Below the pieces are notes generated by a model, which saw only the letters and a program-made list of their open reading frames with translations, was not told the origin of the DNA and searched no databases. From Oscillospiraceae bacterium (lineage in GTDB: Bacteria > Bacillota > Clostridia > Oscillospirales > Oscillospiraceae), in contig CAJTCG010000002.1 in NCBI GenBank assembly GCA_910574635.1, forward strand, positions 1 to 64,000: 64,000 nucleotides of DNA, written 5' to 3'. Within the stretch, counting starts at the first letter, position 1; each line of letters opens with the position of its first letter. Of the stretch, positions 1 to 64,000 are shown piece after piece. The position numbers and the translations under genes were made by a program.

Positions 1-52
1 AAGCTGACCTTGTTGGAAAGAAGTTCTAGCTATTTAGTAAGTTGAAAAGAGG

Positions 53-100
53 TGCTGGCGCTCATCCCCATGCCTGAAGGCAGGGGTATCCGCGCCAGCA
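53..100. repeat. Nested stem-loop at window edge
   Basis: A perfect outer stem (TGCTGGCGC at 53-61 with GCGCCAGCA at 92-100) encloses an inner stem of CCCC-TGCC closed by TGAA (66-86). The inner hairpin resembles three others in the window (58265, 62252, 63473). No gene is visible between 1 and 244, so this is probably the 3' tail of a unit that starts outside the window. Confidence 0.5.
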
Positions 101-111
101 AAAGTAGATGA

Positions 112-147
112 GAAAAAAGAGGCCACCCTCCTGGTGGTCTCTTTTTT
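112..147 (+). terminator. Rho-independent terminator
   Basis: The stem AGAGGCCACC / GGTGGTCTCT is followed by a run of six T. It ends a rightward unit lying outside the window. Confidence 0.75.
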
Positions 148-191
148 CGTTAAGAGCAGGAGAGGCGATTCCACGAAAGAGGAACATTTGT

Positions 192-230
192 TTGCATTTT
201 CTCTGGAGGTACGTTAGAATGGACCTCCAG
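192..230 (+). promoter_or_regulatory. Promoter with inverted-repeat operator
   Basis: TTGCAT (192-197), 17-nt spacer and TAGAAT (215-220) form a housekeeping-type promoter. The inverted repeat CTGGAGGT (203-210) / ACCTCCAG (223-230) flanks the -10 and the start point. It could be a repressor operator. Alternatively, in RNA, its right arm could pair with the AGGAGGT ribosome site at 234-240. Confidence 0.5.
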
Positions 231-244
231 AATAGGAGGTGTCA

Positions 245-823
245 ATGGAAGTTTGCAGAAATAGGAACATCAAGGAGCTTGTTTGGGCCCCAAACAGGGA
301 CGAGGTTTTCTTACAATGGTTTGCGGAAGATGTCGCTTTGCTATCAGATGCCGGGTTTTCTAAAGATGAAACTTTGAAGATGCTGTCAACGCTGTTGTAT
401 GTGCGGGTATGGAGAGGGAACCCGCCTTGGCTTTTTCCAATCAAAGGATTGCCCAAGGGACATCATTGGAAAAATGGACAAAAGTTTTCGCAGAAAGGGG
501 GAAAGGGTGGCGCCGGCTACAGTTATACGCTTCTGCCCATTGGCGATGACTTGTACATCAAAGGGACGGGGTTCATTGGAACGAGTGTGGACGATTTCCT
601 GGGCGTGAAGATTAAGGGCTACAAGAATCTTACCTACACGGAAGTTTTGGGCTGGTTTCCCGAGGACTATGCCTTTTGCAGCGCCATAGAGACATTTTGG
701 CACATGTCTGGATTAAGGATGGGATTTCGTGTTCCTTGCCTCCGTGATTGGCCTGGGATGGGCGATGTGGATGAGGAAGGGGAACCAGGACATCGAAAGG
801 TTCCAAGTTGTCCTGAGGACTAG
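245..823 (+). CDS. Hypothetical protein, 192 aa
   Basis: This is an uncharacterised soluble protein with many aromatic and glycine residues; no family was recognised. ATG 245 is chosen because AGGAGGT lies six bases upstream; a GTG at 239 falls inside that ribosome site. There is a glycine/lysine-rich stretch near residues 80-90 and no membrane segment. The gene stands alone between the inverted-repeat promoter at 192-230 and the terminator at 850-878. The next gene, at 1179, has the same RBS-to-start sequence (AGGAGGTGTCAATG), so the two may share leader ancestry. Confidence 0.6.
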   Translation: MEVCRNRNIKELVWAPNRDEVFLQWFAEDVALLSDAGFSKDETLKMLSTLLYVRVWRGNPPWLFPIKGLPKGHHWKNGQKFSQKGGKGGAGYSYTLLPIGDDLYIKGTGFIGTSVDDFLGVKIKGYKNLTYTEVLGWFPEDYAFCSAIETFWHMSGLRMGFRVPCLRDWPGMGDVDEEGEPGHRKVPSCPED

Positions 824-849
824 AGTCTGTCCGGCGGAGGAAGACTGAA

Positions 850-878
850 GAGGCCACCCAACAAGGGTGGCCCTTTTG
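850..878 (+). terminator. Rho-independent terminator
   Basis: The stem GGCCACCC / GGGTGGCC is followed by TTTT. It ends the 245-823 gene. Confidence 0.75.
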
Positions 879-897
879 GTTGGGAGAGGGCGTGTAA

Positions 898-1060
898 TTA
901 GCAAAAGAGAAATGGCTGGCGGCAGGAGGCGAGTGGGTAGTAGAGGCCCGATACAGCATGCTTCAGTAAAATGAACTAAGACACCTCGACAGAGCTGCGC
1001 CAAGCCGTATCGGGCCGCAGGAGAGAAATTTCCTTTCCGCCGCCACTCTTGTTTTGCCAA
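898..1060. repeat. Interspersed palindromic element, complete copy
   Basis: The left end TTAGCAAAAGAG and right end TGTTTTGCCAA enclose the inner inverted repeat GGCCCGATAC / GTATCGGGCC. It occupies most of the 355-bp gap before the NYN gene. No target-site duplication was seen. It belongs to a family of about 14 copies in this window. Confidence 0.75.
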
Positions 1061-1123
1061 ACGAGAAGAATCTCCAGTATAGCCAATAGGGGAGACACCG
1101 GTAACTAACCCGCGGAACAACGC

Positions 1124-1153
1124 TTGCATTTATTGCCCTATATGCAGTACAAT
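1124..1153 (+). promoter_or_regulatory. Promoter for NYN gene
   Basis: TTGCAT (1124-1129), 18-nt spacer, TACAAT (1148-1153). The -35 matches those at 192 and 36185. The ribosome site AAGGAGG lies just before ATG 1179. Confidence 0.45.
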
Positions 1154-1178
1154 ATAGACTCCGAGCAAGGAGGTGTCA

Positions 1179-2504
1179 ATGAGCAACTATACTGTAAACA
1201 AGCTGGCATACCTCCTAGGCGTGCCAGAACCAATGATATCATCTCAATTATCCCCAGACCAGAAAATAGAGGACTTTTCCTATATAGGGGAAGCCCCAAG
1301 AATAAGAGCCTGCTGCCGCGCCAGACAGGTAGCCCTGTTTCACTTCACCGGTGGCAAGAAGATATTCTCTCTCCCAGATTCTCTTCGCTCCTACTGTCAA
1401 GACGGCATATTTGATGAGCTCCAACAGGAGTTTCAGGATGCCGGTGACTCCTGGACATTCGCTAACCGCATGACTGATTCCATTGTAGGCAGTGTGAAAG
1501 AAACCATGGAGGCTATGGACATCCCCCATGCGGATGTTCTTCTGGAACTCATCTTTCAGTGGCCAAGTCAAAACAAGGCCACCTTCATGGCCCTGAGTCA
1601 ACAATATCACAACAGGAGGTTCAGTTTTCCTTATAGCACATTTATCCCCAAGCCGAAATCCTTCGAGCCAAATCTCCGTTATCTGTTAACTAGCGATGAA
1701 GTGTTGTTTTCCGCCTCGCCGATTGCCCTCGCCGTTTCCGCCCAGGCCGGAGTGACGAAGGTGGAGCCGCAGCCAGCTCCCGAAGCCTTGGATTTCCCCA
1801 ATGTCACATACATCAGCACGCCATTTTCCACAGCCCTCATCCCATACCGGGAGGGGACATGTGTTTCCTACATCGACTACGACAACGTCCCGCCTTTCAT
1901 TGCCGCTCAGATATGCCGGGCGGCAACCTACAGCCACCCAGTCAAGATGTTCTACGATGACAGGGCCCGGGGAGACATCAATACGTTGATGGGGTTCCCC
2001 TTCGTGGAGTTCTGCTTTGTGGAACGGCTCAAGGCGGAAAAGAGCCTCGTGGATTCCAGAATTTTGACAGCGGTGGTGCAGGACTGCTACACAGACCACC
2101 CCAGCCAGGCGATTTTGTATTCCAGTGATTCGGACTTTTTCGTGCTGGCCCCCATCCTTGCGGGTGAGGGCGTTGCGTTTACCGTGGTCGCCCAAGAGGA
2201 GCATGTCAGCCCTGCCTACGTTGAGAAGTTGGGCGAACATAATGCGGAGTGCTGCATTCTTTCCAAGACGGCCGCTGTCCCGTCGCCTGACCCGGAACTT
2301 ATCAAGAACCTGCTCCGTCATCAGCTGCTGCATACGACCCTGGGCGAGTGCAAGATACAGGAGATAACCAAGGAAGTTCTTCACGGGTTTGCGGATGAGA
2401 AGTACCATTCTCTATTGCAGAAAACCACCGAAGCCGAAATTGAGAAACTGCTGAAAGGCGCTAAGCTGGTTGTGAAGAATGGCGGCGTGGCCCTTGAATT
2501 GTAG
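1179..2504 (+). CDS. NYN-domain (PIN-like) nuclease
   Basis: Predicted metal-dependent RNase of the NYN/PIN-like fold. The second half holds the expected acidic clusters: YIDYDN (D233, D235), an internal DDRARGD region near 260-266, and SSDSDF (D317, D319). Residues 1-200 form a separate unrecognised domain. ATG 1179 sits six bases after AAGGAGG. The gene lies 78 bp upstream of the Y-family polymerase, which has its own weak promoter. NYN proteins usually process or degrade RNA; the substrate here is unknown. The fold assignment is good but the role is inferred. Confidence 0.75.
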   Translation: MSNYTVNKLAYLLGVPEPMISSQLSPDQKIEDFSYIGEAPRIRACCRARQVALFHFTGGKKIFSLPDSLRSYCQDGIFDELQQEFQDAGDSWTFANRMTDSIVGSVKETMEAMDIPHADVLLELIFQWPSQNKATFMALSQQYHNRRFSFPYSTFIPKPKSFEPNLRYLLTSDEVLFSASPIALAVSAQAGVTKVEPQPAPEALDFPNVTYISTPFSTALIPYREGTCVSYIDYDNVPPFIAAQICRAATYSHPVKMFYDDRARGDINTLMGFPFVEFCFVERLKAEKSLVDSRILTAVVQDCYTDHPSQAILYSSDSDFFVLAPILAGEGVAFTVVAQEEHVSPAYVEKLGEHNAECCILSKTAAVPSPDPELIKNLLRHQLLHTTLGECKIQEITKEVLHGFADEKYHSLLQKTTEAEIEKLLKGAKLVVKNGGVALEL

Positions 2505-2582
2505 TAAGAATTTCCAATAGAACTTCTGTTCGGATTATGCTATACTATCCTTGGAAGAAACGACAGAAGGGAGGGGCACGAG

Positions 2583-4052
2583 ATGCCGTCTTATATCGCC
2601 ATCGACTTAAAATCTTTCTTTGCCAGTGTCGAGGTGGTTGAGAGGGGTCTGGACCCCCTGACTACCAACCTGGTAGTTGCCGATTTGAGCCGTACCGAAA
2701 AGACCATCTGTCTGGCCGTCTCCCCATCCCTCAAGGCCTACGGCATCCCCGGCCGACCCCGTCTCTTTGAAGTCATCGAGAAGGTCAAGCAGGTGAACGC
2801 CAAGCGAAAGGGCCCGGATTCCTCCTGCAATAGCATTGAGTTGGAACGGAACCCGTCTCTCCTGGTGGACTATATTGTCGCAACCCCCAGGATGGCTCAG
2901 TATATCAAGTACAGCACACAGATTTACAATGTCTACCTCAAGTATGTGGCCCCAGAAGATATTCACGTCTACTCAATTGATGAGGTGCTCATTGACGCCA
3001 CGCCCTATCTGGACCTTTACCAGCTTACCCCGCACGAGTTTGCCATGAAGATGATTCAGGATGTTCTCCAAACGACCGGCATCACGGCAACCGCCGGGAT
3101 AGGAACAAACCTGTATCTTGCGAAAATCGCCATGGACATCGTGGCCAAGCATATCCCGCCAGATAAGGATGGCGTCCGCATTGCCGAGTTGGATGAGATG
3201 TCTTATCGTCAGCAGCTGTGGAACCACCGCCCCCTGACGGATTTCTGGCGGGTGGGCAGGGGCTATGCCAAAAAACTGGAGGCCATGGGCCTCTATACCA
3301 TGGGCGACATTGCCCGCTGTTCCCTGGGTAAGAGTACAGACTATTACAATGAGGAACTGCTGTACCAGACATTCGGTATCAACGCCCAGCTGCTGGTGGA
3401 CCACGCTTGGGGTTGGGAGCCCTGTCCCATGTCCGCTATCAAAGCCTATAAGCCCAGCACAAACAGCCTGGGAGCCGGACAGGTGCTGCAAAGCCCCTAC
3501 GCTTGGGAGAAGGCCCGCAATGTAGTAAGAGAGATGGCTGACAGCCTCTCTCTGGAGCTCGCTGGCAAGGGCCTGGTCACAGACCAGGTGGTGATTGATG
3601 TCGGCTACGATATAGACAGCCTAAAGGGAGGGACCTACAAGGGGCCTGTCACCAAGGATGCCTATGGCCGCAAGGTCCCCAAGGCGGCCCACGGTTCACA
3701 GAATCTGCTCCAGAAGACGGCCTCCACTAAACTGATGGTTGCCGCGGCTCTTGAGGTATACGACCGGATAACAGATAAGTCTTTGCTGGTTCGCCGGCTC
3801 AATATTACGGCGGCCCGTGTGGTAGAGAAGTCTCAGGCCGCCGCTGCGGAGGAGTTTGAGCAGCTGGACCTGTTCTCCGCCGGAGCCAAGAGGGAAGACC
3901 ACCAGAAGCTGGAGAAGGAGGGCCGTATCCAAAAAGCCATTCTCGGTATCCAGGGGAGGTATGGGAAGAACGCCCTCCTGAAGGGCTACAACTTGCTGGA
4001 TGGCGCAACTGCCAGGGAGCGGAACAAGCAGATTGGAGGTCACAAAGCCTGA
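2583..4052 (+). CDS. Y-family DNA polymerase (UV-damage repair type)
   Basis: Translesion polymerase of the ImpB/MucB/SamB class common on Firmicutes mobile elements. The N-terminal palm motif YIAIDLKSFFASVE carries metal ligand D8, and SIDE at 131-134 supplies the catalytic D133/E134. QLDLF at 427-431 fits a sliding-clamp-binding peptide, followed by a basic tail of about 58 residues. The TGA stop is one base before the YolD start, so the pair is co-translated. A possible -10 TACTAT lies at about 2552. Such pairs are typically damage-induced in the host, but no LexA box was recognised here. Confidence 0.92.
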   Translation: MPSYIAIDLKSFFASVEVVERGLDPLTTNLVVADLSRTEKTICLAVSPSLKAYGIPGRPRLFEVIEKVKQVNAKRKGPDSSCNSIELERNPSLLVDYIVATPRMAQYIKYSTQIYNVYLKYVAPEDIHVYSIDEVLIDATPYLDLYQLTPHEFAMKMIQDVLQTTGITATAGIGTNLYLAKIAMDIVAKHIPPDKDGVRIAELDEMSYRQQLWNHRPLTDFWRVGRGYAKKLEAMGLYTMGDIARCSLGKSTDYYNEELLYQTFGINAQLLVDHAWGWEPCPMSAIKAYKPSTNSLGAGQVLQSPYAWEKARNVVREMADSLSLELAGKGLVTDQVVIDVGYDIDSLKGGTYKGPVTKDAYGRKVPKAAHGSQNLLQKTASTKLMVAAALEVYDRITDKSLLVRRLNITAARVVEKSQAAAAEEFEQLDLFSAGAKREDHQKLEKEGRIQKAILGIQGRYGKNALLKGYNLLDGATARERNKQIGGHKA

Positions 4053-4053
4053 T

Positions 4054-4449
4054 ATGGGAAAGTACGATGACATTATCAATCTGCCGCATCACGTCTCTGA
4101 GAACCATCCTCAGATGCCCATGATAGAGAGGGCGGCTCAATTCAGCCCCTTTGCGGCCCTCTCCGGCCACGGGGATGCCATCCGGGAAACAGCGAGGCTG
4201 ACAGATTCCCAGAAGGACCTGGATGAGGACATCGTCAGCGCCTTGAATAAGACATTGCAAGAGGTTCAAGAGTTGGGCCACCCGGAGGTATCCATCACCT
4301 ATTTCCAGCCAGACAGCAGGAAAGAGGGCGGTGAGTATGTCTCTGTAAAAGGCCAGGTCAAAAGAGTTGATTCAGTTTCAGGAACTGTAGCACTGATGAA
4401 CGGCAGCAAGATTCCGCTGGAAACGATTTTGAATATTGAAATTTGCTGA
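4054..4449 (+). CDS. YolD-like protein
   Basis: Partner of the preceding polymerase. The N-terminus has the YolD signature: a MGKYDDIINL start, HHVS, and PMIERAAQFSPFAAL near residue 30. The C-terminal half is a small beta-domain (VKGQVKRVDSVSGTVAL). In Firmicutes, YolD proteins are encoded with UvrX-type polymerases and are thought to modulate them. The ATG follows the polymerase stop after one base and the nearest GGAGG is 14 bases away, so translation is probably coupled. A terminator follows at 4454. Confidence 0.88.
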   Translation: MGKYDDIINLPHHVSENHPQMPMIERAAQFSPFAALSGHGDAIRETARLTDSQKDLDEDIVSALNKTLQEVQELGHPEVSITYFQPDSRKEGGEYVSVKGQVKRVDSVSGTVALMNGSKIPLETILNIEIC

Positions 4450-4453
4450 TGCA

Positions 4454-4482
4454 GGCCGCCCGGGCAGGGCGGCTTCTTTTTT
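4454..4482 (+). terminator. Rho-independent terminator
   Basis: The stem GCCGCCC / GGGCGGC is followed by TTCTTTTTTG. It ends the polymerase-YolD unit. Confidence 0.8.
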
Positions 4483-4631
4483 GTAAAAATTTTCTGATGG
4501 TTGCACACCCGCATACAACTATCCTTGGTTGGGAGCCATATGCAGATGGGCCAGAATCAAACTCTGGTTTGCTGCATAGAATCCAAACAACAATGCCTGA
4601 GGAAAATGCCAGAACTAAAAGGAGGAACATC

Positions 4632-5237
4632 ATGAGTTTTCATTGGTACATTGCGGGGTCTGGAAAGAATCAGAAAATGTATGATTTCCTGACGAAGTAT
4701 ACCCCTACCATCGGGTATACCGGCAACAGGAATGTCAACCTGTTCATCGCGGCGAAAAAGATGTATATCGACGCACACGCACACTATGGGGAGAATCTGA
4801 ATGGGAGGCTGTACAAGGACTTCGTCCAGTACATTCAGCCTATCATGCCGGATTTCTTCCTGGGCGGCGACAGGGCCTTCCGCATCAAAGACCGGGAGGA
4901 GAATCTCAACCGCATGGAAAGGCAGATGGACAAGGTGCTGAGGTATCTGGAGGACAAGGACTTGAGCTGCGGCCTCTATGAGCTGTGGGTCAATGACGAA
5001 ACCGGCCAGACCGTGACCAGCAGTGCGGACCTGTCCAGTGTTGGTAGCTGGCGCTGCGAGACCTTTGGAAGCAGAGAGGCTCTGGAGGAATGGCGGCAGG
5101 CAAGAGAGGATGTCTTCGCAAGGCACCGGACCCTTATGCAGCATATGCTGGACGCAAGGGATTCCCTGTGGGAGGCTGGCGCGGACGAGGATGCCAAGCT
5201 GCTGGAGGGTATCATCAAGCGGATGAGGAGAACGTGA
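4632..5237 (+). CDS. Hypothetical protein, 201 aa
   Basis: Uncharacterised soluble protein. The sequence is charged and probably helical in its second half (NRMERQMDKVLRYLEDKD; a long acidic/basic helix at the C-terminus). ATG 4632 follows AAAAGGAGG by seven bases. A longer upstream reading frame to about 4443 lacks a ribosome site and runs through the terminator. The gene shares a unit with the membrane protein that starts three bases after its stop. Confidence 0.6.
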   Translation: MSFHWYIAGSGKNQKMYDFLTKYTPTIGYTGNRNVNLFIAAKKMYIDAHAHYGENLNGRLYKDFVQYIQPIMPDFFLGGDRAFRIKDREENLNRMERQMDKVLRYLEDKDLSCGLYELWVNDETGQTVTSSADLSSVGSWRCETFGSREALEEWRQAREDVFARHRTLMQHMLDARDSLWEAGADEDAKLLEGIIKRMRRT

Positions 5238-5240
5238 GTT

Positions 5241-5564
5241 ATGCCGGTAATCTCGTTGGAGGAATTCGTCTTTGCGATTTGCCTTGGGGCACTGGCTGTG
5301 TCCATTGGCGGGGGAATGTTTTTGTACCTCCCCTTCGCTTCCAGGCGTACGCTGCCGCCCATATTCTATTGCACGGAGGCGTTTGCGTTCGTTGGCGCGG
5401 GAGCAGGCGTTATTGGCGTCGTATTCTTCTACACGCTTTTTTCGATGCCGCTGCCCTGGCTGACAGGGAACCTGCCCCGGCTTTGGCCGCTGCTTCCCAC
5501 GGACGCTGCTGGTATCCTGATTGGATTCCTGATTGCCCGCCACAAACTCGCAAAAGCCAAATGA
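5241..5564 (+). CDS. Small integral membrane protein
   Basis: 107 residues with about three hydrophobic segments: FVFAICLGALAVSIGGGMFL (residues 9-28), a second near 45-68, and a third near 85-100. A short lysine-rich tail (KLAKAK) is probably cytoplasmic. There is no signal peptide cleavage site and no known family. The start lies three bases after the stop of the previous gene, and a terminator (5571-5600) follows at once. The function of the two-gene unit is unknown. Confidence 0.6.
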   Translation: MPVISLEEFVFAICLGALAVSIGGGMFLYLPFASRRTLPPIFYCTEAFAFVGAGAGVIGVVFFYTLFSMPLPWLTGNLPRLWPLLPTDAAGILIGFLIARHKLAKAK

Positions 5565-5570
5565 GAGAGA

Positions 5571-5600
5571 AGGCCATCCCATGACGGGGTGGCCTTTCTG
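5571..5600 (+). terminator. Rho-independent terminator
   Basis: The stem AGGCCATCCC / GGGGTGGCCT is followed by TTCT. It ends the two-gene unit. Confidence 0.7.
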
Positions 5601-5979
5601 CTTGCCAGCTGGAACTTCGCCAGAAGAATTATGTGCCTTTTGAGTTGGTGCGGCGACAAATTCGGCGTAATCAGCACAAAATATGATACCAATATGATGA
5701 AAATATGAAGATAATATGCTTTGCGCCAGAAATAATATCCAAATTATATGCGGCGATGAAGAGAAAATGGGCCTGTTTCTGAGCCAAAACAGCCTCTGGG
5801 ATGTCCCATCGCGAAAGAGAAGCCTTCTGGAAGGACTCTTGAGCCGCAAAATCAGAAGAAAATATGTAGACAATATGAAAATAATATGCTTTTACTGCTG
5901 GATAATAAGCAGATTATAACCTCTTTATATGCTGAGAAGATGGGGCCGTGAGGCTCTTGGCTGGTGGATTTGTTGGAGA

Positions 5980-6040
5980 GTTGATAAAAGAGAACTGCTG
6001 GCGGCGGGAACTTCGGGCTGCTTTCGGCCCGATACTGCCC
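5980..6040. repeat. Palindromic element, left half
   Basis: GATAAAAGAGAACTGC followed by GGCCCGATACTGCCC. The right arm is absent. Confidence 0.55.
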
Positions 6041-6137
6041 GAGGGTGGGTTCAGGTGCTGCCCTGAAGCGGGTTCTGATGCCCAGGGGCGGGTAGATGGG
6101 CTCCGGAACCCGTGGCTCGCTGCTCATGCTGGGGTTC

Positions 6138-6197
6138 GTTGGCAAAAGAGAAATGGTTGATGACGGAGGGGTTGGGGTTCTGGAAACCCGATACTGC
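6138..6197. repeat. Palindromic element, left half
   Basis: GTTGGCAAAAGAGAAATGG followed by ACCCGATACTGC. The right arm is missing. It ends five bases before the -35 of the next promoter. Confidence 0.65.
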
Positions 6198-6201
6198 TTG
6201 G

Positions 6202-6230
6202 GAATGGCTTTTGTTGGTTTTGCATAGGAT
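6202..6230 (+). promoter_or_regulatory. GAAT/GCATA-type promoter
   Basis: GAATGG (6202-6207), 17-nt spacer ending in TGCA, TAGGAT (6225-6230). It drives the 6261 gene. Confidence 0.65.
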
Positions 6231-6260
6231 GAGATAATACTTACGAGGAGGCATATTTCT

Positions 6261-6509
6261 ATGGAGACAATCAGAGAAATCATTGAAAAGAACCCTGGCA
6301 AGACTTTGGACCTGTTCACGAGCACCGGCTATCTGATGGTCACGCCGGAAGTTTGCGCTGGCCTGCTGCGCCATGAGCCTATGAAGATGAATCCGGGCTG
6401 CTCTGAGTGTGACATGGAAGTTCCGGCGGATATGGTGCTGGCCATGCAGGTCTTCTCGATGGCGCCGGACGACAAGGATGAGAACCTGCTGCATATCATG
6501 ACCGAATGA
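6261..6509 (+). CDS. Hypothetical protein, 82 aa
   Basis: Small acidic protein containing the pattern KNPGKTLDLFTSTGYLMVTPE and a single CSEC pair near residue 50. No family recognised. It is a single-gene unit: promoter 6202-6230, GAGGAGG ribosome site before ATG 6261, and a terminator (6513-6546) right after the stop. It is one of several small single-gene units under the shared promoter type. Confidence 0.65.
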   Translation: METIREIIEKNPGKTLDLFTSTGYLMVTPEVCAGLLRHEPMKMNPGCSECDMEVPADMVLAMQVFSMAPDDKDENLLHIMTE

Positions 6510-6512
6510 GGC

Positions 6513-6546
6513 TAAGAAGCTGCCCTTAGGGGTGGCTTCTTTTTTA
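6513..6546 (+). terminator. Rho-independent terminator
   Basis: The stem AAGAAGCTGCCC / GGGGTGGCTTCTT runs into six T. Confidence 0.7.
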
Positions 6547-7319
6547 TTTGCCGATGGCGGCAAAATAGCCGGGTTGGTTGAGGCTTCTGTCGCCAGATAA
6601 GTTGCCGATGCCGGTAATTATATGAAGATAATATGCTTTTCTTATGCCTATTGCCAGAGAGTAAGGACTGGGATTTCACTGCTTGAGGGGCTGGGTCTGA
6701 TTGTGAAGCGGGAAGGGAGATGGCTTGGAATGTTGTCTTTTGATGTTGAAGTGATGGGAAGGATGGAGAATTAAGGTATGGTGGGAGAGGGGGGTTGCTG
6801 GCTGAATCAGCCGAGGTGATTCCCGGTGGCGGTACGAGCCAGGAAAAGGGGCTTCCCAGCACAAAAGCCACCGCTCTGTGGCTGATAAGCCAATTTATTG
6901 TGGCTAAGATGGCCGAAATAAGCTCCGGAAGCAGTATGGGCCAGGAAAGTCCCCTAACCCAGAAAGACAGAACGCCATTTGCCGCAGCCAAACCAGCTCA
7001 AGAGAAGGTCTCCCAGCCCGGCAACCCAAGGCCCATCAACAGTCATAACAGCAAAAGGGGCGGGAGAACGCAAAGAATCAAGCAAAACTGCTGGACCTAA
7101 AGAAAAGGTACAAACAGGACTTCTGACGTTTTAATGGGGATATACGGGGCTTCCTGGGGGAATCCAGTGCGGCTTCAATTGTTTCCGGGGCGATTCAAGA
7201 TGTAGGTACCCCTAAGGAGCAGAGGGAGGGTGCGAGGAGCAAAGAACAGAGGGTAGGAGTCCGCTGAGCTTTGGGAAGGCTTGTTGTACCTCACATTTTA
7301 AGAACAAAACAAACAAAAA
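6547..7319. other. Gene-free stretch of about 770 bases
   Basis: It holds the third ATATGAAGATAATATGC repeat (6620-6636). A frame at 6795-7100 on the plus strand has no ribosome site and a low-complexity Q/K/P-rich product. On the minus strand, a hydrophobic frame around 6850-6990 could be a fragment of a membrane protein gene. I cannot support a real gene here; it may be a decayed region. Confidence 0.4.
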
Positions 7320-7348
7320 TTCCTCCCCCGCAAGTGCGGGAGAGGAGC
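7320..7348 (-). terminator. Rho-independent terminator
   Basis: In the leftward direction, CTCTCCCGCACTTGCGGGGG is followed by an AT-rich T tract. It ends the methylase gene. Confidence 0.65.
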
Positions 7349-7356
7349 AAGACAAA

Positions 7357-8355
7357 CTATTTTCGCCTGACCAAAATCCTTGGATAGCTTGTGGTATAAA
7401 AACGACCGTCAACTTCGTAGAATGGATACTTCTCTGGAACGCCTGGGACCAAGATTGCAGCTGCATCATTCAGTTTTGTGACTTTTGTGCATCCGGCTGC
7501 CCGGTGCTGAATCTGGGGGTCATATATCTTTGTTCTCAGGTGACTCCCAATGGGCGTCTTCGTGATTCCTACAATCTCAAACTGCTCGGGGCAGTACCTG
7601 GTCAGGAATGAAATGGGTACTCCCATTACACCAGGATAATCAATGGGGATGTCAACGGCCTTTTTCGCGTTAATCGCATCGTAGTTGTCAAACCGCGGAT
7701 ACATCTCCGGATTATCGGAAAACCGTCTGGAAAGAGGTAGCGGCTCATGGCGTTTCTCAATATCTATATTTGTGAACCACAGGACATTGCCAAAAGCCTT
7801 GAGTGTTCCATCTGGACACAAGAACCGCTTGGGACTTGTATAACCAACCCACATTTTATTGTCTCTAAAGAAAGGGAAAATCTCCTTGTAGGTCACACTG
7901 TTCAGATTGTTGGTGATGAGAAACTGTTTCTCAGAATTGACGAGAAGGGGTATGTACTCTCGGGCCAAGCTGAAAGGAGGGTTTGTTACTACTATGTTGC
8001 ATTGAATAAGCAGGTCATAACACTCTGGGGACCGAAAGTCTCCATTTCCTGTTAACTCCGTCCTGATACCCGCCTCAACATTCGCATCGTCTCCTCCGTA
8101 ATACTCCAATTTATAGGTTGGCTCTTCGGCATCATAGTGGGTGGAGACCAGCCCCCTCAAACCCATCTGCGTGAAGTTCAGGTGAAAATACCGCCAAAAG
8201 TTGGACTGCGCGGGGTCATCGCAATTGCAAAGGACGACCTTGCCACAAAATTGTTCTGTATAGTATATTAGCTCCTTCTCAACGTCGGCAAGCTGGGTAT
8301 AGAACTCATTATTTTGAGCCTTCCGAGCAGCCGCCAGATTGCTGTTTTTTGCCAT
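7357..8355 (-). CDS. Orphan EcoRI-type adenine-N6 DNA methyltransferase
   Basis: Resembles the M.EcoRI family of adenine methylases. Visible features are the N-terminal NNEFYTQLADVEKELIYY, a VVLCNCDDP segment near residues 40-47, a THYD....EEPTYKLEY block, GNGDFRSPEC, and the catalytic motif IV NPPF at 125-128. Length (332 aa) fits the family. No EcoRI-like endonuclease lies next to it, so it is an orphan and probably protects or marks element DNA. ATG 8355 follows AGAAAGG by eight bases; an upstream in-frame ATG lacks a site. The promoter is at 8400-8428. Confidence 0.9.
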   Translation of the reverse strand: MAKNSNLAAARKAQNNEFYTQLADVEKELIYYTEQFCGKVVLCNCDDPAQSNFWRYFHLNFTQMGLRGLVSTHYDAEEPTYKLEYYGGDDANVEAGIRTELTGNGDFRSPECYDLLIQCNIVVTNPPFSLAREYIPLLVNSEKQFLITNNLNSVTYKEIFPFFRDNKMWVGYTSPKRFLCPDGTLKAFGNVLWFTNIDIEKRHEPLPLSRRFSDNPEMYPRFDNYDAINAKKAVDIPIDYPGVMGVPISFLTRYCPEQFEIVGITKTPIGSHLRTKIYDPQIQHRAAGCTKVTKLNDAAAILVPGVPEKYPFYEVDGRFYTTSYPRILVRRK

Positions 8356-8399
8356 TTTGCATGCCTTTCTCTGATTTTCCAAGTGTTTAAGGTGTCAAT

Positions 8400-8428
8400 A
8401 TGATATGCAAATCGAGGAAAAACAATTT
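8400..8428 (-). promoter_or_regulatory. GAAT/GCATA-type promoter
   Basis: Leftward: AAATTG, 17-nt spacer ending in TGCA, TATCAT. It drives the methylase gene. Confidence 0.6.
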
Positions 8429-8551
8429 CGATGGTAGTTGCCTTTCTAGCAGTATCGAGCCTCAAGGAATCCCTCGCCGGCCCGGCCGCCGTTCTTCTTT
8501 TATCAATCCTCAGAAAGAAAGGGACCAGGCGCAAAGCCCGGTCCCATCTGC

Positions 8552-8983
8552 TCAGTATTCGTTCTGTGTCGTCCAGCACAGGTTCCCCAGCATCTCCCTC
8601 GCGAGAATCTTGCCAGAGGTGGCCAAATTCGCGAATCTCATGTCATCGCTGGTGATGACCGTTACCCAGCCGTTGACGAACCGGAGGTCTTCAGTGCCGG
8701 CCTCAATGAAAAGGACGGCATCGTCCTCGGCGACAACCGCCTGCAATTCCTTGAAGAAGATGTCCCGGTTGAGTCCTTCGTCTCCGTCCGTTGCGCCCTT
8801 CGGGAGAATGCCGGTGATGGAGCCAAAGAGGCCAAATGCAAATGTCTTGTTGCCCTTATCGTCCTGCTCCTCCCATACTTCGATTTCGTCGTCGGAAAGG
8901 GCGCGGACCATGATTCCGCGGAAGGCGTCTTCGTCCTTGACGCGAAAATAGTTGGTACGGGTGCTCCCGGTGAAGTCTGCCAT
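8552..8983 (-). CDS. Hypothetical protein, 143 aa
   Basis: Acidic protein starting MADFTGSTRTNYFRV and containing DEIEVWE, a probable alpha/beta domain and GKILAREMLGN near the end. I recognise the type as one seen on Clostridial plasmids but know no function. AGGAGG lies eight bases before the ATG. It is the second gene of a unit driven by the promoter at 9225-9253, behind the damaged small frame at 8999-9141. Confidence 0.65.
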   Translation of the reverse strand: MADFTGSTRTNYFRVKDEDAFRGIMVRALSDDEIEVWEEQDDKGNKTFAFGLFGSITGILPKGATDGDEGLNRDIFFKELQAVVAEDDAVLFIEAGTEDLRFVNGWVTVITSDDMRFANLATSGKILAREMLGNLCWTTQNEY

Positions 8984-8998
8984 AACAAAATCCTCCTG

Positions 8999-9141
8999 TT
9001 AATCAAAATGTCCTGCGGAAAAGTCCAAGTCAGAAACCAGCGCCCAACTCTGCCCATACGCGCTGGGTGGACTCCATAAGCGAGCCAAGCAGCATAAATT
9101 TCTGCATAGCTCTGGTACATGTCGATGCTATAATCGCTCAT
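8999..9141 (-). pseudogene. Small gene with apparent frameshift
   Basis: A strong ribosome site (AAGCAGGAG) precedes ATG 9141 and the start MSDYSIDMYQSYAEIYAAW. The frame then runs on into the next gene without a proper end. In the neighbouring frame, a sensible tail (SAYGQSWALVSDLDFSAGHFD) ends at TAA 8999, exactly before the next ribosome site. This fits an intact product of about 47 residues broken by one indel, or programmed frameshifting. Confidence 0.45.
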
Positions 9142-9224
9142 GAAATCTCCTGCTTTCTTTTTGAATTTGCCAGGTAGCTTGGAAAACTCCTTCCGTTATA
9201 ATCCCCAGGCAGTTGTGTTGGAGG

Positions 9225-9253
9225 ATTCTATGCAACTCTAGGAAATTAAATTC
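9225..9253 (-). promoter_or_regulatory. GAAT/GCATA-type promoter
   Basis: Leftward: GAATTT, 17-nt spacer ending in TGCA, TAGAAT. It drives the 9141 and 8983 genes. Confidence 0.65.
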
Positions 9254-9315
9254 TCAAAAAAAGAAGAGCCCATGGCTCCCGGATGGGAACACATGGACTC
9301 TTTTGCTGTATGGGG

Positions 9316-9552
9316 TCAGACCTCGCCGCCAAGGCTTTCCAGCAGCGCCCGCCCGATGGCCAGGCAGATGTCGCCGCGGGTAAAGACCTTTTCGTCTGCG
9401 GTACATTCCAGGACGTCGGCGATGACCTCATCCCGGATAAGCGCCCAGATGCGAGATGCGTAGTCGTCGGTGCAGTCCTTCAGCACCTCGATGGCGCAGA
9501 GCTCGACCTTCTTGATGAGCTCAACCTCATCGTTTCCAATGATTTTCGCCAT
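9316..9552 (-). CDS. Hypothetical protein, 78 aa
   Basis: Small, acidic and probably all-helical protein (MAKIIGNDEVELIKKVELCAI...). No motif or family recognised. AAAGGAGG lies before ATG 9552. It is the second gene of a leftward pair with the 9905 gene, 11 bp apart, under the promoter at 9950-9978. A hairpin with T-rich flank around 9260-9300 could be the terminator. Confidence 0.6.
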   Translation of the reverse strand: MAKIIGNDEVELIKKVELCAIEVLKDCTDDYASRIWALIRDEVIADVLECTADEKVFTRGDICLAIGRALLESLGGEV

Positions 9553-9563
9553 TGTATCCTCCT

Positions 9564-9905
9564 TTAGCTGTATTCTTCCAGAATATTCTGCATATCCTGC
9601 CTGGCCGTGCTGGTGACGAGCCTGCGATACTCCGCAGACGGCAAGCCAAGCAGGAACTGGTAGGAGTGCTCATCGAGCAGCAGAGAAATGGCATTCATGG
9701 CCTCATCCGCCAGCAGGAAGCTGCCGTCGCTTTCGACGCTCCTCCGATATTTGTCCGCTAAGTCGAGCGCCTTTATCATCGGAACCTTGGAGAGGATGTG
9801 TAGCTTGTAGGCGCTAAGAGCCGTCTCGTACTCCTGGATGGCCTTCTTCGGGTCGTCACGGCCGGAATTGACCATGTCATAAAGGATGCCAGCTGCGTAT
9901 TTCAT
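9564..9905 (-). CDS. Hypothetical helical protein, 113 aa
   Basis: Helix-rich protein starting MKYAAGILYDMVNSGRD, with regular hydrophobic spacing throughout and no catalytic motif. First gene of the unit under the 9950-9978 promoter, with the ribosome site GAAAGGAG before ATG 9905. Function unknown. Confidence 0.6.
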   Translation of the reverse strand: MKYAAGILYDMVNSGRDDPKKAIQEYETALSAYKLHILSKVPMIKALDLADKYRRSVESDGSFLLADEAMNAISLLLDEHSYQFLLGLPSAEYRRLVTSTARQDMQNILEEYS

Positions 9906-9949
9906 AAAAATTCTCCTTTCGGGCGTGTTCCCTGTATGCGTGTTGGAGG

Positions 9950-9978
9950 ATAGTATGCGATTCCGCGAAAAAGGATTC
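9950..9978 (-). promoter_or_regulatory. GAAT/GCATA-type promoter
   Basis: Leftward: GAATCC, 17-nt spacer ending in CGCA, TACTAT. One of the cleanest matches. Confidence 0.7.
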
Positions 9979-9980
9979 TG

Positions 9981-10607
9981 TCAGATACACTCGTAGGTGT
10001 CGCGGGCCCATTCCTCAATGGCCTCGTTGGATTGCAACGGAAGCGGGTATTCGTCCTCCGGGAGAAAGATATTGCAATCCAGCCCCAGATGACGGATTTC
10101 ATGAAGAAGGGTAACCAGGAATCCCCTTTCCATTTCTTCGCTCAGCACAAAAACTCCCAAGTCCTGGGCAACCAACTGTTTAGCGATGGCTCGGATAGCA
10201 GAAACGTCGATGACAACGCTGTTCTCGTAGTACCAGAGTCGTCCGAGAATCTCTCCATCCATATCGGGAAAGTCATCCTCGGTGCCCAGAGTCTCCGTGA
10301 ACGGCTCAATGTCCTGGTCCCCGTCGATGATGATAATGCGGTTGAGGCACACCAGCATGGCCGGGTCAATCCTCATCAGGTACTGGGACAGGTGGGCGGT
10401 CCAGACAGGGGTTTTCTCCCCGAAAGAGGGACCCCAGGCAAAGCGGGCTGCTAGCCAGGCCTCCGCGGGCGGGACCATGTGGAAGTTGATGTATTTGTCG
10501 TTTTCGAAATCATCCACGAGAATGTCGGTATCGGTCTCCTCGCAGATAGCAAGGGCTTGGGCGGCATCTTCCTCGTAGATGTCCTGCTTCAGTTTTTCGT
10601 AGTCCAT
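9981..10607 (-). CDS. Possible zinc metalloprotease-like protein
   Basis: 208-residue acidic protein. The motif LLHEIRHLGLDC near residues 168-179 contains HEIRH, a classical HExxH zinc site in a helix. Downstream acidic residues (EDEY) could supply a third ligand. The rest (IIIIDGDQDIEPF, DVSAIRAIAK) is unrecognised. Single gene under the weak promoter at 10655-10683. A protease role is inferred from HExxH alone. The motif can occur by chance, so this is tentative. Confidence 0.5.
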   Translation of the reverse strand: MDYEKLKQDIYEEDAAQALAICEETDTDILVDDFENDKYINFHMVPPAEAWLAARFAWGPSFGEKTPVWTAHLSQYLMRIDPAMLVCLNRIIIIDGDQDIEPFTETLGTEDDFPDMDGEILGRLWYYENSVVIDVSAIRAIAKQLVAQDLGVFVLSEEMERGFLVTLLHEIRHLGLDCNIFLPEDEYPLPLQSNEAIEEWARDTYECI

Positions 10608-10654
10608 AAAAATTCCCTTCTTGATGAACTTTCCAAATCGATGTGGTATGGGAG

Positions 10655-10683
10655 ATACTATGCGGGCATTGGAAAACCTATTT
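10655..10683 (-). promoter_or_regulatory. GAAT/GCATA-type promoter, weaker -35
   Basis: Leftward: AAATAG, 17-nt spacer ending in CGCA, TAGTAT. It lies ten bases from the palindromic element at 10693. Confidence 0.45.
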
Positions 10684-10692
10684 TGGGGACGG

Positions 10693-10826
10693 TTGGCAAA
10701 AGAAGGCGGCGGCGACAGGGAAGGGAGAGTGCAATGAGGCCCGATACTGCTGAAGAAGGGCCGCCCAAGCAGTATCGGACCTCAGGAATCCGCGGAACAT
10801 CCAACCATCCGTTCTTCTTTTGCCAA
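10693..10826. repeat. Interspersed palindromic element, complete copy
   Basis: Ends TTGGCAAAAGAAGG and TTCTTCTTTTGCCAA; inner arms GAGGCCCGATACTGC and GCAGTATCGGACCTC. It sits between two divergent promoters and is the clearest reference copy. Confidence 0.85.
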
Positions 10827-10905
10827 TTAAGATTCGTGTTCATCTACAGAGACTCCGCATATAATTCCCCAAGCAAATATGGGGAATATCAGAAAGGAGA
10901 ATAAC

Positions 10906-11370
10906 ATGTATTTGGAAGTTATTGGAATGACGCTACCGCAGTTCATCCTGCTCTGCATCATCCTCGTTGGAGGCTTCGCAGCATTCCTCTCAATCACGCT
11001 ACGATTTTTGGGAGCCCTGGATAAGGCGAATCCGGCAGAAGCGGAAGACGAGCCGCGACCCGAAGCCTCAGACTGCCCCAGCGGCGTGTCCATGTGTCTG
11101 CGGGAGAGTTTCTGGGTCTGCGATGACTGCGGTCAGGAGTTTCGCCTGTTGGATGGCAGCCTGCCGCCTCTGAGATGCCCCAATTGCTGGGCAATGAAGG
11201 CTGATGACAGTATTGTGGCGGACGATGAGTGCGACGCGGAAACCTTTATCTGCCCCGTCTGTGGCAGGAAGGTTAAGATGTTAGATGGAGAGGAGCCCGA
11301 ATACTGCCCCTACTGTGGAAACGAGCCGAATGAGGAGTGGCCTGTTGCACGAGAAGACTACGCCGGATAA
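10906..11370 (+). CDS. Membrane-anchored double zinc-ribbon protein
   Basis: An N-terminal membrane segment (FILLCIILVGGFAAFLSITL, about residues 13-32) is followed by a short linker. Two zinc ribbons follow: CDDC...CPNC near residues 66-91, and CPVC...CPYC near residues 112-131. Both ribbons contain the repeated phrase LLDG/MLDGxxP, so they look duplicated. ATG 10906 follows GAAAGGAG. A GCATATAAT box at about 10857 is the likely -10, but its -35 is poor. A terminator follows at 11390. Probably a surface or inner-face metal-binding protein of unknown role. Confidence 0.65.
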   Translation: MYLEVIGMTLPQFILLCIILVGGFAAFLSITLRFLGALDKANPAEAEDEPRPEASDCPSGVSMCLRESFWVCDDCGQEFRLLDGSLPPLRCPNCWAMKADDSIVADDECDAETFICPVCGRKVKMLDGEEPEYCPYCGNEPNEEWPVAREDYAG

Positions 11371-11389
11371 ACCCCAAGAAGTTATCAAA

Positions 11390-11427
11390 CAACATGGGGC
11401 CTGCCACTATGACGGGCCCCTTTTTGC
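11390..11427 (+). terminator. Rho-independent terminator
   Basis: The stem GGGGCCTGCC / GACGGGCCCC is followed by TTTTTG. Confidence 0.7.
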
Positions 11428-11625
11428 GTAATAAAATTTCTTCCGCCTGCATAGGATTCCCCAACATTACAAATCTGGATTTCAGCACCTCTAGGATACC
11501 GCAAAGCGAAAACTCCGGGCGATTCTGCCTGTTTACATATATTCTGCCAGGATGGCTTAACACCACTTTCCAGAGGCGTCACAACCTCTGTTCTTATAAT
11601 AATTCATCATAAGGAGGGGCGGCAC

Positions 11626-11835
11626 ATGCCGAAAATCATTTGGCGCATCATCGCCCCATATTTTCGGGGCCCTTGCCGCCGGATTTCCTTTCCCGCCGGG
11701 ATGCTGACAAACGTCAGCTACAACTATGTTCTTTATGACTCAACAGGAACGCCGAGAGAGGGAGCACGGACGCTTTTGGAGGCGGTTTGCCGGCGCAAAG
11801 AAACCGGCTGGTTTATTGCCAAGCTTAATTGGTAG
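11626..11835 (+). CDS. Hypothetical small basic protein, 69 aa
   Basis: Basic peptide (MPKIIWRIIAPYFRGPCRRIS...) with no known family. A good ribosome site (AAGGAGGGG) precedes ATG 11626. TATAAT at about 11594 may be the -10, beneath a small hairpin (GAGGCGTCACAACCTC). It stands alone between the terminator at 11390 and the YwbE gene, which is transcribed towards it. Confidence 0.45.
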   Translation: MPKIIWRIIAPYFRGPCRRISFPAGMLTNVSYNYVLYDSTGTPREGARTLLEAVCRRKETGWFIAKLNW

Positions 11836-11952
11836 GGGAGGGGCCCGTGGAGGCTCCTTCCCACGCCCCATCTAACAGGAAATCCCGGGCTCCTGGCCCG
11901 TTTATATACAGCTGCAAATACGAAAGAGGACGCCCACGGGCGCCCTCTTTTT

Positions 11953-12156
11953 CTAATCATTGATGATTTTCTGGACTCTGCCGACCTGTCCATCCGTTAA
12001 CATCACCTTGATGCCCCGCGGATGATACGATTTGTTCGTCAGCAGTCGTCCAACAGTCCCGCGGGTTAAGATACCCGTGGGCTGGTCCTTTTTAAGGACA
12101 ATGTCAACTGTCATGCCGGGCTGGATGCAGCTCCGGCGGCAATTTGCGCTTTCCAA
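11953..12156 (-). CDS. ywbE: YwbE-like protein (DUF2196)
   Basis: 67-residue protein matching the YwbE family along its length: IQPGMTVDIVLKKDQ, TGILTRGTVGRLLTN, HPRGIKVMLTDGQVGRV. YwbE is a small conserved protein of unknown function, often near RNA-binding proteins. TTG 12156 is taken as the start because GAAAGGAGG lies seven bases upstream; longer frames add unrelated residues. The promoter is at 12180-12208, divergent from the 12272 operon. Confidence 0.82.
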   Translation of the reverse strand: MESANCRRSCIQPGMTVDIVLKKDQPTGILTRGTVGRLLTNKSYHPRGIKVMLTDGQVGRVQKIIND

Positions 12157-12179
12157 AACAAACCCTCCTTTCTCCCAAT

Positions 12180-12208
12180 ATCCTATGCGGTTTGCGGCCT
12201 CCTGATTT
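12180..12208 (-). promoter_or_regulatory. GAAT/GCATA-type promoter (divergent pair)
   Basis: Leftward: AAATCA, 17-nt spacer ending in CGCA, TAGGAT. Its -35 lies four bases from the -35 of the rightward promoter at 12213. Confidence 0.65.
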
Positions 12209-12212
12209 GCCG

Positions 12213-12241
12213 GAATCCTTTTGCGACTGTTCGCATATGAT
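12213..12241 (+). promoter_or_regulatory. GAAT/GCATA-type promoter (divergent pair)
   Basis: GAATCC, 17-nt spacer ending in CGCA, TATGAT. It drives the 12272-13230 genes. Confidence 0.7.
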
Positions 12242-12271
12242 AACGCAAAATCTTTCAGGAGGTACATATCT

Positions 12272-12724
12272 ATGCGGGAACATCAATTTGTAAAGGTGAA
12301 TGGCAAAATGCGCTGCGCCAACTGCGGCCTGGAGTACGACCCCACCGACGACGCAGAAATCATTGCGAACGTCGAGATGAGCGATTGCCCGGAGGCGGAT
12401 TTTGCACCTGAGAAGGCAATCCCGGCCACCGCGTCCATTGACGAAAATCGCCCCTGGATTCGTTATGAGGCGGACAACGAAGGGAACGACCCTGTCTACT
12501 ACCGCGACTATCTGGACGATGAGGGCAATCTCTGCTACTGCGAGGGCGAGGAATGCTTGGTTCATCCCTGGCAGAAGCCGGAGGAGCACCAGGACAGCAT
12601 TCTGATGTCCAACGAGTGCAGTGACATTCCGTATTTCGTTATTCCGAGAGAGCAGTTCATCGCCGACTTCGGCGAGGCGCCTTTGGAGCTGCTGCATAAG
12701 ACAAGTTTTGAAGAGGAGGGCTGA
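12272..12724 (+). CDS. Hypothetical protein with N-terminal zinc pair
   Basis: 150-residue acidic protein. The start MREHQFVKVNGKMRCANCGLEYD carries CANC and an adjacent aromatic patch, and a second cluster (CYCEGEEC) lies near residue 90; together they could bind one zinc. ATG 12272 follows CAGGAGG. First of three consecutive small genes (12272, 12729, 12919) under the promoter at 12213. The acidic surface suggests partner binding; function unknown. Confidence 0.6.
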   Translation: MREHQFVKVNGKMRCANCGLEYDPTDDAEIIANVEMSDCPEADFAPEKAIPATASIDENRPWIRYEADNEGNDPVYYRDYLDDEGNLCYCEGEECLVHPWQKPEEHQDSILMSNECSDIPYFVIPREQFIADFGEAPLELLHKTSFEEEG

Positions 12725-12728
12725 TTTC

Positions 12729-12917
12729 GTGAAAGCTACAGATATCAGATGGGACACTGACGGGGCTCCTGTAGACCTGCCCAGTGAGGTTGATATTCCG
12801 GAGGATGTCATCGAGGAGGCCGGTGGAAACGGCGAGGCCCTCCTGGACCTGGTTTCCGATTACCTCTCCGATTTGACCGGTTTCTGCCACGATGGATTCT
12901 TTTTAGAGGGGGAATGA
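12729..12917 (+). CDS. Hypothetical acidic protein, 62 aa
   Basis: Very acidic protein (KATDIRWDTDGAPVDLPSEV...). GTG 12729 is chosen from the GAGGAGG seven bases upstream; other starts run inside the previous gene. The pattern DLPSEVDIPEDV...EEA...LLDLVSDYLSD is like plasmid proteins that sit next to single-domain regulators, but no family is certain. It is two bases from the next ATG. Confidence 0.6.
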   Translation: MKATDIRWDTDGAPVDLPSEVDIPEDVIEEAGGNGEALLDLVSDYLSDLTGFCHDGFFLEGE

Positions 12918-12918
12918 T

Positions 12919-13230
12919 ATGCGACTCGAAGATTGCATCGAGAAAATCAACGGCCTGTCCGAGTGGGACATCCGATTCCACATCCTGGCGGAGGGCAGCA
13001 ATGGCCGCAAGTGGCCCGTTTCTTTCGCCGCCAACGCTGCCAAGATGCTTGCCACTTGGGCCGCTGACTGTACCGGGTACTCCCCGATTCCGGAGAACGG
13101 GGACCTGATTCATGGTCTACTTTTCGTCAACACCATCGACGGGCGGGCCATGATTGCGGATGAGGCCGACTTGGAAGGTTTTGACTTCGAGAGCCTGATG
13201 GGGGCATTCCGGGGCAAATCTGTCAGCTGA
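12919..13230 (+). CDS. Hypothetical protein, 103 aa
   Basis: Mixed alpha/beta protein (MRLEDCIEKINGLSEWDIRFHIL...), unrecognised. The ribosome site GAGGGGG lies before ATG 12919. Last gene of the three-gene unit, followed by a strong terminator at 13239. Confidence 0.6.
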   Translation: MRLEDCIEKINGLSEWDIRFHILAEGSNGRKWPVSFAANAAKMLATWAADCTGYSPIPENGDLIHGLLFVNTIDGRAMIADEADLEGFDFESLMGAFRGKSVS

Positions 13231-13238
13231 TACACACG

Positions 13239-13268
13239 GGGCGGCAAACATGCCGCCCCATCATTTTA
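13239..13268 (+). terminator. Rho-independent terminator
   Basis: The stem GGGGCGGCA / TGCCGCCCC is followed by ATCATTTT. Confidence 0.8.
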
Positions 13269-13281
13269 AGGAGGAAACCTA

Positions 13282-14040
13282 GTGGACTACGCAACAGTTA
13301 TCGAAACCCCGAGGTACGCTTTTCTGCGTAAGGATGAACACCTCGGCGGGAACATCATCCTGCTCACGCTGAGCGGGGCACGCTCCTATGGGACAAATGT
13401 CCCTGGGTCCGACATTGATATTCGCGGAATCACCGTTGAGAAACCCAACGAGGTACTGGGGTTCCACGACTTTCTGGCATACACAGACCCAGAAACCGAT
13501 ACAACCATTTGGGGACTCAGGCATGCAATGAGGCTTCTCTCGAAATGCACGCCGGGCTGCATTGATTTGCTTGGAAGCCGGCCAGACCACATCATCAGCG
13601 TATCCAAGCAGGGGCAGATGCTTATTGACAATCGCAAGATTTTCCTGTCCCAGATTGCATATGAGGCATTCATGGGGGCTTGCAAGAAATCCCTCAAACA
13701 GGCAGAAAAGCGTGCCTTAGAAAATGGCGCAGAGGAGCGGAAACGCATTGATAAGGCTCTGATGCACCAGATTCGGCTTCGGATGACCTTGCTGGACATC
13801 CTGGAAAAGGAAGAGATTATCACCTGGCGGGGCGCGGAACGCGACTATCTGATGGAGATTCGGAGCGGAAGATTCACAAGCATGAAGGGCCAGATTTTGC
13901 CGGAGTTTTATGAACTCCTGAATGACTGGGATAAGCGCTTGGAGTACACAAAGTCGGCGACAAGCCTGCCCCCGTGCTCTGACTACGAGGCAATCGAGGA
14001 GCTGCTCATTCAGATTTATCGGGAAACATTGCTCAAATAG
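13282..14040 (+). CDS. RlaP/YcgL-type nucleotidyltransferase
   Basis: Member of the DNA polymerase beta-like nucleotidyltransferase superfamily (Pfam Nuc-transf type). The catalytic signature LSGARSYGTNVPGSDIDIRG near residues 29-48 holds the G-S-x-D-x-D core with DID as metal ligands. The helical C-terminal half is usual for the family. Substrate unknown; relatives modify RNA, nucleotides or proteins. GTG 13282 follows AAGGAGG by seven bases. No separate promoter was seen, so it may be read through from the terminator region. A terminator follows at 14045. Confidence 0.8.
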   Translation: MDYATVIETPRYAFLRKDEHLGGNIILLTLSGARSYGTNVPGSDIDIRGITVEKPNEVLGFHDFLAYTDPETDTTIWGLRHAMRLLSKCTPGCIDLLGSRPDHIISVSKQGQMLIDNRKIFLSQIAYEAFMGACKKSLKQAEKRALENGAEERKRIDKALMHQIRLRMTLLDILEKEEIITWRGAERDYLMEIRSGRFTSMKGQILPEFYELLNDWDKRLEYTKSATSLPPCSDYEAIEELLIQIYRETLLK

Positions 14041-14044
14041 GGGA

Positions 14045-14072
14045 GGGCGGCTCCAGAAAGGGGCCGCCTTTT
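14045..14072 (+). terminator. Rho-independent terminator
   Basis: The stem GGCGGCTCC / GGGGCCGCC is followed by TTTTC. Confidence 0.7.
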
Positions 14073-14074
14073 CG

Positions 14075-14103
14075 TTATTGTTTTCCTGCGGTTTGCATAT
14101 AAT
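14075..14103 (+). promoter_or_regulatory. GAAT/GCATA-type promoter, weaker -35
   Basis: TTATTG, 17-nt spacer ending in TGCA, TATAAT. It drives the 14151-15513 pair. Confidence 0.45.
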
Positions 14104-14150
14104 ACAAAACAAAGAACCAAGGCGAAATAATGGGAAAAAGAGGGATTATC

Positions 14151-15059
14151 ATGAAGATTACATATCGCGAAGCGTTTGCCACCCAGCTGCAGAAGAACCT
14201 GCAGGCCGTATTCGCCATCCTTGTCGAGGTGCCGGAGGGGAAGGACGGAACTCCGCCCCTTTCTTTTGTGGAGGGAATCATCGTCTCCGTGGAGAAAGCA
14301 ACGAATAAGAAGATTACCGCTAAGAGCCCCAACTGGATTTTTGACCGGCTGTGGGCCCGCCTGGATGGCCGGTTGAACCCGGACCGCACCTCCGCCGGGG
14401 ACACGCTCCGCGCTGTCGTCCAGAAGTCCAGGGAGGAGGCATTTCGGATTATTCACGACACCTCCGCTGATGTTCCCGGGGCAGAGAGGCTCCTTGAAGC
14501 CAGTATGAGAGGCAACGAGTTCGCGTCCCTGGTGGAAACACTGAAAGGCTTCATCCTGAAAGATGGGATGAGTGCGTCTGATGAGCGCCTTCAGCTTGTC
14601 TTCGGCAGAGATGAGAAGGGCAGGAGCATTGTGGACGGATACGCATGCAACGGCGTCAGCCTGGCTCACGCTACTTCGCCCTGCGCCCTTGTTGGGGATG
14701 CGTTCACTGTCTACATCGACATTCCCCGCCTGAAGCCGAAAAAGAACTCCCTGGTAAGGATTTCCCTGGGGGGCAAGAAGGCGTGCGTCGCCTTCGATGA
14801 CGTGAGCTTCAGTACCCTCCAGACTTGTAATCCTAAAGACCTCCAGTCAATCCGGAGCAGCTTCAAGGATGAGGAGGATACTAAAACCGTGCTGATGAAC
14901 CCGGTGCTCCTCAAGAAGATGGCCACCGCCATGTGTTCTGGGAACTTTTCTCGAAAGGTAAAGGTAACGGTTGGGGGAGAGGTTTCCATAGTCAGCTTCC
15001 AGGCCGAGGACGCTGAAATTTTCATCTGCCCGATACGTCCTACCTGCCACTATGACTGA
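14151..15059 (+). CDS. Possible sliding-clamp-fold protein
   Basis: 302-residue protein of unknown family. The order of segments resembles the last two domains of DNA polymerase III beta: SIVDGYACNGVSLAHA (compare the clamp ATDGHRLA strand), DIPRLKPKKNSLVRISL, a LMNPVLLKKMATAM helix, a VKVTVGGEVSIVSF strand, and the ending EIFICPIRP (compare MPVR). The similarity is only by eye. If right, it could serve the Y-family polymerase, which carries a QLDLF clamp-binding motif. ATG 14151 follows AAAGAGG. Its last bases overlap the next gene. Confidence 0.4.
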   Translation: MKITYREAFATQLQKNLQAVFAILVEVPEGKDGTPPLSFVEGIIVSVEKATNKKITAKSPNWIFDRLWARLDGRLNPDRTSAGDTLRAVVQKSREEAFRIIHDTSADVPGAERLLEASMRGNEFASLVETLKGFILKDGMSASDERLQLVFGRDEKGRSIVDGYACNGVSLAHATSPCALVGDAFTVYIDIPRLKPKKNSLVRISLGGKKACVAFDDVSFSTLQTCNPKDLQSIRSSFKDEEDTKTVLMNPVLLKKMATAMCSGNFSRKVKVTVGGEVSIVSFQAEDAEIFICPIRPTCHYD

Positions 15060-15513
15060 ACGCCATATGTCGGCCAAGGAGTATCAGGAGATGCTCCGGC
15101 AGAAGAAAACCCCCAAGCATCACAACAAGAAGGTCTATGTCTACGAGGACGGTTTCGCCTCGCCAGACCAGAAACTCACCACCCACGGCGCCATCATTGA
15201 AAAGTATGACAGTACGAAGGAATATGGCCGTAGCCGTGAATTGCTGCTTCTGAAAAGAGCCGGGAAGATTTCGGACTTGAAACGGCAGGCAGAACTGGTT
15301 ATTCAGGAGGCATTTACCTCCCCGGACGGCAAAAAGCACCGGCCTATTGTCTACAGGGCGGATTTTATCTACAAGAGAGACGGCGAAACCATTGTAGAGG
15401 ATGTGAAGGGAAAGGATGAGAACACAGGGAAATACCAGATGACAGAGGCGTTCCGCTTGAAGTGGAAGCTCCTACAAGCGAAGTACCCGCAGTTCAAATT
15501 CGAGATTTACTAA
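15052..15513 (+). CDS. DUF1064-type nuclease-fold protein
   Basis: 153-residue basic protein matching DUF1064, a family common in phages and plasmids and related to PD-(D/E)xK nucleases. It has HNKKVYVYEDG, STKEYGRSRELLLLKRAGKI, then YRADFIYKRDGETIVEDVKGK with the D...E-D-V-K pattern expected of an active site (about residues 102-121). The C-terminal strand is KWKLLQAKYPQFKFEIY. The start overlaps the previous gene by eight bases, so the two are coupled. A role in recombination or Holliday-junction processing is only inferred. Confidence 0.8.
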   Translation: MTERHMSAKEYQEMLRQKKTPKHHNKKVYVYEDGFASPDQKLTTHGAIIEKYDSTKEYGRSRELLLLKRAGKISDLKRQAELVIQEAFTSPDGKKHRPIVYRADFIYKRDGETIVEDVKGKDENTGKYQMTEAFRLKWKLLQAKYPQFKFEIY

Positions 15514-15550
15514 AAAGACCGGGGCAGCAAGATGCTGTCCCGGTCCTATT
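15514..15550. terminator. Bidirectional terminator
   Basis: The stem GACCGGGGCAGCA / TGCTGTCCCGGTC is flanked by A and T tracts. It separates convergent genes. Confidence 0.75.
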
Positions 15551-15564
15551 TTTGCTATGAAGTT

Positions 15565-15783
15565 TTAGGCCGTCATGCGAAGGCACTCGTCCAGGTAGAT
15601 GGGAAGCCCCCTCGCCCGGAAATAGGGCCGGCCAGAAACGGAATGGTAAATCTTGCTCTGGTGCTTCTTGGCATCCTTGCCGGAGCCGTCGTCAAAGTAC
15701 CAGGTGACACTCTCGCAGTCATCGTTAACCTTGACAACGTACCCAGCCAGACCGCAGGAATACACACCCCAGTTGCCATCCAT
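15565..15783 (-). CDS. Hypothetical small protein, 72 aa
   Basis: Small alpha/beta protein (MDGNWGVYSCGLAGYVVKVND...ESVTWYFDDGSGK...). ATG 15783 follows GAGGAGG by nine bases and lies directly after the stop of the upstream gene (15785). Two-gene unit; function unknown. The ending RPYFRARGLPIYLDECL resembles none of its neighbours. Confidence 0.6.
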   Translation of the reverse strand: MDGNWGVYSCGLAGYVVKVNDDCESVTWYFDDGSGKDAKKHQSKIYHSVSGRPYFRARGLPIYLDECLRMTA

Positions 15784-15784
15784 A

Positions 15785-16546
15785 TCAGGCCACCTCCTCG
15801 GTGATACAGTCCTCCTTGGTTGGGGAAGAGGCGCTGAGCACGAGCTCGTCTTCATACTCCGCCCAGTCGTCTTCCTTGTGCCGCGCAGGCTTCTTCCCCC
15901 AGGGCTTGTGCTTGGCCCACTGCTTGCGGGCCTTGGTCTGGTCCTTCCAGGAAGCGGACTTCCAGTGGCAGTAATGGCGCTCATAGTAGCCCCACGAATC
16001 GTCGGTTCCGCCGAACGGAAGCCGGACCTTGGTGTTGTTCCGGATGGGGAGAGGGAGGTCCTCGTCAATCTCCACCTCATCCATAGCAGCGCGAAGGGTG
16101 CTGCGCCACATAGAAGGGCCGGAGGTGCGGTGGTGATGGGACTTGGCCCCGCGCATCCAACCTGGGTACCACTGCGAGGACTGGCGGGGAGGCACGTAGT
16201 GCCACACGCTGTCGTCCCAGGCACGGATGTCGATAGACCGGCCGGCATCGTCAAAGACCTGATACCGCCGGAGATACGCCACCCACACATACTTGGGAAC
16301 AGTGTAGGGGTGCCCGTCCTTGTCCTTGAACCAGTACCAGCCGTCCTGCTCCGGAGTTCTGTAAACGTCCTTGCCGGTCACGTTGAGCTGTGTGAAATCC
16401 ACGCGGGCAGGCTTCCCTCTCCGGTCTTCGCGCGACAGCAAGTGCTTACCCTGGACCAGAAAGCCGCCCCTCCACCAGAGGGCAATCTCCTGCTGGGTGC
16501 CCTGCATCACCACGGCCTCCTTAACATAGTCATAAACGTAGTACAT
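15785..16546 (-). CDS. Hypothetical basic-tailed protein, 253 aa
   Basis: Uncharacterised protein with an aromatic-rich N-terminal half and a Trp/Arg/Lys-rich segment near residues 190-230 (SWKDQTKARKQWAKHK). The motif YQVFDDAGRSIDIRAW near residues 95-110 is echoed by the equally long protein at 19888 (FMVKDENGRVIDVREW), so the two are probably distant paralogues. The basic tail could bind nucleic acid. The start at 16546 has GAGGAGG. No GAAT/GCATA promoter was located for it. Confidence 0.55.
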   Translation of the reverse strand: MYYVYDYVKEAVVMQGTQQEIALWWRGGFLVQGKHLLSREDRRGKPARVDFTQLNVTGKDVYRTPEQDGWYWFKDKDGHPYTVPKYVWVAYLRRYQVFDDAGRSIDIRAWDDSVWHYVPPRQSSQWYPGWMRGAKSHHHRTSGPSMWRSTLRAAMDEVEIDEDLPLPIRNNTKVRLPFGGTDDSWGYYERHYCHWKSASWKDQTKARKQWAKHKPWGKKPARHKEDDWAEYEDELVLSASSPTKEDCITEEVA

Positions 16547-16631
16547 ATACGGTCCTCCTCTTTTGGATTTTAAAGCTCCTAGTGTGATATTGGTAAATGT
16601 TATGCCAATTGGATAAAAACCATTCGGGTCG

Positions 16632-16764
16632 TTAGCAAAAAGAATCAGCTGGCGGTTTGTTAATGATTTTCATGAGGCCCGATACAGCCAGGAAGGCACC
16701 TCATCCAGCAGTATCGGACCTCAAGGTGCCTGAGCAAATACCGGTCGCATTCTTCTTTTGTCAA
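16632..16764. repeat. Interspersed palindromic element, complete copy
   Basis: Ends TTAGCAAAAAGAATC and TTCTTCTTTTGTCAA; inner arms GAGGCCCGATACAGC and GCAGTATCGGACCTC. It abuts the promoter at 16771. Confidence 0.8.
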
Positions 16765-16770
16765 CCTAAA

Positions 16771-16799
16771 AAATCAAAATTCCAGGCGTCGCATAGCAT
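16771..16799 (+). promoter_or_regulatory. GAAT/GCATA-type promoter
   Basis: AAATCA, 17-nt spacer ending in CGCA, TAGCAT. It drives the 16847 gene. Confidence 0.6.
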
Positions 16800-16846
16800 A
16801 GGAACAACTACCAGAATGGAGAATCTACATATAAGGAGAAACCGCT

Positions 16847-17773
16847 ATGAGTTATGAAATCGAGTACAACCGCGTTTTTCTCAAATCCCAGGAAGGGATT
16901 ACGCCTTGCGTCCTTATGGGCAGTAACAACTGCTATGAGCCGAGATACACCAGCAGTCGAAGAGGATGGCGCAGAGACCGCAGCTGGGGCATTTTCCAGA
17001 ATATGATTGGAGTCACCGAAGATGACCTGCTGGCCACTGTCACTCCCTGGCTGGGTGGCTATCAGGAACATTGGAAGAAGAACGGCAAGTGGGTAGACGA
17101 TGCCGGGCTCATCCGCTGGGTGAAAAGCGGTGTTAGGAACGCTACCTATCTGGAACCCCTGCTTGAGACCAACCACATGAACAGCATCCGCTGCAATGCC
17201 TACACCTGGAACCCCCATGACGGCCGGCACGACCTCCTTAACCGTTCCTGTTCCACAACGTCGGAGCTGGATACCTGGATACAGGAGGTGAGAAAGCTCA
17301 CCGAGGAGCAGAAGGCGAAGGGCGTCAAAGTCTATCCCGCCATCGAGTGGTTGCCGGAGGACATACGTTTGCCAAGGAAGAGCACCCCGGGCAAAGTCAT
17401 AATCAAGGAGAAGGGGCGCTATCTCAGCGGCTATACGCCCAACTCGACCTCCTGGACCAGGAACATCACTGACGCAATTGTGATTCCGTATGACGAGGCC
17501 GAAAAACTCCTTCGGAAGACACTGCTTTTCGGCAGGGCTCGTATGGTCGACGCCGCCAGGAAGGAAGCCCCTAACAATGTGGTACTGCGGTTTGCAAACG
17601 GCTCCCGTGCCGGCTGCTACATCATCCGCCGTACGCGTTCCAGAATTTACATGACACGAAAGGTTGAAGAGGCAACCCACTATGCCAATGAAAAGGCAGC
17701 CCGTGCAGCCATGGAGAAAATCCAACCGGTCTGCATAGACTGTGGAGAGTTGGAAGTTGCCATCCTCGGCTGA
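16847..17773 (+). CDS. Hypothetical plasmid-type protein, 308 aa
   Basis: Starts MSYEIEYNRVFLKSQEG, a form I associate with large uncharacterised plasmid proteins of Clostridia. The C-terminal third is basic. A single cysteine pair (CIDC) lies near residue 296. No catalytic motif or membrane segment. AAGGAG precedes ATG 16847. Single gene under the promoter at 16771. Confidence 0.6.
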   Translation: MSYEIEYNRVFLKSQEGITPCVLMGSNNCYEPRYTSSRRGWRRDRSWGIFQNMIGVTEDDLLATVTPWLGGYQEHWKKNGKWVDDAGLIRWVKSGVRNATYLEPLLETNHMNSIRCNAYTWNPHDGRHDLLNRSCSTTSELDTWIQEVRKLTEEQKAKGVKVYPAIEWLPEDIRLPRKSTPGKVIIKEKGRYLSGYTPNSTSWTRNITDAIVIPYDEAEKLLRKTLLFGRARMVDAARKEAPNNVVLRFANGSRAGCYIIRRTRSRIYMTRKVEEATHYANEKAARAAMEKIQPVCIDCGELEVAILG

Positions 17774-17821
17774 CAAATTGGGGCCTGCAATAGTGGGCTC
17801 CAAAAATTTGCGTGAGTTGCA

Positions 17822-17827
17822 TAGAGT
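17822..17827 (+). promoter_or_regulatory. Putative -10 box for the 17913-18571 pair
   Basis: TTGCA followed by TAGAGT fits the -10 half of the shared motif. The expected -35 position (CCAAAA) does not match well. Confidence 0.35.
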
Positions 17828-17912
17828 AGTACACATTTTGGCAGATGGGAGCCACGAATAAGAGGCCACGCTTCTGCATATTATGAACTAATCTTTCTTA
17901 GGGGGCACTGAA

Positions 17913-18251
17913 ATGAAAATGACAACTGTTTATACGCAGTCCAAAAACTGCTGGGCTATCGAATGCGACTGTGCTCAGGCGGGTGTCGATGCCAGTAAAT
18001 TTATCAGGGCCTGCCGCACGCACCTGAATAGGGACACGTTCCCCACGGCCCTGTGGTACCACGACCGAGGGTCGGACGGAAGCCCGCACCAGAGGGTGGA
18101 GTGTTATGGCCCGAACGCCAAGCGTGATGCCCGTGACGCGGCCATTATCCTTTCTGGCCTCGTTATCGGAAATCTGGAGATTCCCGGCAGGAGTGAGCCC
18201 GGAAACCCCCGCACTAAGGAACCCCAACGGGGCGAGGCGATGGCGGTATGA
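17913..18251 (+). CDS. Hypothetical protein, 112 aa
   Basis: Small mixed protein (MKMTTVYTQSKNCWAIECDCA...) with a basic, proline-rich C-terminal tail. Unrecognised. AGGGGGC precedes the ATG. Its TGA overlaps the ATG of the next gene (ATGA), so the ADP-ribosyltransferase-like protein downstream is translated with it. This arrangement would suit a regulator or antitoxin, but nothing in the sequence proves that. Confidence 0.55.
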   Translation: MKMTTVYTQSKNCWAIECDCAQAGVDASKFIRACRTHLNRDTFPTALWYHDRGSDGSPHQRVECYGPNAKRDARDAAIILSGLVIGNLEIPGRSEPGNPRTKEPQRGEAMAV

Positions 18252-18571
18252 CGTTCTTTCACGTCACCAGGGCCGAGAACCTTTCTGACATCATGCGAGG
18301 TGGGCTGGTTCCCTCCATAGGTGCCCGCTCTCAGGCAGCCAAAGAGCGTCATCCTGCCGTGTTTCTGTTTAGCAGCAGTGACGCGATGGAGGATGCTTTG
18401 ATGAACTGGCTGGGAGAAGAGTTTGGCGAAGACGTGGAGTTGGCCATCTTGCAGGTTGACATCCCTATTTCGTGGAATAAGCACCTGCACACGGACCCCG
18501 CTGTTGGTTTTGAGACGCTTTGTTACGAGCGCATCGGCCCGGAACATATTCAATATCTCTACAAGACATGA
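18248..18571 (+). CDS. ADP-ribosyltransferase-fold-like protein
   Basis: 107 residues. FFHVTRAENLSDIMRGGLVPSIGARS resembles the first strand and loop of small ART/RNA 2'-phosphotransferase-like proteins, with an H-[VT]-[TS] start. A conserved ALMNWLGEEFGEDVELAILQVDI block follows, and the end is YERIGPEHIQYLY. The NAD-binding H and a late glutamate are consistent with this fold, but catalysis is not shown. It overlaps the preceding gene by four bases and is followed by a terminator. It could be a toxin, an NAD-using modifier or a sensor. Confidence 0.55.
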   Translation: MTFFHVTRAENLSDIMRGGLVPSIGARSQAAKERHPAVFLFSSSDAMEDALMNWLGEEFGEDVELAILQVDIPISWNKHLHTDPAVGFETLCYERIGPEHIQYLYKT

Positions 18572-18574
18572 AAA

Positions 18575-18606
18575 TACCCCGGCTCACTTTGGTGGGCCGG
18601 GGTTCT
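18575..18606. terminator. Terminator between convergent genes
   Basis: The stem CCCCGGCTCAC / GTGGGCCGGGG is followed by TTCTG. Confidence 0.65.
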
Positions 18607-18607
18607 G

Positions 18608-19723
18608 TTATTCGGTAGCTGGCATAGTAGGCTTCTTCTTTTCGCAGATGGAGACAATAACTCCCGCAACAATCAGGGTCCCCAACCCGCAAATCGACAG
18701 GAGCAGGATGTTGTCCTGTCCGCGAAACATAGACAGGAAACCCTTTCCGGAATCCCTGTAGTCCAGCAGGACCGTTGTTCCATTGCCGCCGGAGCTGAGG
18801 AGAACAACGCTGTCCTCCTTTTCCTCCTCCTCGCTCTCATTCACCGTGATTTTCAGGTTTCCCTTTGCGTCTCTGGTCAAATCCAAGGTGACAGCAATGG
18901 GGGAGGATGTCGCTTTGTAGTAATCAATGGCCGGTTCAGCCTCCACGAGGTAGTAGGTACCGCTGCGGAGGCCCTTGAGCACAAGCCGGCCACTAATATC
19001 CTCGACAACGGTGGTCGTGGAGTTATCCGTGCCATCCGGGCAAACGGTATAAGTACGGAACGCCTCTGTAAAGGATACCGGGCACCGCAGTTCCTGGTCG
19101 TAGTACAGAATGAACTCGGCCCCTTCTACGCCCTGTCCGGCGTAGGCGGCAATGTTCTGCTTCTTTGTTGCGTCCTTGTCCAGGGGCAGCCGGGTATCAA
19201 CGGTATGGATGATGGTGTCCAGAGTGTAAACACTGGGGCTCTCGGAGGCCGTCAGGACATTTCCATCGGCGTCAGAAACCTCAATGCCGCAGTTCATGCC
19301 GCCAATTCCCGTAGACGGAGAACCAGAAACGGAAACCACATAAGTAAAGATGCCGGTCCCCGCCGACGGCATGTCGGAGAGGTCGTAGAAGTACCCGTCC
19401 GTGGTGGTATACCCCAGATTCTGCTCAAATGTGGTGTTTCCGTCAGCGTCCGTGACCACAAGCGAACCGGCACTCATGAAGTCCAGGGAGATGTCGGGTT
19501 TGATACTGATGAGTGCCGCTGTCTCAGGCAGTTCTAATTTGACGGCATACTGGACGGTATCGCCGGGGGACACCGTGTAGTCGCCGGAACCCGCCTTGCA
19601 GCCGGCAGACGTTGCAATGATTTCCTGGAAGGCGACATAGTCTGGCGTGATTGCCGCGACTGTAGGGGTGAGAAACAGGATAGATGTCAGTGCGGAAATG
19701 ATAGAGAGTATAATCTTTTTCAT
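18608..19723 (-). CDS. Secreted SpaA/Cna-B protein with C-terminal membrane anchor
   Basis: 371 residues. Signal peptide MKKIILSIISALTSILFL...VAA at the N-terminus; an immunoglobulin-like region to about residue 190; a SpaA-type domain (GVEGAEFILYYD...GLRSGTYYLVEAEPA) near residues 200-300; then an acidic linker and a C-terminal membrane helix (LLLSICGLGTLIVAGVIVSI) with a CEKKK tail. There is no LPxTG motif, so it is anchored by the helix. Smaller relative of the giant adhesin at 46980. ATG 19723 follows GAAAGGAG. Promoter at 19812-19840. Confidence 0.82.
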   Translation of the reverse strand: MKKIILSIISALTSILFLTPTVAAITPDYVAFQEIIATSAGCKAGSGDYTVSPGDTVQYAVKLELPETAALISIKPDISLDFMSAGSLVVTDADGNTTFEQNLGYTTTDGYFYDLSDMPSAGTGIFTYVVSVSGSPSTGIGGMNCGIEVSDADGNVLTASESPSVYTLDTIIHTVDTRLPLDKDATKKQNIAAYAGQGVEGAEFILYYDQELRCPVSFTEAFRTYTVCPDGTDNSTTTVVEDISGRLVLKGLRSGTYYLVEAEPAIDYYKATSSPIAVTLDLTRDAKGNLKITVNESEEEEKEDSVVLLSSGGNGTTVLLDYRDSGKGFLSMFRGQDNILLLSICGLGTLIVAGVIVSICEKKKPTMPATE

Positions 19724-19811
19724 GCTAAACTCCTTTCGGCTCATATAGCCACGATTGACCGGGAAAGTCCCAGCCATTTTCCAAGGGCTCTTGAGAGCCC
19801 GATTCTGGTAT

Positions 19812-19840
19812 ATGATATGCAAGAGAAGAGAAAACCATTT
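19812..19840 (-). promoter_or_regulatory. GAAT/GCATA-type promoter
   Basis: Leftward: AAATGG, 17-nt spacer ending in TGCA, TATCAT. It drives the secreted SpaA protein. Confidence 0.6.
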
Positions 19841-19852
19841 TTGGGCAAAAAG

Positions 19853-19885
19853 AAAGACCCCTCCCAATGCGGGAGAGGTCTCTTG
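19853..19885 (-). terminator. Rho-independent terminator
   Basis: In the leftward direction, AAGAGACCTCTCCCGCATTG pairs with GGGAGGGGTCTTT. It ends the 19888 gene. Confidence 0.7.
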
Positions 19886-19887
19886 GG

Positions 19888-20649
19888 CTAGAACTCAGCG
19901 CCAAGCCGCTGCTCAAACGTGGGGACAACCAACTCGGCAGCCAGGGCCTGGAGGTCCAACTCGGCAGCCGTCTTCCTGGGCATGCGGCCGCGGGGAGTCT
20001 CCTTCTGCCAGCTGCGGACGCAGCCCTTCTCCTCCTTCCAGGAGCGGCTGGTGCGGCGGAGACGCTGGCCAGTCATCGCGCTGCCCCGGGGCTTCTTGGT
20101 GAGACGGCTCGGGACATTGCCCACCAGCTCATACCAGTCGTCATCCGGCTGGAACGGAGCAGCCAGGGCCTGCCGGAACCCAGTGGTCTTCCGGTAGACG
20201 GCACGGTCCCGCTTCTCCTCCAGAGGGGTAAACGGGAACTCTTCCAGCTCAGTCGCCATCCGGCGGAGGGCCATGCGGCACTCATCCAGCCACTCGCGGA
20301 CATCGATGACGCGGCCGTTCTCGTCCTTGACCATGAAGCAGCGCTGCCTCATGATGGGAGACCACCACAGCGTCGGCTTTGTGGGAATCACCGTATACCG
20401 AACATTGCTCATGGCCTGGCGGTCATTCTGGTTCATGGCGACCATATCAAAGAAAGTCGGGACATACTTGTCCGGGTTATACCCGCGGGTGTCAGTGCCC
20501 ATGTGGCGGGCCTCAAAGGCATCCGGCTTGAACCGAAGCCGCCACTTGTCGGGCGTAACAATGTGCTCCACCAGCGCCTCCTTGGAAACGCTGCCCAGGA
20601 TAACTTCGGCCGGATTCTTGGCGATGTTGAAGAGAGTGTAAGCCATCAT
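19888..20649 (-). CDS. Hypothetical basic-tailed protein, 253 aa
   Basis: Probable distant paralogue of the 15785 protein: same length, shared motif (FMVKDENGRVIDVREW), and a similar Arg/Lys/Trp-rich tract (RRTSRSWKEEK) before the C-terminus. No catalytic motif seen. GGAGG lies before the ATG ATG pair at 20649. Promoter at 20694-20722, terminator at 19853. A nucleic-acid-binding role is a guess from composition. Confidence 0.55.
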   Translation of the reverse strand: MMAYTLFNIAKNPAEVILGSVSKEALVEHIVTPDKWRLRFKPDAFEARHMGTDTRGYNPDKYVPTFFDMVAMNQNDRQAMSNVRYTVIPTKPTLWWSPIMRQRCFMVKDENGRVIDVREWLDECRMALRRMATELEEFPFTPLEEKRDRAVYRKTTGFRQALAAPFQPDDDWYELVGNVPSRLTKKPRGSAMTGQRLRRTSRSWKEEKGCVRSWQKETPRGRMPRKTAAELDLQALAAELVVPTFEQRLGAEF

Positions 20650-20693
20650 ATGTATCCTCCAAGTTCAAAATTCCCTCAAATGAGTATTGTTTC

Positions 20694-20722
20694 ATTGTAT
20701 GCAGGCTGGTTAAATCTGATTA
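20694..20722 (-). promoter_or_regulatory. GAAT/GCATA-type promoter
   Basis: Leftward: TAATCA, 17-nt spacer ending in TGCA, TACAAT. It drives the 20649 gene. Confidence 0.6.
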
Positions 20723-20725
20723 CAA

Positions 20726-20757
20726 AAACAGGCCCCTCCCGCAATGGGAGAGGCCTC
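20726..20757 (-). terminator. Terminator of the minigene transcript
   Basis: In the leftward direction, AGGCCTCTCCC / GGGAGGGGCCT is followed by GTTTTTG. It ends a transcript of only about 80 bases. Confidence 0.75.
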
Positions 20758-20764
20758 GTGCATA

Positions 20765-20785
20765 TTAGGAAAGGAACTTCTTCAT
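20765..20785 (-). CDS. Six-codon minigene (MKKFLS)
   Basis: A complete miniature transcription unit: a promoter (20812-20840), a strong ribosome site (AAAGGAGGGG) eight bases before ATG 20785, six sense codons encoding MKKFLS, TAA, then a rho-independent terminator. The stop of the upstream gene lies at 20843, so this is not a leader of a following gene unless the terminator is conditional (attenuation of the 20649 gene). It could be a tRNA-sequestering minigene or a small regulatory RNA that also binds ribosomes. No function is known. Confidence 0.5.
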   Translation of the reverse strand: MKKFLS

Positions 20786-20811
20786 GGTTAACCCCTCCTT
20801 TCTATATCATT

Positions 20812-20840
20812 ATTGTATGCAAGCCTCCGAAACCCGATTC
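20812..20840 (-). promoter_or_regulatory. GAAT/GCATA-type promoter
   Basis: Leftward: GAATCG, 17-nt spacer ending in TGCA, TACAAT. A near-ideal member of the family; it drives the six-codon minigene. Confidence 0.7.
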
Positions 20841-20842
20841 CT

Positions 20843-21307
20843 TCAGAACGGGTACGCGCAAACATGGATATTCCGCAGGCTGTTTTCTGCGTAGCTATCC
20901 CTGTTGAGATGATTGATGTTGAACTTGGTCAGGCGGTCCAACTCTCCTCTGCGAAGCTCGTCCGGCAGCAGCCACTTGCCGACCGCCTCCCGGAGTTCAT
21001 CCCGGGACCCAAAGCATTCATAGACATCTCCCGCCACGCCACGAACCACATGAAGTGCATACTCTTCAAAGACCAGCTCATCGTCGTGCTGGATTCCGAA
21101 GACGTCCTTCAAAGCGTCACGGGCGGACCAATCGGGGTCGCACTCGTAATCCTCAATAGACTTCTGGTAAATGGTCCACAGCTGCGTCATGACATCCTTA
21201 TCAGCCAAGATGGCCTCCTTATCAAGGCCCCGGCTGGCAAAGAGTGCGGTGGGCATAGCTTCGATTTTCTCTTTCAGTTCCTCCAAAAAGCTTTGATACA
21301 AAAGCAT
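20843..21307 (-). CDS. Hypothetical helical protein, 154 aa
   Basis: Acidic, largely helical protein (MLLYQSFLEELKEKIEAMPTAL...). No recognised domain. GAAAGGAG precedes ATG 21307. Third gene of a leftward unit with 22166 and 21759 under the promoter at 22235-22263. Function unknown. Confidence 0.6.
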   Translation of the reverse strand: MLLYQSFLEELKEKIEAMPTALFASRGLDKEAILADKDVMTQLWTIYQKSIEDYECDPDWSARDALKDVFGIQHDDELVFEEYALHVVRGVAGDVYECFGSRDELREAVGKWLLPDELRRGELDRLTKFNINHLNRDSYAENSLRNIHVCAYPF

Positions 21308-21318
21308 GTTTTCTCCTT

Positions 21319-21759
21319 TCAGAATTGGCTATAGTACTCAGGATGCTGGTTAATCAGCCCCATTGCCGACGTCAGGTACTGCTGGAATGCCTTTTCGCCC
21401 ATCTGATTTTTTACCCAGGTGGCCATTTTCTCGGCAGGGGCGCCGAAAACTTCGCCATCGGTAAAGAAATCCTCAAACTCGGAGAAGCATTCATCCTCCG
21501 ATTCCGTTGCCCCTCGAACATCGACGTATAACTCGCTGTCCGGGTCAAAGCAGTAGGCGTGGATGAGGCTGTCCATAGAAGAGTCCTCCCCGTAGGAATC
21601 CACGAGGTACTCTATAGGATAGCCGAACCGCTGATGCAGGGCCAAGCCAAAGACCGCGCAGAGACCATGAAGGAAGATTTCGGCGGAGTCGTTACCAGAA
21701 ACCTCTACATTCTCCAGGGCCTCATCAACGTTGGGGGCGAGGTAGAATCCGGTCCTCAA
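21319..21759 (-). CDS. Hypothetical acidic protein, 146 aa
   Basis: Acidic protein (RTGFYLAPNVDEALENVEV...) with the C-terminal helix MATWVKNQMGEKAFQQYLTSAMGLINQHP. TTG 21759 is taken as start: GAAGGAGG lies nine bases upstream and the TTGA overlaps the preceding stop, giving tight coupling. Other in-frame starts lie within the upstream gene. Unknown function; middle gene of a three-gene unit. Confidence 0.55.
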   Translation of the reverse strand: MRTGFYLAPNVDEALENVEVSGNDSAEIFLHGLCAVFGLALHQRFGYPIEYLVDSYGEDSSMDSLIHAYCFDPDSELYVDVRGATESEDECFSEFEDFFTDGEVFGAPAEKMATWVKNQMGEKAFQQYLTSAMGLINQHPEYYSQF

Positions 21760-22166
21760 ATCACGGAACCTCCTTCGTGCTCGTAAGCAACCCAGGTTTT
21801 GCCGTAGGTTTCCGTGTCCAGGTACTGTACTCTGCCATTGACGTCCGCAAGAACAAACTGATACCAGTCTCCCTTCGGGCGCCAGATGCAGAACATGTAC
21901 TCGCTGGGGTGCGCCTTCGTCAAAAACTTGACCCAGATAGTGTGGTTCAACAGCCTCTTGAGCTGGCCCACGGTCAGAGAGGGACACGGGGCCTCCAACG
22001 TGGGCATGGAGTCGATGGCGGACTGGACGGCGATGATTTCCCAGCTGTCCTTCAGAGCGTCCATCTTGAGCAGCTCATTCTGGATGAGTTTCCGAAGCAG
22101 GGCGTTCCCATCAATTGGGCGGACCTCCTGCAATTCGGGCATCTTGAGCAAATCCTCTTTCTGCAT
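21756..22166 (-). CDS. Hypothetical protein, 136 aa
   Basis: First gene of the unit. The N-terminal helix (MQKEDLLKMPELQEV) leads to LLRKLIQNELLKMDALKD, then a beta region (HPSEYMFCIWRPKGDWYQFVLADVNGRVQYLD). The only good ribosome site (AAAGGAGG) lies unusually far, about 35 bases, upstream of ATG 22166. A GC hairpin (GCCGGC...GCCGGC) in between would bring the two together. An alternative downstream start was not evident. Driven by the promoter at 22235-22263. Confidence 0.55.
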   Translation of the reverse strand: MQKEDLLKMPELQEVRPIDGNALLRKLIQNELLKMDALKDSWEIIAVQSAIDSMPTLEAPCPSLTVGQLKRLLNHTIWVKFLTKAHPSEYMFCIWRPKGDWYQFVLADVNGRVQYLDTETYGKTWVAYEHEGGSVI

Positions 22167-22234
22167 AACGCATTGCCGGCGTCTATGAAATGCCGGCTCC
22201 TCCTTTCGAAATTTCCTGAGATGCTGTTGTTTGG

Positions 22235-22263
22235 ATGGTATGCAGGCCAGGAAAATTCGATTA
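22235..22263 (-). promoter_or_regulatory. GAAT/GCATA-type promoter (divergent pair)
   Basis: Leftward: TAATCG, 17-nt spacer ending in TGCA, TACCAT. It is back to back with the rightward promoter at 22277. Confidence 0.6.
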
Positions 22264-22276
22264 GAGAGCAGACATA

Positions 22277-22305
22277 GAATGAAAGCCAATGAATCCGCAT
22301 ACTAT
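22277..22305 (+). promoter_or_regulatory. GAAT/GCATA-type promoter (divergent pair)
   Basis: GAATGA, 17-nt spacer ending in CGCA, TACTAT. It drives the 22337 gene. Confidence 0.65.
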
Positions 22306-22336
22306 TCCCCAAATCTGATTTAGGAGGATTATACAT

Positions 22337-23500
22337 ATGTTCAAGGAGATTAAGGCTTTCGACGCGATGTACGATGACGTTTTCTACGATAACTGGATTC
22401 CTGTATGTGCTTGCCGTGGGAAGGCGTGTGACAAGCTCCGGGAGTGGTCCTACAGAAAGGAAAAGCGAGTGGTTGAATCCAGGCTGCTTTACGATGGCCC
22501 CGCCCCCCAGAGTGGAGAGCGCATTTACCGCTGGGTCAGCGACACGAGGAAGGGCACGAAAACCACCGCATGGTACCTCAGCGACAGCGAGGCCCGGGAA
22601 GCCGCGGGCCGGCTGCGGCTGACAGATGGCCACCTCCAGTTCGGAGAACTGGACATGGAGCAAATCGACCCTTTGAGAACGGGCCAGAAATTCTCTGTCC
22701 AATTCGAACTGGACGGCAAAGGCCGGCTGTTTACCCGCATCAACGCGCACCCCGAGAGGGATGGCCTGCGTGGCAAAGGAAAGGTATTCTTCCCCGACAG
22801 GTCCTTCGTTGGCGCTGACTGCGGCGATGCCGTAGTGTCCATCGTGAAGGAATTTGACACATACGGGTTCCTCTCTGGCGAGATGGTCAAGTTCGGGATG
22901 CCTGACATGGACCGGTTCCTGGACTGGGCCTGGGAGAACGCGAAGCGGATAAACTTCCACGAGGTCCTGTTCATCAATCATCCTGGCCGCGGGGAATACC
23001 TGGCCATCGACGACGGCACCGGTGTCCGCAGAATCATCGAGGGCAAGGACTACGATGGCAGCCTCTACATCCAGGCCGAGTACGTCTATGACCAGGTTGT
23101 CAAAGCCGACGCTGAGAGGTATCTGGTTCAGCGGAAACAATTGGCGGAGATGTTCCTGGAGTCTGCCTGGGGTATGGAGGTAGACATGGATGTCCTGAGC
23201 GCGATGTTCACCGGCAGCCGCCTGTTTGAATCTGGCCGCGCGGCCGCAGACTGGACGGAATCCGTTGAGTACCGTGGAAAATTGCTCGATTCTGCGGTTC
23301 AGGAAGGGATTCTTTCTCAGTATGTGTCCCCGTCTCTGCATATTGAGGTCGTCACCCTCAACCAGGAGAACATCGTCTCCCTCGGCAACTACTCTTACAA
23401 TGAAGTGAAGGAGTTGGCGAAGGCAATGGGAGAAATCAACCAAGTAGCAGATGAGGCCGGATTGGCGAAGGTCAAGAAAGGCCTGCTTCTGCCGTTCTAA
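22337..23500 (+). CDS. Hypothetical protein, 387 aa
   Basis: Uncharacterised protein starting MFKEIKAFDAMYDDVFYD. A single cysteine pair (CACRGKAC) lies near residue 25. The middle is beta-rich and the C-terminal third helical (YVYDQVVKADAERYLVQRKQLAEMFL). No catalytic signature. TTAGGAGG precedes ATG 22337. Single gene under the promoter at 22277, with a strong terminator at 23508. The size and stand-alone layout resemble the protein at 16847, but I see no clear homology. Confidence 0.6.
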   Translation: MFKEIKAFDAMYDDVFYDNWIPVCACRGKACDKLREWSYRKEKRVVESRLLYDGPAPQSGERIYRWVSDTRKGTKTTAWYLSDSEAREAAGRLRLTDGHLQFGELDMEQIDPLRTGQKFSVQFELDGKGRLFTRINAHPERDGLRGKGKVFFPDRSFVGADCGDAVVSIVKEFDTYGFLSGEMVKFGMPDMDRFLDWAWENAKRINFHEVLFINHPGRGEYLAIDDGTGVRRIIEGKDYDGSLYIQAEYVYDQVVKADAERYLVQRKQLAEMFLESAWGMEVDMDVLSAMFTGSRLFESGRAAADWTESVEYRGKLLDSAVQEGILSQYVSPSLHIEVVTLNQENIVSLGNYSYNEVKELAKAMGEINQVADEAGLAKVKKGLLLPF

Positions 23501-23507
23501 AAACCCC

Positions 23508-23545
23508 ATCAAGAAGAGCCGCCGGATTTCCGGCGGCTCACCTTT
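23508..23545 (+). terminator. Rho-independent terminator
   Basis: The stem GAGCCGCCGGA / TCCGGCGGCTC is followed by ACCTTTTTC. Confidence 0.85.
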
Positions 23546-23546
23546 T

Positions 23547-24320
23547 TCAGAAATTGCTAGAACGGTAGAAAATCTCCTCCGCAATTTGATGAACCAGTCC
23601 ATAGTAGGACAGCTGTCTTTCAAGCTCGATTCCTAACTGCGAGCCAGCGCCATTGCCGGGAATGAACCGGAGACGCTGGTTTTGCAGCATTGCGGTGACT
23701 GCCGCCAAAGACGCCGGGTTGTATCCATGGCGGGTAGCCCGTATAAGGAAGGAATGCGACATGCCGGTGTCGGACAGCGTATACCGCAGGCTTTCTTCGC
23801 ATTCGAGAACTTTGGGGGACCAGAAACTGGTTTCCTTTGCGGCCATCTCAATATTCTCTATAGCCCTCCCCACCGAGTGTATCCTTTTGCTGTATTCCTT
23901 TTCCGCAAAGGAAAGAATTTTCCCGTGCAGCAGCCCCATCTCCACGACCAGGTTTCCCTTCCGGGTAGGGAACTCCTTTGAGTTCAGAATTACACCGCAA
24001 TGGATTGCTCCATCCAGGGCCGCAGAAAGGTCTTGGATAGGAATCCCGGTAGAGGGGTCCTGCTCCTTTGCGAACAGCAGAACAGGATAGTCCTTGATGA
24101 AAGCCTCAAGGGCCTTGTAATTGCTATCGCGGACGGGGATGATGCCGCCGTACCCGTTGTACTTCCCCCGAAGGGGAGCCGTGATAGGAAAGTAACGGTC
24201 GTCCGGGTAGGTGTTGCGTCTGGTATCGTAGGGATTCCTCACCATCAGAATAGCAGCGCAGTCCTCGCCCTCGAAGATGGGGAGGCTGCTTGCGAAACAT
24301 GTGCCATGCCAATCGCCCAT
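23547..24320 (-). CDS. Hypothetical protein, 257 aa
   Basis: N-terminal block MGDWHGTCFASSLPIFEGEDCAAILM followed by YPDDRYFPITAPLRGKYNGYGGI. I have seen this arrang­ement in uncharacterised phage and plasmid proteins. The remainder is helical. AGAGGAG lies before ATG 24320. Single gene under the promoter at 24370-24398, convergent with the 22337 gene across the shared terminator. Function unknown. Confidence 0.6.
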   Translation of the reverse strand: MGDWHGTCFASSLPIFEGEDCAAILMVRNPYDTRRNTYPDDRYFPITAPLRGKYNGYGGIIPVRDSNYKALEAFIKDYPVLLFAKEQDPSTGIPIQDLSAALDGAIHCGVILNSKEFPTRKGNLVVEMGLLHGKILSFAEKEYSKRIHSVGRAIENIEMAAKETSFWSPKVLECEESLRYTLSDTGMSHSFLIRATRHGYNPASLAAVTAMLQNQRLRFIPGNGAGSQLGIELERQLSYYGLVHQIAEEIFYRSSNF

Positions 24321-24369
24321 TGTTGTAATTCTCCTCTCAAATTTGCATATTCCTACTGAGTGTTGCAGG

Positions 24370-24398
24370 ATTCTATGCGAGATGGCGAAATACCATTC
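24370..24398 (-). promoter_or_regulatory. GAAT/GCATA-type promoter
   Basis: Leftward: GAATGG, 17-nt spacer ending in CGCA, TAGAAT. It drives the 24320 gene. Confidence 0.7.
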
Positions 24399-24436
24399 TT
24401 TCGGTCGGAGTGCGGCGTTCCCGGCAGGTTCGAGGT

Positions 24437-24572
24437 TTGGCAAAAGAGAATTGGCTGGCTGGTGAGATATTGGGCGGCCTGAGGCTCGATACAGCAGGGG
24501 TAGGGCTCAGAAGCAGTATCGGGCCGCATGAAACCCTTATTCCTGCCGCCGCCACACTCTTCTTTTGTCCAA
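24437..24572. repeat. Interspersed palindromic element, complete copy
   Basis: Ends TTGGCAAAAGAGAATTGG and TTCTTTTGTCCAA; inner arms GAGGCTCGATACAGC and GCAGTATCGGGCCGC. Confidence 0.8.
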
Positions 24573-24577
24573 AAAAC

Positions 24578-24606
24578 AACCCCTCCCATAGCAGGAGGGG
24601 TTGCGT
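24578..24606 (-). terminator. Rho-independent terminator
   Basis: In the leftward direction, CCCCTCCTGCTATGGGAGGGG is followed by TTGTTTTTTG. It ends the five-gene unit from 26738. Confidence 0.75.
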
Positions 24607-24613
24607 ATCTTTG

Positions 24614-24955
24614 TTAACAAATCTCCCAGTGCCCGTTCCAGATGGACCAGAACAGCTTATGAGCAGCGCCATTGGAGAACCAACCATGATGGTGGCCGCT
24701 CTCGGGTTCCTCGCCCTCGTACCAGACGGGGTGTTTCATGACCCTCTCGTACTTCTCAGGCTCCATCACCTTGCAGATAACCTGTTCGACGTTCAGGCCG
24801 TCCTTCGCAAGCAGGTCGCGGGACCCGGCGGAGTCGCAGTCGGAACCTTTGTACGGCTCCATGACCGCTTCAAGAATCTCCTTTGTCAATGCGCCAGTGT
24901 CGTACATGGCGATAACACTGGGTTCCATCGCAGCGTATCCTGCATTCCAGCCCAT
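24614..24955 (-). CDS. Hypothetical protein, 113 aa
   Basis: Small protein with a tryptophan- and histidine-rich C-terminus (PVWYEGEEPESGHHHGWF...FWSIWNGHWEIC). MGW start at 24955, next to GAGGAGG and the stop of the upstream gene (24957). Last gene of the unit 26738-24614. Metal binding by the histidine cluster is possible but not shown. Confidence 0.6.
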   Translation of the reverse strand: MGWNAGYAAMEPSVIAMYDTGALTKEILEAVMEPYKGSDCDSAGSRDLLAKDGLNVEQVICKVMEPEKYERVMKHPVWYEGEEPESGHHHGWFSNGAAHKLFWSIWNGHWEIC

Positions 24956-24956
24956 G

Positions 24957-25148
24957 TTAGCCCTCCTCTTCGGCAAGAACTACAAGGTTCTTTCTCAGCG
25001 AGAGCCCGCAGGACCTCAGGACCCGTAGCAGCTCCCTCTTTGACTCGAACAGGTGCTGGTTTGCGGGACCAATCCCAATGATATTGATGCCCTCCGCATC
25101 GGTAATTGCCCATGCCTGGTTGGGGACAAGATAAACAGCACGAAGCAT
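24957..25148 (-). CDS. Hypothetical protein, 63 aa
   Basis: Small alpha/beta protein (MLRAVYLVPNQAWAITDAEG...), unrecognised. AAGGAGGG precedes ATG 25148. Fourth gene of the unit; 12 bp from the upstream stop. Confidence 0.6.
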   Translation of the reverse strand: MLRAVYLVPNQAWAITDAEGINIIGIGPANQHLFESKRELLRVLRSCGLSLRKNLVVLAEEEG

Positions 25149-25160
25149 ACAAAGCCCTCC

Positions 25161-25385
25161 TTAAACCCTCGTCAGATATTCGAGGCTGACATTCATGGTG
25201 TCCCCCGTCTTGAGCAGGTACGAAAAGTACCCGTTGCCGGAATCATCTGTCTTGACGGCGAGAAACTTTGCCTCGGCGATGCCCCTGGGGTCATCCAGGA
25301 TGCGGACGATTTCCACGGTGCAATCCGACTTGTTCTTGCCTCCGAAGGAATACCGGCAGACGTCTCCAGCTTTGAAATCAAACAT
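25161..25385 (-). CDS. Hypothetical small beta-barrel-like protein, 74 aa
   Basis: The start MFDFKAGDVCRYSFGGKNKSDCTVEIVRIL has the look of an SH3-like or KOW-like small barrel. No family was confirmed. It overlaps the end of the DUF262 gene by eight bases, indicating translational coupling. Third gene of the unit. Confidence 0.55.
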   Translation of the reverse strand: MFDFKAGDVCRYSFGGKNKSDCTVEIVRILDDPRGIAEAKFLAVKTDDSGNGYFSYLLKTGDTMNVSLEYLTRV

Positions 25386-26121
25386 TTTTAGCTCCTTTCT
25401 CTAACTCCTGGAGCATAGCCGCCACACGGCCCAACTCCTCGTTGCTGTGCGGGGTCCCGCCAGCATTCATTTCCAAATACCACCGCAGGACCTCTTCCTT
25501 GGTTCTGAGGTCGTTGATATGAACCCGCATATAGTCCTGGTCCATACCGGGGCGGCCCCTAAACTCACTGTAGAGGTTCCCGAAAATTCGCAGCTCATCC
25601 TTAACAAACCGCTGAATGGCGGTGAGTCGCTGCAGGCCGTCAACGCAGACATACTCGTTGTAGCCGCCTTCCGGGACCTGAGTGTGCCAACTCGGATGGT
25701 TGAAGTACAAATCCCGGCCCGTCTTCCCGCCACGAAGCAGGAATTCGATGTAGGCAACTTGCTGGGCTTCAGTCCAGACATGGCCTCGCTGGAAGTCGGG
25801 ATTGAGAACCAATCCGTATCCGGAAACTTCTTCCTCGACCCAGCGTACCAGGTCTTTCATGGGGTAATCTGTCGCATAGTTTCCGCGGGAAATGAACTTG
25901 GGCACATCCTTGAAGGATACCACCTTCCCATCGGGTACCCAGGAAGAAATTGCCTCCGCCCGCTTGGTCAGTTTCGGGTTGACCAAATCCGGCGGGACGA
26001 TTGTAAACGGTACGCCGACAGACTTCATCGCCTGCGCAAGGGCCTGCTGAATTTGCGCTTCCTGTGTAATAGACTCAGGGCCCTCACTGTAGATAACAGC
26101 AAATGTTTTCCTTTCGGGCAT
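25378..26121 (-). CDS. DUF262 (ParB/Srx-fold) protein without HNH domain
   Basis: 247 residues. The C-terminal two-thirds match the DUF262/GmrSD N-terminal domain: YPMKDLVRWVEEE, LNPDFQRGHVWTEAQQVAYIEFLLRGG, and YVCVDGLQRLTAIQRF with the D-G-x-Q-R nucleotide-binding core, then NDLRTKEEVLRWYLEMNAGGTPH. The DUF1524 HNH nuclease half usually fused in GmrSD is absent. The N-terminal 90 residues are unrecognised. DUF262 domains bind or hydrolyse nucleotides and recur in anti-phage systems. ATG 26121 follows GAAAGGAG. Second gene of the unit. Confidence 0.8.
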   Translation of the reverse strand: MPERKTFAVIYSEGPESITQEAQIQQALAQAMKSVGVPFTIVPPDLVNPKLTKRAEAISSWVPDGKVVSFKDVPKFISRGNYATDYPMKDLVRWVEEEVSGYGLVLNPDFQRGHVWTEAQQVAYIEFLLRGGKTGRDLYFNHPSWHTQVPEGGYNEYVCVDGLQRLTAIQRFVKDELRIFGNLYSEFRGRPGMDQDYMRVHINDLRTKEEVLRWYLEMNAGGTPHSNEELGRVAAMLQELEKGAKNV

Positions 26122-26147
26122 GATTTCTCCTTTCTGTCCTAACGGTT

Positions 26148-26738
26148 TCAGAACGAAAACAGGCAGTCCAGATACTTGGATGCCTCCGTATAGCAATTTT
26201 CCTGGAGTTTACCGGACAGGAAATCGGCAAAGGCCAGCATCGCATCATCGGGACAGGTGGCAGGGAAGAGGAACGGGTCATCAAGGTCCTCGCGGTACTC
26301 AAAAGCCAGAACGCCATGCAATTCCGCCTCGGCAGAAAGACCGGCAATCGTGTCGAAGGTGTATTCGCCAAGGAATTCATCCGGGCTACTGTACTCCGGC
26401 TTAATCCATTCCTCCAGGAACTGCTCCTTGATGGCGATGACGGCCTCAGGTGTCTCATCGGTGTCCCGCAGTGCCATAGCCTCCTCATCGGTGAGGGTGG
26501 CGTAGGTGGACAGCAGGATGTACCCGCCTGCCAGCCGGTTGTCACGAGTCGTGACCTCGTTCGGTTCCGCGCCCTGCATGTTGTTTCGGACGTTCTCCAG
26601 CGTCTTGACGGTCTGGGACAGCTTCTGACTGAGCGGGGTATAGGGATTGGGAAGACCGTCCTTCCGCTCGTTTAGGACGCAGATGGCGAAGAGCACATCA
26701 TCCATCTTTTTGAGTTCATAAGCACTCCATCTTTTCAT
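26148..26738 (-). CDS. Hypothetical acidic protein, 196 aa
   Basis: Acidic, mostly helical protein (MKRWSAYELKKMDDVLFAICVLNER...); no known domain. First gene of a five-gene leftward unit that includes the DUF262 protein. GGAGG lies before ATG 26738. Promoter at 26783-26811. Confidence 0.6.
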   Translation of the reverse strand: MKRWSAYELKKMDDVLFAICVLNERKDGLPNPYTPLSQKLSQTVKTLENVRNNMQGAEPNEVTTRDNRLAGGYILLSTYATLTDEEAMALRDTDETPEAVIAIKEQFLEEWIKPEYSSPDEFLGEYTFDTIAGLSAEAELHGVLAFEYREDLDDPFLFPATCPDDAMLAFADFLSGKLQENCYTEASKYLDCLFSF

Positions 26739-26782
26739 ATAAATTCCTCCATTAGCAGAATTCCCTAAAGGGTCTTTGCGAG

Positions 26783-26811
26783 ATAATATGCAAACAGAAG
26801 AAAGGCAATTC
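26783..26811 (-). promoter_or_regulatory. GAAT/GCATA-type promoter
   Basis: Leftward: GAATTG, 17-nt spacer ending in TGCA, TATTAT. It drives the 26738-24614 unit. Confidence 0.65.
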
Positions 26812-26817
26812 TGGTAC

Positions 26818-26850
26818 AAAAAAGAGAACGAGCCACAACAGGCTCGTCCT
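26818..26850 (-). terminator. Rho-independent terminator
   Basis: In the leftward direction, GAGGACGAGCC / GGCTCGTTCTC is followed by six T. It ends the DUF3846 gene. Confidence 0.75.
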
Positions 26851-26864
26851 CTGAAGACAAATCA

Positions 26865-27221
26865 TCAAAATAAAAAACCGAATGGAGAACTGGCTCTTTT
26901 TTCTTCGGGGCCTACAATCTCAGTGGTTTTGAACACTTCTACGTACTGTTGGATTTGCAAGGGGGTCAAAGATACAATTTCATCCCCGTCCCTGCCAACT
27001 ATCAGGACATTGCCCAAAAGAACGTCTGAGCGAAATCGCCTGTTAGGGGGTAAGTGCAGACGAATCCCCTCTTCGTTTATCAGCATGCAGGCATCTGTAG
27101 AGAGCGGAACCATTTCCAGATATCCGCCAACCAGCTTCTGTAGTGCTGCAAGAGAGTTGCCAATGGTTATCACTTTTGGTTCCTGCAGAGGCTCGATTTT
27201 AATGATTGTGAGTGAATCCAT
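26865..27221 (-). CDS. DUF3846 protein
   Basis: 118 residues fitting DUF3846, a small family common on plasmids and phages: VITIGNSLAALQKLVGGYLEMVPL, MLINEEGIRLHLPPNRRF, LLGNVLIVGRDGDEIVSLTPLQIQQYVEVF. Function unknown. GGGAGG lies before ATG 27221. Unlike its neighbours it has a housekeeping-type promoter (27261-27289), so it may be expressed independently of the GAAT/GCATA set. Confidence 0.85.
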   Translation of the reverse strand: MDSLTIIKIEPLQEPKVITIGNSLAALQKLVGGYLEMVPLSTDACMLINEEGIRLHLPPNRRFRSDVLLGNVLIVGRDGDEIVSLTPLQIQQYVEVFKTTEIVGPEEKRASSPFGFLF

Positions 27222-27260
27222 GAACGGCCTCCCATATAATTTGTTTGATACTCTTTTTTA

Positions 27261-27289
27261 AGCATATCATGACCGAACCATTGAGACAA
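27261..27289 (-). promoter_or_regulatory. Housekeeping-type promoter
   Basis: Leftward: TTGTCT, 17-nt spacer, TATGCT. A contrast to the GAAT/GCATA promoters around it. Confidence 0.5.
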
Positions 27290-27324
27290 TTGCGAATCTT
27301 GCGAAGTTGTTGGCACAAATGCAA

Positions 27325-27350
27325 TAGGGCGTGGATATCCCACGCCCATG
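27325..27350 (-). terminator. Terminator of Panacea-domain gene
   Basis: In the leftward direction, GGGCGTGG / CCACGCCC with a short T-rich flank. Confidence 0.5.
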
Positions 27351-27353
27351 GCC

Positions 27354-27821
27354 TCATCTTTTCCTAAGGAACAAATCTACATCGGACCGCATGCCCTCCG
27401 CCTTGATGGTCTCCCCATAGTACCCAGCCTTGGCCCAGCCGGTGTCAGGGCTACACAGAACACAAGCAATCGAAGCCTCTGGTGCCGGCATCCAAAGCTC
27501 ACACATATCAGCCATGGCGTGCCTAGCCGCCGCGCTGGAAGCCAAATCCATGGTGTATACATTGCCCATGGCGTCCTTTGCGTAGGTATTGATTTTTCGC
27601 CATCGAAAGCACTTGAACTTCCAATCAACAGACGGAAGAAATGGGCCTCTTTTCCCAACGAGGAACTCCTCGGAGAAGAGAGGCTTCTCCGCATAGCTCA
27701 GAAACAGGCAGCAGAAAATATACAAAAGCTGTTGGAGCTTTTCTGGAGTGCAAGAGGTCTTCCGGCGAGCACACTCTTGCAAAATCGCATTGGCAACAGC
27801 CATTGTGGACACAACTCCCAT
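27354..27821 (-). CDS. Panacea/DUF4065-domain protein
   Basis: 155 residues. The N-terminal half fits the Panacea (GepA/SocA) domain: VANAILQECARRKTSCTPEKLQQLLYIFCCLFLSY...LFSEEFLVGKRGPFLPSV. This domain acts as antitoxin in many toxin-antitoxin pairs. No obvious toxin partner adjoins it; the upstream neighbour is a methylase-like gene. ATG 27821 follows GAAGGAG by nine bases. A GCATACCAT -10 at 27853-27858 has lost its -35: that position is occupied by the edge of a solo IscB-element left end. Confidence 0.75.
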   Translation of the reverse strand: MGVVSTMAVANAILQECARRKTSCTPEKLQQLLYIFCCLFLSYAEKPLFSEEFLVGKRGPFLPSVDWKFKCFRWRKINTYAKDAMGNVYTMDLASSAAARHAMADMCELWMPAPEASIACVLCSPDTGWAKAGYYGETIKAEGMRSDVDLFLRKR

Positions 27822-27878
27822 AGCAATAGTCTCCTTCAATTGATGTTGCCATATGGTATGCGAAAGTAAGAATTTCTA

Positions 27879-27912
27879 CCAAGTTGCGCCGCAAAGTCCC
27901 GACCTCTAGGCT
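27879..27912 (+). mobile_element. Solo left end of IscB-type element
   Basis: GCGCCGCAAAGTCCCGACCT with TAGG matches the hairpin left end of the iscB element at 41436 (GCGCCGTAAAGCCCCGACCT, TAGG), including flanking CCAA. No right end or coding sequence follows, so this is a scar or an abortive end. It lies exactly where the -35 of the Panacea-gene promoter should be. Confidence 0.5.
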
Positions 27913-27920
27913 TGAAAAAA

Positions 27921-28631
27921 TCAATCCTTTAAAGACAGCCTTTGCCGCCAGGCATCTGTGTGCATCATTGGTGTGTACCAAATTTCTTGCCCCTCCTGCT
28001 GAATTGGGAGTGTACCATTCTGCCCAACAATTGGGGCCGTGAGAGCATCTCCAACAACGATGCACCCCGCACAACCCAACAGGCTGAGCTGGATGAAGCA
28101 CATCAGAGCTGCAATCCTATCAATATCCTGCGCTATGAATAAAACGGACTGCTGGTAATTTATCCCCATCCTTTTGAACCCGTCAGCACATGCAATTAGC
28201 GTGGCTCCCGCCCCGCATGTGCTGTCGTACACGGAAACCCAGCATTTGCTTTCCAACTGGGACCCAAGGTCTTCTACAATGATTGCGGACATGGCCTTGC
28301 AAGCCTCATAGGGAGTAAAGTATTGCCCGTTCTTTTCGGTGTGCAATTCGAGTTTCATATACAACCCCCCCAAGAAATCTTGGCAAGGATTCCATTCAAA
28401 CGCATCTACGGTAAGCTCAAACATTTTGGTGAAGTATTCTACATCCTCCTGGCTGTAGTGACTGACGATGCCTTTGTATTCTCGCATCCGTTTGCTGATA
28501 TCGGAAATACTCAGCCTACAGGCTGATAGTTTCACGAAATCAGACCATACCTCCAATCTGTCATACTTATCAGCCAGACATTGAAAATTTTTGGACATTT
28601 CTTCCTGAATCTGAATAGTCTTTTTACTCAT
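27921..28631 (-). CDS. N6-adenine methylase-like protein lacking NPPY
   Basis: 236 residues of the HsdM/N6-methylase type. FLGGLYMKLELHTEKNGQYFTPYEACKAM precedes the SAM-binding motif I DSTCGAGATLIAC (about residues 134-146). The FIAQDIDRIAALM and QLSLLGCAGCIVVGDAL strands follow. The catalytic motif IV [DN]PPY is missing; the position after GDAL reads TAPIVGQNG. Some plasmid relatives share this loss, so it may bind SAM or DNA without methylating. ATG 28631 lies 14 bp after the stop of the 28645 gene, making one unit with the two paralogues upstream. Confidence 0.75.
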   Translation of the reverse strand: MSKKTIQIQEEMSKNFQCLADKYDRLEVWSDFVKLSACRLSISDISKRMREYKGIVSHYSQEDVEYFTKMFELTVDAFEWNPCQDFLGGLYMKLELHTEKNGQYFTPYEACKAMSAIIVEDLGSQLESKCWVSVYDSTCGAGATLIACADGFKRMGINYQQSVLFIAQDIDRIAALMCFIQLSLLGCAGCIVVGDALTAPIVGQNGTLPIQQEGQEIWYTPMMHTDAWRQRLSLKD

Positions 28632-28644
28632 TGGCTCACCGCCC

Positions 28645-30078
28645 TTATCCAGATGTTCTCTTCACCAGGGAGACGCGGATGAAGGGCCGGACATAGGTTT
28701 CGTTTGGTGCCAAATCATATCCATATTTAGCTGCCATGGCTACGGCCTCCTCAGAAGCCATCTGCCCCGCCGGGAGTCGCCGGATGAACCCGTTGATGCT
28801 CCGGTCCTCCCGGTTATAGTCTCCTTGTGCCCGTGGACCAGAGGAATTTCGCTCCTTATCCAGTACCTCTCTGTGGTAAATGTCTCGCAGCCTTCCGCCG
28901 CGGCTAAAGGGCCTGATGTTCAGTGGTACACTATCTCTAAAAAGCAGGGCATCCAAGTTTGGAGCGTCAGCAGGGGAGAGGACCTGCGAGGCGTATGCCG
29001 CAAGGACCAGGACCTCCAGGTTCTGGGCCAACTCCGGTCGGGTAGCGTTTCCGAGGACGGAATAGAAGAACCCATTGCCTGTATCATAGTACCCAGAAAG
29101 ACAGCCTTCTTGGAAGTCCGCTCGATAGAGTACATGTACCCGGTCCATATACAGGAGCTCTTTCAGCAAGAGGCCCTTAACCTCGCCACCGGGGTCTTCT
29201 ATCTCAAAGGAGACGCCGTTTGTTGGCAGGGTCCGCTTGCGGCGAATTAGAGCCTGCTTCAGGTTGTCCAGGTTAAGGAAAGTGGGGGATGCATCCAGAA
29301 GCGGGGCAATGTTGGAATCGTATGAGTTAACGGGCGCGATGTCCCAGGTGAACTCGTTGATAAAGGGGAGTAGGGAGGCCATCATGTTCATGTGCATCCG
29401 TTGAACCTCATTTATTCTGACAATGGATGGAAGGCTCAAGATGTTGACTTCCTGTTGGATATAGGAATTATACATGTCCAGCGCCTTGATGGCCTCCGGT
29501 TTCCCACCGGCAGCTATTCTCCGCTGCTGGATTCCGTAGATGTCGAAATAGGGGCATGGGCCGGGACCCGTCAGTAACTCTCCGCTGGAGCTGATTCCAT
29601 ACACGAAGGTATCCAGGTCGAATTTGCTGGGCCGGAGGTATTCCAGTATTTGCAGGACCATGCTCACATAGGCATCCACGATATTGGCGTTTGAAGGGGT
29701 TCGATTTTCGATTTGTACACGTTCAACCGCGCCGATAAAGCCAAAGAGTTCGGGGAAGGTCTGGTTCTTTCGGACCTTTGCGACAAGGTCATTATAAAAG
29801 GAATGGAGGCCGAATACGAATCTCTCTGGATTTGCCCCGGCCAGTTCCAGCTGGGCTTCATACTGCCGGGCCAGTTCCTTGGACGGCAGCTTCTGACAGA
29901 AGAAAAAGAGTTCCCTTGTCAGTTCGGAAAAGGGGACACCTTCTATGATGTCCAGGACCATGCAGGCCGTTCCGAAGGTGCGCTCCATGATGACCTGTGC
30001 AGGCGGTGGCTTGCTGGTGATTTTCTTCTGCATTCGCTTATAGTAGGGAGACTGGATATCTTTTATCTCTCTGAACAA
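28645..30078 (-). CDS. Uncharacterised protein, tandem paralogue A (477 aa)
   Basis: Homologous along most of its length to the next gene (30107): RYYNK/YYKRMQKKI near the start, MERTFGTACMVLDIIE versus MERSFSSACMVLDSIE, LEYLRPSKFDLDTFVYGI versus LEYLRPNRYDMESCIYGV, LLPFINEFTWDIAP versus LLPFINENTWDMAP, and GYYDTGNGFFYSVL versus GYYDIHDGFLYSIL. The C-terminus adds about 70 residues (RRLPAGQMASEEAVAMAAKYGYDL...VRPFIR) absent from paralogue B. TTG 30078 follows AAAGGAGG. No known family; no membrane segment. Part of a three-gene unit with the methylase-like gene. Confidence 0.65.
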   Translation of the reverse strand: MFREIKDIQSPYYKRMQKKITSKPPPAQVIMERTFGTACMVLDIIEGVPFSELTRELFFFCQKLPSKELARQYEAQLELAGANPERFVFGLHSFYNDLVAKVRKNQTFPELFGFIGAVERVQIENRTPSNANIVDAYVSMVLQILEYLRPSKFDLDTFVYGISSSGELLTGPGPCPYFDIYGIQQRRIAAGGKPEAIKALDMYNSYIQQEVNILSLPSIVRINEVQRMHMNMMASLLPFINEFTWDIAPVNSYDSNIAPLLDASPTFLNLDNLKQALIRRKRTLPTNGVSFEIEDPGGEVKGLLLKELLYMDRVHVLYRADFQEGCLSGYYDTGNGFFYSVLGNATRPELAQNLEVLVLAAYASQVLSPADAPNLDALLFRDSVPLNIRPFSRGGRLRDIYHREVLDKERNSSGPRAQGDYNREDRSINGFIRRLPAGQMASEEAVAMAAKYGYDLAPNETYVRPFIRVSLVKRTSG

Positions 30079-30106
30079 TTAGACCTCCTTTGCCACTGGG
30101 TGATTA

Positions 30107-31336
30107 TCAGGAAGCTGTATCGAATATATTTCCCTGGGTTTCGATAACTGGAGCCTGGATATGGAGAGGCCGACCGCCTTGCTTGAAAACAGAATTCAAA
30201 GATGGGAAGTCCATATCTGACAAGACCAAGGAAGAGTACAAAACCATGAACAGGGTCGCAAAGTTTTGGATTGGAAGAGGAGAATTAACCTCCCTCAAAA
30301 TAGAGTAAAGGAAACCGTCGTGGATATCATAGTAACCATAGAAGCAGCCACCCTGAACCTCCAGGACATAAAGGACGAACGGATTCCCCTTGTACAGGGT
30401 GGGTCTCATGGACAGACTTCGCAACTCTTCCAACGAGTCCTCGAATCGAAAAGTAATTTTACCCTCAGGAAGATGCAATTGCTCGGATTGCAGTATTTGC
30501 GGCAGCATGTCTAAGTCAAGATGGGTATGGGTAAGTTTAATGAGGGGCGCAAACTCGGCTTCAAAGGGGACCAGGGGCGCCATGTCCCAAGTGTTTTCGT
30601 TGATAAAGGGGAGGAGGGCGGCAACCGTATTGATGTGGGTTCGCTGAATTCGCTCCAACTTCTCAAAATCATAGGGAGAGCGCACGGTTATCCCATACTC
30701 AGCAAACGCCTCCTGCACAAGAGTGCGATATTCGTCCGTTCCCGGGGCGCACTCAGCCTTGGCCATTTTGCGTTGGACCTTGATACCGGGCACATCCGAA
30801 AACGCATAAGGGTAGGGGCCCGCCAGCGGGTTCCCCTTGGTGTCAACGCCATAGATGCAGCTCTCCATATCGTACCTGTTTGGGCGAAGGTATTCCAGGG
30901 TTTGCAGCGCCAAGTTGACGTAGGCGTTTGCAACCTGCGGGGGTATCGCCAGTCGCTTGTGAACGTGCATTCGCATGGCAGCCCCAATGAAGTCCGCGAT
31001 TTCCGCAAATCGGTGCTGTTTGCGGATTTTGTCGGTCAGTTTGTCAAAGAAAGAATGAAGACTCAGGGAAAATTCTTCGGGTTTCGACTTGGCGAATCCC
31101 AGCTGCTCGTTATATAAGCGGGCAATGTCTGCTGGTTGGATACCATGAGAGAAGCCGAGAAGGCCAAGGGTCAAGTCCGGCAAGGAGACTTCTTCAATGG
31201 AGTCCAGAACCATACAGGCGGAACTGAAAGACCGTTCCATAAGAAGTTGGATAGGCCCCGGTTTCCCAATGATTTTCTCTTGGGCTTTATTGTAATAGCG
31301 AAGCCGTATGGCTTCTGATTTTGCTGAATAGTCCAT
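30107..31336 (-). CDS. Uncharacterised protein, tandem paralogue B (409 aa)
   Basis: Paralogue of the 28645 protein, shorter at the C-terminus. The best-conserved blocks are a SACMVLDSIE helix near residue 40, LRPNRYDMESCIYGV near residue 155, a helix-rich centre, LLPFINENTWDMAPL near residue 250, and a beta-rich end VLYVLEVQGGCFYGYYDIHDGFLYSI. No catalytic motif recognised. GAAGGTG precedes ATG 31336. First gene of a leftward unit (B, A, methylase-like). Its upstream flank is the palindromic element at 31356, and no GAAT/GCATA promoter was located. Confidence 0.65.
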   Translation of the reverse strand: MDYSAKSEAIRLRYYNKAQEKIIGKPGPIQLLMERSFSSACMVLDSIEEVSLPDLTLGLLGFSHGIQPADIARLYNEQLGFAKSKPEEFSLSLHSFFDKLTDKIRKQHRFAEIADFIGAAMRMHVHKRLAIPPQVANAYVNLALQTLEYLRPNRYDMESCIYGVDTKGNPLAGPYPYAFSDVPGIKVQRKMAKAECAPGTDEYRTLVQEAFAEYGITVRSPYDFEKLERIQRTHINTVAALLPFINENTWDMAPLVPFEAEFAPLIKLTHTHLDLDMLPQILQSEQLHLPEGKITFRFEDSLEELRSLSMRPTLYKGNPFVLYVLEVQGGCFYGYYDIHDGFLYSILREVNSPLPIQNFATLFMVLYSSLVLSDMDFPSLNSVFKQGGRPLHIQAPVIETQGNIFDTAS

Positions 31337-31355
31337 GATTCACCTTCTTTCTTTG

Positions 31356-31513
31356 TTGACAAAAGAGAATTGCGGTCGGCGTAGCGAAAAGTTCCTGCCG
31401 GCCCGATACTTATTGCGGGCAGTTGCAAACCCTGACTTCATCTGTTGCTCCCCAAACAGTATCGGGCCGTTGGAAATGATATTTCCGCCGCCGCCGGATT
31501 CTTCTTTTGTCTA
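31356..31513. repeat. Interspersed palindromic element, complete copy
   Basis: Ends TTGACAAAAGAGAATTGC and TTCTTCTTTTGTCTAA; inner arms GGCCCGATACTTATTG and AACAGTATCGGGCCG. Confidence 0.8.
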
Positions 31514-31597
31514 ACCTACGAATTGGCAAAAAGAGGCTCAACCTCTTAGGCGCTTAGAGTCAATATGACCCAGCGCATAATTTCTTCCTTTGTGGGA

Positions 31598-31627
31598 GAA
31601 ATGAATTTGCTGCGTTTTGCATAGGAT
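31598..31627 (+). promoter_or_regulatory. GAAT/GCATA-type promoter, 18-nt spacer
   Basis: GAAATG, 18-nt spacer ending in TGCA, TAGGAT. It shares TTTTGCATAGGAT with the promoter at 6202. It drives the 31672 gene. Confidence 0.45.
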
Positions 31628-31671
31628 GTGATAATCGTTACAAGAGGGAAACAAAACTTCAGGAGGTTTCT

Positions 31672-32142
31672 ATGAAAAAGATTATCCCATTGCTGCTTCT
31701 GGCTGTCCTCTGCTTGCCCTGGGTCAGCAATATCTCCGCGGAGGCGAGGCTGCGCTACGACCCCAAGACCAAGTACGACGGCTTCGTTATGGACCTGCCC
31801 CGGCAGGAAGAGTACGAGGCCCGCCAGAAGAATCCGGAGGGACTTACCGTAACGAAAACCAACGGGGAGGGGCTCGTCGTTCCCTTGATTGCGGCTGTCA
31901 ACGGGGAGACTGAGAAGTGGTATCCACATATGAAAGTTGGCGCGGAAGAGTATATTCTCCGGTTCGAGAATAACCACCTTACCGGTTACAAGCCTGCCAA
32001 CGAGATGCCCGCTAAGCTGGACGGCTTTGAAATGGACAAAGTTCTTGTGCTGGACGACTTCAAAATGGACAGAGACGGAGTCCTTGAGATGCTCAACGAA
32101 TACCGAAACCAGGCCAAGAAATATGCGCCCGAAAATACCTGA
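31672..32142 (+). CDS. Secreted hypothetical protein, 156 aa
   Basis: The N-terminal signal peptide MKKIIPLLLLAVLCLPWVSNISA probably has a cleavage site after SA. The mature part is hydrophilic and charged (LRYDPKTKYDGFVMDLPRQEEYEARQ...), with no anchor or cysteine lipobox, so it is predicted to be exported. CAGGAGG precedes the ATG. Single gene under the promoter at 31598 with a hairpin after the stop (32150-32181). Function unknown. Confidence 0.65.
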   Translation: MKKIIPLLLLAVLCLPWVSNISAEARLRYDPKTKYDGFVMDLPRQEEYEARQKNPEGLTVTKTNGEGLVVPLIAAVNGETEKWYPHMKVGAEEYILRFENNHLTGYKPANEMPAKLDGFEMDKVLVLDDFKMDRDGVLEMLNEYRNQAKKYAPENT

Positions 32143-32149
32143 CCCCGCT

Positions 32150-32181
32150 ACCCTCCATGGGCTTCTGCTCATGGAGGGCTT
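32150..32181. terminator. Terminator between convergent genes
   Basis: The stem CCCTCCATG / CATGGAGGG is followed by CTTTGGTTTT. Confidence 0.6.
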
Positions 32182-33566
32182 TGGTTTTCTCGCTGGTTCC
32201 AGGACAATGCCCCAAGAAGGTCTTCGTACAACAGGCATCCAGCAACCAGGGGTAGGCGTTTGGCATAGGTAGTCCTGAGCAGCCGATAGTCCAGGCCATT
32301 GAATCGCACCCGGTCCAGTCCGTCCACATCCTTGCAGATATCATAGAGGTGAAGCAGACGTTCCCGGTCCTTGCGAGACAGGCCAGGGAGAGAACGAATC
32401 CGGGCGGCGCCCTCTTCATCTGGCCTACAATGCAGACGAATCAGCTCGTTTGCAAACCAGTGCTCCCGCTTGGTCAAACACAGACCCTTGATACGGAGCC
32501 CCCTCCGCTCAATAGCTGCAACTGCCTTTTCTCCATGCTCAGGGTCCACGGCTTCGTGAGTCCTACCAATGTCGTGGAGCAGTGAAAAATATACGAGAAT
32601 CTGCTTATCCACTTCGTTCAGGAAATCTCCAGAATTGTAGAAATAGAGAAGCGACAGGAAGAGAACGCGCAACACATGCTTGACCCCATGTATCTGGGAA
32701 GGGCTGCTCTCAACAGGATAGCCAAGGCGCTGTGCTTGTGGTCCGTAGGCCAGAAAGTCAGTCATTGCAGAGGAAAATAATTCTGGAATTTTCTCCTTCT
32801 TGATGGGTATCATGTCCTCATATTGCAAAGAAACATAACTTCCAGGTCGCAAGATAACCTCGTTTTCGTTCTCAAATCCGGGAAAGTAAGCGACTATAGA
32901 CTCCGGTCGAGCCTTGGCAACCGCGACGTCTGTTCCGCAGCCGTGTGAGTTAGCAAACCAAAGGGCATTGCCAGGGTGCGTACTCCAAGAGAATGCCTTT
33001 TCCGGTGGTTGTGAAAGTTCGCCCATACCCCGATATAGAGTAATGAATCCATCTGGCCCTTGCTCCGGCAGGGTTGACTTCGGCGCATATCGAAATACTT
33101 CGTCCAGCAGTTCTGATGGCCACATCCCGTTTGAGCAGTCAATTTTCTTATATATGCCATGCCACACCGCAAATAGCTTGTCTTTGGGAATGTCTCGATA
33201 TCGTCGCTGAAAGTCGTATATCATCATAGGAACTGGAACATGACCGCCATAGAAGCCGAGCCATTCGCCTGTGGAAAGCAAGTCTCCAGCCCGGGCTACA
33301 GGTCTTTTCCCCATTGCCTTGATGCGTGCATCAACATCATCTCCGGCAAAGATGGGGAAGTAGAGAGGACAATCATAATCGGCATAGAAGACCCCGATGT
33401 GTTTTCTAGTTGGGTCCACAACTATGTTCTCAACATTCAGCCCATGCTCTTGTAAGATTTGGGACAATTTCGGGAGGGACAACTCAAATTGACGAGCCCG
33501 TTTGTCAGTAATAGACTCAAACTGGGTCATACTGCCTAGCGATTCACGTTCGTACTTGTCAACCAA
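32169..33566 (-). CDS. ADP-ribosyltransferase-like/HD-domain fusion
   Basis: About 466 residues; numbering here starts at ATG 33572. The middle carries an R-S-E type ADP-ribosyltransferase pattern: LYRGM (R181), SWSTH (S195-H199), and ENENEVIL with E236 and E238 as the ExE. The C-terminal half is an HD phosphohydrolase domain: IHGVKHVLR (H295), LLHDIGRTHE (H333, D334), then VDPEHGEKAV and a late CKDVDGLDRV. The N-terminal 170 residues are unrecognised. TTG 33566 is six bases after GGAGG; ATG 33572 touches the site. It overlaps the preceding gene and ends a six-gene operon. The activities are inferred from motifs. Confidence 0.72.
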   Translation of the reverse strand: MVDKYERESLGSMTQFESITDKRARQFELSLPKLSQILQEHGLNVENIVVDPTRKHIGVFYADYDCPLYFPIFAGDDVDARIKAMGKRPVARAGDLLSTGEWLGFYGGHVPVPMMIYDFQRRYRDIPKDKLFAVWHGIYKKIDCSNGMWPSELLDEVFRYAPKSTLPEQGPDGFITLYRGMGELSQPPEKAFSWSTHPGNALWFANSHGCGTDVAVAKARPESIVAYFPGFENENEVILRPGSYVSLQYEDMIPIKKEKIPELFSSAMTDFLAYGPQAQRLGYPVESSPSQIHGVKHVLRVLFLSLLYFYNSGDFLNEVDKQILVYFSLLHDIGRTHEAVDPEHGEKAVAAIERRGLRIKGLCLTKREHWFANELIRLHCRPDEEGAARIRSLPGLSRKDRERLLHLYDICKDVDGLDRVRFNGLDYRLLRTTYAKRLPLVAGCLLYEDLLGALSWNQRENQSPP

Positions 33567-33978
33567 CGGCATCCTCCTTCCTGTCTGCGCGTGAAACCAT
33601 CTTGAGGAGTTGTTCATATCGGCGAGCATCAGCCTCCGGGAAAGGGCTCTGCAAGAAGATGATGGTTCGCAGTATTAACTCCTCCTCCGGAATGAGGCTC
33701 ATTAGAGACTCTCTTGTATGGGCAAGATTATGTGAGCCGCGTATCCCCTCAAGTTCTGAAAAAGAGGAACACGCTAGAATTTGCTCCACCTTCTTACGCA
33801 CAAAGGAATCCAACAGCCAGCGCTCAATTCCATAGGACTCGTATAGACTCACAGATTTGGAGATTACATCCAGAACACCTAATTTTGCTGTGATGAACTC
33901 AGGCGGCTGCTTGGATGCAGTTATCCTCATTGTTGCGGCCAAGCGAATGAGAGAGTAGGTTTCGTGCTTGTTGGACAA
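33559..33978 (-). CDS. Hypothetical helical protein, 139 aa
   Basis: All-helical protein. Its end (IPEEELILRTIIFLQSPFPEADARRYEQLLKMV) resembles the end of the 34698 protein (VPEEELLLWAYVSP...AVARYEELYIAVF), so the two are probably paralogues. TTG 33978 follows TTGGAGG. It overlaps the ADP-ribosyltransferase/HD gene, whose start lies inside its last codons; tight coupling suggests a partner or antitoxin role. Fifth gene of the operon. Confidence 0.6.
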   Translation of the reverse strand: MSNKHETYSLIRLAATMRITASKQPPEFITAKLGVLDVISKSVSLYESYGIERWLLDSFVRKKVEQILACSSFSELEGIRGSHNLAHTRESLMSLIPEEELILRTIIFLQSPFPEADARRYEQLLKMVSRADRKEDAVG

Positions 33979-34005
33979 TTGTCACCTCCAATTGACGATT
34001 TCGTT

Positions 34006-34656
34006 TTAAGCCAGGTTCGTGAGTGTCTTTTTTAACTTCTCCATATTCTCGTTATACTGCGGAAGAAACGGTTCATCTGTGTCATAGTCAAAGTAATGCA
34101 GGTAGATGATTTCCATGGTCGCTTCCAGCAGCTTTTTCGGGGGCATCTGTTTAATGAGGCCGAGGAGCTCTGTCATGGCCTTGTACTCCGCCGCCAGAAA
34201 ATCCTGGTCTTCCTTTGGGAGGAATTGCTGGAGCCACTGCCTCATACTGATGCTCCCGCCGGAGAAATGTTTCGAGAATGGGTCCATGAGTGGGAGGATT
34301 TGAAGCTCCCGCTTGGAGGACGCCGGATGTACGACAAAGGGGTATGTCCGGCAGATGCGGGGGCGGGATTCGTAAATGGCGCAGACCCCGTCTTTCAGGA
34401 AAACGCAGGAATCATCTTTTCTAGCATTTAGCAGGAAGGTGGGGTAGCCGCCCTCAGAGAGGCTGGGGACAAATGTCGGATGCGTGAACCGCTCATAGAC
34501 TTCGGCCAAATTTGCACAATGCAATTTGGGATTTCTGGCCATCCGGAAAGCGTCAAGAGCTTCTATGATGATTTGGTCTGTGATGAACTGGCAGCATCTT
34601 CCGCAGCGGTCGCAGTGGTAAGAAAGAATGTCAGTCTTGGAAATTTCGTAACTCAT
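34006..34656 (-). CDS. YkgJ-type cysteine-cluster protein
   Basis: 216 residues fitting the YkgJ (CxxCxxCC) family. YHCDRCGRCCQ near residues 13-23, then CVFLKDGVCAIYESRPRICRTYPF near residues 84-107, supply the conserved cysteines thought to bind zinc or an iron-sulfur centre. The function of the family is unknown. GGAGG precedes ATG 34656. Fourth gene of the operon 36120-32169. Confidence 0.85.
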   Translation of the reverse strand: MSYEISKTDILSYHCDRCGRCCQFITDQIIIEALDAFRMARNPKLHCANLAEVYERFTHPTFVPSLSEGGYPTFLLNARKDDSCVFLKDGVCAIYESRPRICRTYPFVVHPASSKRELQILPLMDPFSKHFSGGSISMRQWLQQFLPKEDQDFLAAEYKAMTELLGLIKQMPPKKLLEATMEIIYLHYFDYDTDEPFLPQYNENMEKLKKTLTNLA

Positions 34657-34697
34657 ACCGGTGTGCCTCCAAGCGAAAACTGAAATGGAGTAAACCC

Positions 34698-35108
34698 TTA
34701 GGGCAGGCGGCCAAAGACCGCAATATATAACTCCTCATAGCGAGCTACAGCCTCGGAAGTCAGTTTGGCATTTGGAGAAACATAGGCCCAGAGAAGCAAT
34801 TCCTCCTCCGGGACAGAGTATTCCGAGGCTTTCCAGCGGCCTCCACTATAAAGAGGGCGGGGTGGCTGAGAAAGCTCCCTAATGACCTCTGCTGATGTAG
34901 CTTCCAAAATCATCTTCGATTTCTTTGCCACAACGGCGTTCACGAGGGTGCTGAGGAGATGTGCATTAAGGTATTCTTTTGCTGCAGACATAACGGAATT
35001 CAAGGCGTCGAGTTTGTGCTTCAGCAGCTTATCCGGGGCTTCTGCAAATGCTAACTCGGTGATTGTGGAAATGTATGACCATTCTTTTGGCGGGAATTTC
35101 TCTATCAG
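34698..35108 (-). CDS. Hypothetical helical protein with CTG start
   Basis: About 136 residues. The first plausible start is CTG 35108, six bases after AAAGGAGG; the open frame runs from there as IEKFPPKEWSYISTITELAF, which looks protein-like, whereas the first conventional start (35003) has no ribosome site. The C-terminal part resembles the 33559 protein. Third gene of the operon. If the CTG reading is wrong, the protein begins 35 residues later. Confidence 0.5.
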   Translation of the reverse strand: MIEKFPPKEWSYISTITELAFAEAPDKLLKHKLDALNSVMSAAKEYLNAHLLSTLVNAVVAKKSKMILEATSAEVIRELSQPPRPLYSGGRWKASEYSVPEEELLLWAYVSPNAKLTSEAVARYEELYIAVFGRLP

Positions 35109-35126
35109 CGAGTGCCTCCTTTCATG

Positions 35127-35657
35127 TCATCCTCTGAGGGGGAGAACGCGAACGATGTCTGGGCCGTCATTACTGGCGGACTCTCTGGGCGCAATCAGGA
35201 GGGTAGGGTAGCGCAAAGTCATGCCGCCATACCCCAGGTAAAAGCAAGGATTCTTCCCGGCTGCGTCCAATGCGTCCAGTAGGCACCGGGGGCTAAACTG
35301 CCCTCTTATGACCTCGCCATCCTCATCAATTACAGACAGCTCGACAGAATTTTTATCCTTCCCATCCCTCGTCTTGAGCTGCCTCCAGGCGTCAGGATTG
35401 ATTTCTGAATCCTCCAATGGATAGTGCAGACCCCGGTTACACTCACGGGAGATAGTCCCGCCCATGGAGTCCATGCGGCTGCCGATGGGCACGCCCTCCA
35501 GCGGCTGATTCAGGATAATGGTCACGTAGTCATCCGAAATAAGGTGCTGGCTGTAGCACGGGTGCAGTCCAGGCTTAGGGTGGAACTCGTTAACACCCTT
35601 GGATTTCCTCTCGCGGGCGAGAATACGGTGCATGGCTCTAATTTGCTTTTGGGTCAT
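35127..35657 (-). CDS. Hypothetical protein, 176 aa
   Basis: Beta-rich protein with a basic N-terminus (MTQKQIRAMHRILARERKSKGVNEF) and the ordered end RGQFSPRCLLDALDAAGKNPCFYLGYGGMTLRYPTLLIAP. The last region faintly resembles the end of a clamp domain; I would not assign it. GAAAGGAG precedes ATG 35657, which lies inside the end of the previous gene. Second gene of the operon. Confidence 0.55.
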   Translation of the reverse strand: MTQKQIRAMHRILARERKSKGVNEFHPKPGLHPCYSQHLISDDYVTIILNQPLEGVPIGSRMDSMGGTISRECNRGLHYPLEDSEINPDAWRQLKTRDGKDKNSVELSVIDEDGEVIRGQFSPRCLLDALDAAGKNPCFYLGYGGMTLRYPTLLIAPRESASNDGPDIVRVLPLRG

Positions 35658-36120
35658 TCTTTCTCCTTTCTGCTTCCAGACTGTCTTGAAGATTCTCGAA
35701 CTCATCCAGGGAGTCCCTGAATTCTTCGCCGATGCCGTACAGAGCCCGGCGGAGCATTTGGGTTACCCGGTCTTCGTAGGTTTGTTTTGTAGACAGGCTT
35801 TGTTCTCGGGCTTCCCATAGGTCAATCAAGCGTCTTCTTTGAACATCTGTAATCAGTTCGAAGCCGTAAGCCTCTTGGATATCTTCGATACTGCGGTAGT
35901 CGGCTAACTCGGCAAAGGGGTCTTCCGCCGCCTTCTTGCTGCGGAGGCGGAGTTTCTGCTTGGTATAGCGAGTTATCGCCTCCTGGACGATGCCCTTGGC
36001 CTTGAAAATATCCTTTAGCAGTAAGTCATACTCCTCCTTCCTTTCCTTGAAACTCTTTCGCAAAAGAAGCGCCTCGGCCTTTTCCATGGACATAAGCCAG
36101 GGTGGGTGGGTTTCAGACAT
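35638..36120 (-). CDS. Hypothetical coiled-coil protein, 160 aa
   Basis: Charged, mostly helical protein (KAEALLLRKSFKERKEEYDLLLKDIF...) likely to form coiled coils. No family recognised. First gene of the six-gene operon, GGAGG before ATG 36120. It is driven by a housekeeping-type promoter at 36162-36190 rather than the GAAT/GCATA type. Confidence 0.6.
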   Translation of the reverse strand: MSETHPPWLMSMEKAEALLLRKSFKERKEEYDLLLKDIFKAKGIVQEAITRYTKQKLRLRSKKAAEDPFAELADYRSIEDIQEAYGFELITDVQRRRLIDLWEAREQSLSTKQTYEDRVTQMLRRALYGIGEEFRDSLDEFENLQDSLEAERRKNDPKAN

Positions 36121-36161
36121 TGTGCATATCCTCCAAATTTACTGGATTAGACTTGTCGGTT

Positions 36162-36190
36162 ATTCTAACAGATTAACAATAGGAATGCAA
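36162..36190 (-). promoter_or_regulatory. Housekeeping-type promoter of six-gene operon
   Basis: Leftward: TTGCAT, 17-nt spacer, TAGAAT. Same hexamers and spacing as the promoter at 192. Confidence 0.6.
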
Positions 36191-36227
36191 ATGAATGTTC
36201 CAAACTTTTTGAGTGGAGGGAAATGGG

Positions 36228-36284
36228 TTGGCAAAAGAAGAAATCCGGCCCTGCCTGGTCTGGGTGCTTCTGGTCCGATACTGC
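36228..36284. repeat. Palindromic element, left half
   Basis: TTGGCAAAAGAAG followed by TGGTCCGATACTGCTGGG. Truncated. Confidence 0.6.
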
Positions 36285-36299
36285 TGGGCAAGACAAAAA

Positions 36300-36338
36300 A
36301 ATAACACCGCCATCCCAGGGAGGGACAGCGGTGTTTTG
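36300..36338 (-). terminator. Rho-independent terminator
   Basis: In the leftward direction, AACACCGCTGTCC / GGATGGCGGTGTT is followed by ATTTTTTTG. It ends the DUF3990 pair. Confidence 0.75.
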
Positions 36339-36785
36339 CTATTTCGTTTTAGCTACCATCCAGGAATCCAGGGTATTACAGACGCTCCGGATATCCTGCT
36401 CATGCCCAGTAGGGTATAGGGCCAAGAGCCGCTGGATGGGAATTTTCTGCAAAATCTCCTGAAAGGAAAGGTTTCTGGTGCATTGATAATATGCCAGCAG
36501 CCAGCCTGCCCAGTATTCCGGGGACCTGTCTGCGAAGAACTCGTGCTCTTCTCCATATTCGGGCAGCCCAAGGTCCTCCATGACGAAGTTGGCCAACTCC
36601 GCCCCATTGCACCCAGCAACGAACTTTGGGTTGCCGGCGGCAAAGAGATTCCCGGTCTTTGAGTCAGCAAAGCGGGCCCCGAAGACCACGAGGTCTTCAT
36701 TGCAGGTGTTCGCAACCCAATCGAACGCATGGCCCAGGATGTCCTGTGAGGAATCCAGATAGACCTCATCGTAAGCGGGGGTCAT
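36339..36785 (-). CDS. Probable antitoxin/partner of DUF3990-type protein
   Basis: 148-residue acidic protein (ILGHAFDWVANTCNEDLVVFGARFADS...FAAGNPKFVAGCNGAELANFV...PEYWAGWLLAYYQ). I associate this type with genes directly downstream of DUF3990 proteins. It overlaps the end of the DUF3990 gene by 20 bases, so the two are translated together. An antitoxin or immunity role is inferred from context only. Confidence 0.55.
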   Translation of the reverse strand: MTPAYDEVYLDSSQDILGHAFDWVANTCNEDLVVFGARFADSKTGNLFAAGNPKFVAGCNGAELANFVMEDLGLPEYGEEHEFFADRSPEYWAGWLLAYYQCTRNLSFQEILQKIPIQRLLALYPTGHEQDIRSVCNTLDSWMVAKTK

Positions 36786-37437
36786 CGGCCGTCATCTCCT
36801 CTCTGAGAATATCAAGCATGTACAAATCACCGGCAAACGAAACCTCCTTGGACATACTCCGGTACATTTGGCGAGCCTCCCTGTCCCGGGCAAGGGCCTG
36901 CTCCGCATAGATGGAGGACTTCGCCGGAATATTTCCCTGATACTCGATTTGTTCGAAAGCCTTCTTGCTTTTGAGCACAACCTGCTCGCCAAGGGCACCC
37001 AAGTGCATGGCCCTTTTCAACTGAGAGAGGGAGATTCCATTGCTCACGAAGTTTTTGGCGAACGTGAAATAGGAATCATCGGCCCGGTAGCCCCAAACAA
37101 CATCGTACTCCTCAGGGGAGATGAAAAAGTGCTCCTCTAAATAGTCCTTCGCCTGCCTGGAGATACTGCCGCTCTCCCAATAGGAGCGGTAGTGGGCGAG
37201 GATGGCCAGCCAGGTGAGAATCCCGTGCTTGGGGGAGTTGAGGTCGAGAATAGCAAGGCCAGTAGTATCAAATTCGTAGATGTTTGCATAGCCATCGAGG
37301 GAACGGGAGCAAGCCCACTCCTTGGCTAATTCGATGTCCTGCGTGCAGTAAAATCCGCGGCCGTAGTCGTTGGTCGTCCTTCCCTTCCCGAAAATGGGAG
37401 GATTGACGATTTCCGAGGAGCCGTGATAGAGAATCAT
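36766..37437 (-). CDS. DUF3990-type ADP-ribosyltransferase-fold protein
   Basis: 223 residues. The N-terminus ILYHGSSEIVNPPIFGKGRTTNDYGRGFYCTQDIELAKEWACS is typical of DUF3990, a family in the ADP-ribosyltransferase superfamily (H-G/S start and the G-x-G-F-Y strand). The region around residues 115-135 (VVWGYRADDSYF) is also family-like. Members are proposed toxins or effectors. ATG 37437 follows AAGGGGG; a GTG three codons earlier lies on the site. The promoter region has GTATAATATC near 37455. The partner gene overlaps its end. Confidence 0.75.
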   Translation of the reverse strand: MILYHGSSEIVNPPIFGKGRTTNDYGRGFYCTQDIELAKEWACSRSLDGYANIYEFDTTGLAILDLNSPKHGILTWLAILAHYRSYWESGSISRQAKDYLEEHFFISPEEYDVVWGYRADDSYFTFAKNFVSNGISLSQLKRAMHLGALGEQVVLKSKKAFEQIEYQGNIPAKSSIYAEQALARDREARQMYRSMSKEVSFAGDLYMLDILREEMTADDPRLR

Positions 37438-37515
37438 TGGGAACACCCCCTTTCTGATATTATACCACTTTTCTGCGCATTGGCAACCTGTTGTGGGGGA
37501 GCATTTTGATTGCTC

Positions 37516-37576
37516 CCAGCAGTATCGGGCCGAACGCGAACCTGAACCAGGCAGGGCACCGTTCTTCTTTTGCCAA
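37516..37576. repeat. Palindromic element, right half
   Basis: GCAGTATCGGGCCGAACG ends with TTCTTCTTTTGCCAA. It lies between the DUF3990 and nicotinamidase genes. Confidence 0.65.
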
Positions 37577-37597
37577 CTCCTTGATTCTCAGAGGGGC

Positions 37598-38359
37598 TCA
37601 GAGTAGCTCTTTCTTCGCCCGCTCCAAAAACTCCGGCGTGGGCTCGAAAGCGGCACAGCAATTAACCATATTCTTGTCTTTGCACTCTCGCCCGCAGACA
37701 GAGCAGGCCCAACCAGCCGCTAGGGACTTGAGGGCATCATATTTGGTGACCAACTCCACAGGCTTCTTTCGCCAAATGACCTCGACCTGGAGGCTCTTCA
37801 GCACGGCCAGCATCGCCGCCTCGGCGTTCGGGTCAAAGTCGCCGATAAGGTCTGCATCCACGACAATTTGAGCCTCCGGAAAGGCCGCCTGGAATACGCA
37901 GATATTGCTGAGGACACAAATACTGGAAACGAGGCCCACGAACTTGATTTCGCTGATGACGCTTCCGGGGGCATCATCGCCATCACCACCCTCGCAGAGG
38001 TCGCAGCAGGCGCGGATAACTGCCACCATGTCATCCGGCGCCACCCCGAAGGAGCGCTTTGTGATTTCCCAGGCCGTCTCGTTGCCAGGGGCATCGAGCA
38101 GCTCGCGGAATACCGTCCCGGTTTTTCCATACATCTCTTCGCCGTGGGTGCCCAGGATGGCATGCTCGATAGGCAGCCTCCGGCCTTCCCGGCTAGACAG
38201 GTATTCATCATCGTGGGAATCCAATGTTGCGATGACAACATCGCCGTTCTCGGTGTATTTCCTGATTTCTGCGGCAATTCCAGCATCCAGCAATTCAGCG
38301 CCAGGGAAGCCAAGAGAGCCGTCCACAAAATCGTTTTGGTAGTCAACGACCACCAGCAT
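37598..38359 (-). CDS. pncA: Nicotinamidase/isochorismatase-like protein with zinc ribbon
   Basis: 253 residues. VVVDYQNDFVDGSLGFPGAELL gives the catalytic aspartate near residue 6, THGEEMYG lies in the middle, and GLVSSICVLSNIC supplies the nucleophile cysteine, matching PncA-type hydrolases that turn nicotinamide into nicotinic acid. The C-terminus adds a four-cysteine ribbon (CSVC...CCAAFEPTPE). A better start, GTG with AAGGAG nine bases upstream, lies in another frame: a run of seven A between them would need one extra base to join. It lies beside a PRPP-synthetase-like gene, suggesting NAD salvage. Confidence 0.82.
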   Translation of the reverse strand: MLVVVDYQNDFVDGSLGFPGAELLDAGIAAEIRKYTENGDVVIATLDSHDDEYLSSREGRRLPIEHAILGTHGEEMYGKTGTVFRELLDAPGNETAWEITKRSFGVAPDDMVAVIRACCDLCEGGDGDDAPGSVISEIKFVGLVSSICVLSNICVFQAAFPEAQIVVDADLIGDFDPNAEAAMLAVLKSLQVEVIWRKKPVELVTKYDALKSLAAGWACSVCGRECKDKNMVNCCAAFEPTPEFLERAKKELL

Positions 38360-38396
38360 CTTCTTTTTTTCACTTTTTCATTCTCCTTAAAAATGG

Positions 38397-39263
38397 CTAA
38401 AAAATGGGGAACAGGTTCAGCTTACCGATAGAGTTTTCAAAGCCATGAGGGAGTCGGGAATCCGTTGCAAATACGGCATCTATCGGGCTGTCGTCCCTGA
38501 AAATAGATTCGAAGGCACTCTCTTCAAGGTGCGCAACACAGAGGATAATTTGCTGTGCGCCCAGTGCCCGGAGTTCTTCTGCGCACCCAACATAAGTACG
38601 TCCCCGCCGGCACAAATCAGCAGTGATGACGCAGGGGCGAGGCCAGTCGTCAATTGCAGAGGTGTCGCCGGCGTAGCGTACTCCAGCGGTTTCCCCACTT
38701 TCGATGATTGGCCGCTTGTCAAGAAGAAGCTGACAATCAGGCGCCGTATTGAAACAATATCGGCTTTGCGCATCAGTGCCAGGGTATACGAGGACAAATC
38801 CTTGGGTAGCGCGGTGCTTCCAGAGCCACTTATTAACCTCGTCCAAGAGCATAAGAGTTCCCCTCAGGACCTCGATTCGGTCAACAAGCGTGGACACGGC
38901 ATAGGAATGCGGGTCCATGATGCGAACCTTTTTGAAGTTCAGCCCATTGATGAACTTGGTCACATACCTCAAACCCAACGGATGGGACTTGTCTCCGTCA
39001 ATGTGGTCCATGGTGGAGTACGGGAAATAGGGAGCATCCAGGACAACGTTGGTGTAGCCGAGGTCATCGAGATGGCCCTTTAGCAGCGCCAGGCCAATGA
39101 GGTCATCGTTGCTCTCGAAGCGAAGACCGATGATGTGCTCGGCTGTGGGGTCGATGGCGTTCCTTCCGAAACGGTCTGCCGGGTTCAAGTGCTCGGTGTC
39201 GAGAGAGATTTCCTGATTGGGAAAGAAGAGTGCCGGCATTGGCTCATGGTCGAAATATAGCAT
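38397..39263 (-). CDS. Ribose-phosphate pyrophosphokinase-like protein
   Basis: 288 residues resembling the divergent phage/plasmid PRPP synthetases: LLKGHLDDLGYTNVVLDAPYFPYSTMDHIDG, FINGLNFKKVRIMDPHS, then the PRPP-loop region CVITADLCRRGRTYVGCAEELRALGAQQI and VAHLEESAF. The usual DDIxxxGGT loop reads ADLCRRGRT, so one of two key aspartates and a glycine differ. Related phage enzymes act in NAD rebuilding. The nicotinamidase gene follows 37 bp downstream. AGGAGG precedes ATG 39263. A GCATATAAT -10 lies at 39311-39316. Confidence 0.7.
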   Translation of the reverse strand: MLYFDHEPMPALFFPNQEISLDTEHLNPADRFGRNAIDPTAEHIIGLRFESNDDLIGLALLKGHLDDLGYTNVVLDAPYFPYSTMDHIDGDKSHPLGLRYVTKFINGLNFKKVRIMDPHSYAVSTLVDRIEVLRGTLMLLDEVNKWLWKHRATQGFVLVYPGTDAQSRYCFNTAPDCQLLLDKRPIIESGETAGVRYAGDTSAIDDWPRPCVITADLCRRGRTYVGCAEELRALGAQQIILCVAHLEESAFESIFRDDSPIDAVFATDSRLPHGFENSIGKLNLFPIF

Positions 39264-39310
39264 GTGTTAACCTCCTGAATTTGTTTTGTGTCCAAACCTA
39301 TAGTTGCGGC

Positions 39311-39316
39311 ATTATA
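39311..39316 (-). promoter_or_regulatory. Putative -10 of PRPP-synthetase-like gene
   Basis: Leftward TTGCATATAAT; a GAATTC lies nearer than usual (13 instead of 17 bases). A partial match to the shared promoter type. Confidence 0.35.
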
Positions 39317-39390
39317 TGCAAGCTGGAGAGAATTCATCAAGGGGCAAAAGACAAGGGCCCGCCATGTGGCGAACCCTCGTTTCGCTGGGA

Positions 39391-39597
39391 TTAGGCCTCC
39401 TGAAAATCGACGATGATGTTCCACCAGATGGTACGGTACAGGAACTTGCCGCCCGTGGTGAACACGCCATACCCAGCCGCAGGGTCGCGGCTGTCAATGA
39501 GGTAGGCATTCCCCTTTTTGCAGAGGACCCCGTTCCCGAAAGAGACGTCCCGCTTGGCGTACATGGTTTTCTGAAAAACAGATTTCTGGCAGGCCAT
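39391..39597 (-). CDS. Hypothetical protein, 68 aa
   Basis: Small protein (MACQKSVFQKTMYAKRDVSFGNGV...) with a cysteine and a tryptophan-rich end (YRTIWWNIIVDFQEA). ATG 39597 is nine bases after GAGGAGG; an ATG two codons earlier is too close to it. Second gene of a pair with 40078. Confidence 0.55.
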   Translation of the reverse strand: MACQKSVFQKTMYAKRDVSFGNGVLCKKGNAYLIDSRDPAAGYGVFTTGGKFLYRTIWWNIIVDFQEA

Positions 39598-39610
39598 ATG
39601 CATTCCCTCC

Positions 39611-40078
39611 TCACTCAAGGTGTTCGCCGCCGCCCAGATAGGGCTCGCTGCCTCGCTCATAAACCCGACCAGGCACGAATGCGAACATGTCGTATTCATC
39701 GTTCTCACCCTTCGTGTTTTGGAGAGATGCCCAGACCTTGCAGGCGGTCTCAATGTCGGGAAATGCCCCAACAAGATAGTACGCATCAGAAATTCCGTAC
39801 TCTCCTTCCGGAAGCTCACTGCAATACCGCCGCACGGCATAGAGCATGCCTTCATCAGGGACAATGAAATGACGGAGCACATCCGCCGCCTTCATCGGCA
39901 CCGCCGTGCCATCCTCACCCTGAATTTCCAGGGCCCCTCCATGGGTACCATAAACAGCAAAGACACGGTAGGGCTGCCCTTTAATGAAGCGGTTACACAG
40001 GAGGTCGAGGGAGCCGTTTTCTCCGCACCCACTCCAGCAGGACTCTTTGCAAATGAGGATTTGATTAGCCTTGAACAT
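39611..40078 (-). CDS. Hypothetical protein, 155 aa
   Basis: Protein with an N-terminal CKESCWSGCGENG cluster that could bind metal, followed by a beta-rich region (YRVFAVYGTHGGALEIQGEDGTAVPM) and an alpha/beta end (YYLVGAFPDIETACKVWASL). Unrecognised. GGAGG before ATG 40078. Promoter at 40126-40154. Confidence 0.6.
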   Translation of the reverse strand: MFKANQILICKESCWSGCGENGSLDLLCNRFIKGQPYRVFAVYGTHGGALEIQGEDGTAVPMKAADVLRHFIVPDEGMLYAVRRYCSELPEGEYGISDAYYLVGAFPDIETACKVWASLQNTKGENDEYDMFAFVPGRVYERGSEPYLGGGEHLE

Positions 40079-40125
40079 GACACTTACCTCCACAAATATG
40101 TATTCCAACGAAAATATGTTGGAGA

Positions 40126-40154
40126 ATTGTATGCAGCCTAGAGGGTTTTGATTC
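40126..40154 (-). promoter_or_regulatory. GAAT/GCATA-type promoter
   Basis: Leftward: GAATCA, 17-nt spacer ending in TGCA, TACAAT. It drives the 40078-39391 pair. Confidence 0.7.
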
Positions 40155-40163
40155 CAACAAAAA

Positions 40164-40194
40164 ACGCCCGCCTCCCAGAAGGGAAGCGGGCTCG
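40164..40194 (-). terminator. Rho-independent terminator
   Basis: In the leftward direction, GAGCCCGCTTCCC / GGGAGGCGGGC is followed by GTTTTTTG. It ends the Fic/Doc unit and lies just upstream of the 40154 promoter. Confidence 0.75.
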
Positions 40195-40199
40195 TGCGG

Positions 40200-40598
40200 T
40201 TATTTGAGATGCGCTTGAATCCAATCCAGCAAATCTTTCTCTCCAGCGCTTCCGTCAGCAATGGCGATGAACATGGAGGACAACTCACCGGGGCGAAGGT
40301 CCAAGCAATAGCCGTTCCATTGCAGCATGAGCTGCGTAACAAGGGCTCCTATCCGCTTGTTCCCATCGATGAAAACGTGATTGCTGGCCAGTCCATACCC
40401 GAGGCGGGCAATCTTCTCGACGTCTCCAGAGAAGAGGTCCTGGCCGCCAAATGTCTGGAGTGGAGCGGCAACTGCGGCTTCGAGGCCGGCTTGGTCCCGC
40501 AGACCATCCAGTCCTCCGGTGATTTGGATGAGCAGCGAATGCAGCCTCGTGAAATTATCCGGTGTAGCCCAGGTCAAATCATTTCGCCATCCTTTCAT
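40200..40598 (-). CDS. Fic/Doc-family protein (probable toxin)
   Basis: 132 residues. The Fic motif HVFIDGNKR (H74, N80) follows the helix EKIARLGYGLASN; the motif is close to the Doc subgroup (death-on-curing) and keeps the catalytic histidine. Doc phosphorylates EF-Tu and other Fic proteins AMPylate, so the exact chemistry is open. It overlaps the small upstream gene (40579-40701), which is the expected antitoxin position. ATG 40598 or TTG 40580 are possible starts. Leftward unit with 41087 and 41319. Confidence 0.8.
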   Translation of the reverse strand: MKGWRNDLTWATPDNFTRLHSLLIQITGGLDGLRDQAGLEAAVAAPLQTFGGQDLFSGDVEKIARLGYGLASNHVFIDGNKRIGALVTQLMLQWNGYCLDLRPGELSSMFIAIADGSAGEKDLLDWIQAHLK

Positions 40599-40701
40599 AA
40601 TCCTCCGCAAACTCATTCAGAAGTTTACGGGCATCCTCCAACATTTGCTCCTCTGGTACAAAACTCATCTCCGGCGTGCCGGTTTGAATGCTGAAATCCA
40701 T
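40579..40701 (-). CDS. Probable antitoxin of the Fic/Doc pair, 40 aa
   Basis: Very short gene encoding MDFSIQTGTPEMSF followed by an acidic helix (EEQMLEDARKLLNEFAEDYERM). AAGGAG lies eight bases before ATG 40701. It overlaps the Fic/Doc gene by 20 bases. Size, acidity and position fit the C-terminal neutralising part of a Phd-like antitoxin without its DNA-binding half. Confidence 0.6.
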   Translation of the reverse strand: MDFSIQTGTPEMSFVPEEQMLEDARKLLNEFAEDYERMAK

Positions 40702-40721
40702 ACAAAAGTCTCCTTATTGTA

Positions 40722-41087
40722 TCAGGGGAAGAGGAGAGCCTTGGCCTCCTCAATGGCCTGCGCCATTTCCTGCCAATCCGCAAAGGCCAGCTGAATCTTG
40801 CCGTTGGCGGAAATCTGTACGTTCTCGTGGGAGTGGATACCAGCGTGCCAGTCACCCTCCTGACGGCTCTTGTAGACCACAATGAGCATTTGGGCGCCGT
40901 TGATGCTTTTGCGGATTTCAATCCGCTCATCCTTTCCCCTAATGTGTTTCGCCTTCCACTTTTTCATGTCGGCCTTGGACATGTTTGGGACGTAGGTGCC
41001 AGCGATGCCGGAATCCGAGGAATACCTCTCTGCGTGGTCCTTGAAACTGCGGACCTTGGCGGGCTTCTCAAAAGACAGAATACCCAT
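40722..41087 (-). CDS. Hypothetical protein, 121 aa
   Basis: Basic protein (MGILSFEKPAKVRSFKDHAERYSSD...) with a beta-rich middle (GAQMLIVVYKSRQEGDWHAGIHSHENVQIS) and a helical end. Unrecognised. AAGGAGGAG precedes ATG 41087. Second gene of the unit from the 41364 promoter. Confidence 0.6.
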   Translation of the reverse strand: MGILSFEKPAKVRSFKDHAERYSSDSGIAGTYVPNMSKADMKKWKAKHIRGKDERIEIRKSINGAQMLIVVYKSRQEGDWHAGIHSHENVQISANGKIQLAFADWQEMAQAIEEAKALLFP

Positions 41088-41112
41088 ATCTGCTCCTCCT
41101 TATATGTTTTTC

Positions 41113-41319
41113 TCAAAAATCGGCCCTGGTCGCCCGGCGAATATCGGACCGCTTGCAGGGCCTGTCTCCGCCAGGGAAAAGGGGAGACTCCACGCGATAA
41201 AAGATGCCGTCGTCACACTCCGTGACGGTCGCAATCGTACCGCTTGGCATCTCAAAGACCTTCCGCAGCAGAACAACCTTATTGCCAACCCGGGGAATTC
41301 CGTTTTCTAGCTTTGCCAT
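41113..41319 (-). CDS. Hypothetical small protein, 68 aa
   Basis: Small beta-barrel-like protein (GNKVVLLRKVFEMPSGTIATVTECDDGIFYRVES), the pattern of a KOW/SH3-like domain. No family confirmed. TTAGGAGG precedes ATG 41319. First gene of the unit under the promoter at 41364. Confidence 0.6.
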   Translation of the reverse strand: MAKLENGIPRVGNKVVLLRKVFEMPSGTIATVTECDDGIFYRVESPLFPGGDRPCKRSDIRRATRADF

Positions 41320-41363
41320 ATGTAGTGCCTCCTAAAATAATTTTTCCAGAACTGTGTTAAAAG

Positions 41364-41392
41364 ATAGTATGCAAAGGGACGGGTTTTGATTC
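41364..41392 (-). promoter_or_regulatory. GAAT/GCATA-type promoter
   Basis: Leftward: GAATCA, 17-nt spacer ending in TGCA, TACTAT. It drives 41319-40200. Confidence 0.7.
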
Positions 41393-41590
41393 CTGAGGGG
41401 ATGAACGCGCCATCAGTTAGAATTGACAAATTTTGCCAAATCGCGCCGTAAAGCCCCGACCTTTAGGTCTGGGATGGCTATTAGGCATCAGATATAAGGC
41501 GCGAATAGGCTCATAAAGCAGTTTGGCTGATAGGCTAAAACTATTCACATATAATAAATACAGAACATTTCACCAGGAAGGAGGGGTAGC

Positions 41591-41680
41591 ATGCTTATTC
41601 ACAGAAAAGGTCAAACCATCACACCGACGCCAACCCATGTATTGGGTCTGCCCCTCCAGCTGGAACCTGTGATAGGATGA
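41591..41680 (+). CDS. Possible small ORF in IscB element, 29 aa
   Basis: A strong ribosome site (GGAAGGAGGGG) lies a few bases before ATG 41591. The product starts MLIHRKGQTITPTPTHVLG and has no known family. It ends just before the structured leader. It may be a real peptide, or the ribosome-site-like bases may belong to the RNA structure. Confidence 0.35.
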   Translation: MLIHRKGQTITPTPTHVLGLPLQLEPVIG

Positions 41681-41734
41681 AACCCAAACAAATCAGGGAG
41701 GGTAAGGATTATGAAATCAACGGGAATGGTTCGG

Positions 41735-42125
41735 AAGAGTCAACAACTCGGCTACAAGTAACCGAGCTTGTGGACCCCCACGAACTTAGTTGCTTGCAGC
41801 GCGGCTCCGGCCGCAGATGACTAGCCTCAGTGCAGCGGCCCACCGGGCGGGAATTCCCCGCCGTGAGTGGTGTCTTCTAGCACTACATTGTGGCGCTCAA
41901 TACCGGCACCTGTGATGCCCTAGCAGGGGGAACCCGCCCAACCCGGTTCGGGCAACGTATGGTCCCTACGAGAGGGGAGCTGCGACCCGTCGCGTCTTCT
42001 GGCGCAAAGGCGTTGCAATATTGGCAAAGGGCAATTTGCCGAAAGGTAATTTCACCGGAAGGCAATTACGCCGAAAGGCGGAGCGGGCTTTTGCGTCCCG
42101 CTCAAACCACTAAAAGAAAGGAGCA
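41735..42125 (+). ncRNA. Omega-RNA (HEARO)-like leader of iscB
   Basis: This GC-rich non-coding stretch directly upstream of iscB can form many stems: ACTCGGC...AACCGAG (about 41756-41783), CTCCGGCCG, GGCGGGAATTCCCCGCC, and GAGCGGGC...GTCCCGCTC near 42081. Three imperfect 16-base repeats (GCAATTTGCCGAAAG type) run through 42027-42080. Position, size and structure match the HEARO/omega RNAs that guide IscB. In known systems the guide lies at the 5' end, outside the left end. Exact ends are not determined. Confidence 0.7.
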
Positions 42126-42134
42126 TCAGCGGTT

Positions 42135-43538
42135 ATGGAAAACTGCAAAGTCTTTGTAATTGGCATCACCGGTAAGCCGCTGATGCCCACAACTCCCAGA
42201 AAGGCCAGAAAACTGCTCAAATCCAAAAGGGCTAAAGTAGTTTCCAAGCGGCCATTTACAATTCAGTTAAAATATAAATCCGGCAGCGCTACCCGTCCCA
42301 TAGAACTGGGCATTGATACCGGTTCCCAGCACATCGGCGTTGCCGTGTTATCGGAGGGCAGGATTCTCTATAAGACAGAGATTCAGCTTCGTGATACCAT
42401 GGAGAAACGCTCCCTGCTGGAGACCCGTGCCTCCTACCGTCGAGGACGGCGGTACCGCAAGACCCGGTATCGCCACCCGAAGTTCAGATTCCACGCCAAG
42501 AGGGTATACTCCGAGAAGCTGATTACTCGGAACAAGCATAAAACTCACTGGAAGAAGCTGCCCAACACTATAAACACGGGCCGCCAGGAAGGCTGGCTGC
42601 CGCCGTCCATTCAGTCAAAAGTAGACCACCACTTCAACTGGATTGACCGCTATCTGGCAGTTTTGCCTGCTGGGACTCACCTCAGCATTGAGGTTGCCCG
42701 GTTCGACATTGCCCGCATGAAAGACCCCACTATCCACGGTGAACTTTATCAAAGAGGCCCGCAATACGGATACGAGAACCTCAAGGCGTATGTCTTTGCT
42801 CGTGATGGCTATAAGTGCCAGTGCTGCAAGGCTAAGGCAGGTTCCATAAGCAAAACCACAGGCAAAAGGGTTAAGCTGGTAATGCACCACGTCCAGATGA
42901 GGTCCAAGGGCGCTACGGACAACCCCAAGTTCCTGGCCTCCGTTTGCACAGAATGTCATTCGGCGAAGAACCACCAGCCCGGAGGTATTCTCTACAAGTG
43001 GTACGAGGAAAACAAGGCCTTCAAACGCGAGTACCGGGATTCCACATTCATGAACATCCTGAGAAAGCGCATCATGAAGCATTATCCCAGCGCCAGGTTT
43101 ACTTACGGCAACATCACGGCGACCGACCGCAAGAGGCTGCTGCTTGCAAAAACCCATGCAAACGATGCAGTGGCGATTGCGGGATACAATACCCCTGAAA
43201 TTGTTTCCAACTGTACTGCTATCTACTATAAGCAGGTCCGCAAGAAGAAACGGTCTCTGCACGAGGCAAGCCCTAGGAAGGGACGTTTTGCTCCGAACAG
43301 GAAGGCCAAACGAGCCAACAAAAACACAAAAGCATCCAGAGGATTTTTTCTCTGGGACAAGGTGCTTATTGGCAACACAGTCGGCTGGATTTGTGGGTTC
43401 TCGGGAGAAACGGCTGCTTATGCTGTTGACAAGGACGGGGATTACATTCCTGTTCCGGGCAAAGAGTATAAACTGCACCAGTTGTCCACCATGAAAGCGC
43501 TGAAGCACAATAATAACTGGATTTCGTATTCAAAGTAA
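42135..43538 (+). CDS. iscB: IscB RNA-guided endonuclease
   Basis: 467 residues with all expected parts. The PLMP domain is at 15-18; RuvC-I is GIDTG with D61. An arginine-rich bridge helix with the RRxRR motif follows (RRGRRYRKTRYR, 102-113). RuvC-II is LSIEVARFD with E186. The HNH domain has CQCC (228-231), HH (251-252) and CTEC (271-274), and RuvC-III is HANDAVAI with H341 and D344. No catalytic residue is missing. The roughly 100-residue C-terminus fits the target-adjacent-motif-interacting domain. IscB cleaves double-stranded DNA guided by omega RNA and is the ancestor of Cas9. AAAGGAG precedes ATG 42135. Confidence 0.95.
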   Translation: MENCKVFVIGITGKPLMPTTPRKARKLLKSKRAKVVSKRPFTIQLKYKSGSATRPIELGIDTGSQHIGVAVLSEGRILYKTEIQLRDTMEKRSLLETRASYRRGRRYRKTRYRHPKFRFHAKRVYSEKLITRNKHKTHWKKLPNTINTGRQEGWLPPSIQSKVDHHFNWIDRYLAVLPAGTHLSIEVARFDIARMKDPTIHGELYQRGPQYGYENLKAYVFARDGYKCQCCKAKAGSISKTTGKRVKLVMHHVQMRSKGATDNPKFLASVCTECHSAKNHQPGGILYKWYEENKAFKREYRDSTFMNILRKRIMKHYPSARFTYGNITATDRKRLLLAKTHANDAVAIAGYNTPEIVSNCTAIYYKQVRKKKRSLHEASPRKGRFAPNRKAKRANKNTKASRGFFLWDKVLIGNTVGWICGFSGETAAYAVDKDGDYIPVPGKEYKLHQLSTMKALKHNNNWISYSK

Positions 43539-43549
43539 GTTTTTGGTTT

Positions 43550-43822
43550 GTGTACGCTTTCCTCTCGGATACAAGCAATCGAGAATCCCCGCGCACGATT
43601 CTTGATGAACGAGGGCGCATTGTTCTTCCGGTGGAACTGCGGCGGACCCTGGACATTTCAGCTGTGGATGCGCTAGAATACCACACAGAAGGAGATTCTG
43701 CTGTCCTTAGAAAGTATAAACCCCGCTGCACATTCTGCAACGGGGAAGGGGAGACGGTGGAGTTTGAGGGGAAACGTGTTTGTTACAACTGCTTGCGAGA
43801 AGTAGCGAAAAACGAGCAATAA
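43550..43822 (+). pseudogene. AbrB/SpoVT-type regulator with zinc pair, 5' end replaced by IscB element
   Basis: From about residue 16 the product is a standard AbrB-family regulator (ILDERGRIVLPVELRRTLDIS), followed by a four-cysteine module (CTFC...CYNC). The first 15 residues are not AbrB-like: they are read from the IscB element right end. The usual MKATGIVR start is gone, so the element seems to have inserted into its 5' end and supplied a GTG. No ribosome site precedes it, so expression is doubtful. A terminator-like stem lies at 43826-43858. Confidence 0.65.
43555..43595 (+). mobile_element. Right end of the IscB element
   Basis: CGCTTTCCTCTCGGATACAA continues into a stem-loop and CCCCGCGC. 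The same 40-base sequence, about 85% identical by eye, recurs at 61368-61408. Confidence 0.65.
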
Positions 43823-43897
43823 AAGAAAAGCCAGAGGCGGCCTGTGCTGCCCCTGGCATTATTTTGCTGTATGCCAAATCAACAGAAGAGGGAATTA

Positions 43898-43926
43898 GAA
43901 TCAGTTTCACAAGACCTGCATAGTAT
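43898..43926 (+). promoter_or_regulatory. GAAT/GCATA-type promoter
   Basis: GAATCA, 17-nt spacer ending in TGCA, TAGTAT. It drives the 43957 gene. Confidence 0.65.
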
Positions 43927-43956
43927 TATGTAAATTTCGATAAGGGGAAATGCACG

Positions 43957-44166
43957 ATGAAGTACATCAAAAAATATGCAAATGCCACCGACGAAACCAT
44001 CCGGAAAGACGGCCTCATTCGCGGAAAAGAAGAGCGTCCTTGCCTCATGTGCGGCAGGCCCACACTGTTTGTGGACATCTATTCCGAGGCTCGCTTCTGC
44101 AGTGAAACCTGCTGCAACAAATTCTATAGAGAGCAAGATGAGGCGCTCCGCAAGGAGACTGCCTGA
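43957..44166 (+). CDS. Small zinc-finger-like protein, 69 aa
   Basis: Basic protein with CLMC near residue 29 and CSETCC near residue 48, spaced like a treble-clef or ribbon zinc site (RPCLMCGRPTLFVDIYSEARFC). AGGGG precedes ATG 43957. Single gene, promoter at 43898. DNA or RNA binding is possible. Confidence 0.6.
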   Translation: MKYIKKYANATDETIRKDGLIRGKEERPCLMCGRPTLFVDIYSEARFCSETCCNKFYREQDEALRKETA

Positions 44167-44196
44167 AAGCGAAGTCGCCCCACAGGGGGAGGCAGG

Positions 44197-44258
44197 TTGA
44201 CAAAAGAAGAATCGCTTTGCGTCCTCTGGCTGGGCCCTTGAGGCCCGATACAGCAGGG
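44197..44258. repeat. Palindromic element, left half
   Basis: TTGACAAAAGAAGAATCGC followed by GAGGCCCGATACAGCAGG. It is truncated immediately before the terminator of RNA A. Confidence 0.65.
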
Positions 44259-44265
44259 GAGGGCT

Positions 44266-44482
44266 GCAAAAACAAAGAGCCCCGCACGAAGCAGAACTCT
44301 TTGGAGCATTTTCTTTCGGCCAACTGGCCTACTCCGGTTTGAGGTTTCGCTGCTCAACCCCTCCTGGAAGCTCCGCAAGACAATGCGTTCCGGCACACCC
44401 CCTTGCTTCACCGCTTCGGCGGCAGCACGAAGGCGACTGCCGCCGGGGACAGGATGCCTGGTAGTCTAGGACGCCCATCAGT
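44266..44482 (-). ncRNA. Structured non-coding RNA A (omega-RNA-like 3' module)
   Basis: Leftward transcript of about 215 bases with its own promoter (44489-44517) and terminator (44274-44302). No credible open frame. The 3' half shares ordered blocks with RNA B: GAAGCA..GGGG, a GGAGCTT box, GGTTG...AACC, then TAGGC...GCCGAAAGAAAATG and a terminator beginning CAAAGAG. The GCCGAAAG hairpin is also found in the iscB leader. It may be a stand-alone guide RNA, a remnant of a TnpB right-end RNA, or a new RNA class. Confidence 0.5.
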
Positions 44483-44488
44483 ATTTTG

Positions 44489-44517
44489 ATTATATGCAGG
44501 CGGCACGAAAATGATAA
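44489..44517 (-). promoter_or_regulatory. GAAT/GCATA-type promoter (RNA A), overlapping -35
   Basis: Leftward: TTATCA, 17-nt spacer ending in TGCA, TATAAT. Its -35 overlaps that of the rightward promoter inside the palindrome AAAATGATAATCATTTT (44508-44524). Confidence 0.55.
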
Positions 44518-44543
44518 TCATTTTCCTCTACCTCGCATAATAT
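44515..44543 (+). promoter_or_regulatory. GAAT/GCATA-type promoter, overlapping -35
   Basis: TAATCA, 17-nt spacer ending in CGCA, TAATAT. It transcribes the region 44550-44705. Confidence 0.55.
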
Positions 44544-44549
44544 AATCTC

Positions 44550-44705
44550 GCATAGGAATTGGGAGAAACCAGCTACGTTACCGCCATGAGGTGGAGGATA
44601 ATCGCTGGTAGAGCCAGAAGCTCAGCGCGGAGAAAAGCGCCATCGGCAACAAGCCCTATGTCAGCAAAAGGAGCCACCAGATGGTGACTCCTTTTGTTTC
44701 GCGCT
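44550..44705 (+). ncRNA. Candidate short transcript with terminator
   Basis: Downstream of the 44515 promoter, with a strong terminator (GGAGCCACCAG / TGGTGACTCC, then TTTTG) at about 44671-44697. One frame reads like protein (HEVEDNRW, stop, SQKLSAEKSAIGNKPYVSKR) but is interrupted, so this is either a small RNA or a decayed gene. A 10-bp perfect hairpin (TGCTGGATGA / TCATCCAGCA) follows at about 44730-44761. Confidence 0.35.
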
Positions 44706-44761
44706 TAGGCGAGAGGTAATGCCATGAGTGCTGGATGAGAGGCCCTTTAATCATCCAGCAT

Positions 44762-44790
44762 ATTATATGCGAGGCCCACCGAGATTGTTC
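44762..44790 (-). promoter_or_regulatory. GAAT/GCATA-type promoter, weak
   Basis: Leftward: GAACAA, 17-nt spacer ending in CGCA, TATAAT. It reads into the hairpin at 44730-44761 with no gene beyond. Confidence 0.35.
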
Positions 44791-44846
44791 GACGGCACTT
44801 ATCCAACGGAGTGCAACCCATTGTTCGGAGAGAACTGTTCAGAAAG

Positions 44847-45431
44847 TCAATTCGGTTCATAACCCGGACGGCGATACAGAAGGCTCGAAACACCATCCAC
44901 AATCTTCACCTTCTGTAGCACTGTCATGACAGATTGATTTGCAACATAGTCCACGCGCTCCTTCCTGAACGCAGATTTGCAGTAATAACGCCCAGACCGG
45001 CTGTCGAGCAAGACAAAATAGAAGTCGCCAATTTGCCCCTTGATAACATACTCTGCTTCGATTCGAGAGTGACAGCGAACCTTTGAATTGCTAAAGGCCG
45101 CAATAGTAAAGGTCTCATCCAAAATCTTTTCTATACCTATAATAGCTTCCAGTCGGCCGGATATCTTCTGCCAATTTCTGCTCCTTTCAATTTCTATATC
45201 GTTTATTTCGCCGTTAAGCAAGGTAGGCACCAAATGTTCCCCTTGATACTCTGACTTGTGGCCGCCGAAATCAATGTCTTTGGCGTACTGCATGCCAGAA
45301 AGATGAGGAAAATCTTCTGGAGAAAAGGATAACTTGACTTCTGCCAGTTTTCTTTTTCGGGCTATATCCAATATGTACGTTGTGTTTCGCAAGGCGTTCC
45401 ACGCCCTTGCTGCATCCAAAAATAGACCCAT
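44847..45431 (-). CDS. PBECR4-like (barnase/EndoU-like) nuclease-domain protein
   Basis: 194 residues. The pattern ILDIARKRKLAEVKLSFSPEDFPHLSGMQYAKDIDF, INDIEIERSRNWQKISGRLEAI, and FYFVLLDSRSGRYYCKSAF resembles the PBECR4 family of predicted phage/mobile-element toxin RNases; a histidine (HLSG) and late polar residues are conserved in type. ATG 45431 is chosen over 45488 because the longer frame runs through the terminator of RNA B; AAAGGAT lies before it. No antitoxin gene was recognised next to it. Confidence 0.65.
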   Translation of the reverse strand: MGLFLDAARAWNALRNTTYILDIARKRKLAEVKLSFSPEDFPHLSGMQYAKDIDFGGHKSEYQGEHLVPTLLNGEINDIEIERSRNWQKISGRLEAIIGIEKILDETFTIAAFSNSKVRCHSRIEAEYVIKGQIGDFYFVLLDSRSGRYYCKSAFRKERVDYVANQSVMTVLQKVKIVDGVSSLLYRRPGYEPN

Positions 45432-45448
45432 ATCGACATATCCTTTAC

Positions 45449-45617
45449 AAAAAAGAGGCTCCGCAAAAGCAGAGCCTCTTTGAGACATTTTCTTTCGGCA
45501 TTTGCCTAGTCAGTCTGTGGTTGTTGTCTCCAACCCTCATGCAAAGCTCCACAGGCGTACGGACAACTGACCCCATCACCTGCTTCAACGCTGCGACAGA
45601 CGTTCTTGCCGCTGTCT
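45449..45617 (-). ncRNA. Structured non-coding RNA B (omega-RNA-like 3' module)
   Basis: Leftward transcript of about 170 bases between an ideal housekeeping promoter (45624-45652) and a perfect terminator (AAAGAGGCTCTGC / GCGGAGCCTCTTT with six T, 45451-45482). The predicted stem GTCAGT...ACTGAC encloses CTGTGG...CCACAG, with a TAGGC-AAAT-GCCGAAAG hairpin after it. The 3' half aligns block by block with RNA A. A weak frame (ACGALHEGW end) recalls TnpB tails, so origin from a TnpB right-end RNA is possible. Confidence 0.55.
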
Positions 45618-45623
45618 GATGCT

Positions 45624-45652
45624 AGTATACGCAAAATCCCCCGTTTTGTCAA
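45624..45652 (-). promoter_or_regulatory. Strong housekeeping promoter of RNA B
   Basis: Leftward: TTGACA, 17-nt spacer, TATACT. The best sigma-A-type match in the window, and it precedes no gene. Confidence 0.8.
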
Positions 45653-45719
45653 TAGGGAAAGTTGCCAAAAATGAAGTAAATGGCTTGGCCTTTTCCGCGA
45701 CACTGTACTTGCGAGGAAA

Positions 45720-45922
45720 GGCTCGTTTGGAGGGGGCACCACCTAACTGCAATAAGTGGCACTCCGGTCTTACGATGCTTACGCGCTAGGGTCCAACACA
45801 CCAAAGCGGTCGCCTAGCAACTCCTGTGCTTTTATTATAGCAGGAGTAGTCCAAAAGTCAACAGCGAAAATCCCATCGTCTTTCAGATGTTTTATTGTAT
45901 GCGTGGGCCACCAAAATTATTC
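45720..45922 (-). other. Doubly promoted region with gene remnant
   Basis: Two leftward promoters in tandem: GAATAA-N17-TACAAT (45894-45922) and TTGACT-N16-TATAAT (45834-45861). A frame ending at 45779 reads IKHLKDDGIFAVDFWTTP..., protein-like but without a start codon. Below it the RNA can fold (GGAGTGCCAC / GTGGTGCCCCC). It is either a broken gene or another small RNA locus. Confidence 0.4.
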
Positions 45923-45954
45923 GCCAGTTTTCGCCCTCATTTAGAATATCGGGG

Positions 45955-46000
45955 CTCAGGCCATCCATCAGAAATCCACCCGCCATTTCTCTTTTGCCAA
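45955..46000. repeat. Palindromic element, right end only
   Basis: CCACCCGCCATTTCTCTTTTGCCAA. Heavily truncated. Confidence 0.45.
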
Positions 46001-46021
46001 ACCAGGCATCCCAAAATCAAC

Positions 46022-46174
46022 TTAGGGAATCTTGTAACATCGAGTACAGCGGTATGGTACATGTTCCGTTTCCCGGAGCCTGGAGATTATCTTCTTCTGA
46101 TGGGCAGGCAGGGAGACTTCATCAATCGTGGTTCCCCAATCGGGCTTCTGCGCTCTTATAATATTATTGCTCAT
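46022..46174 (-). CDS. Hypothetical small protein, 50 aa
   Basis: Short gene with a strong ribosome site (GAAAGGAG) before ATG 46174. The product starts MSNNIIRAQKPDWGTTIDEV and ends with a CTRC pair. It lies downstream of the SpoVG gene beyond a hairpin (46208-46245), so it may be co-transcribed. Unrecognised; a minimal zinc-knuckle is possible. Confidence 0.5.
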   Translation of the reverse strand: MSNNIIRAQKPDWGTTIDEVSLPAHQKKIISRLRETEHVPYRCTRCYKIP

Positions 46175-46207
46175 GCTAATTCTCCTTTCAGACCACAATT
46201 ACAAAGA

Positions 46208-46245
46208 AGTCCTGGCTCCACAACAGGAGCCAGGACTCTTTTTTT
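46208..46245. terminator. Strong hairpin, bidirectional terminator
   Basis: The stem GTCCTGGCTCC / GGAGCCAGGAC is followed by seven T on the plus strand. In the leftward direction the T tract is weaker, so partial read-through into the 46174 gene is possible. Confidence 0.6.
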
Positions 46246-46249
46246 CTTC

Positions 46250-46846
46250 TCAGGCCGCGTCTCCGCCGTCTTCCGGTACATTGGAGTACTCCTCCATCAC
46301 CTGGGTATACAGCTTCTGGTACGCCTCAGGGGTCAGCCGGTAATAGCTGGCAAAGGCGCCGGTCTTGGCGATGTTGTGGTTGGGCATCGTCAGCCGCAGG
46401 GCCTTGGTGTCCGCGTCCAGAACAATCGCGATGCGGTTCAGGGCGATGGATTCATCCACCAGACAGGAAGCAAAGGCCTTCATCTGCCGGTTCTCGGGGA
46501 AACGGTGGATATGGAAGCCAGAGAAAACGGGCTCTGCAGCCTCGGCCTCCAGCGTGACCTCCGCCTCGTTCTTGTCCTCGTCGATGGCTTTCTGGAGGCA
46601 GTCGATAACCGCCGCCGTCATGGCCTGACGGGCCTCGTTGTTGATGGGGTTGTAGATATCCCGGTACACGCCGGACCTGGACTGCTTCGTGGGCATTTTC
46701 AGCCACGGGGTCCCGCCCTCTTCGGCGGACCGCAGCAGACGCATGTCCCGCAGGGTGACGCTCCCGTCAATTTCCACATTCGCATAGGCAAGCACAGGAG
46801 AGGTTCTATCCTTGGGCCGAATGACCCGAATCTTAGTAATAGTCAT
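46250..46846 (-). CDS. spoVG: Tandem SpoVG-domain protein
   Basis: 198 residues with two SpoVG-like domains where normal SpoVG has one (about 85-95 aa). Domain 1: ITKIRVIRP...LAYANVEIDGSVTLRDMRLLR...LKMPTKQSRSGVYRDIYNPINNEARQAMTAAVI. Domain 2 (from about 110): FHIHRFPENRQMKAFASCLVDESIALNRIAIVLD...LTMPNHNI. SpoVG binds nucleic acid and regulates capsule, virulence and sporulation genes. It lies downstream of the giant adhesin gene in the same orientation. The second copy is diverged. Confidence 0.88.
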   Translation of the reverse strand: MTITKIRVIRPKDRTSPVLAYANVEIDGSVTLRDMRLLRSAEEGGTPWLKMPTKQSRSGVYRDIYNPINNEARQAMTAAVIDCLQKAIDEDKNEAEVTLEAEAAEPVFSGFHIHRFPENRQMKAFASCLVDESIALNRIAIVLDADTKALRLTMPNHNIAKTGAFASYYRLTPEAYQKLYTQVMEEYSNVPEDGGDAA

Positions 46847-46979
46847 GGTTGAGAAAACTTCCTTTCTGTATGAACGCCGGATGTTCCGACGGTAGTAGTT
46901 GATTTGGAATCCCTTTCAGGGGAGCCGCCCGGCCCCCGGGAAAGGCCCCGGGAGCCATCTTGCGGCAGTCAGGCCGGTA

Positions 46980-49900
46980 TCAGTAACCGGTCTTGGGGAG
47001 CGTGTTAGGGCGGGAAGCCTTACCAGCCGTGCCGCCAGCGGCAACGGATGTTGTCCAGAGGGCGGAAGCGGTGGCCCAGGACTCACCATACTTGCCGCCG
47101 CACTCGCTACGAAGGATGACCTTGTAGCCGGGAACAGCGTGGGGCAGAATGTACCCGAAGAAGATGGGAGCCTTGGTGGGCTTGAAGCCAGCGGGAACCG
47201 TACCGAACTCGAACCGGATATGCGTCACGTACTCGCCGCCGTTGACGTTGATAGCCAACGAGCTGAGGTCGTACTGATAGGGGCTGGAGGAGTTCAGGCC
47301 GGTAGCCAGGACGCGGTAGTCGTTCTGGTTCGTCTTGTACTTGATGGTGTAGTAGATGGAAGACGACCAGGTGCCGGTGTAGAGAGTGCCGGCCCGCATT
47401 GCGTCTGTCGGAACCGTGATGGTCCAGTAGAAGTTATCCAGGCGCTCAGCGGATTCGTTGTTCACGGCGGGGAAGAGGAACTTCATGTTGGTGCCCGCCG
47501 CCGCAGTGTTGTTGCCGGTAACCTTGTGGGTCACCTTGAGGTTCATGGGGCTGTTCTGGTACTCAGTCCGGACCACGTCATTGTTGATTTTGATGTAGAC
47601 CTCAGTCTCCTTGACCGGCCCGTTGTTATCGGTCATGCCGAAGTAAGCGGGAGCGGTCTTCTGCCGGATGATGTAGCGGCCAATGGGCAGGACGCCGGAG
47701 GCGGCCACGCCGTAGGAGTCGGTCGTAATCGTCGCGACAACGGCAAACGTGAAGGGGTCATAAATCTCAAAGACGCCGCCCTGCAGGTTGGAGCCCTGGG
47801 CAAGGTCCAGAGTCGCGTTGTAAGCAGTAGATGTCAGGTGAACCTGAATCTGTCCGCCCTCCGTATACATCTTCCATGTGATTTCGGTAGTCTCGCCATT
47901 GAGCACGTCAATGGTCTTGGGAACCTTATCCACGGTGTAGCCGCTGGGGACGGAAATCTGCTCCAGAGTGTAGGAGCCATTGGTCACGCTCTGTTTCAGC
48001 GTGATATAGCCCTCGTTGTTGCTGGTGTATTCGTCGACAATCTTGCCGGTGCTGTCTTTCAGCATGACCCGCACTCCGTAGATGGCGGCGCCGGTGGTGC
48101 CGTTCACGAACTTCACGCGGATGCTGGACAGCTGGGTCAGCTGGAAGTCGATGATGGTGGGTGCGTCAGCCTTGACCTCAACCCTGCGCTCGACGCAGAG
48201 TGTAAAGTTCTTATACCCCTCCGGCAGCTCCGTCATCTTGATGACATACCAGCCGGGTTCCAGGGTGGCATAGGCGATGCCCACGCTATCGGAAGTGAAG
48301 GTGCCAACGATGGTCCCTTCCAGAGTGGTGATTTGGTACTTGACGCCAGCGACCATCTCCCCGGTCTGCTTCACGGAAGTGCGAATCTGCACGCCATAGG
48401 TCTTGCCGTGGTAGAATTTCACGGTCGCGGTGCCGTTGCTGGAAATCTCGATGGACTGAGAGTCCTCGGAGCCAATAGTGTAGCCACTGGGCGGAGTAAT
48501 CTCTTTGATGACGTACCAGCCGGGCTCCAGGGAGTCCACGGTCAGCAGGCCATTCGCATCAGTGGTGTAGTTGCCGACGAGTTCGCCGTTCTGCTTGGTG
48601 ATGGTGACCTTCATGCCCGGCAGGCCGACTTCCTTGTTGTCAAGGGAGAAGACCTGGAGGAGCCCTCTGGCCACGAACTCAAACTTCACAGTGACAGCGA
48701 CTCCGTCCTTGATTTCGACGGTTTGCTCGGTGGTCACGGCGGTATAGCCGTTCTCAGCCTTGATAACCTTCAAAACGTAGAAGCCAGCGGTCAGCTTATC
48801 AGTCTGAATCACTCCAGTGGTATCGGATGTGTAGGTGTTCACAAGCACGCCATTCTGCTGCCAGACCTCGATAACGACGCCGGACAGGGGAGCCTGGGTG
48901 TCCTTGTCGACCGTCTGGATGGTGATGCCCGCGTTGGGCGTATCCTGGAAGGTGACGTGGGCCTCAGTGCCAACCTTGACATGGACGAGCTTGGCTTCTT
49001 CGTCAATGGCGTAGCCGGTGGGAGCTTTCAGCTCCTCGACGGAGTACATGCCCTCGGTCAGCCCGGAAACCAGGGCCAGACCGTTGGAATCTGTCTCGTA
49101 TTCGCCGATGACGATGTTATCGGAATTGCGGGTGACCTGGAATCTCGCGCCGGCCAGCGTCTCGCCGGTCAGACGGTCCACCTTTTCGATGACGAGTCCG
49201 GCTGTGTAGTCCTTGAACACCACAATAGTGGTCTCCCCGGAAACAACAATGCCTTCTTTCTCGGCGTCGACGATGGTGTATTTGTCAGGCGCGTAGGTCT
49301 GTTTAATGATGTACCGGCCCGGGAGCAGGCTGCCCCAGACAATGGAGCCGGAATTGTCGGTGACGCCCTCAGCAATCAGCTTGCCGGTCTCAGCGTAGTA
49401 CAGCTGGAATCGGCCGCCTTCGAGCTTGTGGCCGTCAGCCTGGTCCTCCAGACGGATAACCAGGGAGCCCATGGCCGCGTCAACGAACTCGACACGGTTA
49501 ATGACTCCAACCTTGACCGTGATGGTCTTGGGAGTCTCGCTGGCGGAGTAGCCCTCCGGGGCGGACATCTCAGTCACAATGTAGTGTCCGGGAGGGATGG
49601 GGCGGACAATTGCCTCACCCTGGGCGTCGGTGGTATAGGTGCCGATGAAGTCTCTGTCCGCCGTTTCAACCTTGAAGACCGCTCCGGCGATTCCCTTCTT
49701 GTTGCCAGCGTCACCCTTGAAGATGACCAGCTCGCAGGCAGGGTTATCGCGGACTACCAGGGGAACAATCTTCCCGGCCGTCACCTCCACGCGGAACACT
49801 TCGTCATTGAGGAGGTAGTTGTCGGGGGCTTTGGTTTCTTTGACGTAGTACACACCGGGCTCCACAGCAAAGATGGGGTCGCCTGCGGTATCGGTGGTGA

Positions 49901-52900
49901 ACTCGCCAACGACCTTGCCCTCGGCGGTCCGAATCTCGAACTTAGCGCCCATCAGGGGAGTATCGTCCACGGCGGACAGCTTGGTAATCATGATGCCCGT
50001 CAGCGGGACGTTCTCGACCTTGAGCTTTGCGGGGTGGTCGTAGAGGACCTGAACATGGTGATGGGTCTCGTCCAGGATGTACCCCTCCGGCGCTTTCGAT
50101 TCTTTGACAATGTAGTTTCCAGCCGGCAGGGGCTCCGTAAAAGCGATGCCCGTCTTGTCGGTGGTATACACGCCCAGGAGCTTCTCGCAGTTCAGGGTGT
50201 ACAGCTCAAACTCAGCTCCGGCCAGGTACTTTCCGGTCACGGAATCGGTTTTGAGGATTTCGATAGAGGTTCCTTTGTGGTTCTCAATCGTCACAACGGG
50301 ATACTCGCCCTCTGGGACGATAACCTTGGTGTCTTCCGTGCAGATAGCGTAGCCGGTGGGGGCTTTCTTCTCGACCAGGAAGTACACGCCGGGCTCCACA
50401 TTGGTGGTGACGAAGGAACCGCTGACGTCGGTGGTGTAGGTGTCAATCAGCTTGTTGTCGGCCGTCCGCAGCTCGAACTCCGCGCCGGCCAGGGGCTCAC
50501 GGGAGGTCGCATCCACCTTATGGACCGTGATACCGCTCTGCTTGGTGTTGGGAACGGTGACAGAGGCAGGTTTGCCCTCGACAATCTCCACGAGGTTTTC
50601 CTTCTCGTTGAGGACGTAGCCATCCGGGGCCTTGGTCTCGACGACCTTGTACCATCCAGGGGCGATGTCGGTGAGAGTTGCCACGCCGCTGCTGTTGGTG
50701 GTAATGGTTTTCAGCACGGAGTTCTTCATGTCGCGGACCTCGAACTCGGCGCCGGCCAGAGGCAGCTTGGACTCGGAATCAATCTTATTGACCGTCAATC
50801 CAGCCTTCTGGTAGTTATCCAGGTAGACGTAGGTGACCTTGAAGTCCTCCACGAAAACCCGGTGGTCAGTGCTGTCCAGGAGGTAGCCCTCGGGGGCTTT
50901 TGTCTCCCGGAGGATGTACCAGCCGGAGTCCAAATCCGGAACCCGGATATAGCCGTCCAGGCCAGTGGTAAGCGGCTCTTTGCCAATCAGCTCGCCGTCC
51001 AGCGTCCGAAGCTCGAACACCGCGCCAGCCAGAGGCAGCCCGCTGATAGCGTCCCGTTTCAGGACCGCGATTCCGCCGGGCTTGTTGTTGCGGAACAACA
51101 TAGTCTCAGTCCGGCCCTCATCCAGATAAACGTTCTGGGGAGTGGAGTTCAGCAGGTAGCCCGGGGGCGCCTCAATCTCAGTAACCACGTAGGTACCGGG
51201 AAGGAGGTCGGTAAGGGATGCCAGACCGTCCTCGCCAGTCACAAGGCGCTCCTTAATGACCCTTCCGTCACTCAGGGTGACCTTGTAAACAGCGTTGGCC
51301 AAACCGATGTGGGTCTGGGCGTCCTCCTTGCGGATGAAGAGGTTCGTCTTTCCGTCATTGTAGAAGACCTTGAAAACAGGCTCCGTCTGACCGCGGCGAA
51401 TCTCGAAGGTCTGGGGAACGGGGTCGATGATGTGGCCATCCGGGGCCTCGACCTCAGTGATGACGTACGCACCGGGCTCCAAACCCGCCAGCGTGCCAAT
51501 GCCGTTGGGGCCGGTCTCAACCGTCGCGATGTAGTTGCCGCCAGCCGTGGTAATCTCGAAGAGAGCACCGGGCAGGGGCAAGCCAGTCTGAGCATCCTTT
51601 TTCAGGATAATCAACTGGGTATCCTGATAGTTCTCATAGGTGACGGTGACAGGCTCGTGCTTGTTCACGATTTGAACCAGCCGGGGCTCACTGTCGATAA
51701 CGTAGCCGTCGGGAACGGCGGTCTCGGTGATTTGGTACCAGCCGGGCTCGCAGTCGGGCAGGTAAATGAGTCCGTTTGCGTCGGTGACGTAGGTACGGGG
51801 GTCATTTGTGGTGCCATTGGGGCTGTCGGCGGTGCCAAGGAAGCGGACTTCGAAGGAAACTCCTTCCAGGTTCTGGCGGGTCGTCGCGTCCAGCTTCCGA
51901 ATCAGGAGGCCCTGCTCGGGAGCGTTGAGGAACTCGATATCGATAACCCGGTCACTGTAAGATGTGATGGTCACATCCTGCCAGTTGGGGTCCGCGAGGC
52001 TGTATCCGGTCGGGGGAACGGTTTCCGTGACGCGGTAGGTGCCGTTGGGCAGGTCCTTGAACGTCAGCTGGCCGTTGCCATCCGTCTTGCCTTCCCGGTG
52101 GATGGGACCGCCCTTGGGATTCTCCAGGTTAATGGAGTCCAGCGTGAAGGTGGCGTCCGCCAGGGTCCAGGTGTTGGAACTGTCTCGCTTGGTGATGCGC
52201 AGGTCGCGGAAGTGGGTGTCCTTGAATACGAACTCCGCGTAGGACTGGCCCCATTTCAGGGTCTGCGTCTGGGTGTAGTCGCCGGTCGCGTCCTGCTTAT
52301 CCTTGTTGTACTTGTCTGGCATCTCCTCTTCCTGAACCGTAATGGTCCAGTTGTCGAAGTTGTTCTCGTCAAGGAACCGGGCGTAGGTATCGTAGTCAAT
52401 GGTGATAACACCAAAGTCGTCCGTAACCTTGGTTCCGATGTCCTTGCCGTCAATCCAAATCTTGAATGTGGTGTTGGGAAGGGGTTCGCCCGTCTCCCGG
52501 TCCCGCTTCAAGATACGGATATAGGGATACTTGGTATCCGTAAAGGTGAAGGTCTTGAGCGTCTCGCCCTGGTGCAGTTCAGCCTCCTGCCAGTTGTCAT
52601 CGTCCAGCAGGTAGCCGTCAGGGGCGGTGATTTCACGAACGGAAACGGTCCAGGACTCAGCATCCTTGGGCTGCAGGAACTCGCCATACTCGGCGTAGGT
52701 GAGGTGAATCTTGCCGTTGGCATCCGTCTTGAAGGTGTCAATGGTCTGCGCGTTAATCCGAACCTCGAAGGTGGCACCAGCCAGACCCTTGCCGGTCTCC
52801 CTGGAGATTTTCTCAATCTCGATATCGGGGTACTGATAGTTGGTCACGGCCAGCACGTACTGCTCAACCGTGTCGCCTTCCTCGAACAGCCAAAGGTTGT

Positions 52901-54530
52901 GAACGGGGTTGGCGGGGAGCAGGTAACCAGCCGGTGCATTTGTTTCGGTAAAGGTGTACAGGCCGGGCAGGATGCCAGTGCCGTTTTCGCCTTCCAAAAC
53001 AACGGAGCCATCAGGGCCAGTGGTTACGGAACCCAGGTCCTGGCCGTCACGCTCTACTTTGAACACGGCGCCCTCAAGGCCCTTGCCGCTGGGGTCCTGC
53101 TTAATGAGCTTGATGGTACGGAACTTCTCGTTGACGAACACGAGGTCGCCGGAGCAGTCGCCGTTTTCGTACAGGTCAATATGCCGGGTTTCGTCAACAG
53201 GGCGGTAGCCGGCAGGGGCCTGAATCTCCCGAATGGTGTAGTGACCGGGGGGAATGTAGTTGGGGAGGTCAGGGCTGACCCACTGAATGGGAATCTCGCC
53301 GTTGGACTGGCTGGTCCGCTCCTCGTGGACCCGCTGGCCGCCACCTTCCTCGCCGCCGTCAGCCTCGCCTTCAATAAGGAATACGGCACCAGGGATGCCC
53401 TTGCCATACTGGTCAACCTTGCGGAAGGAGCCGTCACCAGGGTCAGGTTCGTCGGAGTAGTTCACGATGGCCTTGCCGGAGACGAGAACAGCCTTAGATT
53501 TAGTATTATTGGCGGTAGTCATCGATGTTGCGTAAGGAGTATCGTCGAGTTCGCAGCCAGGAGGAGGAGTGAGTTCCTTGACGATGACATTCATAGAGGT
53601 TTTGCCGGTGTCAAGTCGCTTGTTCCAGTAGGCAAACCCATCAGAACCAGTGGTAATTCTGTCCATGGGCTCACCACTTGTATCGGCACCCTCATCATAG
53701 ATGCCAAATACGGCACCAGCCAAAGGCTTACCCTTGCTGTCTACCTTCTGAACTTTGAGCCAGACCTCATCAGGGTCATTGACATCGGGGTCTGGCTCCA
53801 GAGGCATAATCAAGGGCTGATAGGTGTTGTCACGGTAGTAAACGACGTAATCCAGGTGTTTGACTTCCTTCTTAATCCAGGGAATAATCACGGCCTCTTT
53901 GAGGCTCGAAAGCATCTCGGTTGGAGTCCTGTTGTAGGATGGATTGACGGTTTTAGCTGCTTTTACAGCCTCTTCCGCAACCTCCATGAGGAAGTTATCG
54001 TGCATGCCGGCCTGAATTTCCTCGGCTGTAGCGTTCATGAGGAAATTGTACCGGGAGCCGGTGCCGCGCATCAGCCAAATGGCCGCCTGACACCACGCAT
54101 TTGTAACGGGGTCATCGCTGCCCTTGGAAAAGTAGTAGTCCGCGAAAATCATGTACGGCGAGCGCATAGGGCCGTCAGCCTTCGCGTAGTTGCTTCCATC
54201 TATCAGGGTCTGGATATTCCAGGTACCGGCTTTCAGCGCCTTTCCATGCGCCCCGCAGAACACAGTTTGGTAGTTCCCATTTCCCGTGTTCACCCTGATA
54301 GTGTGAATTGTGCAGCCCTCTCCGAGCAACGGAGAGCTGTAAGAGCCATACTTGTGATAGCTCCCCGAATCAACCCGGACAGTCTTGGGAATGTCCGTTC
54401 GGATATCGGCTGCAGAGGCCGGAATGGGCAGAATCCCGAGAGTCAGGATAAGCGCCATAAAGAGGGAAAGCATCCTCGTGGGGAAATGCCTCCCAATGGA
54501 AGGGAAATTCCCTCCGGTTGCAGTTCTCAT
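46980..54530 (-). CDS. Giant thioester/SpaA-repeat surface adhesin, 2516 aa
   Basis: Signal peptide (MLSLFMALILTLGILPIPASA, about residues 20-40). Then a thioester-type domain (YQTVFCGAHGKALK; CQAAIWLMRG near 155) that in relatives forms a Cys-Gln bond for covalent host binding. I count 22 tandem SpaA/Cna-B repeats of about 85 residues from about residue 270, each with K-x-D near the start and an E-T-x-A-P-x-G-Y end, which usually carry Lys-Asn isopeptide bonds. A C-terminal domain of about 190 residues follows. The chain stops at LPKTGY with no membrane helix or basic tail. GGAGG precedes ATG 54530. Confidence 0.93.
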   Translation of the reverse strand: MRTATGGNFPSIGRHFPTRMLSLFMALILTLGILPIPASAADIRTDIPKTVRVDSGSYHKYGSYSSPLLGEGCTIHTIRVNTGNGNYQTVFCGAHGKALKAGTWNIQTLIDGSNYAKADGPMRSPYMIFADYYFSKGSDDPVTNAWCQAAIWLMRGTGSRYNFLMNATAEEIQAGMHDNFLMEVAEEAVKAAKTVNPSYNRTPTEMLSSLKEAVIIPWIKKEVKHLDYVVYYRDNTYQPLIMPLEPDPDVNDPDEVWLKVQKVDSKGKPLAGAVFGIYDEGADTSGEPMDRITTGSDGFAYWNKRLDTGKTSMNVIVKELTPPPGCELDDTPYATSMTTANNTKSKAVLVSGKAIVNYSDEPDPGDGSFRKVDQYGKGIPGAVFLIEGEADGGEEGGGQRVHEERTSQSNGEIPIQWVSPDLPNYIPPGHYTIREIQAPAGYRPVDETRHIDLYENGDCSGDLVFVNEKFRTIKLIKQDPSGKGLEGAVFKVERDGQDLGSVTTGPDGSVVLEGENGTGILPGLYTFTETNAPAGYLLPANPVHNLWLFEEGDTVEQYVLAVTNYQYPDIEIEKISRETGKGLAGATFEVRINAQTIDTFKTDANGKIHLTYAEYGEFLQPKDAESWTVSVREITAPDGYLLDDDNWQEAELHQGETLKTFTFTDTKYPYIRILKRDRETGEPLPNTTFKIWIDGKDIGTKVTDDFGVITIDYDTYARFLDENNFDNWTITVQEEEMPDKYNKDKQDATGDYTQTQTLKWGQSYAEFVFKDTHFRDLRITKRDSSNTWTLADATFTLDSINLENPKGGPIHREGKTDGNGQLTFKDLPNGTYRVTETVPPTGYSLADPNWQDVTITSYSDRVIDIEFLNAPEQGLLIRKLDATTRQNLEGVSFEVRFLGTADSPNGTTNDPRTYVTDANGLIYLPDCEPGWYQITETAVPDGYVIDSEPRLVQIVNKHEPVTVTYENYQDTQLIILKKDAQTGLPLPGALFEITTAGGNYIATVETGPNGIGTLAGLEPGAYVITEVEAPDGHIIDPVPQTFEIRRGQTEPVFKVFYNDGKTNLFIRKEDAQTHIGLANAVYKVTLSDGRVIKERLVTGEDGLASLTDLLPGTYVVTEIEAPPGYLLNSTPQNVYLDEGRTETMLFRNNKPGGIAVLKRDAISGLPLAGAVFELRTLDGELIGKEPLTTGLDGYIRVPDLDSGWYILRETKAPEGYLLDSTDHRVFVEDFKVTYVYLDNYQKAGLTVNKIDSESKLPLAGAEFEVRDMKNSVLKTITTNSSGVATLTDIAPGWYKVVETKAPDGYVLNEKENLVEIVEGKPASVTVPNTKQSGITVHKVDATSREPLAGAEFELRTADNKLIDTYTTDVSGSFVTTNVEPGVYFLVEKKAPTGYAICTEDTKVIVPEGEYPVVTIENHKGTSIEILKTDSVTGKYLAGAEFELYTLNCEKLLGVYTTDKTGIAFTEPLPAGNYIVKESKAPEGYILDETHHHVQVLYDHPAKLKVENVPLTGIMITKLSAVDDTPLMGAKFEIRTAEGKVVGEFTTDTAGDPIFAVEPGVYYVKETKAPDNYLLNDEVFRVEVTAGKIVPLVVRDNPACELVIFKGDAGNKKGIAGAVFKVETADRDFIGTYTTDAQGEAIVRPIPPGHYIVTEMSAPEGYSASETPKTITVKVGVINRVEFVDAAMGSLVIRLEDQADGHKLEGGRFQLYYAETGKLIAEGVTDNSGSIVWGSLLPGRYIIKQTYAPDKYTIVDAEKEGIVVSGETTIVVFKDYTAGLVIEKVDRLTGETLAGARFQVTRNSDNIVIGEYETDSNGLALVSGLTEGMYSVEELKAPTGYAIDEEAKLVHVKVGTEAHVTFQDTPNAGITIQTVDKDTQAPLSGVVIEVWQQNGVLVNTYTSDTTGVIQTDKLTAGFYVLKVIKAENGYTAVTTEQTVEIKDGVAVTVKFEFVARGLLQVFSLDNKEVGLPGMKVTITKQNGELVGNYTTDANGLLTVDSLEPGWYVIKEITPPSGYTIGSEDSQSIEISSNGTATVKFYHGKTYGVQIRTSVKQTGEMVAGVKYQITTLEGTIVGTFTSDSVGIAYATLEPGWYVIKMTELPEGYKNFTLCVERRVEVKADAPTIIDFQLTQLSSIRVKFVNGTTGAAIYGVRVMLKDSTGKIVDEYTSNNEGYITLKQSVTNGSYTLEQISVPSGYTVDKVPKTIDVLNGETTEITWKMYTEGGQIQVHLTSTAYNATLDLAQGSNLQGGVFEIYDPFTFAVVATITTDSYGVAASGVLPIGRYIIRQKTAPAYFGMTDNNGPVKETEVYIKINNDVVRTEYQNSPMNLKVTHKVTGNNTAAAGTNMKFLFPAVNNESAERLDNFYWTITVPTDAMRAGTLYTGTWSSSIYYTIKYKTNQNDYRVLATGLNSSSPYQYDLSSLAINVNGGEYVTHIRFEFGTVPAGFKPTKAPIFFGYILPHAVPGYKVILRSECGGKYGESWATASALWTTSVAAGGTAGKASRPNTLPKTGY

Positions 54531-54718
54531 GTTTTAGGTTCCTCCTTTTTTGGTCATAGATTTGTTGAGGTTCTTGTGGATGGCGGTAAAATCCGCCCTG
54601 CAGATTTGGCCAATGGCCAGTGTATCAACCAGGGTCAATGTGCATTTTAAGTCACCTCGCTTCCTTGTAATGAGCACCTTGCTGGCACCGCAATGCACGG
54701 AGCCGGGTGTGTGTCAAT

Positions 54719-54747
54719 ATGATATGCAGAGCCGGGGAAAACGATTT
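54719..54747 (-). promoter_or_regulatory. GAAT/GCATA-type promoter of giant adhesin
   Basis: Leftward: AAATCG, 17-nt spacer ending in TGCA, TATCAT. The leader to ATG 54530 is about 180 bases. Confidence 0.6.
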
Positions 54748-54832
54748 CGGGGGACTTTCAGCCACCCCAGGCCTTTTTAGAAAAGACTGCTTCCCCAGCG
54801 TGGCTGAAAGCCACCTCACCAGTTGATGACTT

Positions 54833-54861
54833 ATGATATGCGAACCGCAGAAAAGCTATAA
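54833..54861 (-). promoter_or_regulatory. Second, weaker GCATA-type promoter
   Basis: Leftward: TTATAG, 17-nt spacer ending in CGCA, TATCAT. Its transcript would start with the GTGGCT-type hairpin. Confidence 0.35.
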
Positions 54862-54902
54862 CGACCCTAGAAGAACCACTTGAATAGGGTAAAATACAGC
54901 GG

Positions 54903-54962
54903 TTGGCAAAAGAGAATACGTCTGACGCATAAGACGAGGTTGCCTGGGGCTCGACACAGATA
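54903..54962. repeat. Palindromic element, degenerate left half
   Basis: TTGGCAAAAGAGAATACG followed by GGGGCTCGACACAGATAC. Confidence 0.5.
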
Positions 54963-54987
54963 CATAGATAATCTAGGCATAATAAGA

Positions 54988-55022
54988 AAAGAAAAAGCCC
55001 ACCTCCCGAAGGAGGTGGGGCA
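54988..55022 (-). terminator. Rho-independent terminator
   Basis: In the leftward direction, GCCCCACCTCC / GGAGGTGGGC is followed by TTTTTC. Confidence 0.6.
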
Positions 55023-55294
55023 AATAAGGGTGGCTGGGATTCGCTAGAAGAAGTTGTTGGAATATATTGAAAATGGTCGTCCTATCTGGTATGATGCTGT
55101 AAAAGAAAAGAGAATGCGAAGTGACTCTTATGCTTGGGATTGTAGCGCTTTTGCAATCCTGAATAATTTTTCTTTGGTCGTAACACTCCTCCTCGTATAA
55201 TAGGGATAAGGAGGATATATGCAAAAGCACAGAAATTAAATCGGGAGAGAAGACTACAGCCCTGACCATCTGGTCAGGGCTGGGCTCTTTTGAA

Positions 55295-56521
55295 TCAATA
55301 TCTGGAATAAATCCAAGTGTCGGATGCCACTTCGGGTAGTTTGAATGTTTCGCGGTCCCCATTTCCTGACCAAGACACGCCCAAAGTGCCACCGGCATCA
55401 CAGACGGTGTAATATGTTGGGCCACGCCCTTGAGCAGTAGGAGAAATAACAACAAAAACATGATTATAATTTGTTTTTGTATTCTTCATCCATACAACAT
55501 CGCCCACCCTTAGCTGGTCAAAATTTTGATGTTTGGTTACTGGAGCTTGTTCGTCAAAGAGTGCATCAGAAATGGCATATGCAAAGGAATTGCAACCTCC
55601 ACCATAACCAAAACCTTTCGATGAATAATAATATTTTCTTTCATCAGAAGTTCCTCCGTACCACGGGCTTCCTTCTGGCATCGTCTGCTCAAACTTTGCC
55701 AGAAGCTCCTTGATGTTTTCCTCCGTAATGGGTTTGCCATTGGTCAGATAACCCTCCCGATAAGTCGTAGAGGCATTGATGCGGTCCATCATCTGCTGGG
55801 CATTCTCGCCGTCCAGCATCTTAAACAGGGGACCATCGGTTACCTCTGGCGGCTCGGAGGGGTCAACCGGGTCAACAGGCGGCTCGGTTGTGTTCCCCAT
55901 GTAATCCCGCAGTCGATTGATGACGACACATCCCTGCGCCCGGTTCATGGGGTTCTTGGGGCCAAAGCTACCATCGCTCTGTCCACCCAGAAGACCGGTG
56001 GTGTAGCATACCATGACGGCCCGGCGGCAGTTGTTGTTGATGCTCTGAAAATCGCTGATGGACCCCATAGACTGGAGGTACTCGGTGTCGGTGGGAATCT
56101 TCACCCCCTTATCCACCAGGATGTTATACATAACCTGCGCCATATCCTCACGGGGGAGGGAGGCCCCAATGGAAGCGGACGAACGGCTGGTGCCACTCAG
56201 GATGCCATGCTTGTTCATGATGGCCTCTCCGGTAGCCGTGCCCTGGTCAGTGTAACCTGCCAGTTCAGAGGCATAGAAGGCCCGGGCCAGCATGGTGGAG
56301 AAGGCTCCGTAGGACACCGGGTTGCCAGGCTTGAAGGTGCCGTCAGAGTAGCCGGAGACAATGCCATCCCGCACGCAGCGGTTAATCTGCTGGTACGCCC
56401 AGTGGGAGGTAGGCACATCGCTGAAGCTGGGGGTAGCTGCGAGCATGGGGCCAATCGAGGCCACGGTCATGGCCAGCAGCAGCCCAAGTGCCACAAGCCG
56501 GATTTTCATAATATTTTTCAT
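55295..56521 (-). CDS. SLH-domain surface protein with C-terminal peptidase/amidase-like domain
   Basis: 408 residues. Signal peptide (MKNIMKIRLVALGLLLAM...LAA). Two or three S-layer homology domains (SFSDVPTSHWAYQQINRCVRDGIVSGYSDGTFKPGNPVSYG; FGPKNPMNRAQGCVVINRL) to about residue 210 for cell-wall attachment; a proline/aspartate linker; then a papain-like C-terminal domain (GCNSFAYAISDALF with the cysteine, VGDVVWMKNTKTNYNHVFVVIS with the histidine), similar to CHAP/NlpC or amidase folds. It probably remodels peptidoglycan. GGAGG precedes ATG 56521. Promoter at 56615-56643. Confidence 0.82.
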   Translation of the reverse strand: MKNIMKIRLVALGLLLAMTVASIGPMLAATPSFSDVPTSHWAYQQINRCVRDGIVSGYSDGTFKPGNPVSYGAFSTMLARAFYASELAGYTDQGTATGEAIMNKHGILSGTSRSSASIGASLPREDMAQVMYNILVDKGVKIPTDTEYLQSMGSISDFQSINNNCRRAVMVCYTTGLLGGQSDGSFGPKNPMNRAQGCVVINRLRDYMGNTTEPPVDPVDPSEPPEVTDGPLFKMLDGENAQQMMDRINASTTYREGYLTNGKPITEENIKELLAKFEQTMPEGSPWYGGTSDERKYYYSSKGFGYGGGCNSFAYAISDALFDEQAPVTKHQNFDQLRVGDVVWMKNTKTNYNHVFVVISPTAQGRGPTYYTVCDAGGTLGVSWSGNGDRETFKLPEVASDTWIYSRY

Positions 56522-56614
56522 ATAGGTAAATCCTCCTTTTATTGATTGTGCGGGTTGAAACTCCGCACCTGTTTAAGCTAAAGTAGTGGAGTAGAAGCAT
56601 CGCTTCTGGGGTTT

Positions 56615-56643
56615 ATTATATGCGAGGTAGGGGAAAGCCATTC
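56615..56643 (-). promoter_or_regulatory. GAAT/GCATA-type promoter
   Basis: Leftward: GAATGG, 17-nt spacer ending in CGCA, TATAAT. It abuts the stop of tnpA (56646). Confidence 0.65.
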
Positions 56644-56645
56644 CA

Positions 56646-57047
56646 TCAGGGCCGTGTTGGCTGGCTCTGTACATATTCCTGGATTTCTCCGGGAGATAAT
56701 TGCTCAGCGGTAGACGCGAAGAAGCTGCGGGTCCACAGGGCTTGCTGGGATGACAATTGGGGAAACTCTGCTATCAGGGTCGGGCCAGTGCCGTGCCTAA
56801 TGTTCTTGCATACCTCGTGGGCACTGACGTCTGGCAGAACACTCACATGCAGATGGCAGTAGTCAGCTCCACACCCGAAAGTAAGGACATCGTAGTCGTT
56901 CTGCTCACAAATTTGAAGAAGCAGCTCTTTGAAACGAGCGGCGACCCCATCTATCAAGAAAACCTTTCTACGATAGCGCGTGCAGAAGACCAGATGATAG
57001 CGTATATAGGACTTTGAGGTCTTGGTAAATCTGTAATTGCCTTCCAT
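56646..57047 (-). CDS. tnpA: IS200/IS605-type Y1 transposase
   Basis: 133 residues of the HUH single-strand transposase family. SKSYIRYHLVFCTRYRRKVF is the usual first strand, CHLHVSV holds the HxH metal site (about residue 65), and EIQEYVQSQ contains the catalytic tyrosine. The length is normal. The gene has no clear ribosome site, as often in IS200. The stop lies three bases from the -35 of the next promoter, so the element's end may be lost. It could mobilise the iscB element in trans. Confidence 0.88.
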   Translation of the reverse strand: MEGNYRFTKTSKSYIRYHLVFCTRYRRKVFLIDGVAARFKELLLQICEQNDYDVLTFGCGADYCHLHVSVLPDVSAHEVCKNIRHGTGPTLIAEFPQLSSQQALWTRSFFASTAEQLSPGEIQEYVQSQPTRP

Positions 57048-57181
57048 GTATATATAATAACGCAAGGCATATACAAAAGCAAGTTACAGTTCTGTTACAA
57101 AAAGCTGGGAAACTCCCATTATTTATATTGGTTGGGGGAGGGAAGATATTTCATCGAAGCTGAGAAAATTTTGGAGGGCTG
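57048..57181. other. 5' flank of tnpA
   Basis: Short direct and inverted motifs (AGCTGGGAAACTCCCATT) may belong to the element's left end. No gene. Confidence 0.3.
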
Positions 57182-57236
57182 TGTCGGGCAGGGGGAGAGG
57201 CCAGGCGACCCACGCCGCACTTCTCTTTTTGCCAAA
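57182..57236. repeat. Palindromic element, degenerate right half
   Basis: GTCGGGCAGG ends with CACTTCTCTTTTTGCCAA. Confidence 0.45.
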
Positions 57237-57356
57237 TCGAAAAAAGTCCCTGTCGGGGAGGTAAGGGAATACTTTGTCAACTGTTCAAATGCCCTTGAAA
57301 GCAGACAAAAAATAAACCCCTCACTCAACAGAGAGTGGGAGCATCAAGAATTTATG

Positions 57357-57745
57357 AGCGACAGGCTCGTGCTTGTTCACAATTTGAACCAGCCGGGGCT
57401 CGCTGTCGATGATGTAGCCGTCGGGAACGGCGGTTTCGGTGATTTGGTACCAGCCGGGCTCGCAGTCAGGCAGGTAAATGAGGCCGTTTGCGTCGGTGAC
57501 GTAGGTACGGGGGTCATTCGTGGTGCCGTTAGGACTGTCGGCGGTACCGAGGAAGCGGACATCGAAGGAAACACCGGCCAGCGGCTGGCGGGTGGTGGCA
57601 TCCAGCTTCCGAATCAAAAGTCCCTGCTCGGGAGCGTTGAGGAACTCGATATCGATAACCCGGTCACTGTAAGATGTGATGGTCACATCCTGCCAGGTGG
57701 GACCGATAGGTGTCGTTGGGCAGGTCCTTAATCGAAATCTGGAGG
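57357..57745 (-). pseudogene. Silent SpaA-repeat cassette (copy of part of the giant adhesin)
   Basis: Nearly identical to the end of repeat 6 and all of repeat 7 of the 46980 adhesin (matching 51649-51985): VTITSYSDRVIDIEFLNA, LLIRKLDATTRQ, DPRTYVTDANGLIYL, VPDGYIIDSEPRLVQIV. Differences include QPLAGVSFDV against QNLEGVSFEV. No start, signal peptide or promoter. Both edges break off abruptly, with an internal deletion near 57715. It could be a donor for gene conversion into the expressed gene, or a simple duplication remnant. Confidence 0.75.
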
Positions 57746-58370
57746 TTTTTGGGAAAACTGTATCGGGTCTTCGGGGGGAGGGGATGAGCCAGTGGCCAGG
57801 GATTCTATTTTGTCCCAAAGAAGATGTTTGTCCAGCCTGAACCTTGGTGTGCTGGCCCGATGCTGCTATAGATTGTAGTTGCTTAGAAATGCGCAATGGA
57901 GGAAGTCTCGAAGCCGTGCTCCATTGAAATCTATTCTTGCTTTTGATGGCTTCTGCAGAACCGCCTCCCTACCTTTCGCTCATCAAGCAATGGCAAATAA
58001 GGCGCAAACTGATAGTACAGTGGTAATTATTAAAATAATGAATCATCAATGAAAGGTTTGCCCGATACCTTTAAAATCGCTTTATTGATTTCCCGCATAA
58101 TAACGACCATAAGAGAGAATTTCTTCCTCTTTTTAAGAAGCGGCCCGGTTACGTATAACCCAGCAAGCGCAAAACCAAACCTCAATGGGGAGCAGCCTTG
58201 TGGTTACTCCCGTTTCTTTTCTTAAATTAGTGGCATCCTGATTGACATATTTTTCCTAGGAGAAAGCCCCTTGCCAAAGGCAAGGGGCTAATCTGCGGGA
58301 AGCCAAGCAACTCACCGAATAATAGCTTTGAAAGGGAGAAGAGATATTGTTAATGTATCAACACTTTTCC
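57746..58370. other. Gene-free region of about 620 bases
   Basis: A scrap of the palindromic element core (GGCCCGATGCTGC, 57856-57868), AT-rich DNA without a supported frame, and a strong hairpin (AGCCCCTTGCC / GGCAAGGGGCT, 58265-58289). Confidence 0.45.
58265..58289. repeat. CCCCTTGCC hairpin
   Basis: AGCCCCTTGCC-AAA-GGCAAGGGGCT. Related hairpins occur at 66, 62252 and 63473. Confidence 0.55.
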
Positions 58371-59078
58371 TCAATCAGAAACTTTCGAAACTGCGCTTAT
58401 TCGCGCATAGGCATCCTTGGACTCATAGAGGGAAGTGGTAAAGGTAATTCGCCAGTCATGGATAGTAGGGGAAGGGAAACCGTGTTCCACAGTGCCTGCG
58501 CTAATAGACCACTGGACTCTTCCATACCCTGCGGGGCACTCCATTTCCCAGCTGAGGGATTCCTGGCCTGTGGGTATATCGGGGTTTTCCAACGGGATTT
58601 CAGGCTCCGGCATTTCCTGCTCGGACAGAGCCTGATAGAACTCCCCCTTGGAGAATCCGCCGTACAGAGCCTCTGCCAAAGTCACAACATCCTTCCAGTC
58701 TTCCCAGGCAAACTGCGGCTTGTCGGGAAGGAGCGTGACAGTAAGGTTCTCCGTTAAAAAACGGGTGTCCTCTGCCAGAGCACAGGAGACAGAGACCCTT
58801 GTCTTGTCCTCGCGCTCGAGGGTATAGAGAATCTGGTCCTCTGCCCAGGATTGCGTTTCCTCTGGGAACAGGGCCCAGCCCAACTTTTCCGCCGCAGTCT
58901 GTACCGTTTCCGTTGTTGGAGGGAACTCCGGTGTAGAGGAATTATTCCCGCAGCCGAGCAGCGTGCATAGAAGGAAAAAAGCCAGCAACAGGCATCCAAA
59001 GCGGCTATGGTTGACGTAGGCTCCCTGTTTATGCATGCGGGCCATTGTAGTACAAAAGCCATTAGACCTTCCATTCAT
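58371..59078 (-). CDS. Predicted lipoprotein, 235 aa
   Basis: A basic N-terminus is followed by a hydrophobic stretch and the lipobox LLGC (CLLLAFFLLCTLLGCGNN, about residues 30-46), so it should be lipid-anchored outside the cell. The mature part is acidic (TAAEKLGWALFPEETQSWAEDQILY...), in the manner of uncharacterised Clostridial lipoproteins. ATG 59078 has GGAGG nine bases upstream. TTGCATATCAT at about 59098-59108 is the likely -10, without a matching -35. Confidence 0.75.
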   Translation of the reverse strand: MNGRSNGFCTTMARMHKQGAYVNHSRFGCLLLAFFLLCTLLGCGNNSSTPEFPPTTETVQTAAEKLGWALFPEETQSWAEDQILYTLEREDKTRVSVSCALAEDTRFLTENLTVTLLPDKPQFAWEDWKDVVTLAEALYGGFSKGEFYQALSEQEMPEPEIPLENPDIPTGQESLSWEMECPAGYGRVQWSISAGTVEHGFPSPTIHDWRITFTTSLYESKDAYARISAVSKVSD

Positions 59079-59144
59079 AGGAATTACCTCCATTACGATG
59101 ATATGCAATCAATCGCAGGGTAGCCTGTATTGCAACCAGGATAA

Positions 59145-59567
59145 TCAATAATGTGGGTCATTATAGTAGTCAACCCAACTCGTTTTCCATTCATGCCAGT
59201 CACGCGATGCTTCAGGATGTGCGGTTTTGTAGTCGGTCGCAACGAAGCTCGTCTCTTGTGCGGTGCAATCAATATAGAATTTGCTTTCAACGAACGTGTC
59301 AGAGCTCTTATACCCACATGTATTGCAATATTGGTACGCATAGACGAGCATAACTCTAAAAAAGTCCATTGCAACTATGGAATCGAGGCAGTGAACAGAC
59401 TGACCCTGGCTACGAGGATGGCACTCGTCGTATTTTTCAACCGTTTTGCCAACCAAAGTATTATAGCCACATTTAGGGCAGAGTGCCCTAGTCACTATTG
59501 GAGAATCAGGATAAACAAACCTGTATGCTGCATGAGAATCAAATTCGTCGGAAGAAAAGAAGTCCAA
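59145..59567 (-). CDS. Hypothetical cysteine-rich protein, 140 aa
   Basis: Two CxxC pairs (CPKCGYN near residue 30; CNTCGYK near residue 80) suggest a zinc ribbon. The C-terminus is rich in aromatics (DWHEWKTSWVDYYNDPHY). TTG 59567 is the only start available; the ribosome site is weak (AGGA), so the true N-terminus is uncertain. Function unknown. Confidence 0.5.
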   Translation of the reverse strand: MDFFSSDEFDSHAAYRFVYPDSPIVTRALCPKCGYNTLVGKTVEKYDECHPRSQGQSVHCLDSIVAMDFFRVMLVYAYQYCNTCGYKSSDTFVESKFYIDCTAQETSFVATDYKTAHPEASRDWHEWKTSWVDYYNDPHY

Positions 59568-59739
59568 GATGTCCTGTTCACTATTGACCTTACTTGATGG
59601 CCTGCATAGTAGTGCAAACCGCGAATATTAAAGTAATCCAAATGTTGCTTTTGAAATAAATTGTAGCATAGAAGAAAGAAAGGCGCAACCCATTGCTCCG
59701 TGTAGAAGCTGATTCAACAAAGAAGCCTTGGGTTGTATT

Positions 59740-59860
59740 CGAAAAACCAGTGGGGCAGGAATAAACATGCGCCTCCTTCTGACGTGCGTTCAAAAACGGA
59801 ACGAGCACTCCACGTTCCAGGCAAATCCGAATGGTTTCGGCGGCGGCTGCATCTGCTCTC
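59740..59860 (-). pseudogene. Fragment of Rpn-type nuclease gene
   Basis: Encodes AETIRICLERGVLVPFLNARQKEAHV, matching the SETIRICLEQKVLVPFLNERQKEVHD segment of the intact Rpn gene at 59966. It is cut on both sides. Confidence 0.65.
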
Positions 59861-59965
59861 CAATACAAGGCAAGCCCCTTGCCGGGGGAAGAAAGGGGAG
59901 CAATAGCAAAGCAAAAGGCCCAAAGGAAAGTTCCTCCGGGCCTTTTGGCACTGAACACGATGCGG

Positions 59966-60778
59966 CTATTTCACAGCCCTGACATCCGCAAGCTCTTTTT
60001 CAAGCAAAGAAGCAATCTCAGCATCATCGAGGCCAGCCTTCCGCATGCTGTGGACATTCCTTGCAAATTCTTCAAGTCGGACTTCCTGCCGGAGATTGTA
60101 CCGCTCAATTTCCAAGATGGTTTCCTGGTCAAACAAGGTCCTCATGATGTCATGCACCTCCTTCTGGCGCTCATTCAGAAATGGAACAAGGACTTTCTGC
60201 TCCAAACAAATACGAATGGTCTCGCTGGCGGCTGTTTCTGTTTTCCCGTGCAGGGAAACTTGCTCGTTGGAGATTTTGCAGAATTCAACATATTGTCCAA
60301 GAATCTGCTGAGAATTTTCTCCGCACAGGACCTTAACTTCAACCTCTGCATTGCCAGCACCTTCATACAGGTCCGACAGCCGCATAACATTTGGTGCGTT
60401 CTTGCGCTCGCCAGTATATACCACGTACAATTCCGGACGGGGGATGGTGATTTTCTTGTCGGAATACAGGGAAATTTTTTCCCTCAGAACATACTCCCTG
60501 TAGGTATCCGCCAGATACATTAGTAGCCGAAGCGGGATGCTGGGCGAAAATGTGGACTGCGCTTCCATCAACAGAATCAGTTTATCCCGAACCTGCAGGC
60601 CCAAATCATTGTATTGGCCAGTCGTGAGAACATTCTCCAACGTGACAAGCTTGATATCCGCTTCCGTCACATCCTGGTCCTCCGGGTGCAGGTTCAGGTA
60701 CAGCTCCCGAGCATACTCTGGCTGGCTGAACAGATATGTGAACACGCTGTCTTTGATGGTTCGCTTGATTTCCGGCAT
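59966..60778 (-). CDS. Rpn/PD-(D/E)XK nuclease-family putative transposase
   Basis: 270 residues. Start MPEIKRTIKDSVFTYLFSQPEYARELYLNLHPE; then LVTLENVLTTGQYNDLGLQVRDKLILLMEAQSTFSPSIPLRLLMYLADTY with the D...E-x-Q core of the PD-(D/E)XK fold (about residues 65-80). The C-terminal region is helical, ending RKAGLDDAEIASLLE. These proteins (recombination-promoting nuclease, YhgA-like) are repetitive in gut Firmicutes. ATG 60778 follows AGGGGGG. Three more fragments of the family lie nearby, showing repeated duplication and decay. Confidence 0.85.
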   Translation of the reverse strand: MPEIKRTIKDSVFTYLFSQPEYARELYLNLHPEDQDVTEADIKLVTLENVLTTGQYNDLGLQVRDKLILLMEAQSTFSPSIPLRLLMYLADTYREYVLREKISLYSDKKITIPRPELYVVYTGERKNAPNVMRLSDLYEGAGNAEVEVKVLCGENSQQILGQYVEFCKISNEQVSLHGKTETAASETIRICLEQKVLVPFLNERQKEVHDIMRTLFDQETILEIERYNLRQEVRLEEFARNVHSMRKAGLDDAEIASLLEKELADVRAVK

Positions 60779-61159
60779 AGGTATCCCCCCTAGTCTGATT
60801 ATAACACATGGGAAGGGATGAAGCAAGGAGAAAGATGATAGGGTGGCGGTCGGTATCGGGCAGCGGAGCCGCCAATGTACCCATGCCGCGATTCTCTTCC
60901 TCAAAAAAGAAGGCCCCCGCCAAGGGTGAGGGAGAGAGGTACCAACGGCTGCGAATTCAAGGGGAATTATGAGAAAAATGGACATTCCATAATAAATATG
61001 ATAAAATTGCAATATCAAGTTTTGGGGTAGCTGTTGTGAACGCCAGGAGGTGATTTGGTTGAATTGTACAGGAATTGGCAAGTTGAAAGCACATTTGACT
61101 CGAAAACGCATCCCATGGAAACCAACTACTGACTAGAGCCTCATATTCTCAGGAAATCA

Positions 61160-61360
61160 TCCAGAAGGGCTTTACATAGATGCCGCGATTGCCCCCATTG
61201 CCTATATCAACAAGCTTCCCGATGTGAAATGGGATTATCGTGGCAACTATTCGGTTGTCTACGTTTATCCAAAAAGGAACATGTACTAAAAAGAACTAGC
61301 GCAAAATGGATAGATATTGCCAACGGGGATTACTTCAATACATATACCCTCAAACTTGTA
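61160..61360 (+). pseudogene. Decayed gene fragment
   Basis: A frame reads GLYIDAAIAPIAYINKLPDV and on to VYVYPKRNMY, stop. In the next frame SAKWIDIANGDYFNTYTLKLV continues to the right end at 61368. Together they look like one C-terminal domain split by a frameshift. Family not recognised. Confidence 0.4.
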
Positions 61361-61367
61361 TAGCGGG

Positions 61368-61408
61368 CGCTTTCATCTCGGATACAAGCAACCGAGACTT
61401 TCCGTGCC
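61368..61408 (+). mobile_element. Solo right end of IscB-type element
   Basis: CGCTTTCATCTCGGATACAA followed by CCGAGA and TCCGTGC, close to the right end at 43555. No iscB or left end is attached. Confidence 0.6.
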
Positions 61409-61469
61409 CAATATTAAATCGGGCAATTGCATGAGCTGGCTGCTCTAACTCCCCATAACAATTGCCTGT

Positions 61470-62072
61470 CTAACGGCTAATCCAAGCCGTTAGCCACTTA
61501 TCATCCGCATTGATTGGCCCTGTTGCCCACACCTCTAATTCACGATAACCATTATATGTATCATTCGTCAGCCAGCGTTTGCCCTCGAATACTTTCTTGC
61601 CCTCGGACCAGATTCCATAAAAGGTTCCTTCGTCCCTGTAGCCTCCCTCATAAAATACTGTACCTTCACCGACTCTATATCCTTTGTCAAATGCACCCTC
61701 ATAATAAATGGCACGATATTGGTGACCGTCAAGCTCTAAGCTATAAGTTTCCCCATCACTGAAATTATTGTATTCTAAATGGCCCCATCCCTGCGGCATC
61801 CCATCATTCCAGAACCCGTAATAAAAACCTTCGTTGTAACCTGAGCCGTGATATTCCACTGGAGCAAAAGAGTATATATATTTGGTAACTGGCAACGTAT
61901 GATACATGCTAATAACGGTAACAATGATTCCGAGTAGTGAACCAACCTGCCCCCATATTCCATGCTTATCCCTTTCTTTGAAAAAGACCCGAAGCAGCCC
62001 TATGGCTATTATTATTTCAATTATAATGAGGAGCCAGCTTAGCCAGGTTGGGAGGGAATCTAAAAATAGCAT
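61470..62072 (-). CDS. Membrane protein with MORN-like repeats
   Basis: 200 residues. Two N-terminal membrane segments (LSWLLIIIEIIIAIGLL; GSLLGIIVTVISMYHTL) are followed by four or so MORN-type motifs: YNEGFYYGFWNDGMPQGWGHLEY, YYEGAFDKGYRVGEGTVFYEGG, GTFYGIWSEGKKVFEG. MORN repeats form beta-hairpins that bind lipids or proteins. The orientation puts the repeats after the second helix. It is flanked by mobile-element remnants, and codon use looks more AT-rich than the 10-45 kb region, suggesting a separate origin. Confidence 0.7.
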   Translation of the reverse strand: MLFLDSLPTWLSWLLIIIEIIIAIGLLRVFFKERDKHGIWGQVGSLLGIIVTVISMYHTLPVTKYIYSFAPVEYHGSGYNEGFYYGFWNDGMPQGWGHLEYNNFSDGETYSLELDGHQYRAIYYEGAFDKGYRVGEGTVFYEGGYRDEGTFYGIWSEGKKVFEGKRWLTNDTYNGYRELEVWATGPINADDKWLTAWISR

Positions 62073-62428
62073 GGGACATCACCTGCTCTCGCAATGTACT
62101 CTGTCCGCTTATTGTGGTTCGGCGGTACATATGGCTTGCCTTTTAATGTGCCGGATATTTCTTCGGAAGAGTATCTATGCACTTTTTGGCTATTTTACCA
62201 TGATTCTGTTTGTTTTTCAAGAATCAGGGGGTTTCCTTTTGCTAAAAGAGGCTCCCCTTGCCAGGAAGGCAAGGGGAGGGGGACTAAATCATCTTTCCCA
62301 ATATATGCTGCGAAAACAGGGCACCCAGCAGCCGTATCACCCCTGCGTGGTATTTCTGTCAGAGCTGCCAACGCAGATTGTGAAGAGGGCCCAGAGGATG
62401 CTCCGCTGGGCCTTTTGGTATCGTATGG
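62073..62428. other. Gene-free region of about 355 bases
   Basis: No supported gene. A CTCCCCTTGCC / GGCAAGGGGAG hairpin (62252-62278) lies upstream of the Rpn fragment. Confidence 0.4.
62252..62278. repeat. CCCCTTGCC hairpin
   Basis: CTCCCCTTGCC-AGGA-AGGCAAGGGGAG. Confidence 0.55.
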
Positions 62429-62770
62429 CTATTTCACAGCCTGAACGACCGTCAGGTCCTTTTCAAGAAGGGCAGCGATTTTGGTATTGTCTAAGCCAGC
62501 CTTTCGCATGCTGCGGACACTGCGCTCAAACTCGTTCTGCTGGCCCTTTTCCATGCCCTTTTCCCATACGCCTTGGCTCAAGTTACACATTTCGGACACC
62601 TCCGTTTCAAACGCCCGTGACATATTGATGCCAAATTCATCTTGCAGGATTTTTTCCGCCGGAGAAAGAGACTCGGAAAACAACGTCTCCAGCAAACGCA
62701 AAACCCCCGCATGATTTTTGCCGTCTGGGATGCCTATGCAGACCATGAACACGGACAGCAAATCATCCAA
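62429..62770 (-). pseudogene. C-terminal fragment of Rpn-type gene
   Basis: Keeps only the C-terminal region (ILQDEFGINMSRAFETEVSEMCNLSQGVWEKGMEKGQ...RKAGLDNTKIAALLE) of an Rpn-type protein. The nuclease core is missing and there is no ribosome site at the start. Confidence 0.7.
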
Positions 62771-62829
62771 AACAGTATTGAACCTATATGACCTTGACCT
62801 GGAGCCATCGGTAACATTTCTTTTGCCAG

Positions 62830-63246
62830 ATGTTCTCGCTGGAGTCCAAGTGTTGCAACTCTAAATTAACGGTTGCATTACAACTCCTTCTTGAAAACTA
62901 CTGTCACTTTCTCATACACAACAATGCGATTGGCAGCATCTGCTATGAATCTTTGTTGGAACCTGGGAACCAGGAATTACGACAACGATTTCACGAATTA
63001 AAGGCCTTCGGTACGATGTATTATCCATCAGCTGTTCTTCAGACACGAATTGATAATATATCTTTTGCGCTGAAAAGAGAAAACAAAGCGGGTCTGCAGT
63101 TGGCGGATTTTGTCCCCAATACTTTGGCGCGACTAGCAGCAGGGATGCCCCCTAAAAGCAGTACGTTAAGGAAAAATGTCGTGAGCAGACTATATGATGG
63201 TGGAGTTGGAAATGCACATAAATATGGAGTGAAAGTCATTCCCTGA
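62830..63246 (+). pseudogene. C-terminal fragment of DUF3800 protein
   Basis: The part NAIGSICYESLLEPGNQELRQRFHELKAFGTMYYP...LQTRIDNISFALKRENKAGLQLADFVPNTLAR matches the C-terminal half of DUF3800, an RNase H-like family of mobile elements. The N-terminal catalytic aspartates are absent and the first 30 residues look unrelated, so it is a truncated copy. Confidence 0.65.
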
Positions 63247-63472
63247 TGTGTCTTACACTGTTCACAATTTGTTTACAAGTAGGAGTATTGACAAAGCAAC
63301 CTCCTGCATATAATATGTTAGTGACAGGATTGGGAGGGCAACTGACTTCCTTAAGGTCAGCGCGGCACGATATACTTCGGCATGCGTTTGGGACACGTCT
63401 CAAGAAGCCTGTAATCGAACTTGTTGCCATGAAACGGTCATTCCGCAGGGGATGGCCGTTTCCTTTATCTGG

Positions 63473-63499
63473 GCCCCCTTGCCGGAAGGGCAAAGGGGC
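63473..63499. repeat. CCCCTTGCC hairpin
   Basis: GCCCCCTTGCC-GGAA-GGGCAAAGGGGC. Confidence 0.5.
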
Positions 63500-63506
63500 T
63501 GTCATA

Positions 63507-63956
63507 TTAGTTTTTCCAGTATTGTTGCACACTTTTTGTGGCCGCTTCCTGAGTGAGACCAAACTGCCCGGCAACCTCCTTGGCCACCAAAGCCTAGTCC
63601 TTTAGAAATTTCTGGAGCGAGAGGACCAGCGCCTGGATGCCTTCTTCGCGGCCTTTCTCTACGCCCTTTTCCCATACGCCTTGGCTCAGATTACACATTT
63701 CAGACATCTCCGTTTCAAACGCCCGTGACATATTGATGTCAAATTCATCCTGCAGGATTTTCTTCTTTTCCGCTGGATGGAGGTTCAGATATTGTAGAGT
63801 TTCCAGCAACTGTAATAGCATTTTCGGTGGACAATTTAGAAGGGATGGGTTTGAGGTGAAAAAGAATCGAAGCCTAGGTGTGTTTGAAGAGATTAAGCGC
63901 ATTTCGGTGAGCTTCGTAATCCTGGCCTTCATAGGAATGATGGCCTTATTATTCAC
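63507..63956 (-). pseudogene. Rpn-type gene fragment with in-frame TAG
   Basis: C-terminal part of an Rpn-type protein (ILQDEFDINMSRAFETEMSEMCNLSQGVWEKGVEKG). The frame meets TAG after LQKFLKD at about 63596, then continues sensibly (ALVAKEVAGQFGLTQEAATKSV) to TAA at 63507. The N-terminal nuclease core is missing. Most simply a pseudogene. Confidence 0.65.
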
Positions 63957-64000
63957 AATGGATGCAGGCTGTAATTATACAAATATACAAGACTATGGAC

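Follow-up and report, generated by a model that had tools for sequence, protein, structure and literature searches.

A rigidly spaced promoter-like motif restricted to an apparently mobile mega-element of an Oscillospiraceae bacterium, and an element-encoded sporulation-type sigma factor as its probable reader

Results

Putative promoters and genes in the window

The window, i.e. the whole 64,000-nt stretch under analysis (positions 1 to 64,000 of contig CAJTCG010000002.1, hereafter C2), carries between positions 1 and 57000 a series of 36 promoter-like sites scoring above 12 bits with a weight matrix, 31 of them at 20 bits or more. A previous sequence-only reading of this DNA had proposed a non-canonical promoter shared by about 21 units. 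The promoter itself was recovered, since the matrix found all 12 starts named there (11 at 24.2-32.3 bits, the one at 12208 on the minus strand being weak at 12.5 bits), and the number of units proved too low. The absence of TTGACA noted in the same reading holds for promoters, no exact TTGACA-17-TATAAT being present in the window, but not for the hexamer as such, which occurs 36 times in 1-57000, twice with a loose -10 at suitable distance. The putative promoters and two surface-protein genes behind the motif are listed below; all sites are based on the weight matrix, and "orthologue comparison" means that the related element described below was also compared.

4554..4582 (+), element promoter, 26.1 bits, start codon 49 nt past the -10
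6202..6230 (+), element promoter, 26.6 bits
8400..8428 (-), element promoter, 33.1 bits
9225..9253 (-), element promoter, 28.9 bits
9950..9978 (-), element promoter, 30.7 bits
10655..10683 (-), element promoter, 28.2 bits
10837..10865 (+), element promoter, 18.2 bits
11429..11457 (+), element promoter, 32.6 bits
12180..12208 (-), weak element promoter, 12.5 bits, orthologous site in related element
12213..12241 (+), element promoter, 30.5 bits, orthologue comparison
14075..14103 (+), element promoter, 30.0 bits, orthologue comparison
16597..16625 (-), element promoter, 27.6 bits, orthologue comparison
16771..16799 (+), element promoter, 25.4 bits, orthologue comparison
17856..17884 (+), element promoter, 22.0 bits
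19812..19840 (-), element promoter, 31.3 bits, orthologue comparison
20694..20722 (-), element promoter, 30.9 bits, orthologue comparison
20812..20840 (-), element promoter, 28.1 bits
22235..22263 (-), element promoter, 31.4 bits
22277..22305 (+), element promoter, 24.2 bits
24370..24398 (-), element promoter, 32.3 bits
26783..26811 (-), element promoter, 30.9 bits, orthologue comparison
27242..27270 (+), doubtful site, 13.3 bits, without near downstream gene
27853..27881 (-), element promoter, 20.2 bits
31599..31627 (+), element promoter, 26.6 bits, orthologue comparison
39311..39339 (-), element promoter, 29.1 bits
40126..40154 (-), element promoter, 28.8 bits
41364..41392 (-), element promoter, 25.9 bits
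43898..43926 (+), element promoter, 29.5 bits
44489..44517 (-), element promoter, 26.2 bits, divergent with 44515..44543
44515..44543 (+), element promoter, 26.8 bits, divergent with 44489..44517
44762..44790 (-), doubtful site, 14.9 bits
45894..45922 (-), element promoter, 24.4 bits
46980..54530 (-), gene behind the motif, SpaA-repeat surface protein, 2516 aa
54719..54747 (-), element promoter of the SpaA-repeat adhesin, 32.8 bits
54833..54861 (-), second upstream site of the SpaA-repeat adhesin, 27.9 bits
55214..55242 (-), doubtful site, 16.0 bits
55295..56521 (-), gene behind the motif, SLH-domain surface protein, 408 aa
56615..56643 (-), element promoter of the SLH-domain gene, 29.4 bits, orthologue comparison

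The promoter of the SLH-domain gene is identical in the related element at 37/37 nt of the matrix window. In the divergent pair 44515..44543 (+) / 44489..44517 (-), one palindrome holds both -35 regions.

Form and distribution of the motif

A pattern search of all contigs of the 4.48-Mb assembly retrieved the strict motif GAAT-N16-GCATANNAT 70 times, 62 on C2 (387 kb) and 8 on contig C42 (21 kb). The 97 other contigs (~4.07 Mb) yielded 0 matches, so that the condition set by the sequence-only reading for its own refutation, a motif just as frequent elsewhere in the host genome, does not hold for the strict form; the reversed strict pattern, used as control, also gave 0. The window alone has 47 copies of GCATANNAT, whereas 100 dinucleotide shuffles averaged 5.9 and never exceeded 11. 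The hexamer, "exactly 17 bases" and TANNAT of the sequence-only reading correspond to 16 nt after GAAT, and this spacing is indeed rigid: on C42 and C2 without 57-125 kb, the gap between GAAT and GCATANNAT is 16 nt in 70 cases and 14, 15, 17 or 18 nt in none, while the NAAT variant gives counts of 4/148/2/2 for gaps of 15/16/17/18 nt. In other terms, AAT-N17-CATANNAT is found at 148 places. Above 12 bits the matrix returned 205 sites on C2 (36 in 1-57 kb, 8 in 57-125 kb and 161 in 125-387 kb) and 20 on C42, versus 3 in a 400-kb sample of host DNA, one of which reached 18.8 bits, and 1 in 262 kb of Markov sequence simulated with the composition of the element.

The sites are placed as promoters would be. 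With 57-125 kb omitted, 188 of the 197 C2 sites are intergenic, in a sequence where non-coding DNA amounts to 19.8% by the gene caller used, and 73.6% lie 10-100 nt ahead of a start on the same strand versus 5.0% of random positions, the distance to start codons being mostly 20-60 nt. The motif is directional, without palindrome symmetry, and CAA is preferred at the expected transcription start. Among called genes of at least ~60 codons with an upstream gap of at least 60 nt, 129/182 have a site within 200 nt upstream; in C2:57-125 kb the same test gave 1/16. The 53/182 gapped genes lacking a site imply that other promoters or operons exist, and a search for a second motif among these 53 genes produced nothing convincing. 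Over ~340 kb the motif precedes replication, conjugation, proteolysis, surface-protein and tRNA genes; therefore, the sites do not make up a regulon of accessory genes as suggested by the sequence-only reading.

The mega-element and its relative

C2 and C42, which add up to at least 408 kb, look like a mega-element, apparently conjugative, rather than host DNA. They carry replication genes, 33 tRNA genes (one array holding 27), genes for two or more sigma-like proteins that the relative also has, and conjugation-type genes encoding a VirD4-type T4SS-DNA_transf/TraG-D_C protein and a TraG P-loop ATPase, together with a weak TrbL match (19 bits, below the cut-off of 27) and a Replic_Relax domain gene at C2:228297-229568 whose product is a putative relaxase. 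No terminase, portal or capsid was named among 14 element proteins compared with PHROGs or 41 compared with Pfam (one of the latter cut by the end of a stretch), out of 446 called genes. The placement of C2 in this host rests on the assembly which, like that of the relative, is in many contigs.

The related element, from a second assembly (G300), has the same motif. Orthologues of site-bearing genes also have a site there in 79 of 89 cases tested, versus 9 of 99 for site-less genes, and the median identity of the 238 genes shared by both elements is 64%. Across the 79 orthologous promoter pairs, identity is 100% for GCATA and for the A of the final AT, 89% for the T, 73/92/99% for the three letters of AAT and ~30% for mid-spacer positions, these letters being partly selected by the matrix itself. 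Our computations thus show a motif that is element-specific, rigidly spaced, intergenic, pointing into genes and kept in a related element. Within the order, a further relative of the coupling protein lies on G498:C26, a contig of only 6.6 kb with 30% GC; its single site of 13.2 bits carries no weight in either direction. No relative of the coupling protein was confirmed in IMG/VR. A description of the element or motif was not found in the open-access PMC literature searched; the HiBC paper describes, in the sections available, other megaplasmids of 103 and 126 kb (PMC12056005).

Two sigma-like proteins of the element

The sequence-only reading had anticipated a sporulation-like sigma factor, of the element or of the host, and an element-encoded one of the SigE/F/G/K kind lies outside the window at C2:245442-246143 (sigma-1). 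Curated profiles recognise its regions 2 and 4, as expected of a sigma-70 family sigma factor: 50.9 bits with Pfam Sigma70_r2 (cut-off 24), 23.2 bits with Sigma70_r4 (cut-off 24.1) when the protein was scanned and 25.9 when the genome was searched, and 66.8 bits with TIGR02937 (cut-off 42.9). Its best specific profile matches are SigK/SigG/SigF/SigE, so that sigma-1 is probably a divergent member of this sporulation group. We rejected its assignment as SigE, SigF, SigG or SigK proper, given 43-60 bits with these models versus curated cut-offs of 252-457. The two elements share 72-76% identity in sigma-1 (76% over 195 aa), above the 64% median. Phage records reach 25-30% identity with it, and no relative was confirmed in IMG/VR. 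A sigma-1 relative and the motif cluster were found together in both G000 and G300, a co-occurrence covering two genomes only.

C2 (387 kb) and the G300 element contigs (301 kb) each contain TAGAC[AG]-N17-TA[AG]AAT a single time, and in both cases its -10 (TAGAAT in G300) ends exactly 222 nt before the sigma-1 start, in leaders that align poorly outside this promoter block. The sigma-1 promoter is thus vegetative-looking, and none of our results shows the sporulation timing or stage-specific programme raised as a possibility in the sequence-only reading. A weak site of the element type (15.5 bits) also lies 35 nt ahead of the sigma-1 start in C2 but not in G300. Rfam gave one match to the sigma-1 leader, far below the gathering score.

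The second protein, sigma-2 (C2:197050-197691), has region 2- and 4-like stretches and is 45% identical between the elements. In both elements it is preceded by an element site, of 31.9 and 29.4 bits at 198 and 200 nt from its start, respectively. The G300 copy just exceeds the TIGR02937 cut-off (44.1 vs 42.9 bits), and the C2 copy was absent from the Sigma70_r2 and Sigma70_r4 matches of the profile search. The host assembly encodes its own SigE, above the curated cut-off, and a SigG.

Discussion

A private promoter and its probable reader

The passages of PMC3789822 available to us give CATATTAT as the canonical -10 box of mother-cell sigma factors and ATA-N16-CATATATA as an example of a SigE promoter. 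Judged by its letters, the element motif fits a promoter of the mother-cell type, with a CATA-type -10 and an AT-containing -35 some 16-18 nt upstream. Its resemblance to sporulation promoters was pointed out earlier with sigma-G as the model; going by that source, the -10 CATANNAT is closer to those of mother-cell SigE/SigK. Nor is the spacing, described earlier as slightly different, foreign to sporulation promoters: a putative host SigE-type site before spoIVA, picked by pattern (TCAT-N16-GCATAGATT), has the same geometry with different letters, scoring 2.4 bits with the element matrix here and 0.2 in G300.

The reading we favour, with a probability of about 0.75, is that the motif serves a single mobile element as its standard promoter and is read by sigma-1 on host core RNA polymerase. 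We infer sigma-1 as the reader from its profile matches, from its presence together with the motif cluster in two genomes, from its conservation above the median of shared genes and from a -10 of a type that fits SigE/SigK-like factors, as portrayed in those parts of PMC3789822. Host sigma-A would transcribe the sigma-1 gene from TAGACR-N17-TARAAT, and sigma-1 would then redirect host core RNA polymerase to most of the element, opening sigma-2, the replication, conjugation and surface genes, and the 27-tRNA array. The transcription programme of the element would thereby be largely insulated from that of its host, since with an element-carried sigma reading a private signal, host and element genes would largely answer to different signals. 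It is tempting to go further, at what we judge to be even odds, and regard this conjugative mega-element as a "second genome", with its own replication proteins, tRNA set and cascade from host sigma-A to sigma-1 to sigma-2; a sigma of the sporulation lineage would have shifted to a private promoter code over nearly the whole element, the host supplying core polymerase and ribosomes but not promoter recognition.

Sigma-2 could itself read some or all sites. That it reads the motif while sigma-1 has another job seems unlikely to us: sigma-2 is present in both elements, with region 2-/4-like stretches, a G300 copy over the TIGR02937 threshold and strong upstream sites, as for an autoregulated factor, yet it has diverged to 45% identity (76% for sigma-1) under an unchanged motif, and its C2 copy escapes both Pfam sigma profiles. 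We consider it rather improbable that host mother-cell SigE or SigK reads the sites, with expression of the element in sporulating cells. A true host SigE, the shared geometry of the putative spoIVA site, the mother-cell type of CATANNAT (as far as the excerpted PMC3789822 goes) and the single 18.8-bit host site speak for it; however, the spoIVA site is far from the 20 bits or more of 31/36 window sites, the strict motif is absent from the other contigs, where the host SigE regulon must lie, and the element itself encodes a conserved sigma-1. Rigid spacing is also typical for sites of dimeric proteins, but it is very improbable that the repeats are bound by an element-wide DNA-binding protein instead of acting as promoters, as they lack palindromy, are aimed at genes at short distance, prefer CAA at the expected start and have a -10 common to known promoters. 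An ordinary housekeeping promoter of an AT-richer replicon, suggested by the sigma-70-like position and spacing and by 52% GC in C2 versus 60% in the host, can be taken as refuted for these two genomes by the motif being poorest in the AT-richest stretch of C2 (57-125 kb), by its strict absence from the other contigs and by the single site in Markov sequence.

The usual assumption is that mobile elements are transcribed from housekeeping promoters of the host type. In this case a single code, hardly used by the host contigs, is shared by more than 200 promoter-like sites along ~340 kb and is accompanied by a sigma gene conserved between the two elements; many genes of such elements will escape promoter predictions that follow the rules of the host. 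If sigma-1 reads these sites, they would represent a concrete, testable example of a mobile element almost completely insulated from its host in transcription, a route for a sporulation-type sigma to change specificity and an orthogonal promoter set for Bacillota.

Comparison with known systems

In Clostridioides difficile, a related bacterium, conjugative transposons carry putative sigma factors, compared here by description; according to the portion of PMC7438776 available, their consensus sequences remain to be identified. Megaplasmids of Bacilli, including Paenibacillus polymyxa pSC2, Brevibacillus halotolerans CP139434 and Jeotgalibacillus malaysiensis CP009417, are related by their conjugation genes: in six plasmids the coupling protein is 42-61% and VirB4 53-59% identical to those of the element. 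The regions fetched carry a sigma gene in 6/6, only 26-32% identical to sigma-1, and a gene annotated as replication-relaxation in 4/6. No motif cluster was found in these records of 127-722 kb (2, 1, 2, 1, 9 and 0 sites), nor a cluster of other dyads; thus, the code does not extend to this wider family as a whole, although the 9 sites of CP009417, for which the reversed control gave 0, may be slightly more than expected. A repeated TTGACTATANNCAA takes the place of the motif in some upstream regions of these plasmids.

Phage-encoded sporulation-like sigma factors likewise reside on mobile DNA of Bacillota, and some activate host sporulation genes, whereas here the motif is on the element (PMC9429907, in the parts available). 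SigE, SigK and SigG of endospore formers are the closest profile matches of sigma-1 and share the CATA -10 box; unlike them, sigma-1 lies on a mobile element, falls below the family cut-offs and coexists with the host's own SigE and SigG. The closest precedent, as described in the accessible text of PMC6751061, is SigN (ZpdN) of the Bacillus subtilis plasmid pBS32, a plasmid-encoded sigma that steers host RNA polymerase to a plasmid regulon and whose gene has SigA-dependent promoters, comparable to the housekeeping-type promoter of sigma-1. SigN sites (ATTTACGTTT...AGATATAA) differ from the GAAT...GCATANNAT of the element, whose more than 200 sites are spread over it, and SigN is LexA-controlled, autoactivated and linked to cell death (PMC6751061, same text); the likeness to sigma-1 drawn here is one of arrangement. 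As in a SigN-type system, the sigma-1 gene and its presumed promoters lie on one replicon, to which these promoters are restricted.

Distribution and anatomy of the element promoter

Two of the 99 contigs of the host assembly (4.48 Mb), CAJTCG010000002.1 (C2; 387,044 bp, GC 0.52) and C42 (20,584 bp, GC 0.54), apparently make up a conjugative mega-element, the GC content of the other contigs being 0.60 (400 kb of those). The window is C2:1-64000. The sequence-only reading had proposed a shared non-canonical promoter and had held that an equal frequency of the motif before host housekeeping genes would refute a dedicated regulon; the motif is confirmed and extended, all 70 strict matches to GAAT-N16-GCATANNAT in the assembly lying on C2 (62) or C42 (8), with none elsewhere and none for the reversed pattern. 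By comparison, TTGACA-N17-TATAAT occurs 47 times in the assembly, twice on C2. The distance from GAAT to GCATANNAT is 16 nt in 70 cases and 14, 15, 17 or 18 nt in none. The consensus, built from the 70 strict sites and 215 GCATANNAT sites taken without forcing the -35, reads GAATCNNTTTYY-N6-YYGCATANNAT, followed by a favoured CAA some 5-8 nt past the -10. A 37-position weight matrix with a threshold of 12 bits extends the set to 205 sites on C2 and 20 on C42, counts that are not independent because element sequence went into building the matrix; the independent counts are 3 in 400 kb of host sequence and 1 in 262 kb of Markov sequence, besides those for the related element below. Outside the AT-rich stretch C2:57-125 kb, 188 of 197 C2 sites are intergenic and 73.6% lie 10-100 nt before a same-strand start (5.0% for random positions; commonest distance 40-50 nt), these gene-relative figures being approximate given our own simple gene caller.

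Two divergent element promoters (window 44489-44543) have in common, in their -35 regions, the palindrome GAAAATGATAATCATTTTC, which resembles a Fur box. Three minus-strand copies of GCATATTATYTTCATAT (window 5711-5719, 5881-5889 and 6628-6636) have no matching -35 and were not counted as promoters.

Conservation in a related element

A coupling-protein scan of an 84,980-species collection retrieved one locus, at 75% identity, in Oscillospiraceae bacterium isolate C18_42_OV_BP (G300, 4.6 Mb). AAT-N16-GCATANNAT occurs 117 times in that assembly (reversed control, 1), 102 of them on contigs C15, C16, C18 and C27; among the matches listed, the other 15 include single sites on C10 and C26. Ten other G300 contigs (200 kb) hold no such site and one matrix site above 12 bits. 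Spacing is likewise rigid, with 59 GAAT cases at 16 nt, 2 at 17 nt and none at 12-15 or 18-20 nt. For genes of C2 alone, outside 57-125 kb and with alignments that begin within 12 residues, a site lies within about 190 nt upstream in G300 for 79 of 89 orthologues of site-bearing C2 genes versus 9 of 99 of site-less ones. This asymmetry, which is independent of the letters chosen, is the best sign of selection.

A sample of 300 genomes of the host's family shows the cluster in the host only, all others having at most 4 matches, and the coupling protein (E <1e-40, 394 genomes of the order) was found only in the host and in one fragment (G498); the element is therefore rare in those samples. Window 46250-55017 is 89% identical to G300 C15. 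Two blocks, window 56385-57244 and 59766-62377, exceed 98% DNA identity to it, far more than the median protein identity of 64% for shared genes, perhaps reflecting recent exchange.

A sporulation-type sigma factor as candidate reader

Three proteins with sigma-like regions were found on C2:

C2:101439-101927, small sigma-like protein inside the motif-poor stretch
C2:197050-197691, sigma-2, 213 aa, located via its G300 counterpart
C2:245442-246143, sigma-1, 233 aa, proposed reader of the motif

Sigma-1 passes the TIGR02937 cut-off and falls far under those of the SigK, SigG, SigF and SigE models, which makes it a divergent member of this group and orthologue of none. Its region 2 shows 29-36% identity to SigE, SigG and SigK alike, so that alignment by itself picks none; the linker between regions 2 and 4 is short in the alignment, as in SigE and SigK, unlike SigG. 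The -10 box CATANNAT is of mother-cell type (PMC3789822). A candidate SigE-type site before host spoIVA, picked out by pattern (TCATACTT...GCATAGATT), has the box distance of the element motif but scores 2.4 bits against the matrix. Sigma-1 would thus have retained SigE/SigK-type geometry and -10 with an altered -35 preference. A relative is encoded on G300 C18 (72% over 211 aa in the genome search, 76% over 195 aa by tblastn), and its occurrence alongside the motif in both genomes, together with conservation and the kind of promoter, makes sigma-1 the probable reader. The earlier suggestion of a sporulation-like factor, encoded by the element or by the host, was right as to an element-encoded one, with sigma-1 as its probable embodiment; the likeness to SigG does not stand, given the mother-cell -10.

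A putative sigma cascade

TTTGYCAATAGAC lies upstream of sigma-1 in both elements, with TAGACR-N17-TARAAT in register. The latter is found a single time in all C2 and a single time in 301 kb of G300 element contigs. In both, the distance from the end of its -10 to the sigma-1 start codon is exactly 222 nt, despite poor alignment in the rest of the leaders. From its likeness to TTGACA-N17-TATAAT it would be read by sigma-A. No element-type site precedes sigma-1 in G300, and C2 has one weak site (15.5 bits); sigma-2 has a strong one in both elements, 198 and 200 nt before its start. These promoter types suggest a cascade in which host sigma-A would transcribe the sigma-1 gene, and sigma-1 would serve most of the element and sigma-2.

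The leaders span C2:245220-245441 (sigma-1, exactly 222 nt), for which Rfam gave no match above threshold, and C2:197692-197890 (sigma-2, about 200 nt), which by eye is similar in both elements.

Gene content and reach of the motif

Pfam matches on C2 include a VirD4-type coupling protein, a TraG/VirB4-type ATPase, TrbL (weak), a CHAP/M23 hydrolase, topoisomerase I, GyrA, GyrB, NAD-dependent DNA ligase, RecG, two RecD2, UvrD helicases, an FtsH-like protease, anaerobic ribonucleotide reductase, SpaA and SLH surface proteins, a sortase and a Replic_Relax protein. Further genes of note are:

window 42135-43538, RRXRR/HNH protein
C2:202159-203409, TnpB-like OrfB_IS605 protein
C2:274512-277358, one protein with endonuclease/exonuclease/phosphatase, reverse transcriptase and group II intron maturase domains

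Downstream of sigma-1 the translation, read by eye, suggests a DnaE-like polymerase that carries an intein-like insert. Among the element proteins scanned, which cover a minority of all genes, none was named as a phage structural protein. Opposite the 2516-aa SpaA-repeat protein (window 46980-54530) the other strand is open throughout (46899-54650, 2583 aa).

ARAGORN finds 33 tRNA genes on C2 (8 on G300 contigs C15, C16, C18 and C27). Upstream of an array of 27 (C2:312898-317983) stand three element promoters in tandem (29.4, 25.6 and 26.0 bits) and an exact TTGACA-N17-TATAAT; the other 6 (C2:286581-289015) have no site above 8 bits in 590 nt upstream. The idea of an accessory regulon was wrong, as sites also precede DnaE, the coupling protein, topoisomerase I, ligase and the tRNA array, besides Replic_Relax, the FtsH-like protease and surface proteins; that of a stage-specific programme found no support. 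GyrA/GyrB, VirB4-like, TrbL-like and ParA-like genes and a Y-family polymerase have no site within 700 nt and may lie inside operons or use other promoters.

C2:57-125 kb, which takes in window 57000-64000 and is AT-rich (GC 0.44-0.46 in the 20-kb blocks between 60 and 120 kb), has few called genes (58 in the 68 kb of C2:57000-125000) and 8 matrix sites, two of them strong (29.0 and 26.4 bits). Loose sigma-70-like sites number 5.44 per 10 kb there, against 1.8-1.9 in the rest of C2 and 1.75 in the host, a threefold density for which base composition alone could account. The G300 counterpart, at a contig end (C15:78-107.8 kb), is also AT-richer (GC 0.466), has 2 motif sites and shares parts with it. 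Both stretches being motif-poor, the private code belongs to the core element and not to all its contents.

Comparison with known systems

In six Bacilli plasmids (127-722 kb) a related conjugation region contains a sigma gene, with ClpX following in 4 of 6 and PrgI within a few genes in 5 of 6. None has a motif cluster comparable to the element's; thus a sigma gene in this region either predates the code or was acquired on more than one occasion. Jeotgalibacillus malaysiensis CP009417 ranks first among the six, with 9 AAT-N16-GCATANNAT sites in 603 kb (reversed control, 0), and its sigma is the nearest to sigma-1 (32%). Two Paenibacillus megaplasmids repeat TTGACTATANNCAA before genes (L118, 4 in 40.5 kb; L122, 7 in 41.9 kb; 0-1 in the four remaining plasmid regions), which may be an operator laid over sigma-A promoters throughout the plasmid. 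SigN of pBS32 is a precedent (PMC6751061); what is unusual here is the extent and rigidity of the code, the cargo of tRNA and replication genes and the arrangement with two sigma factors.
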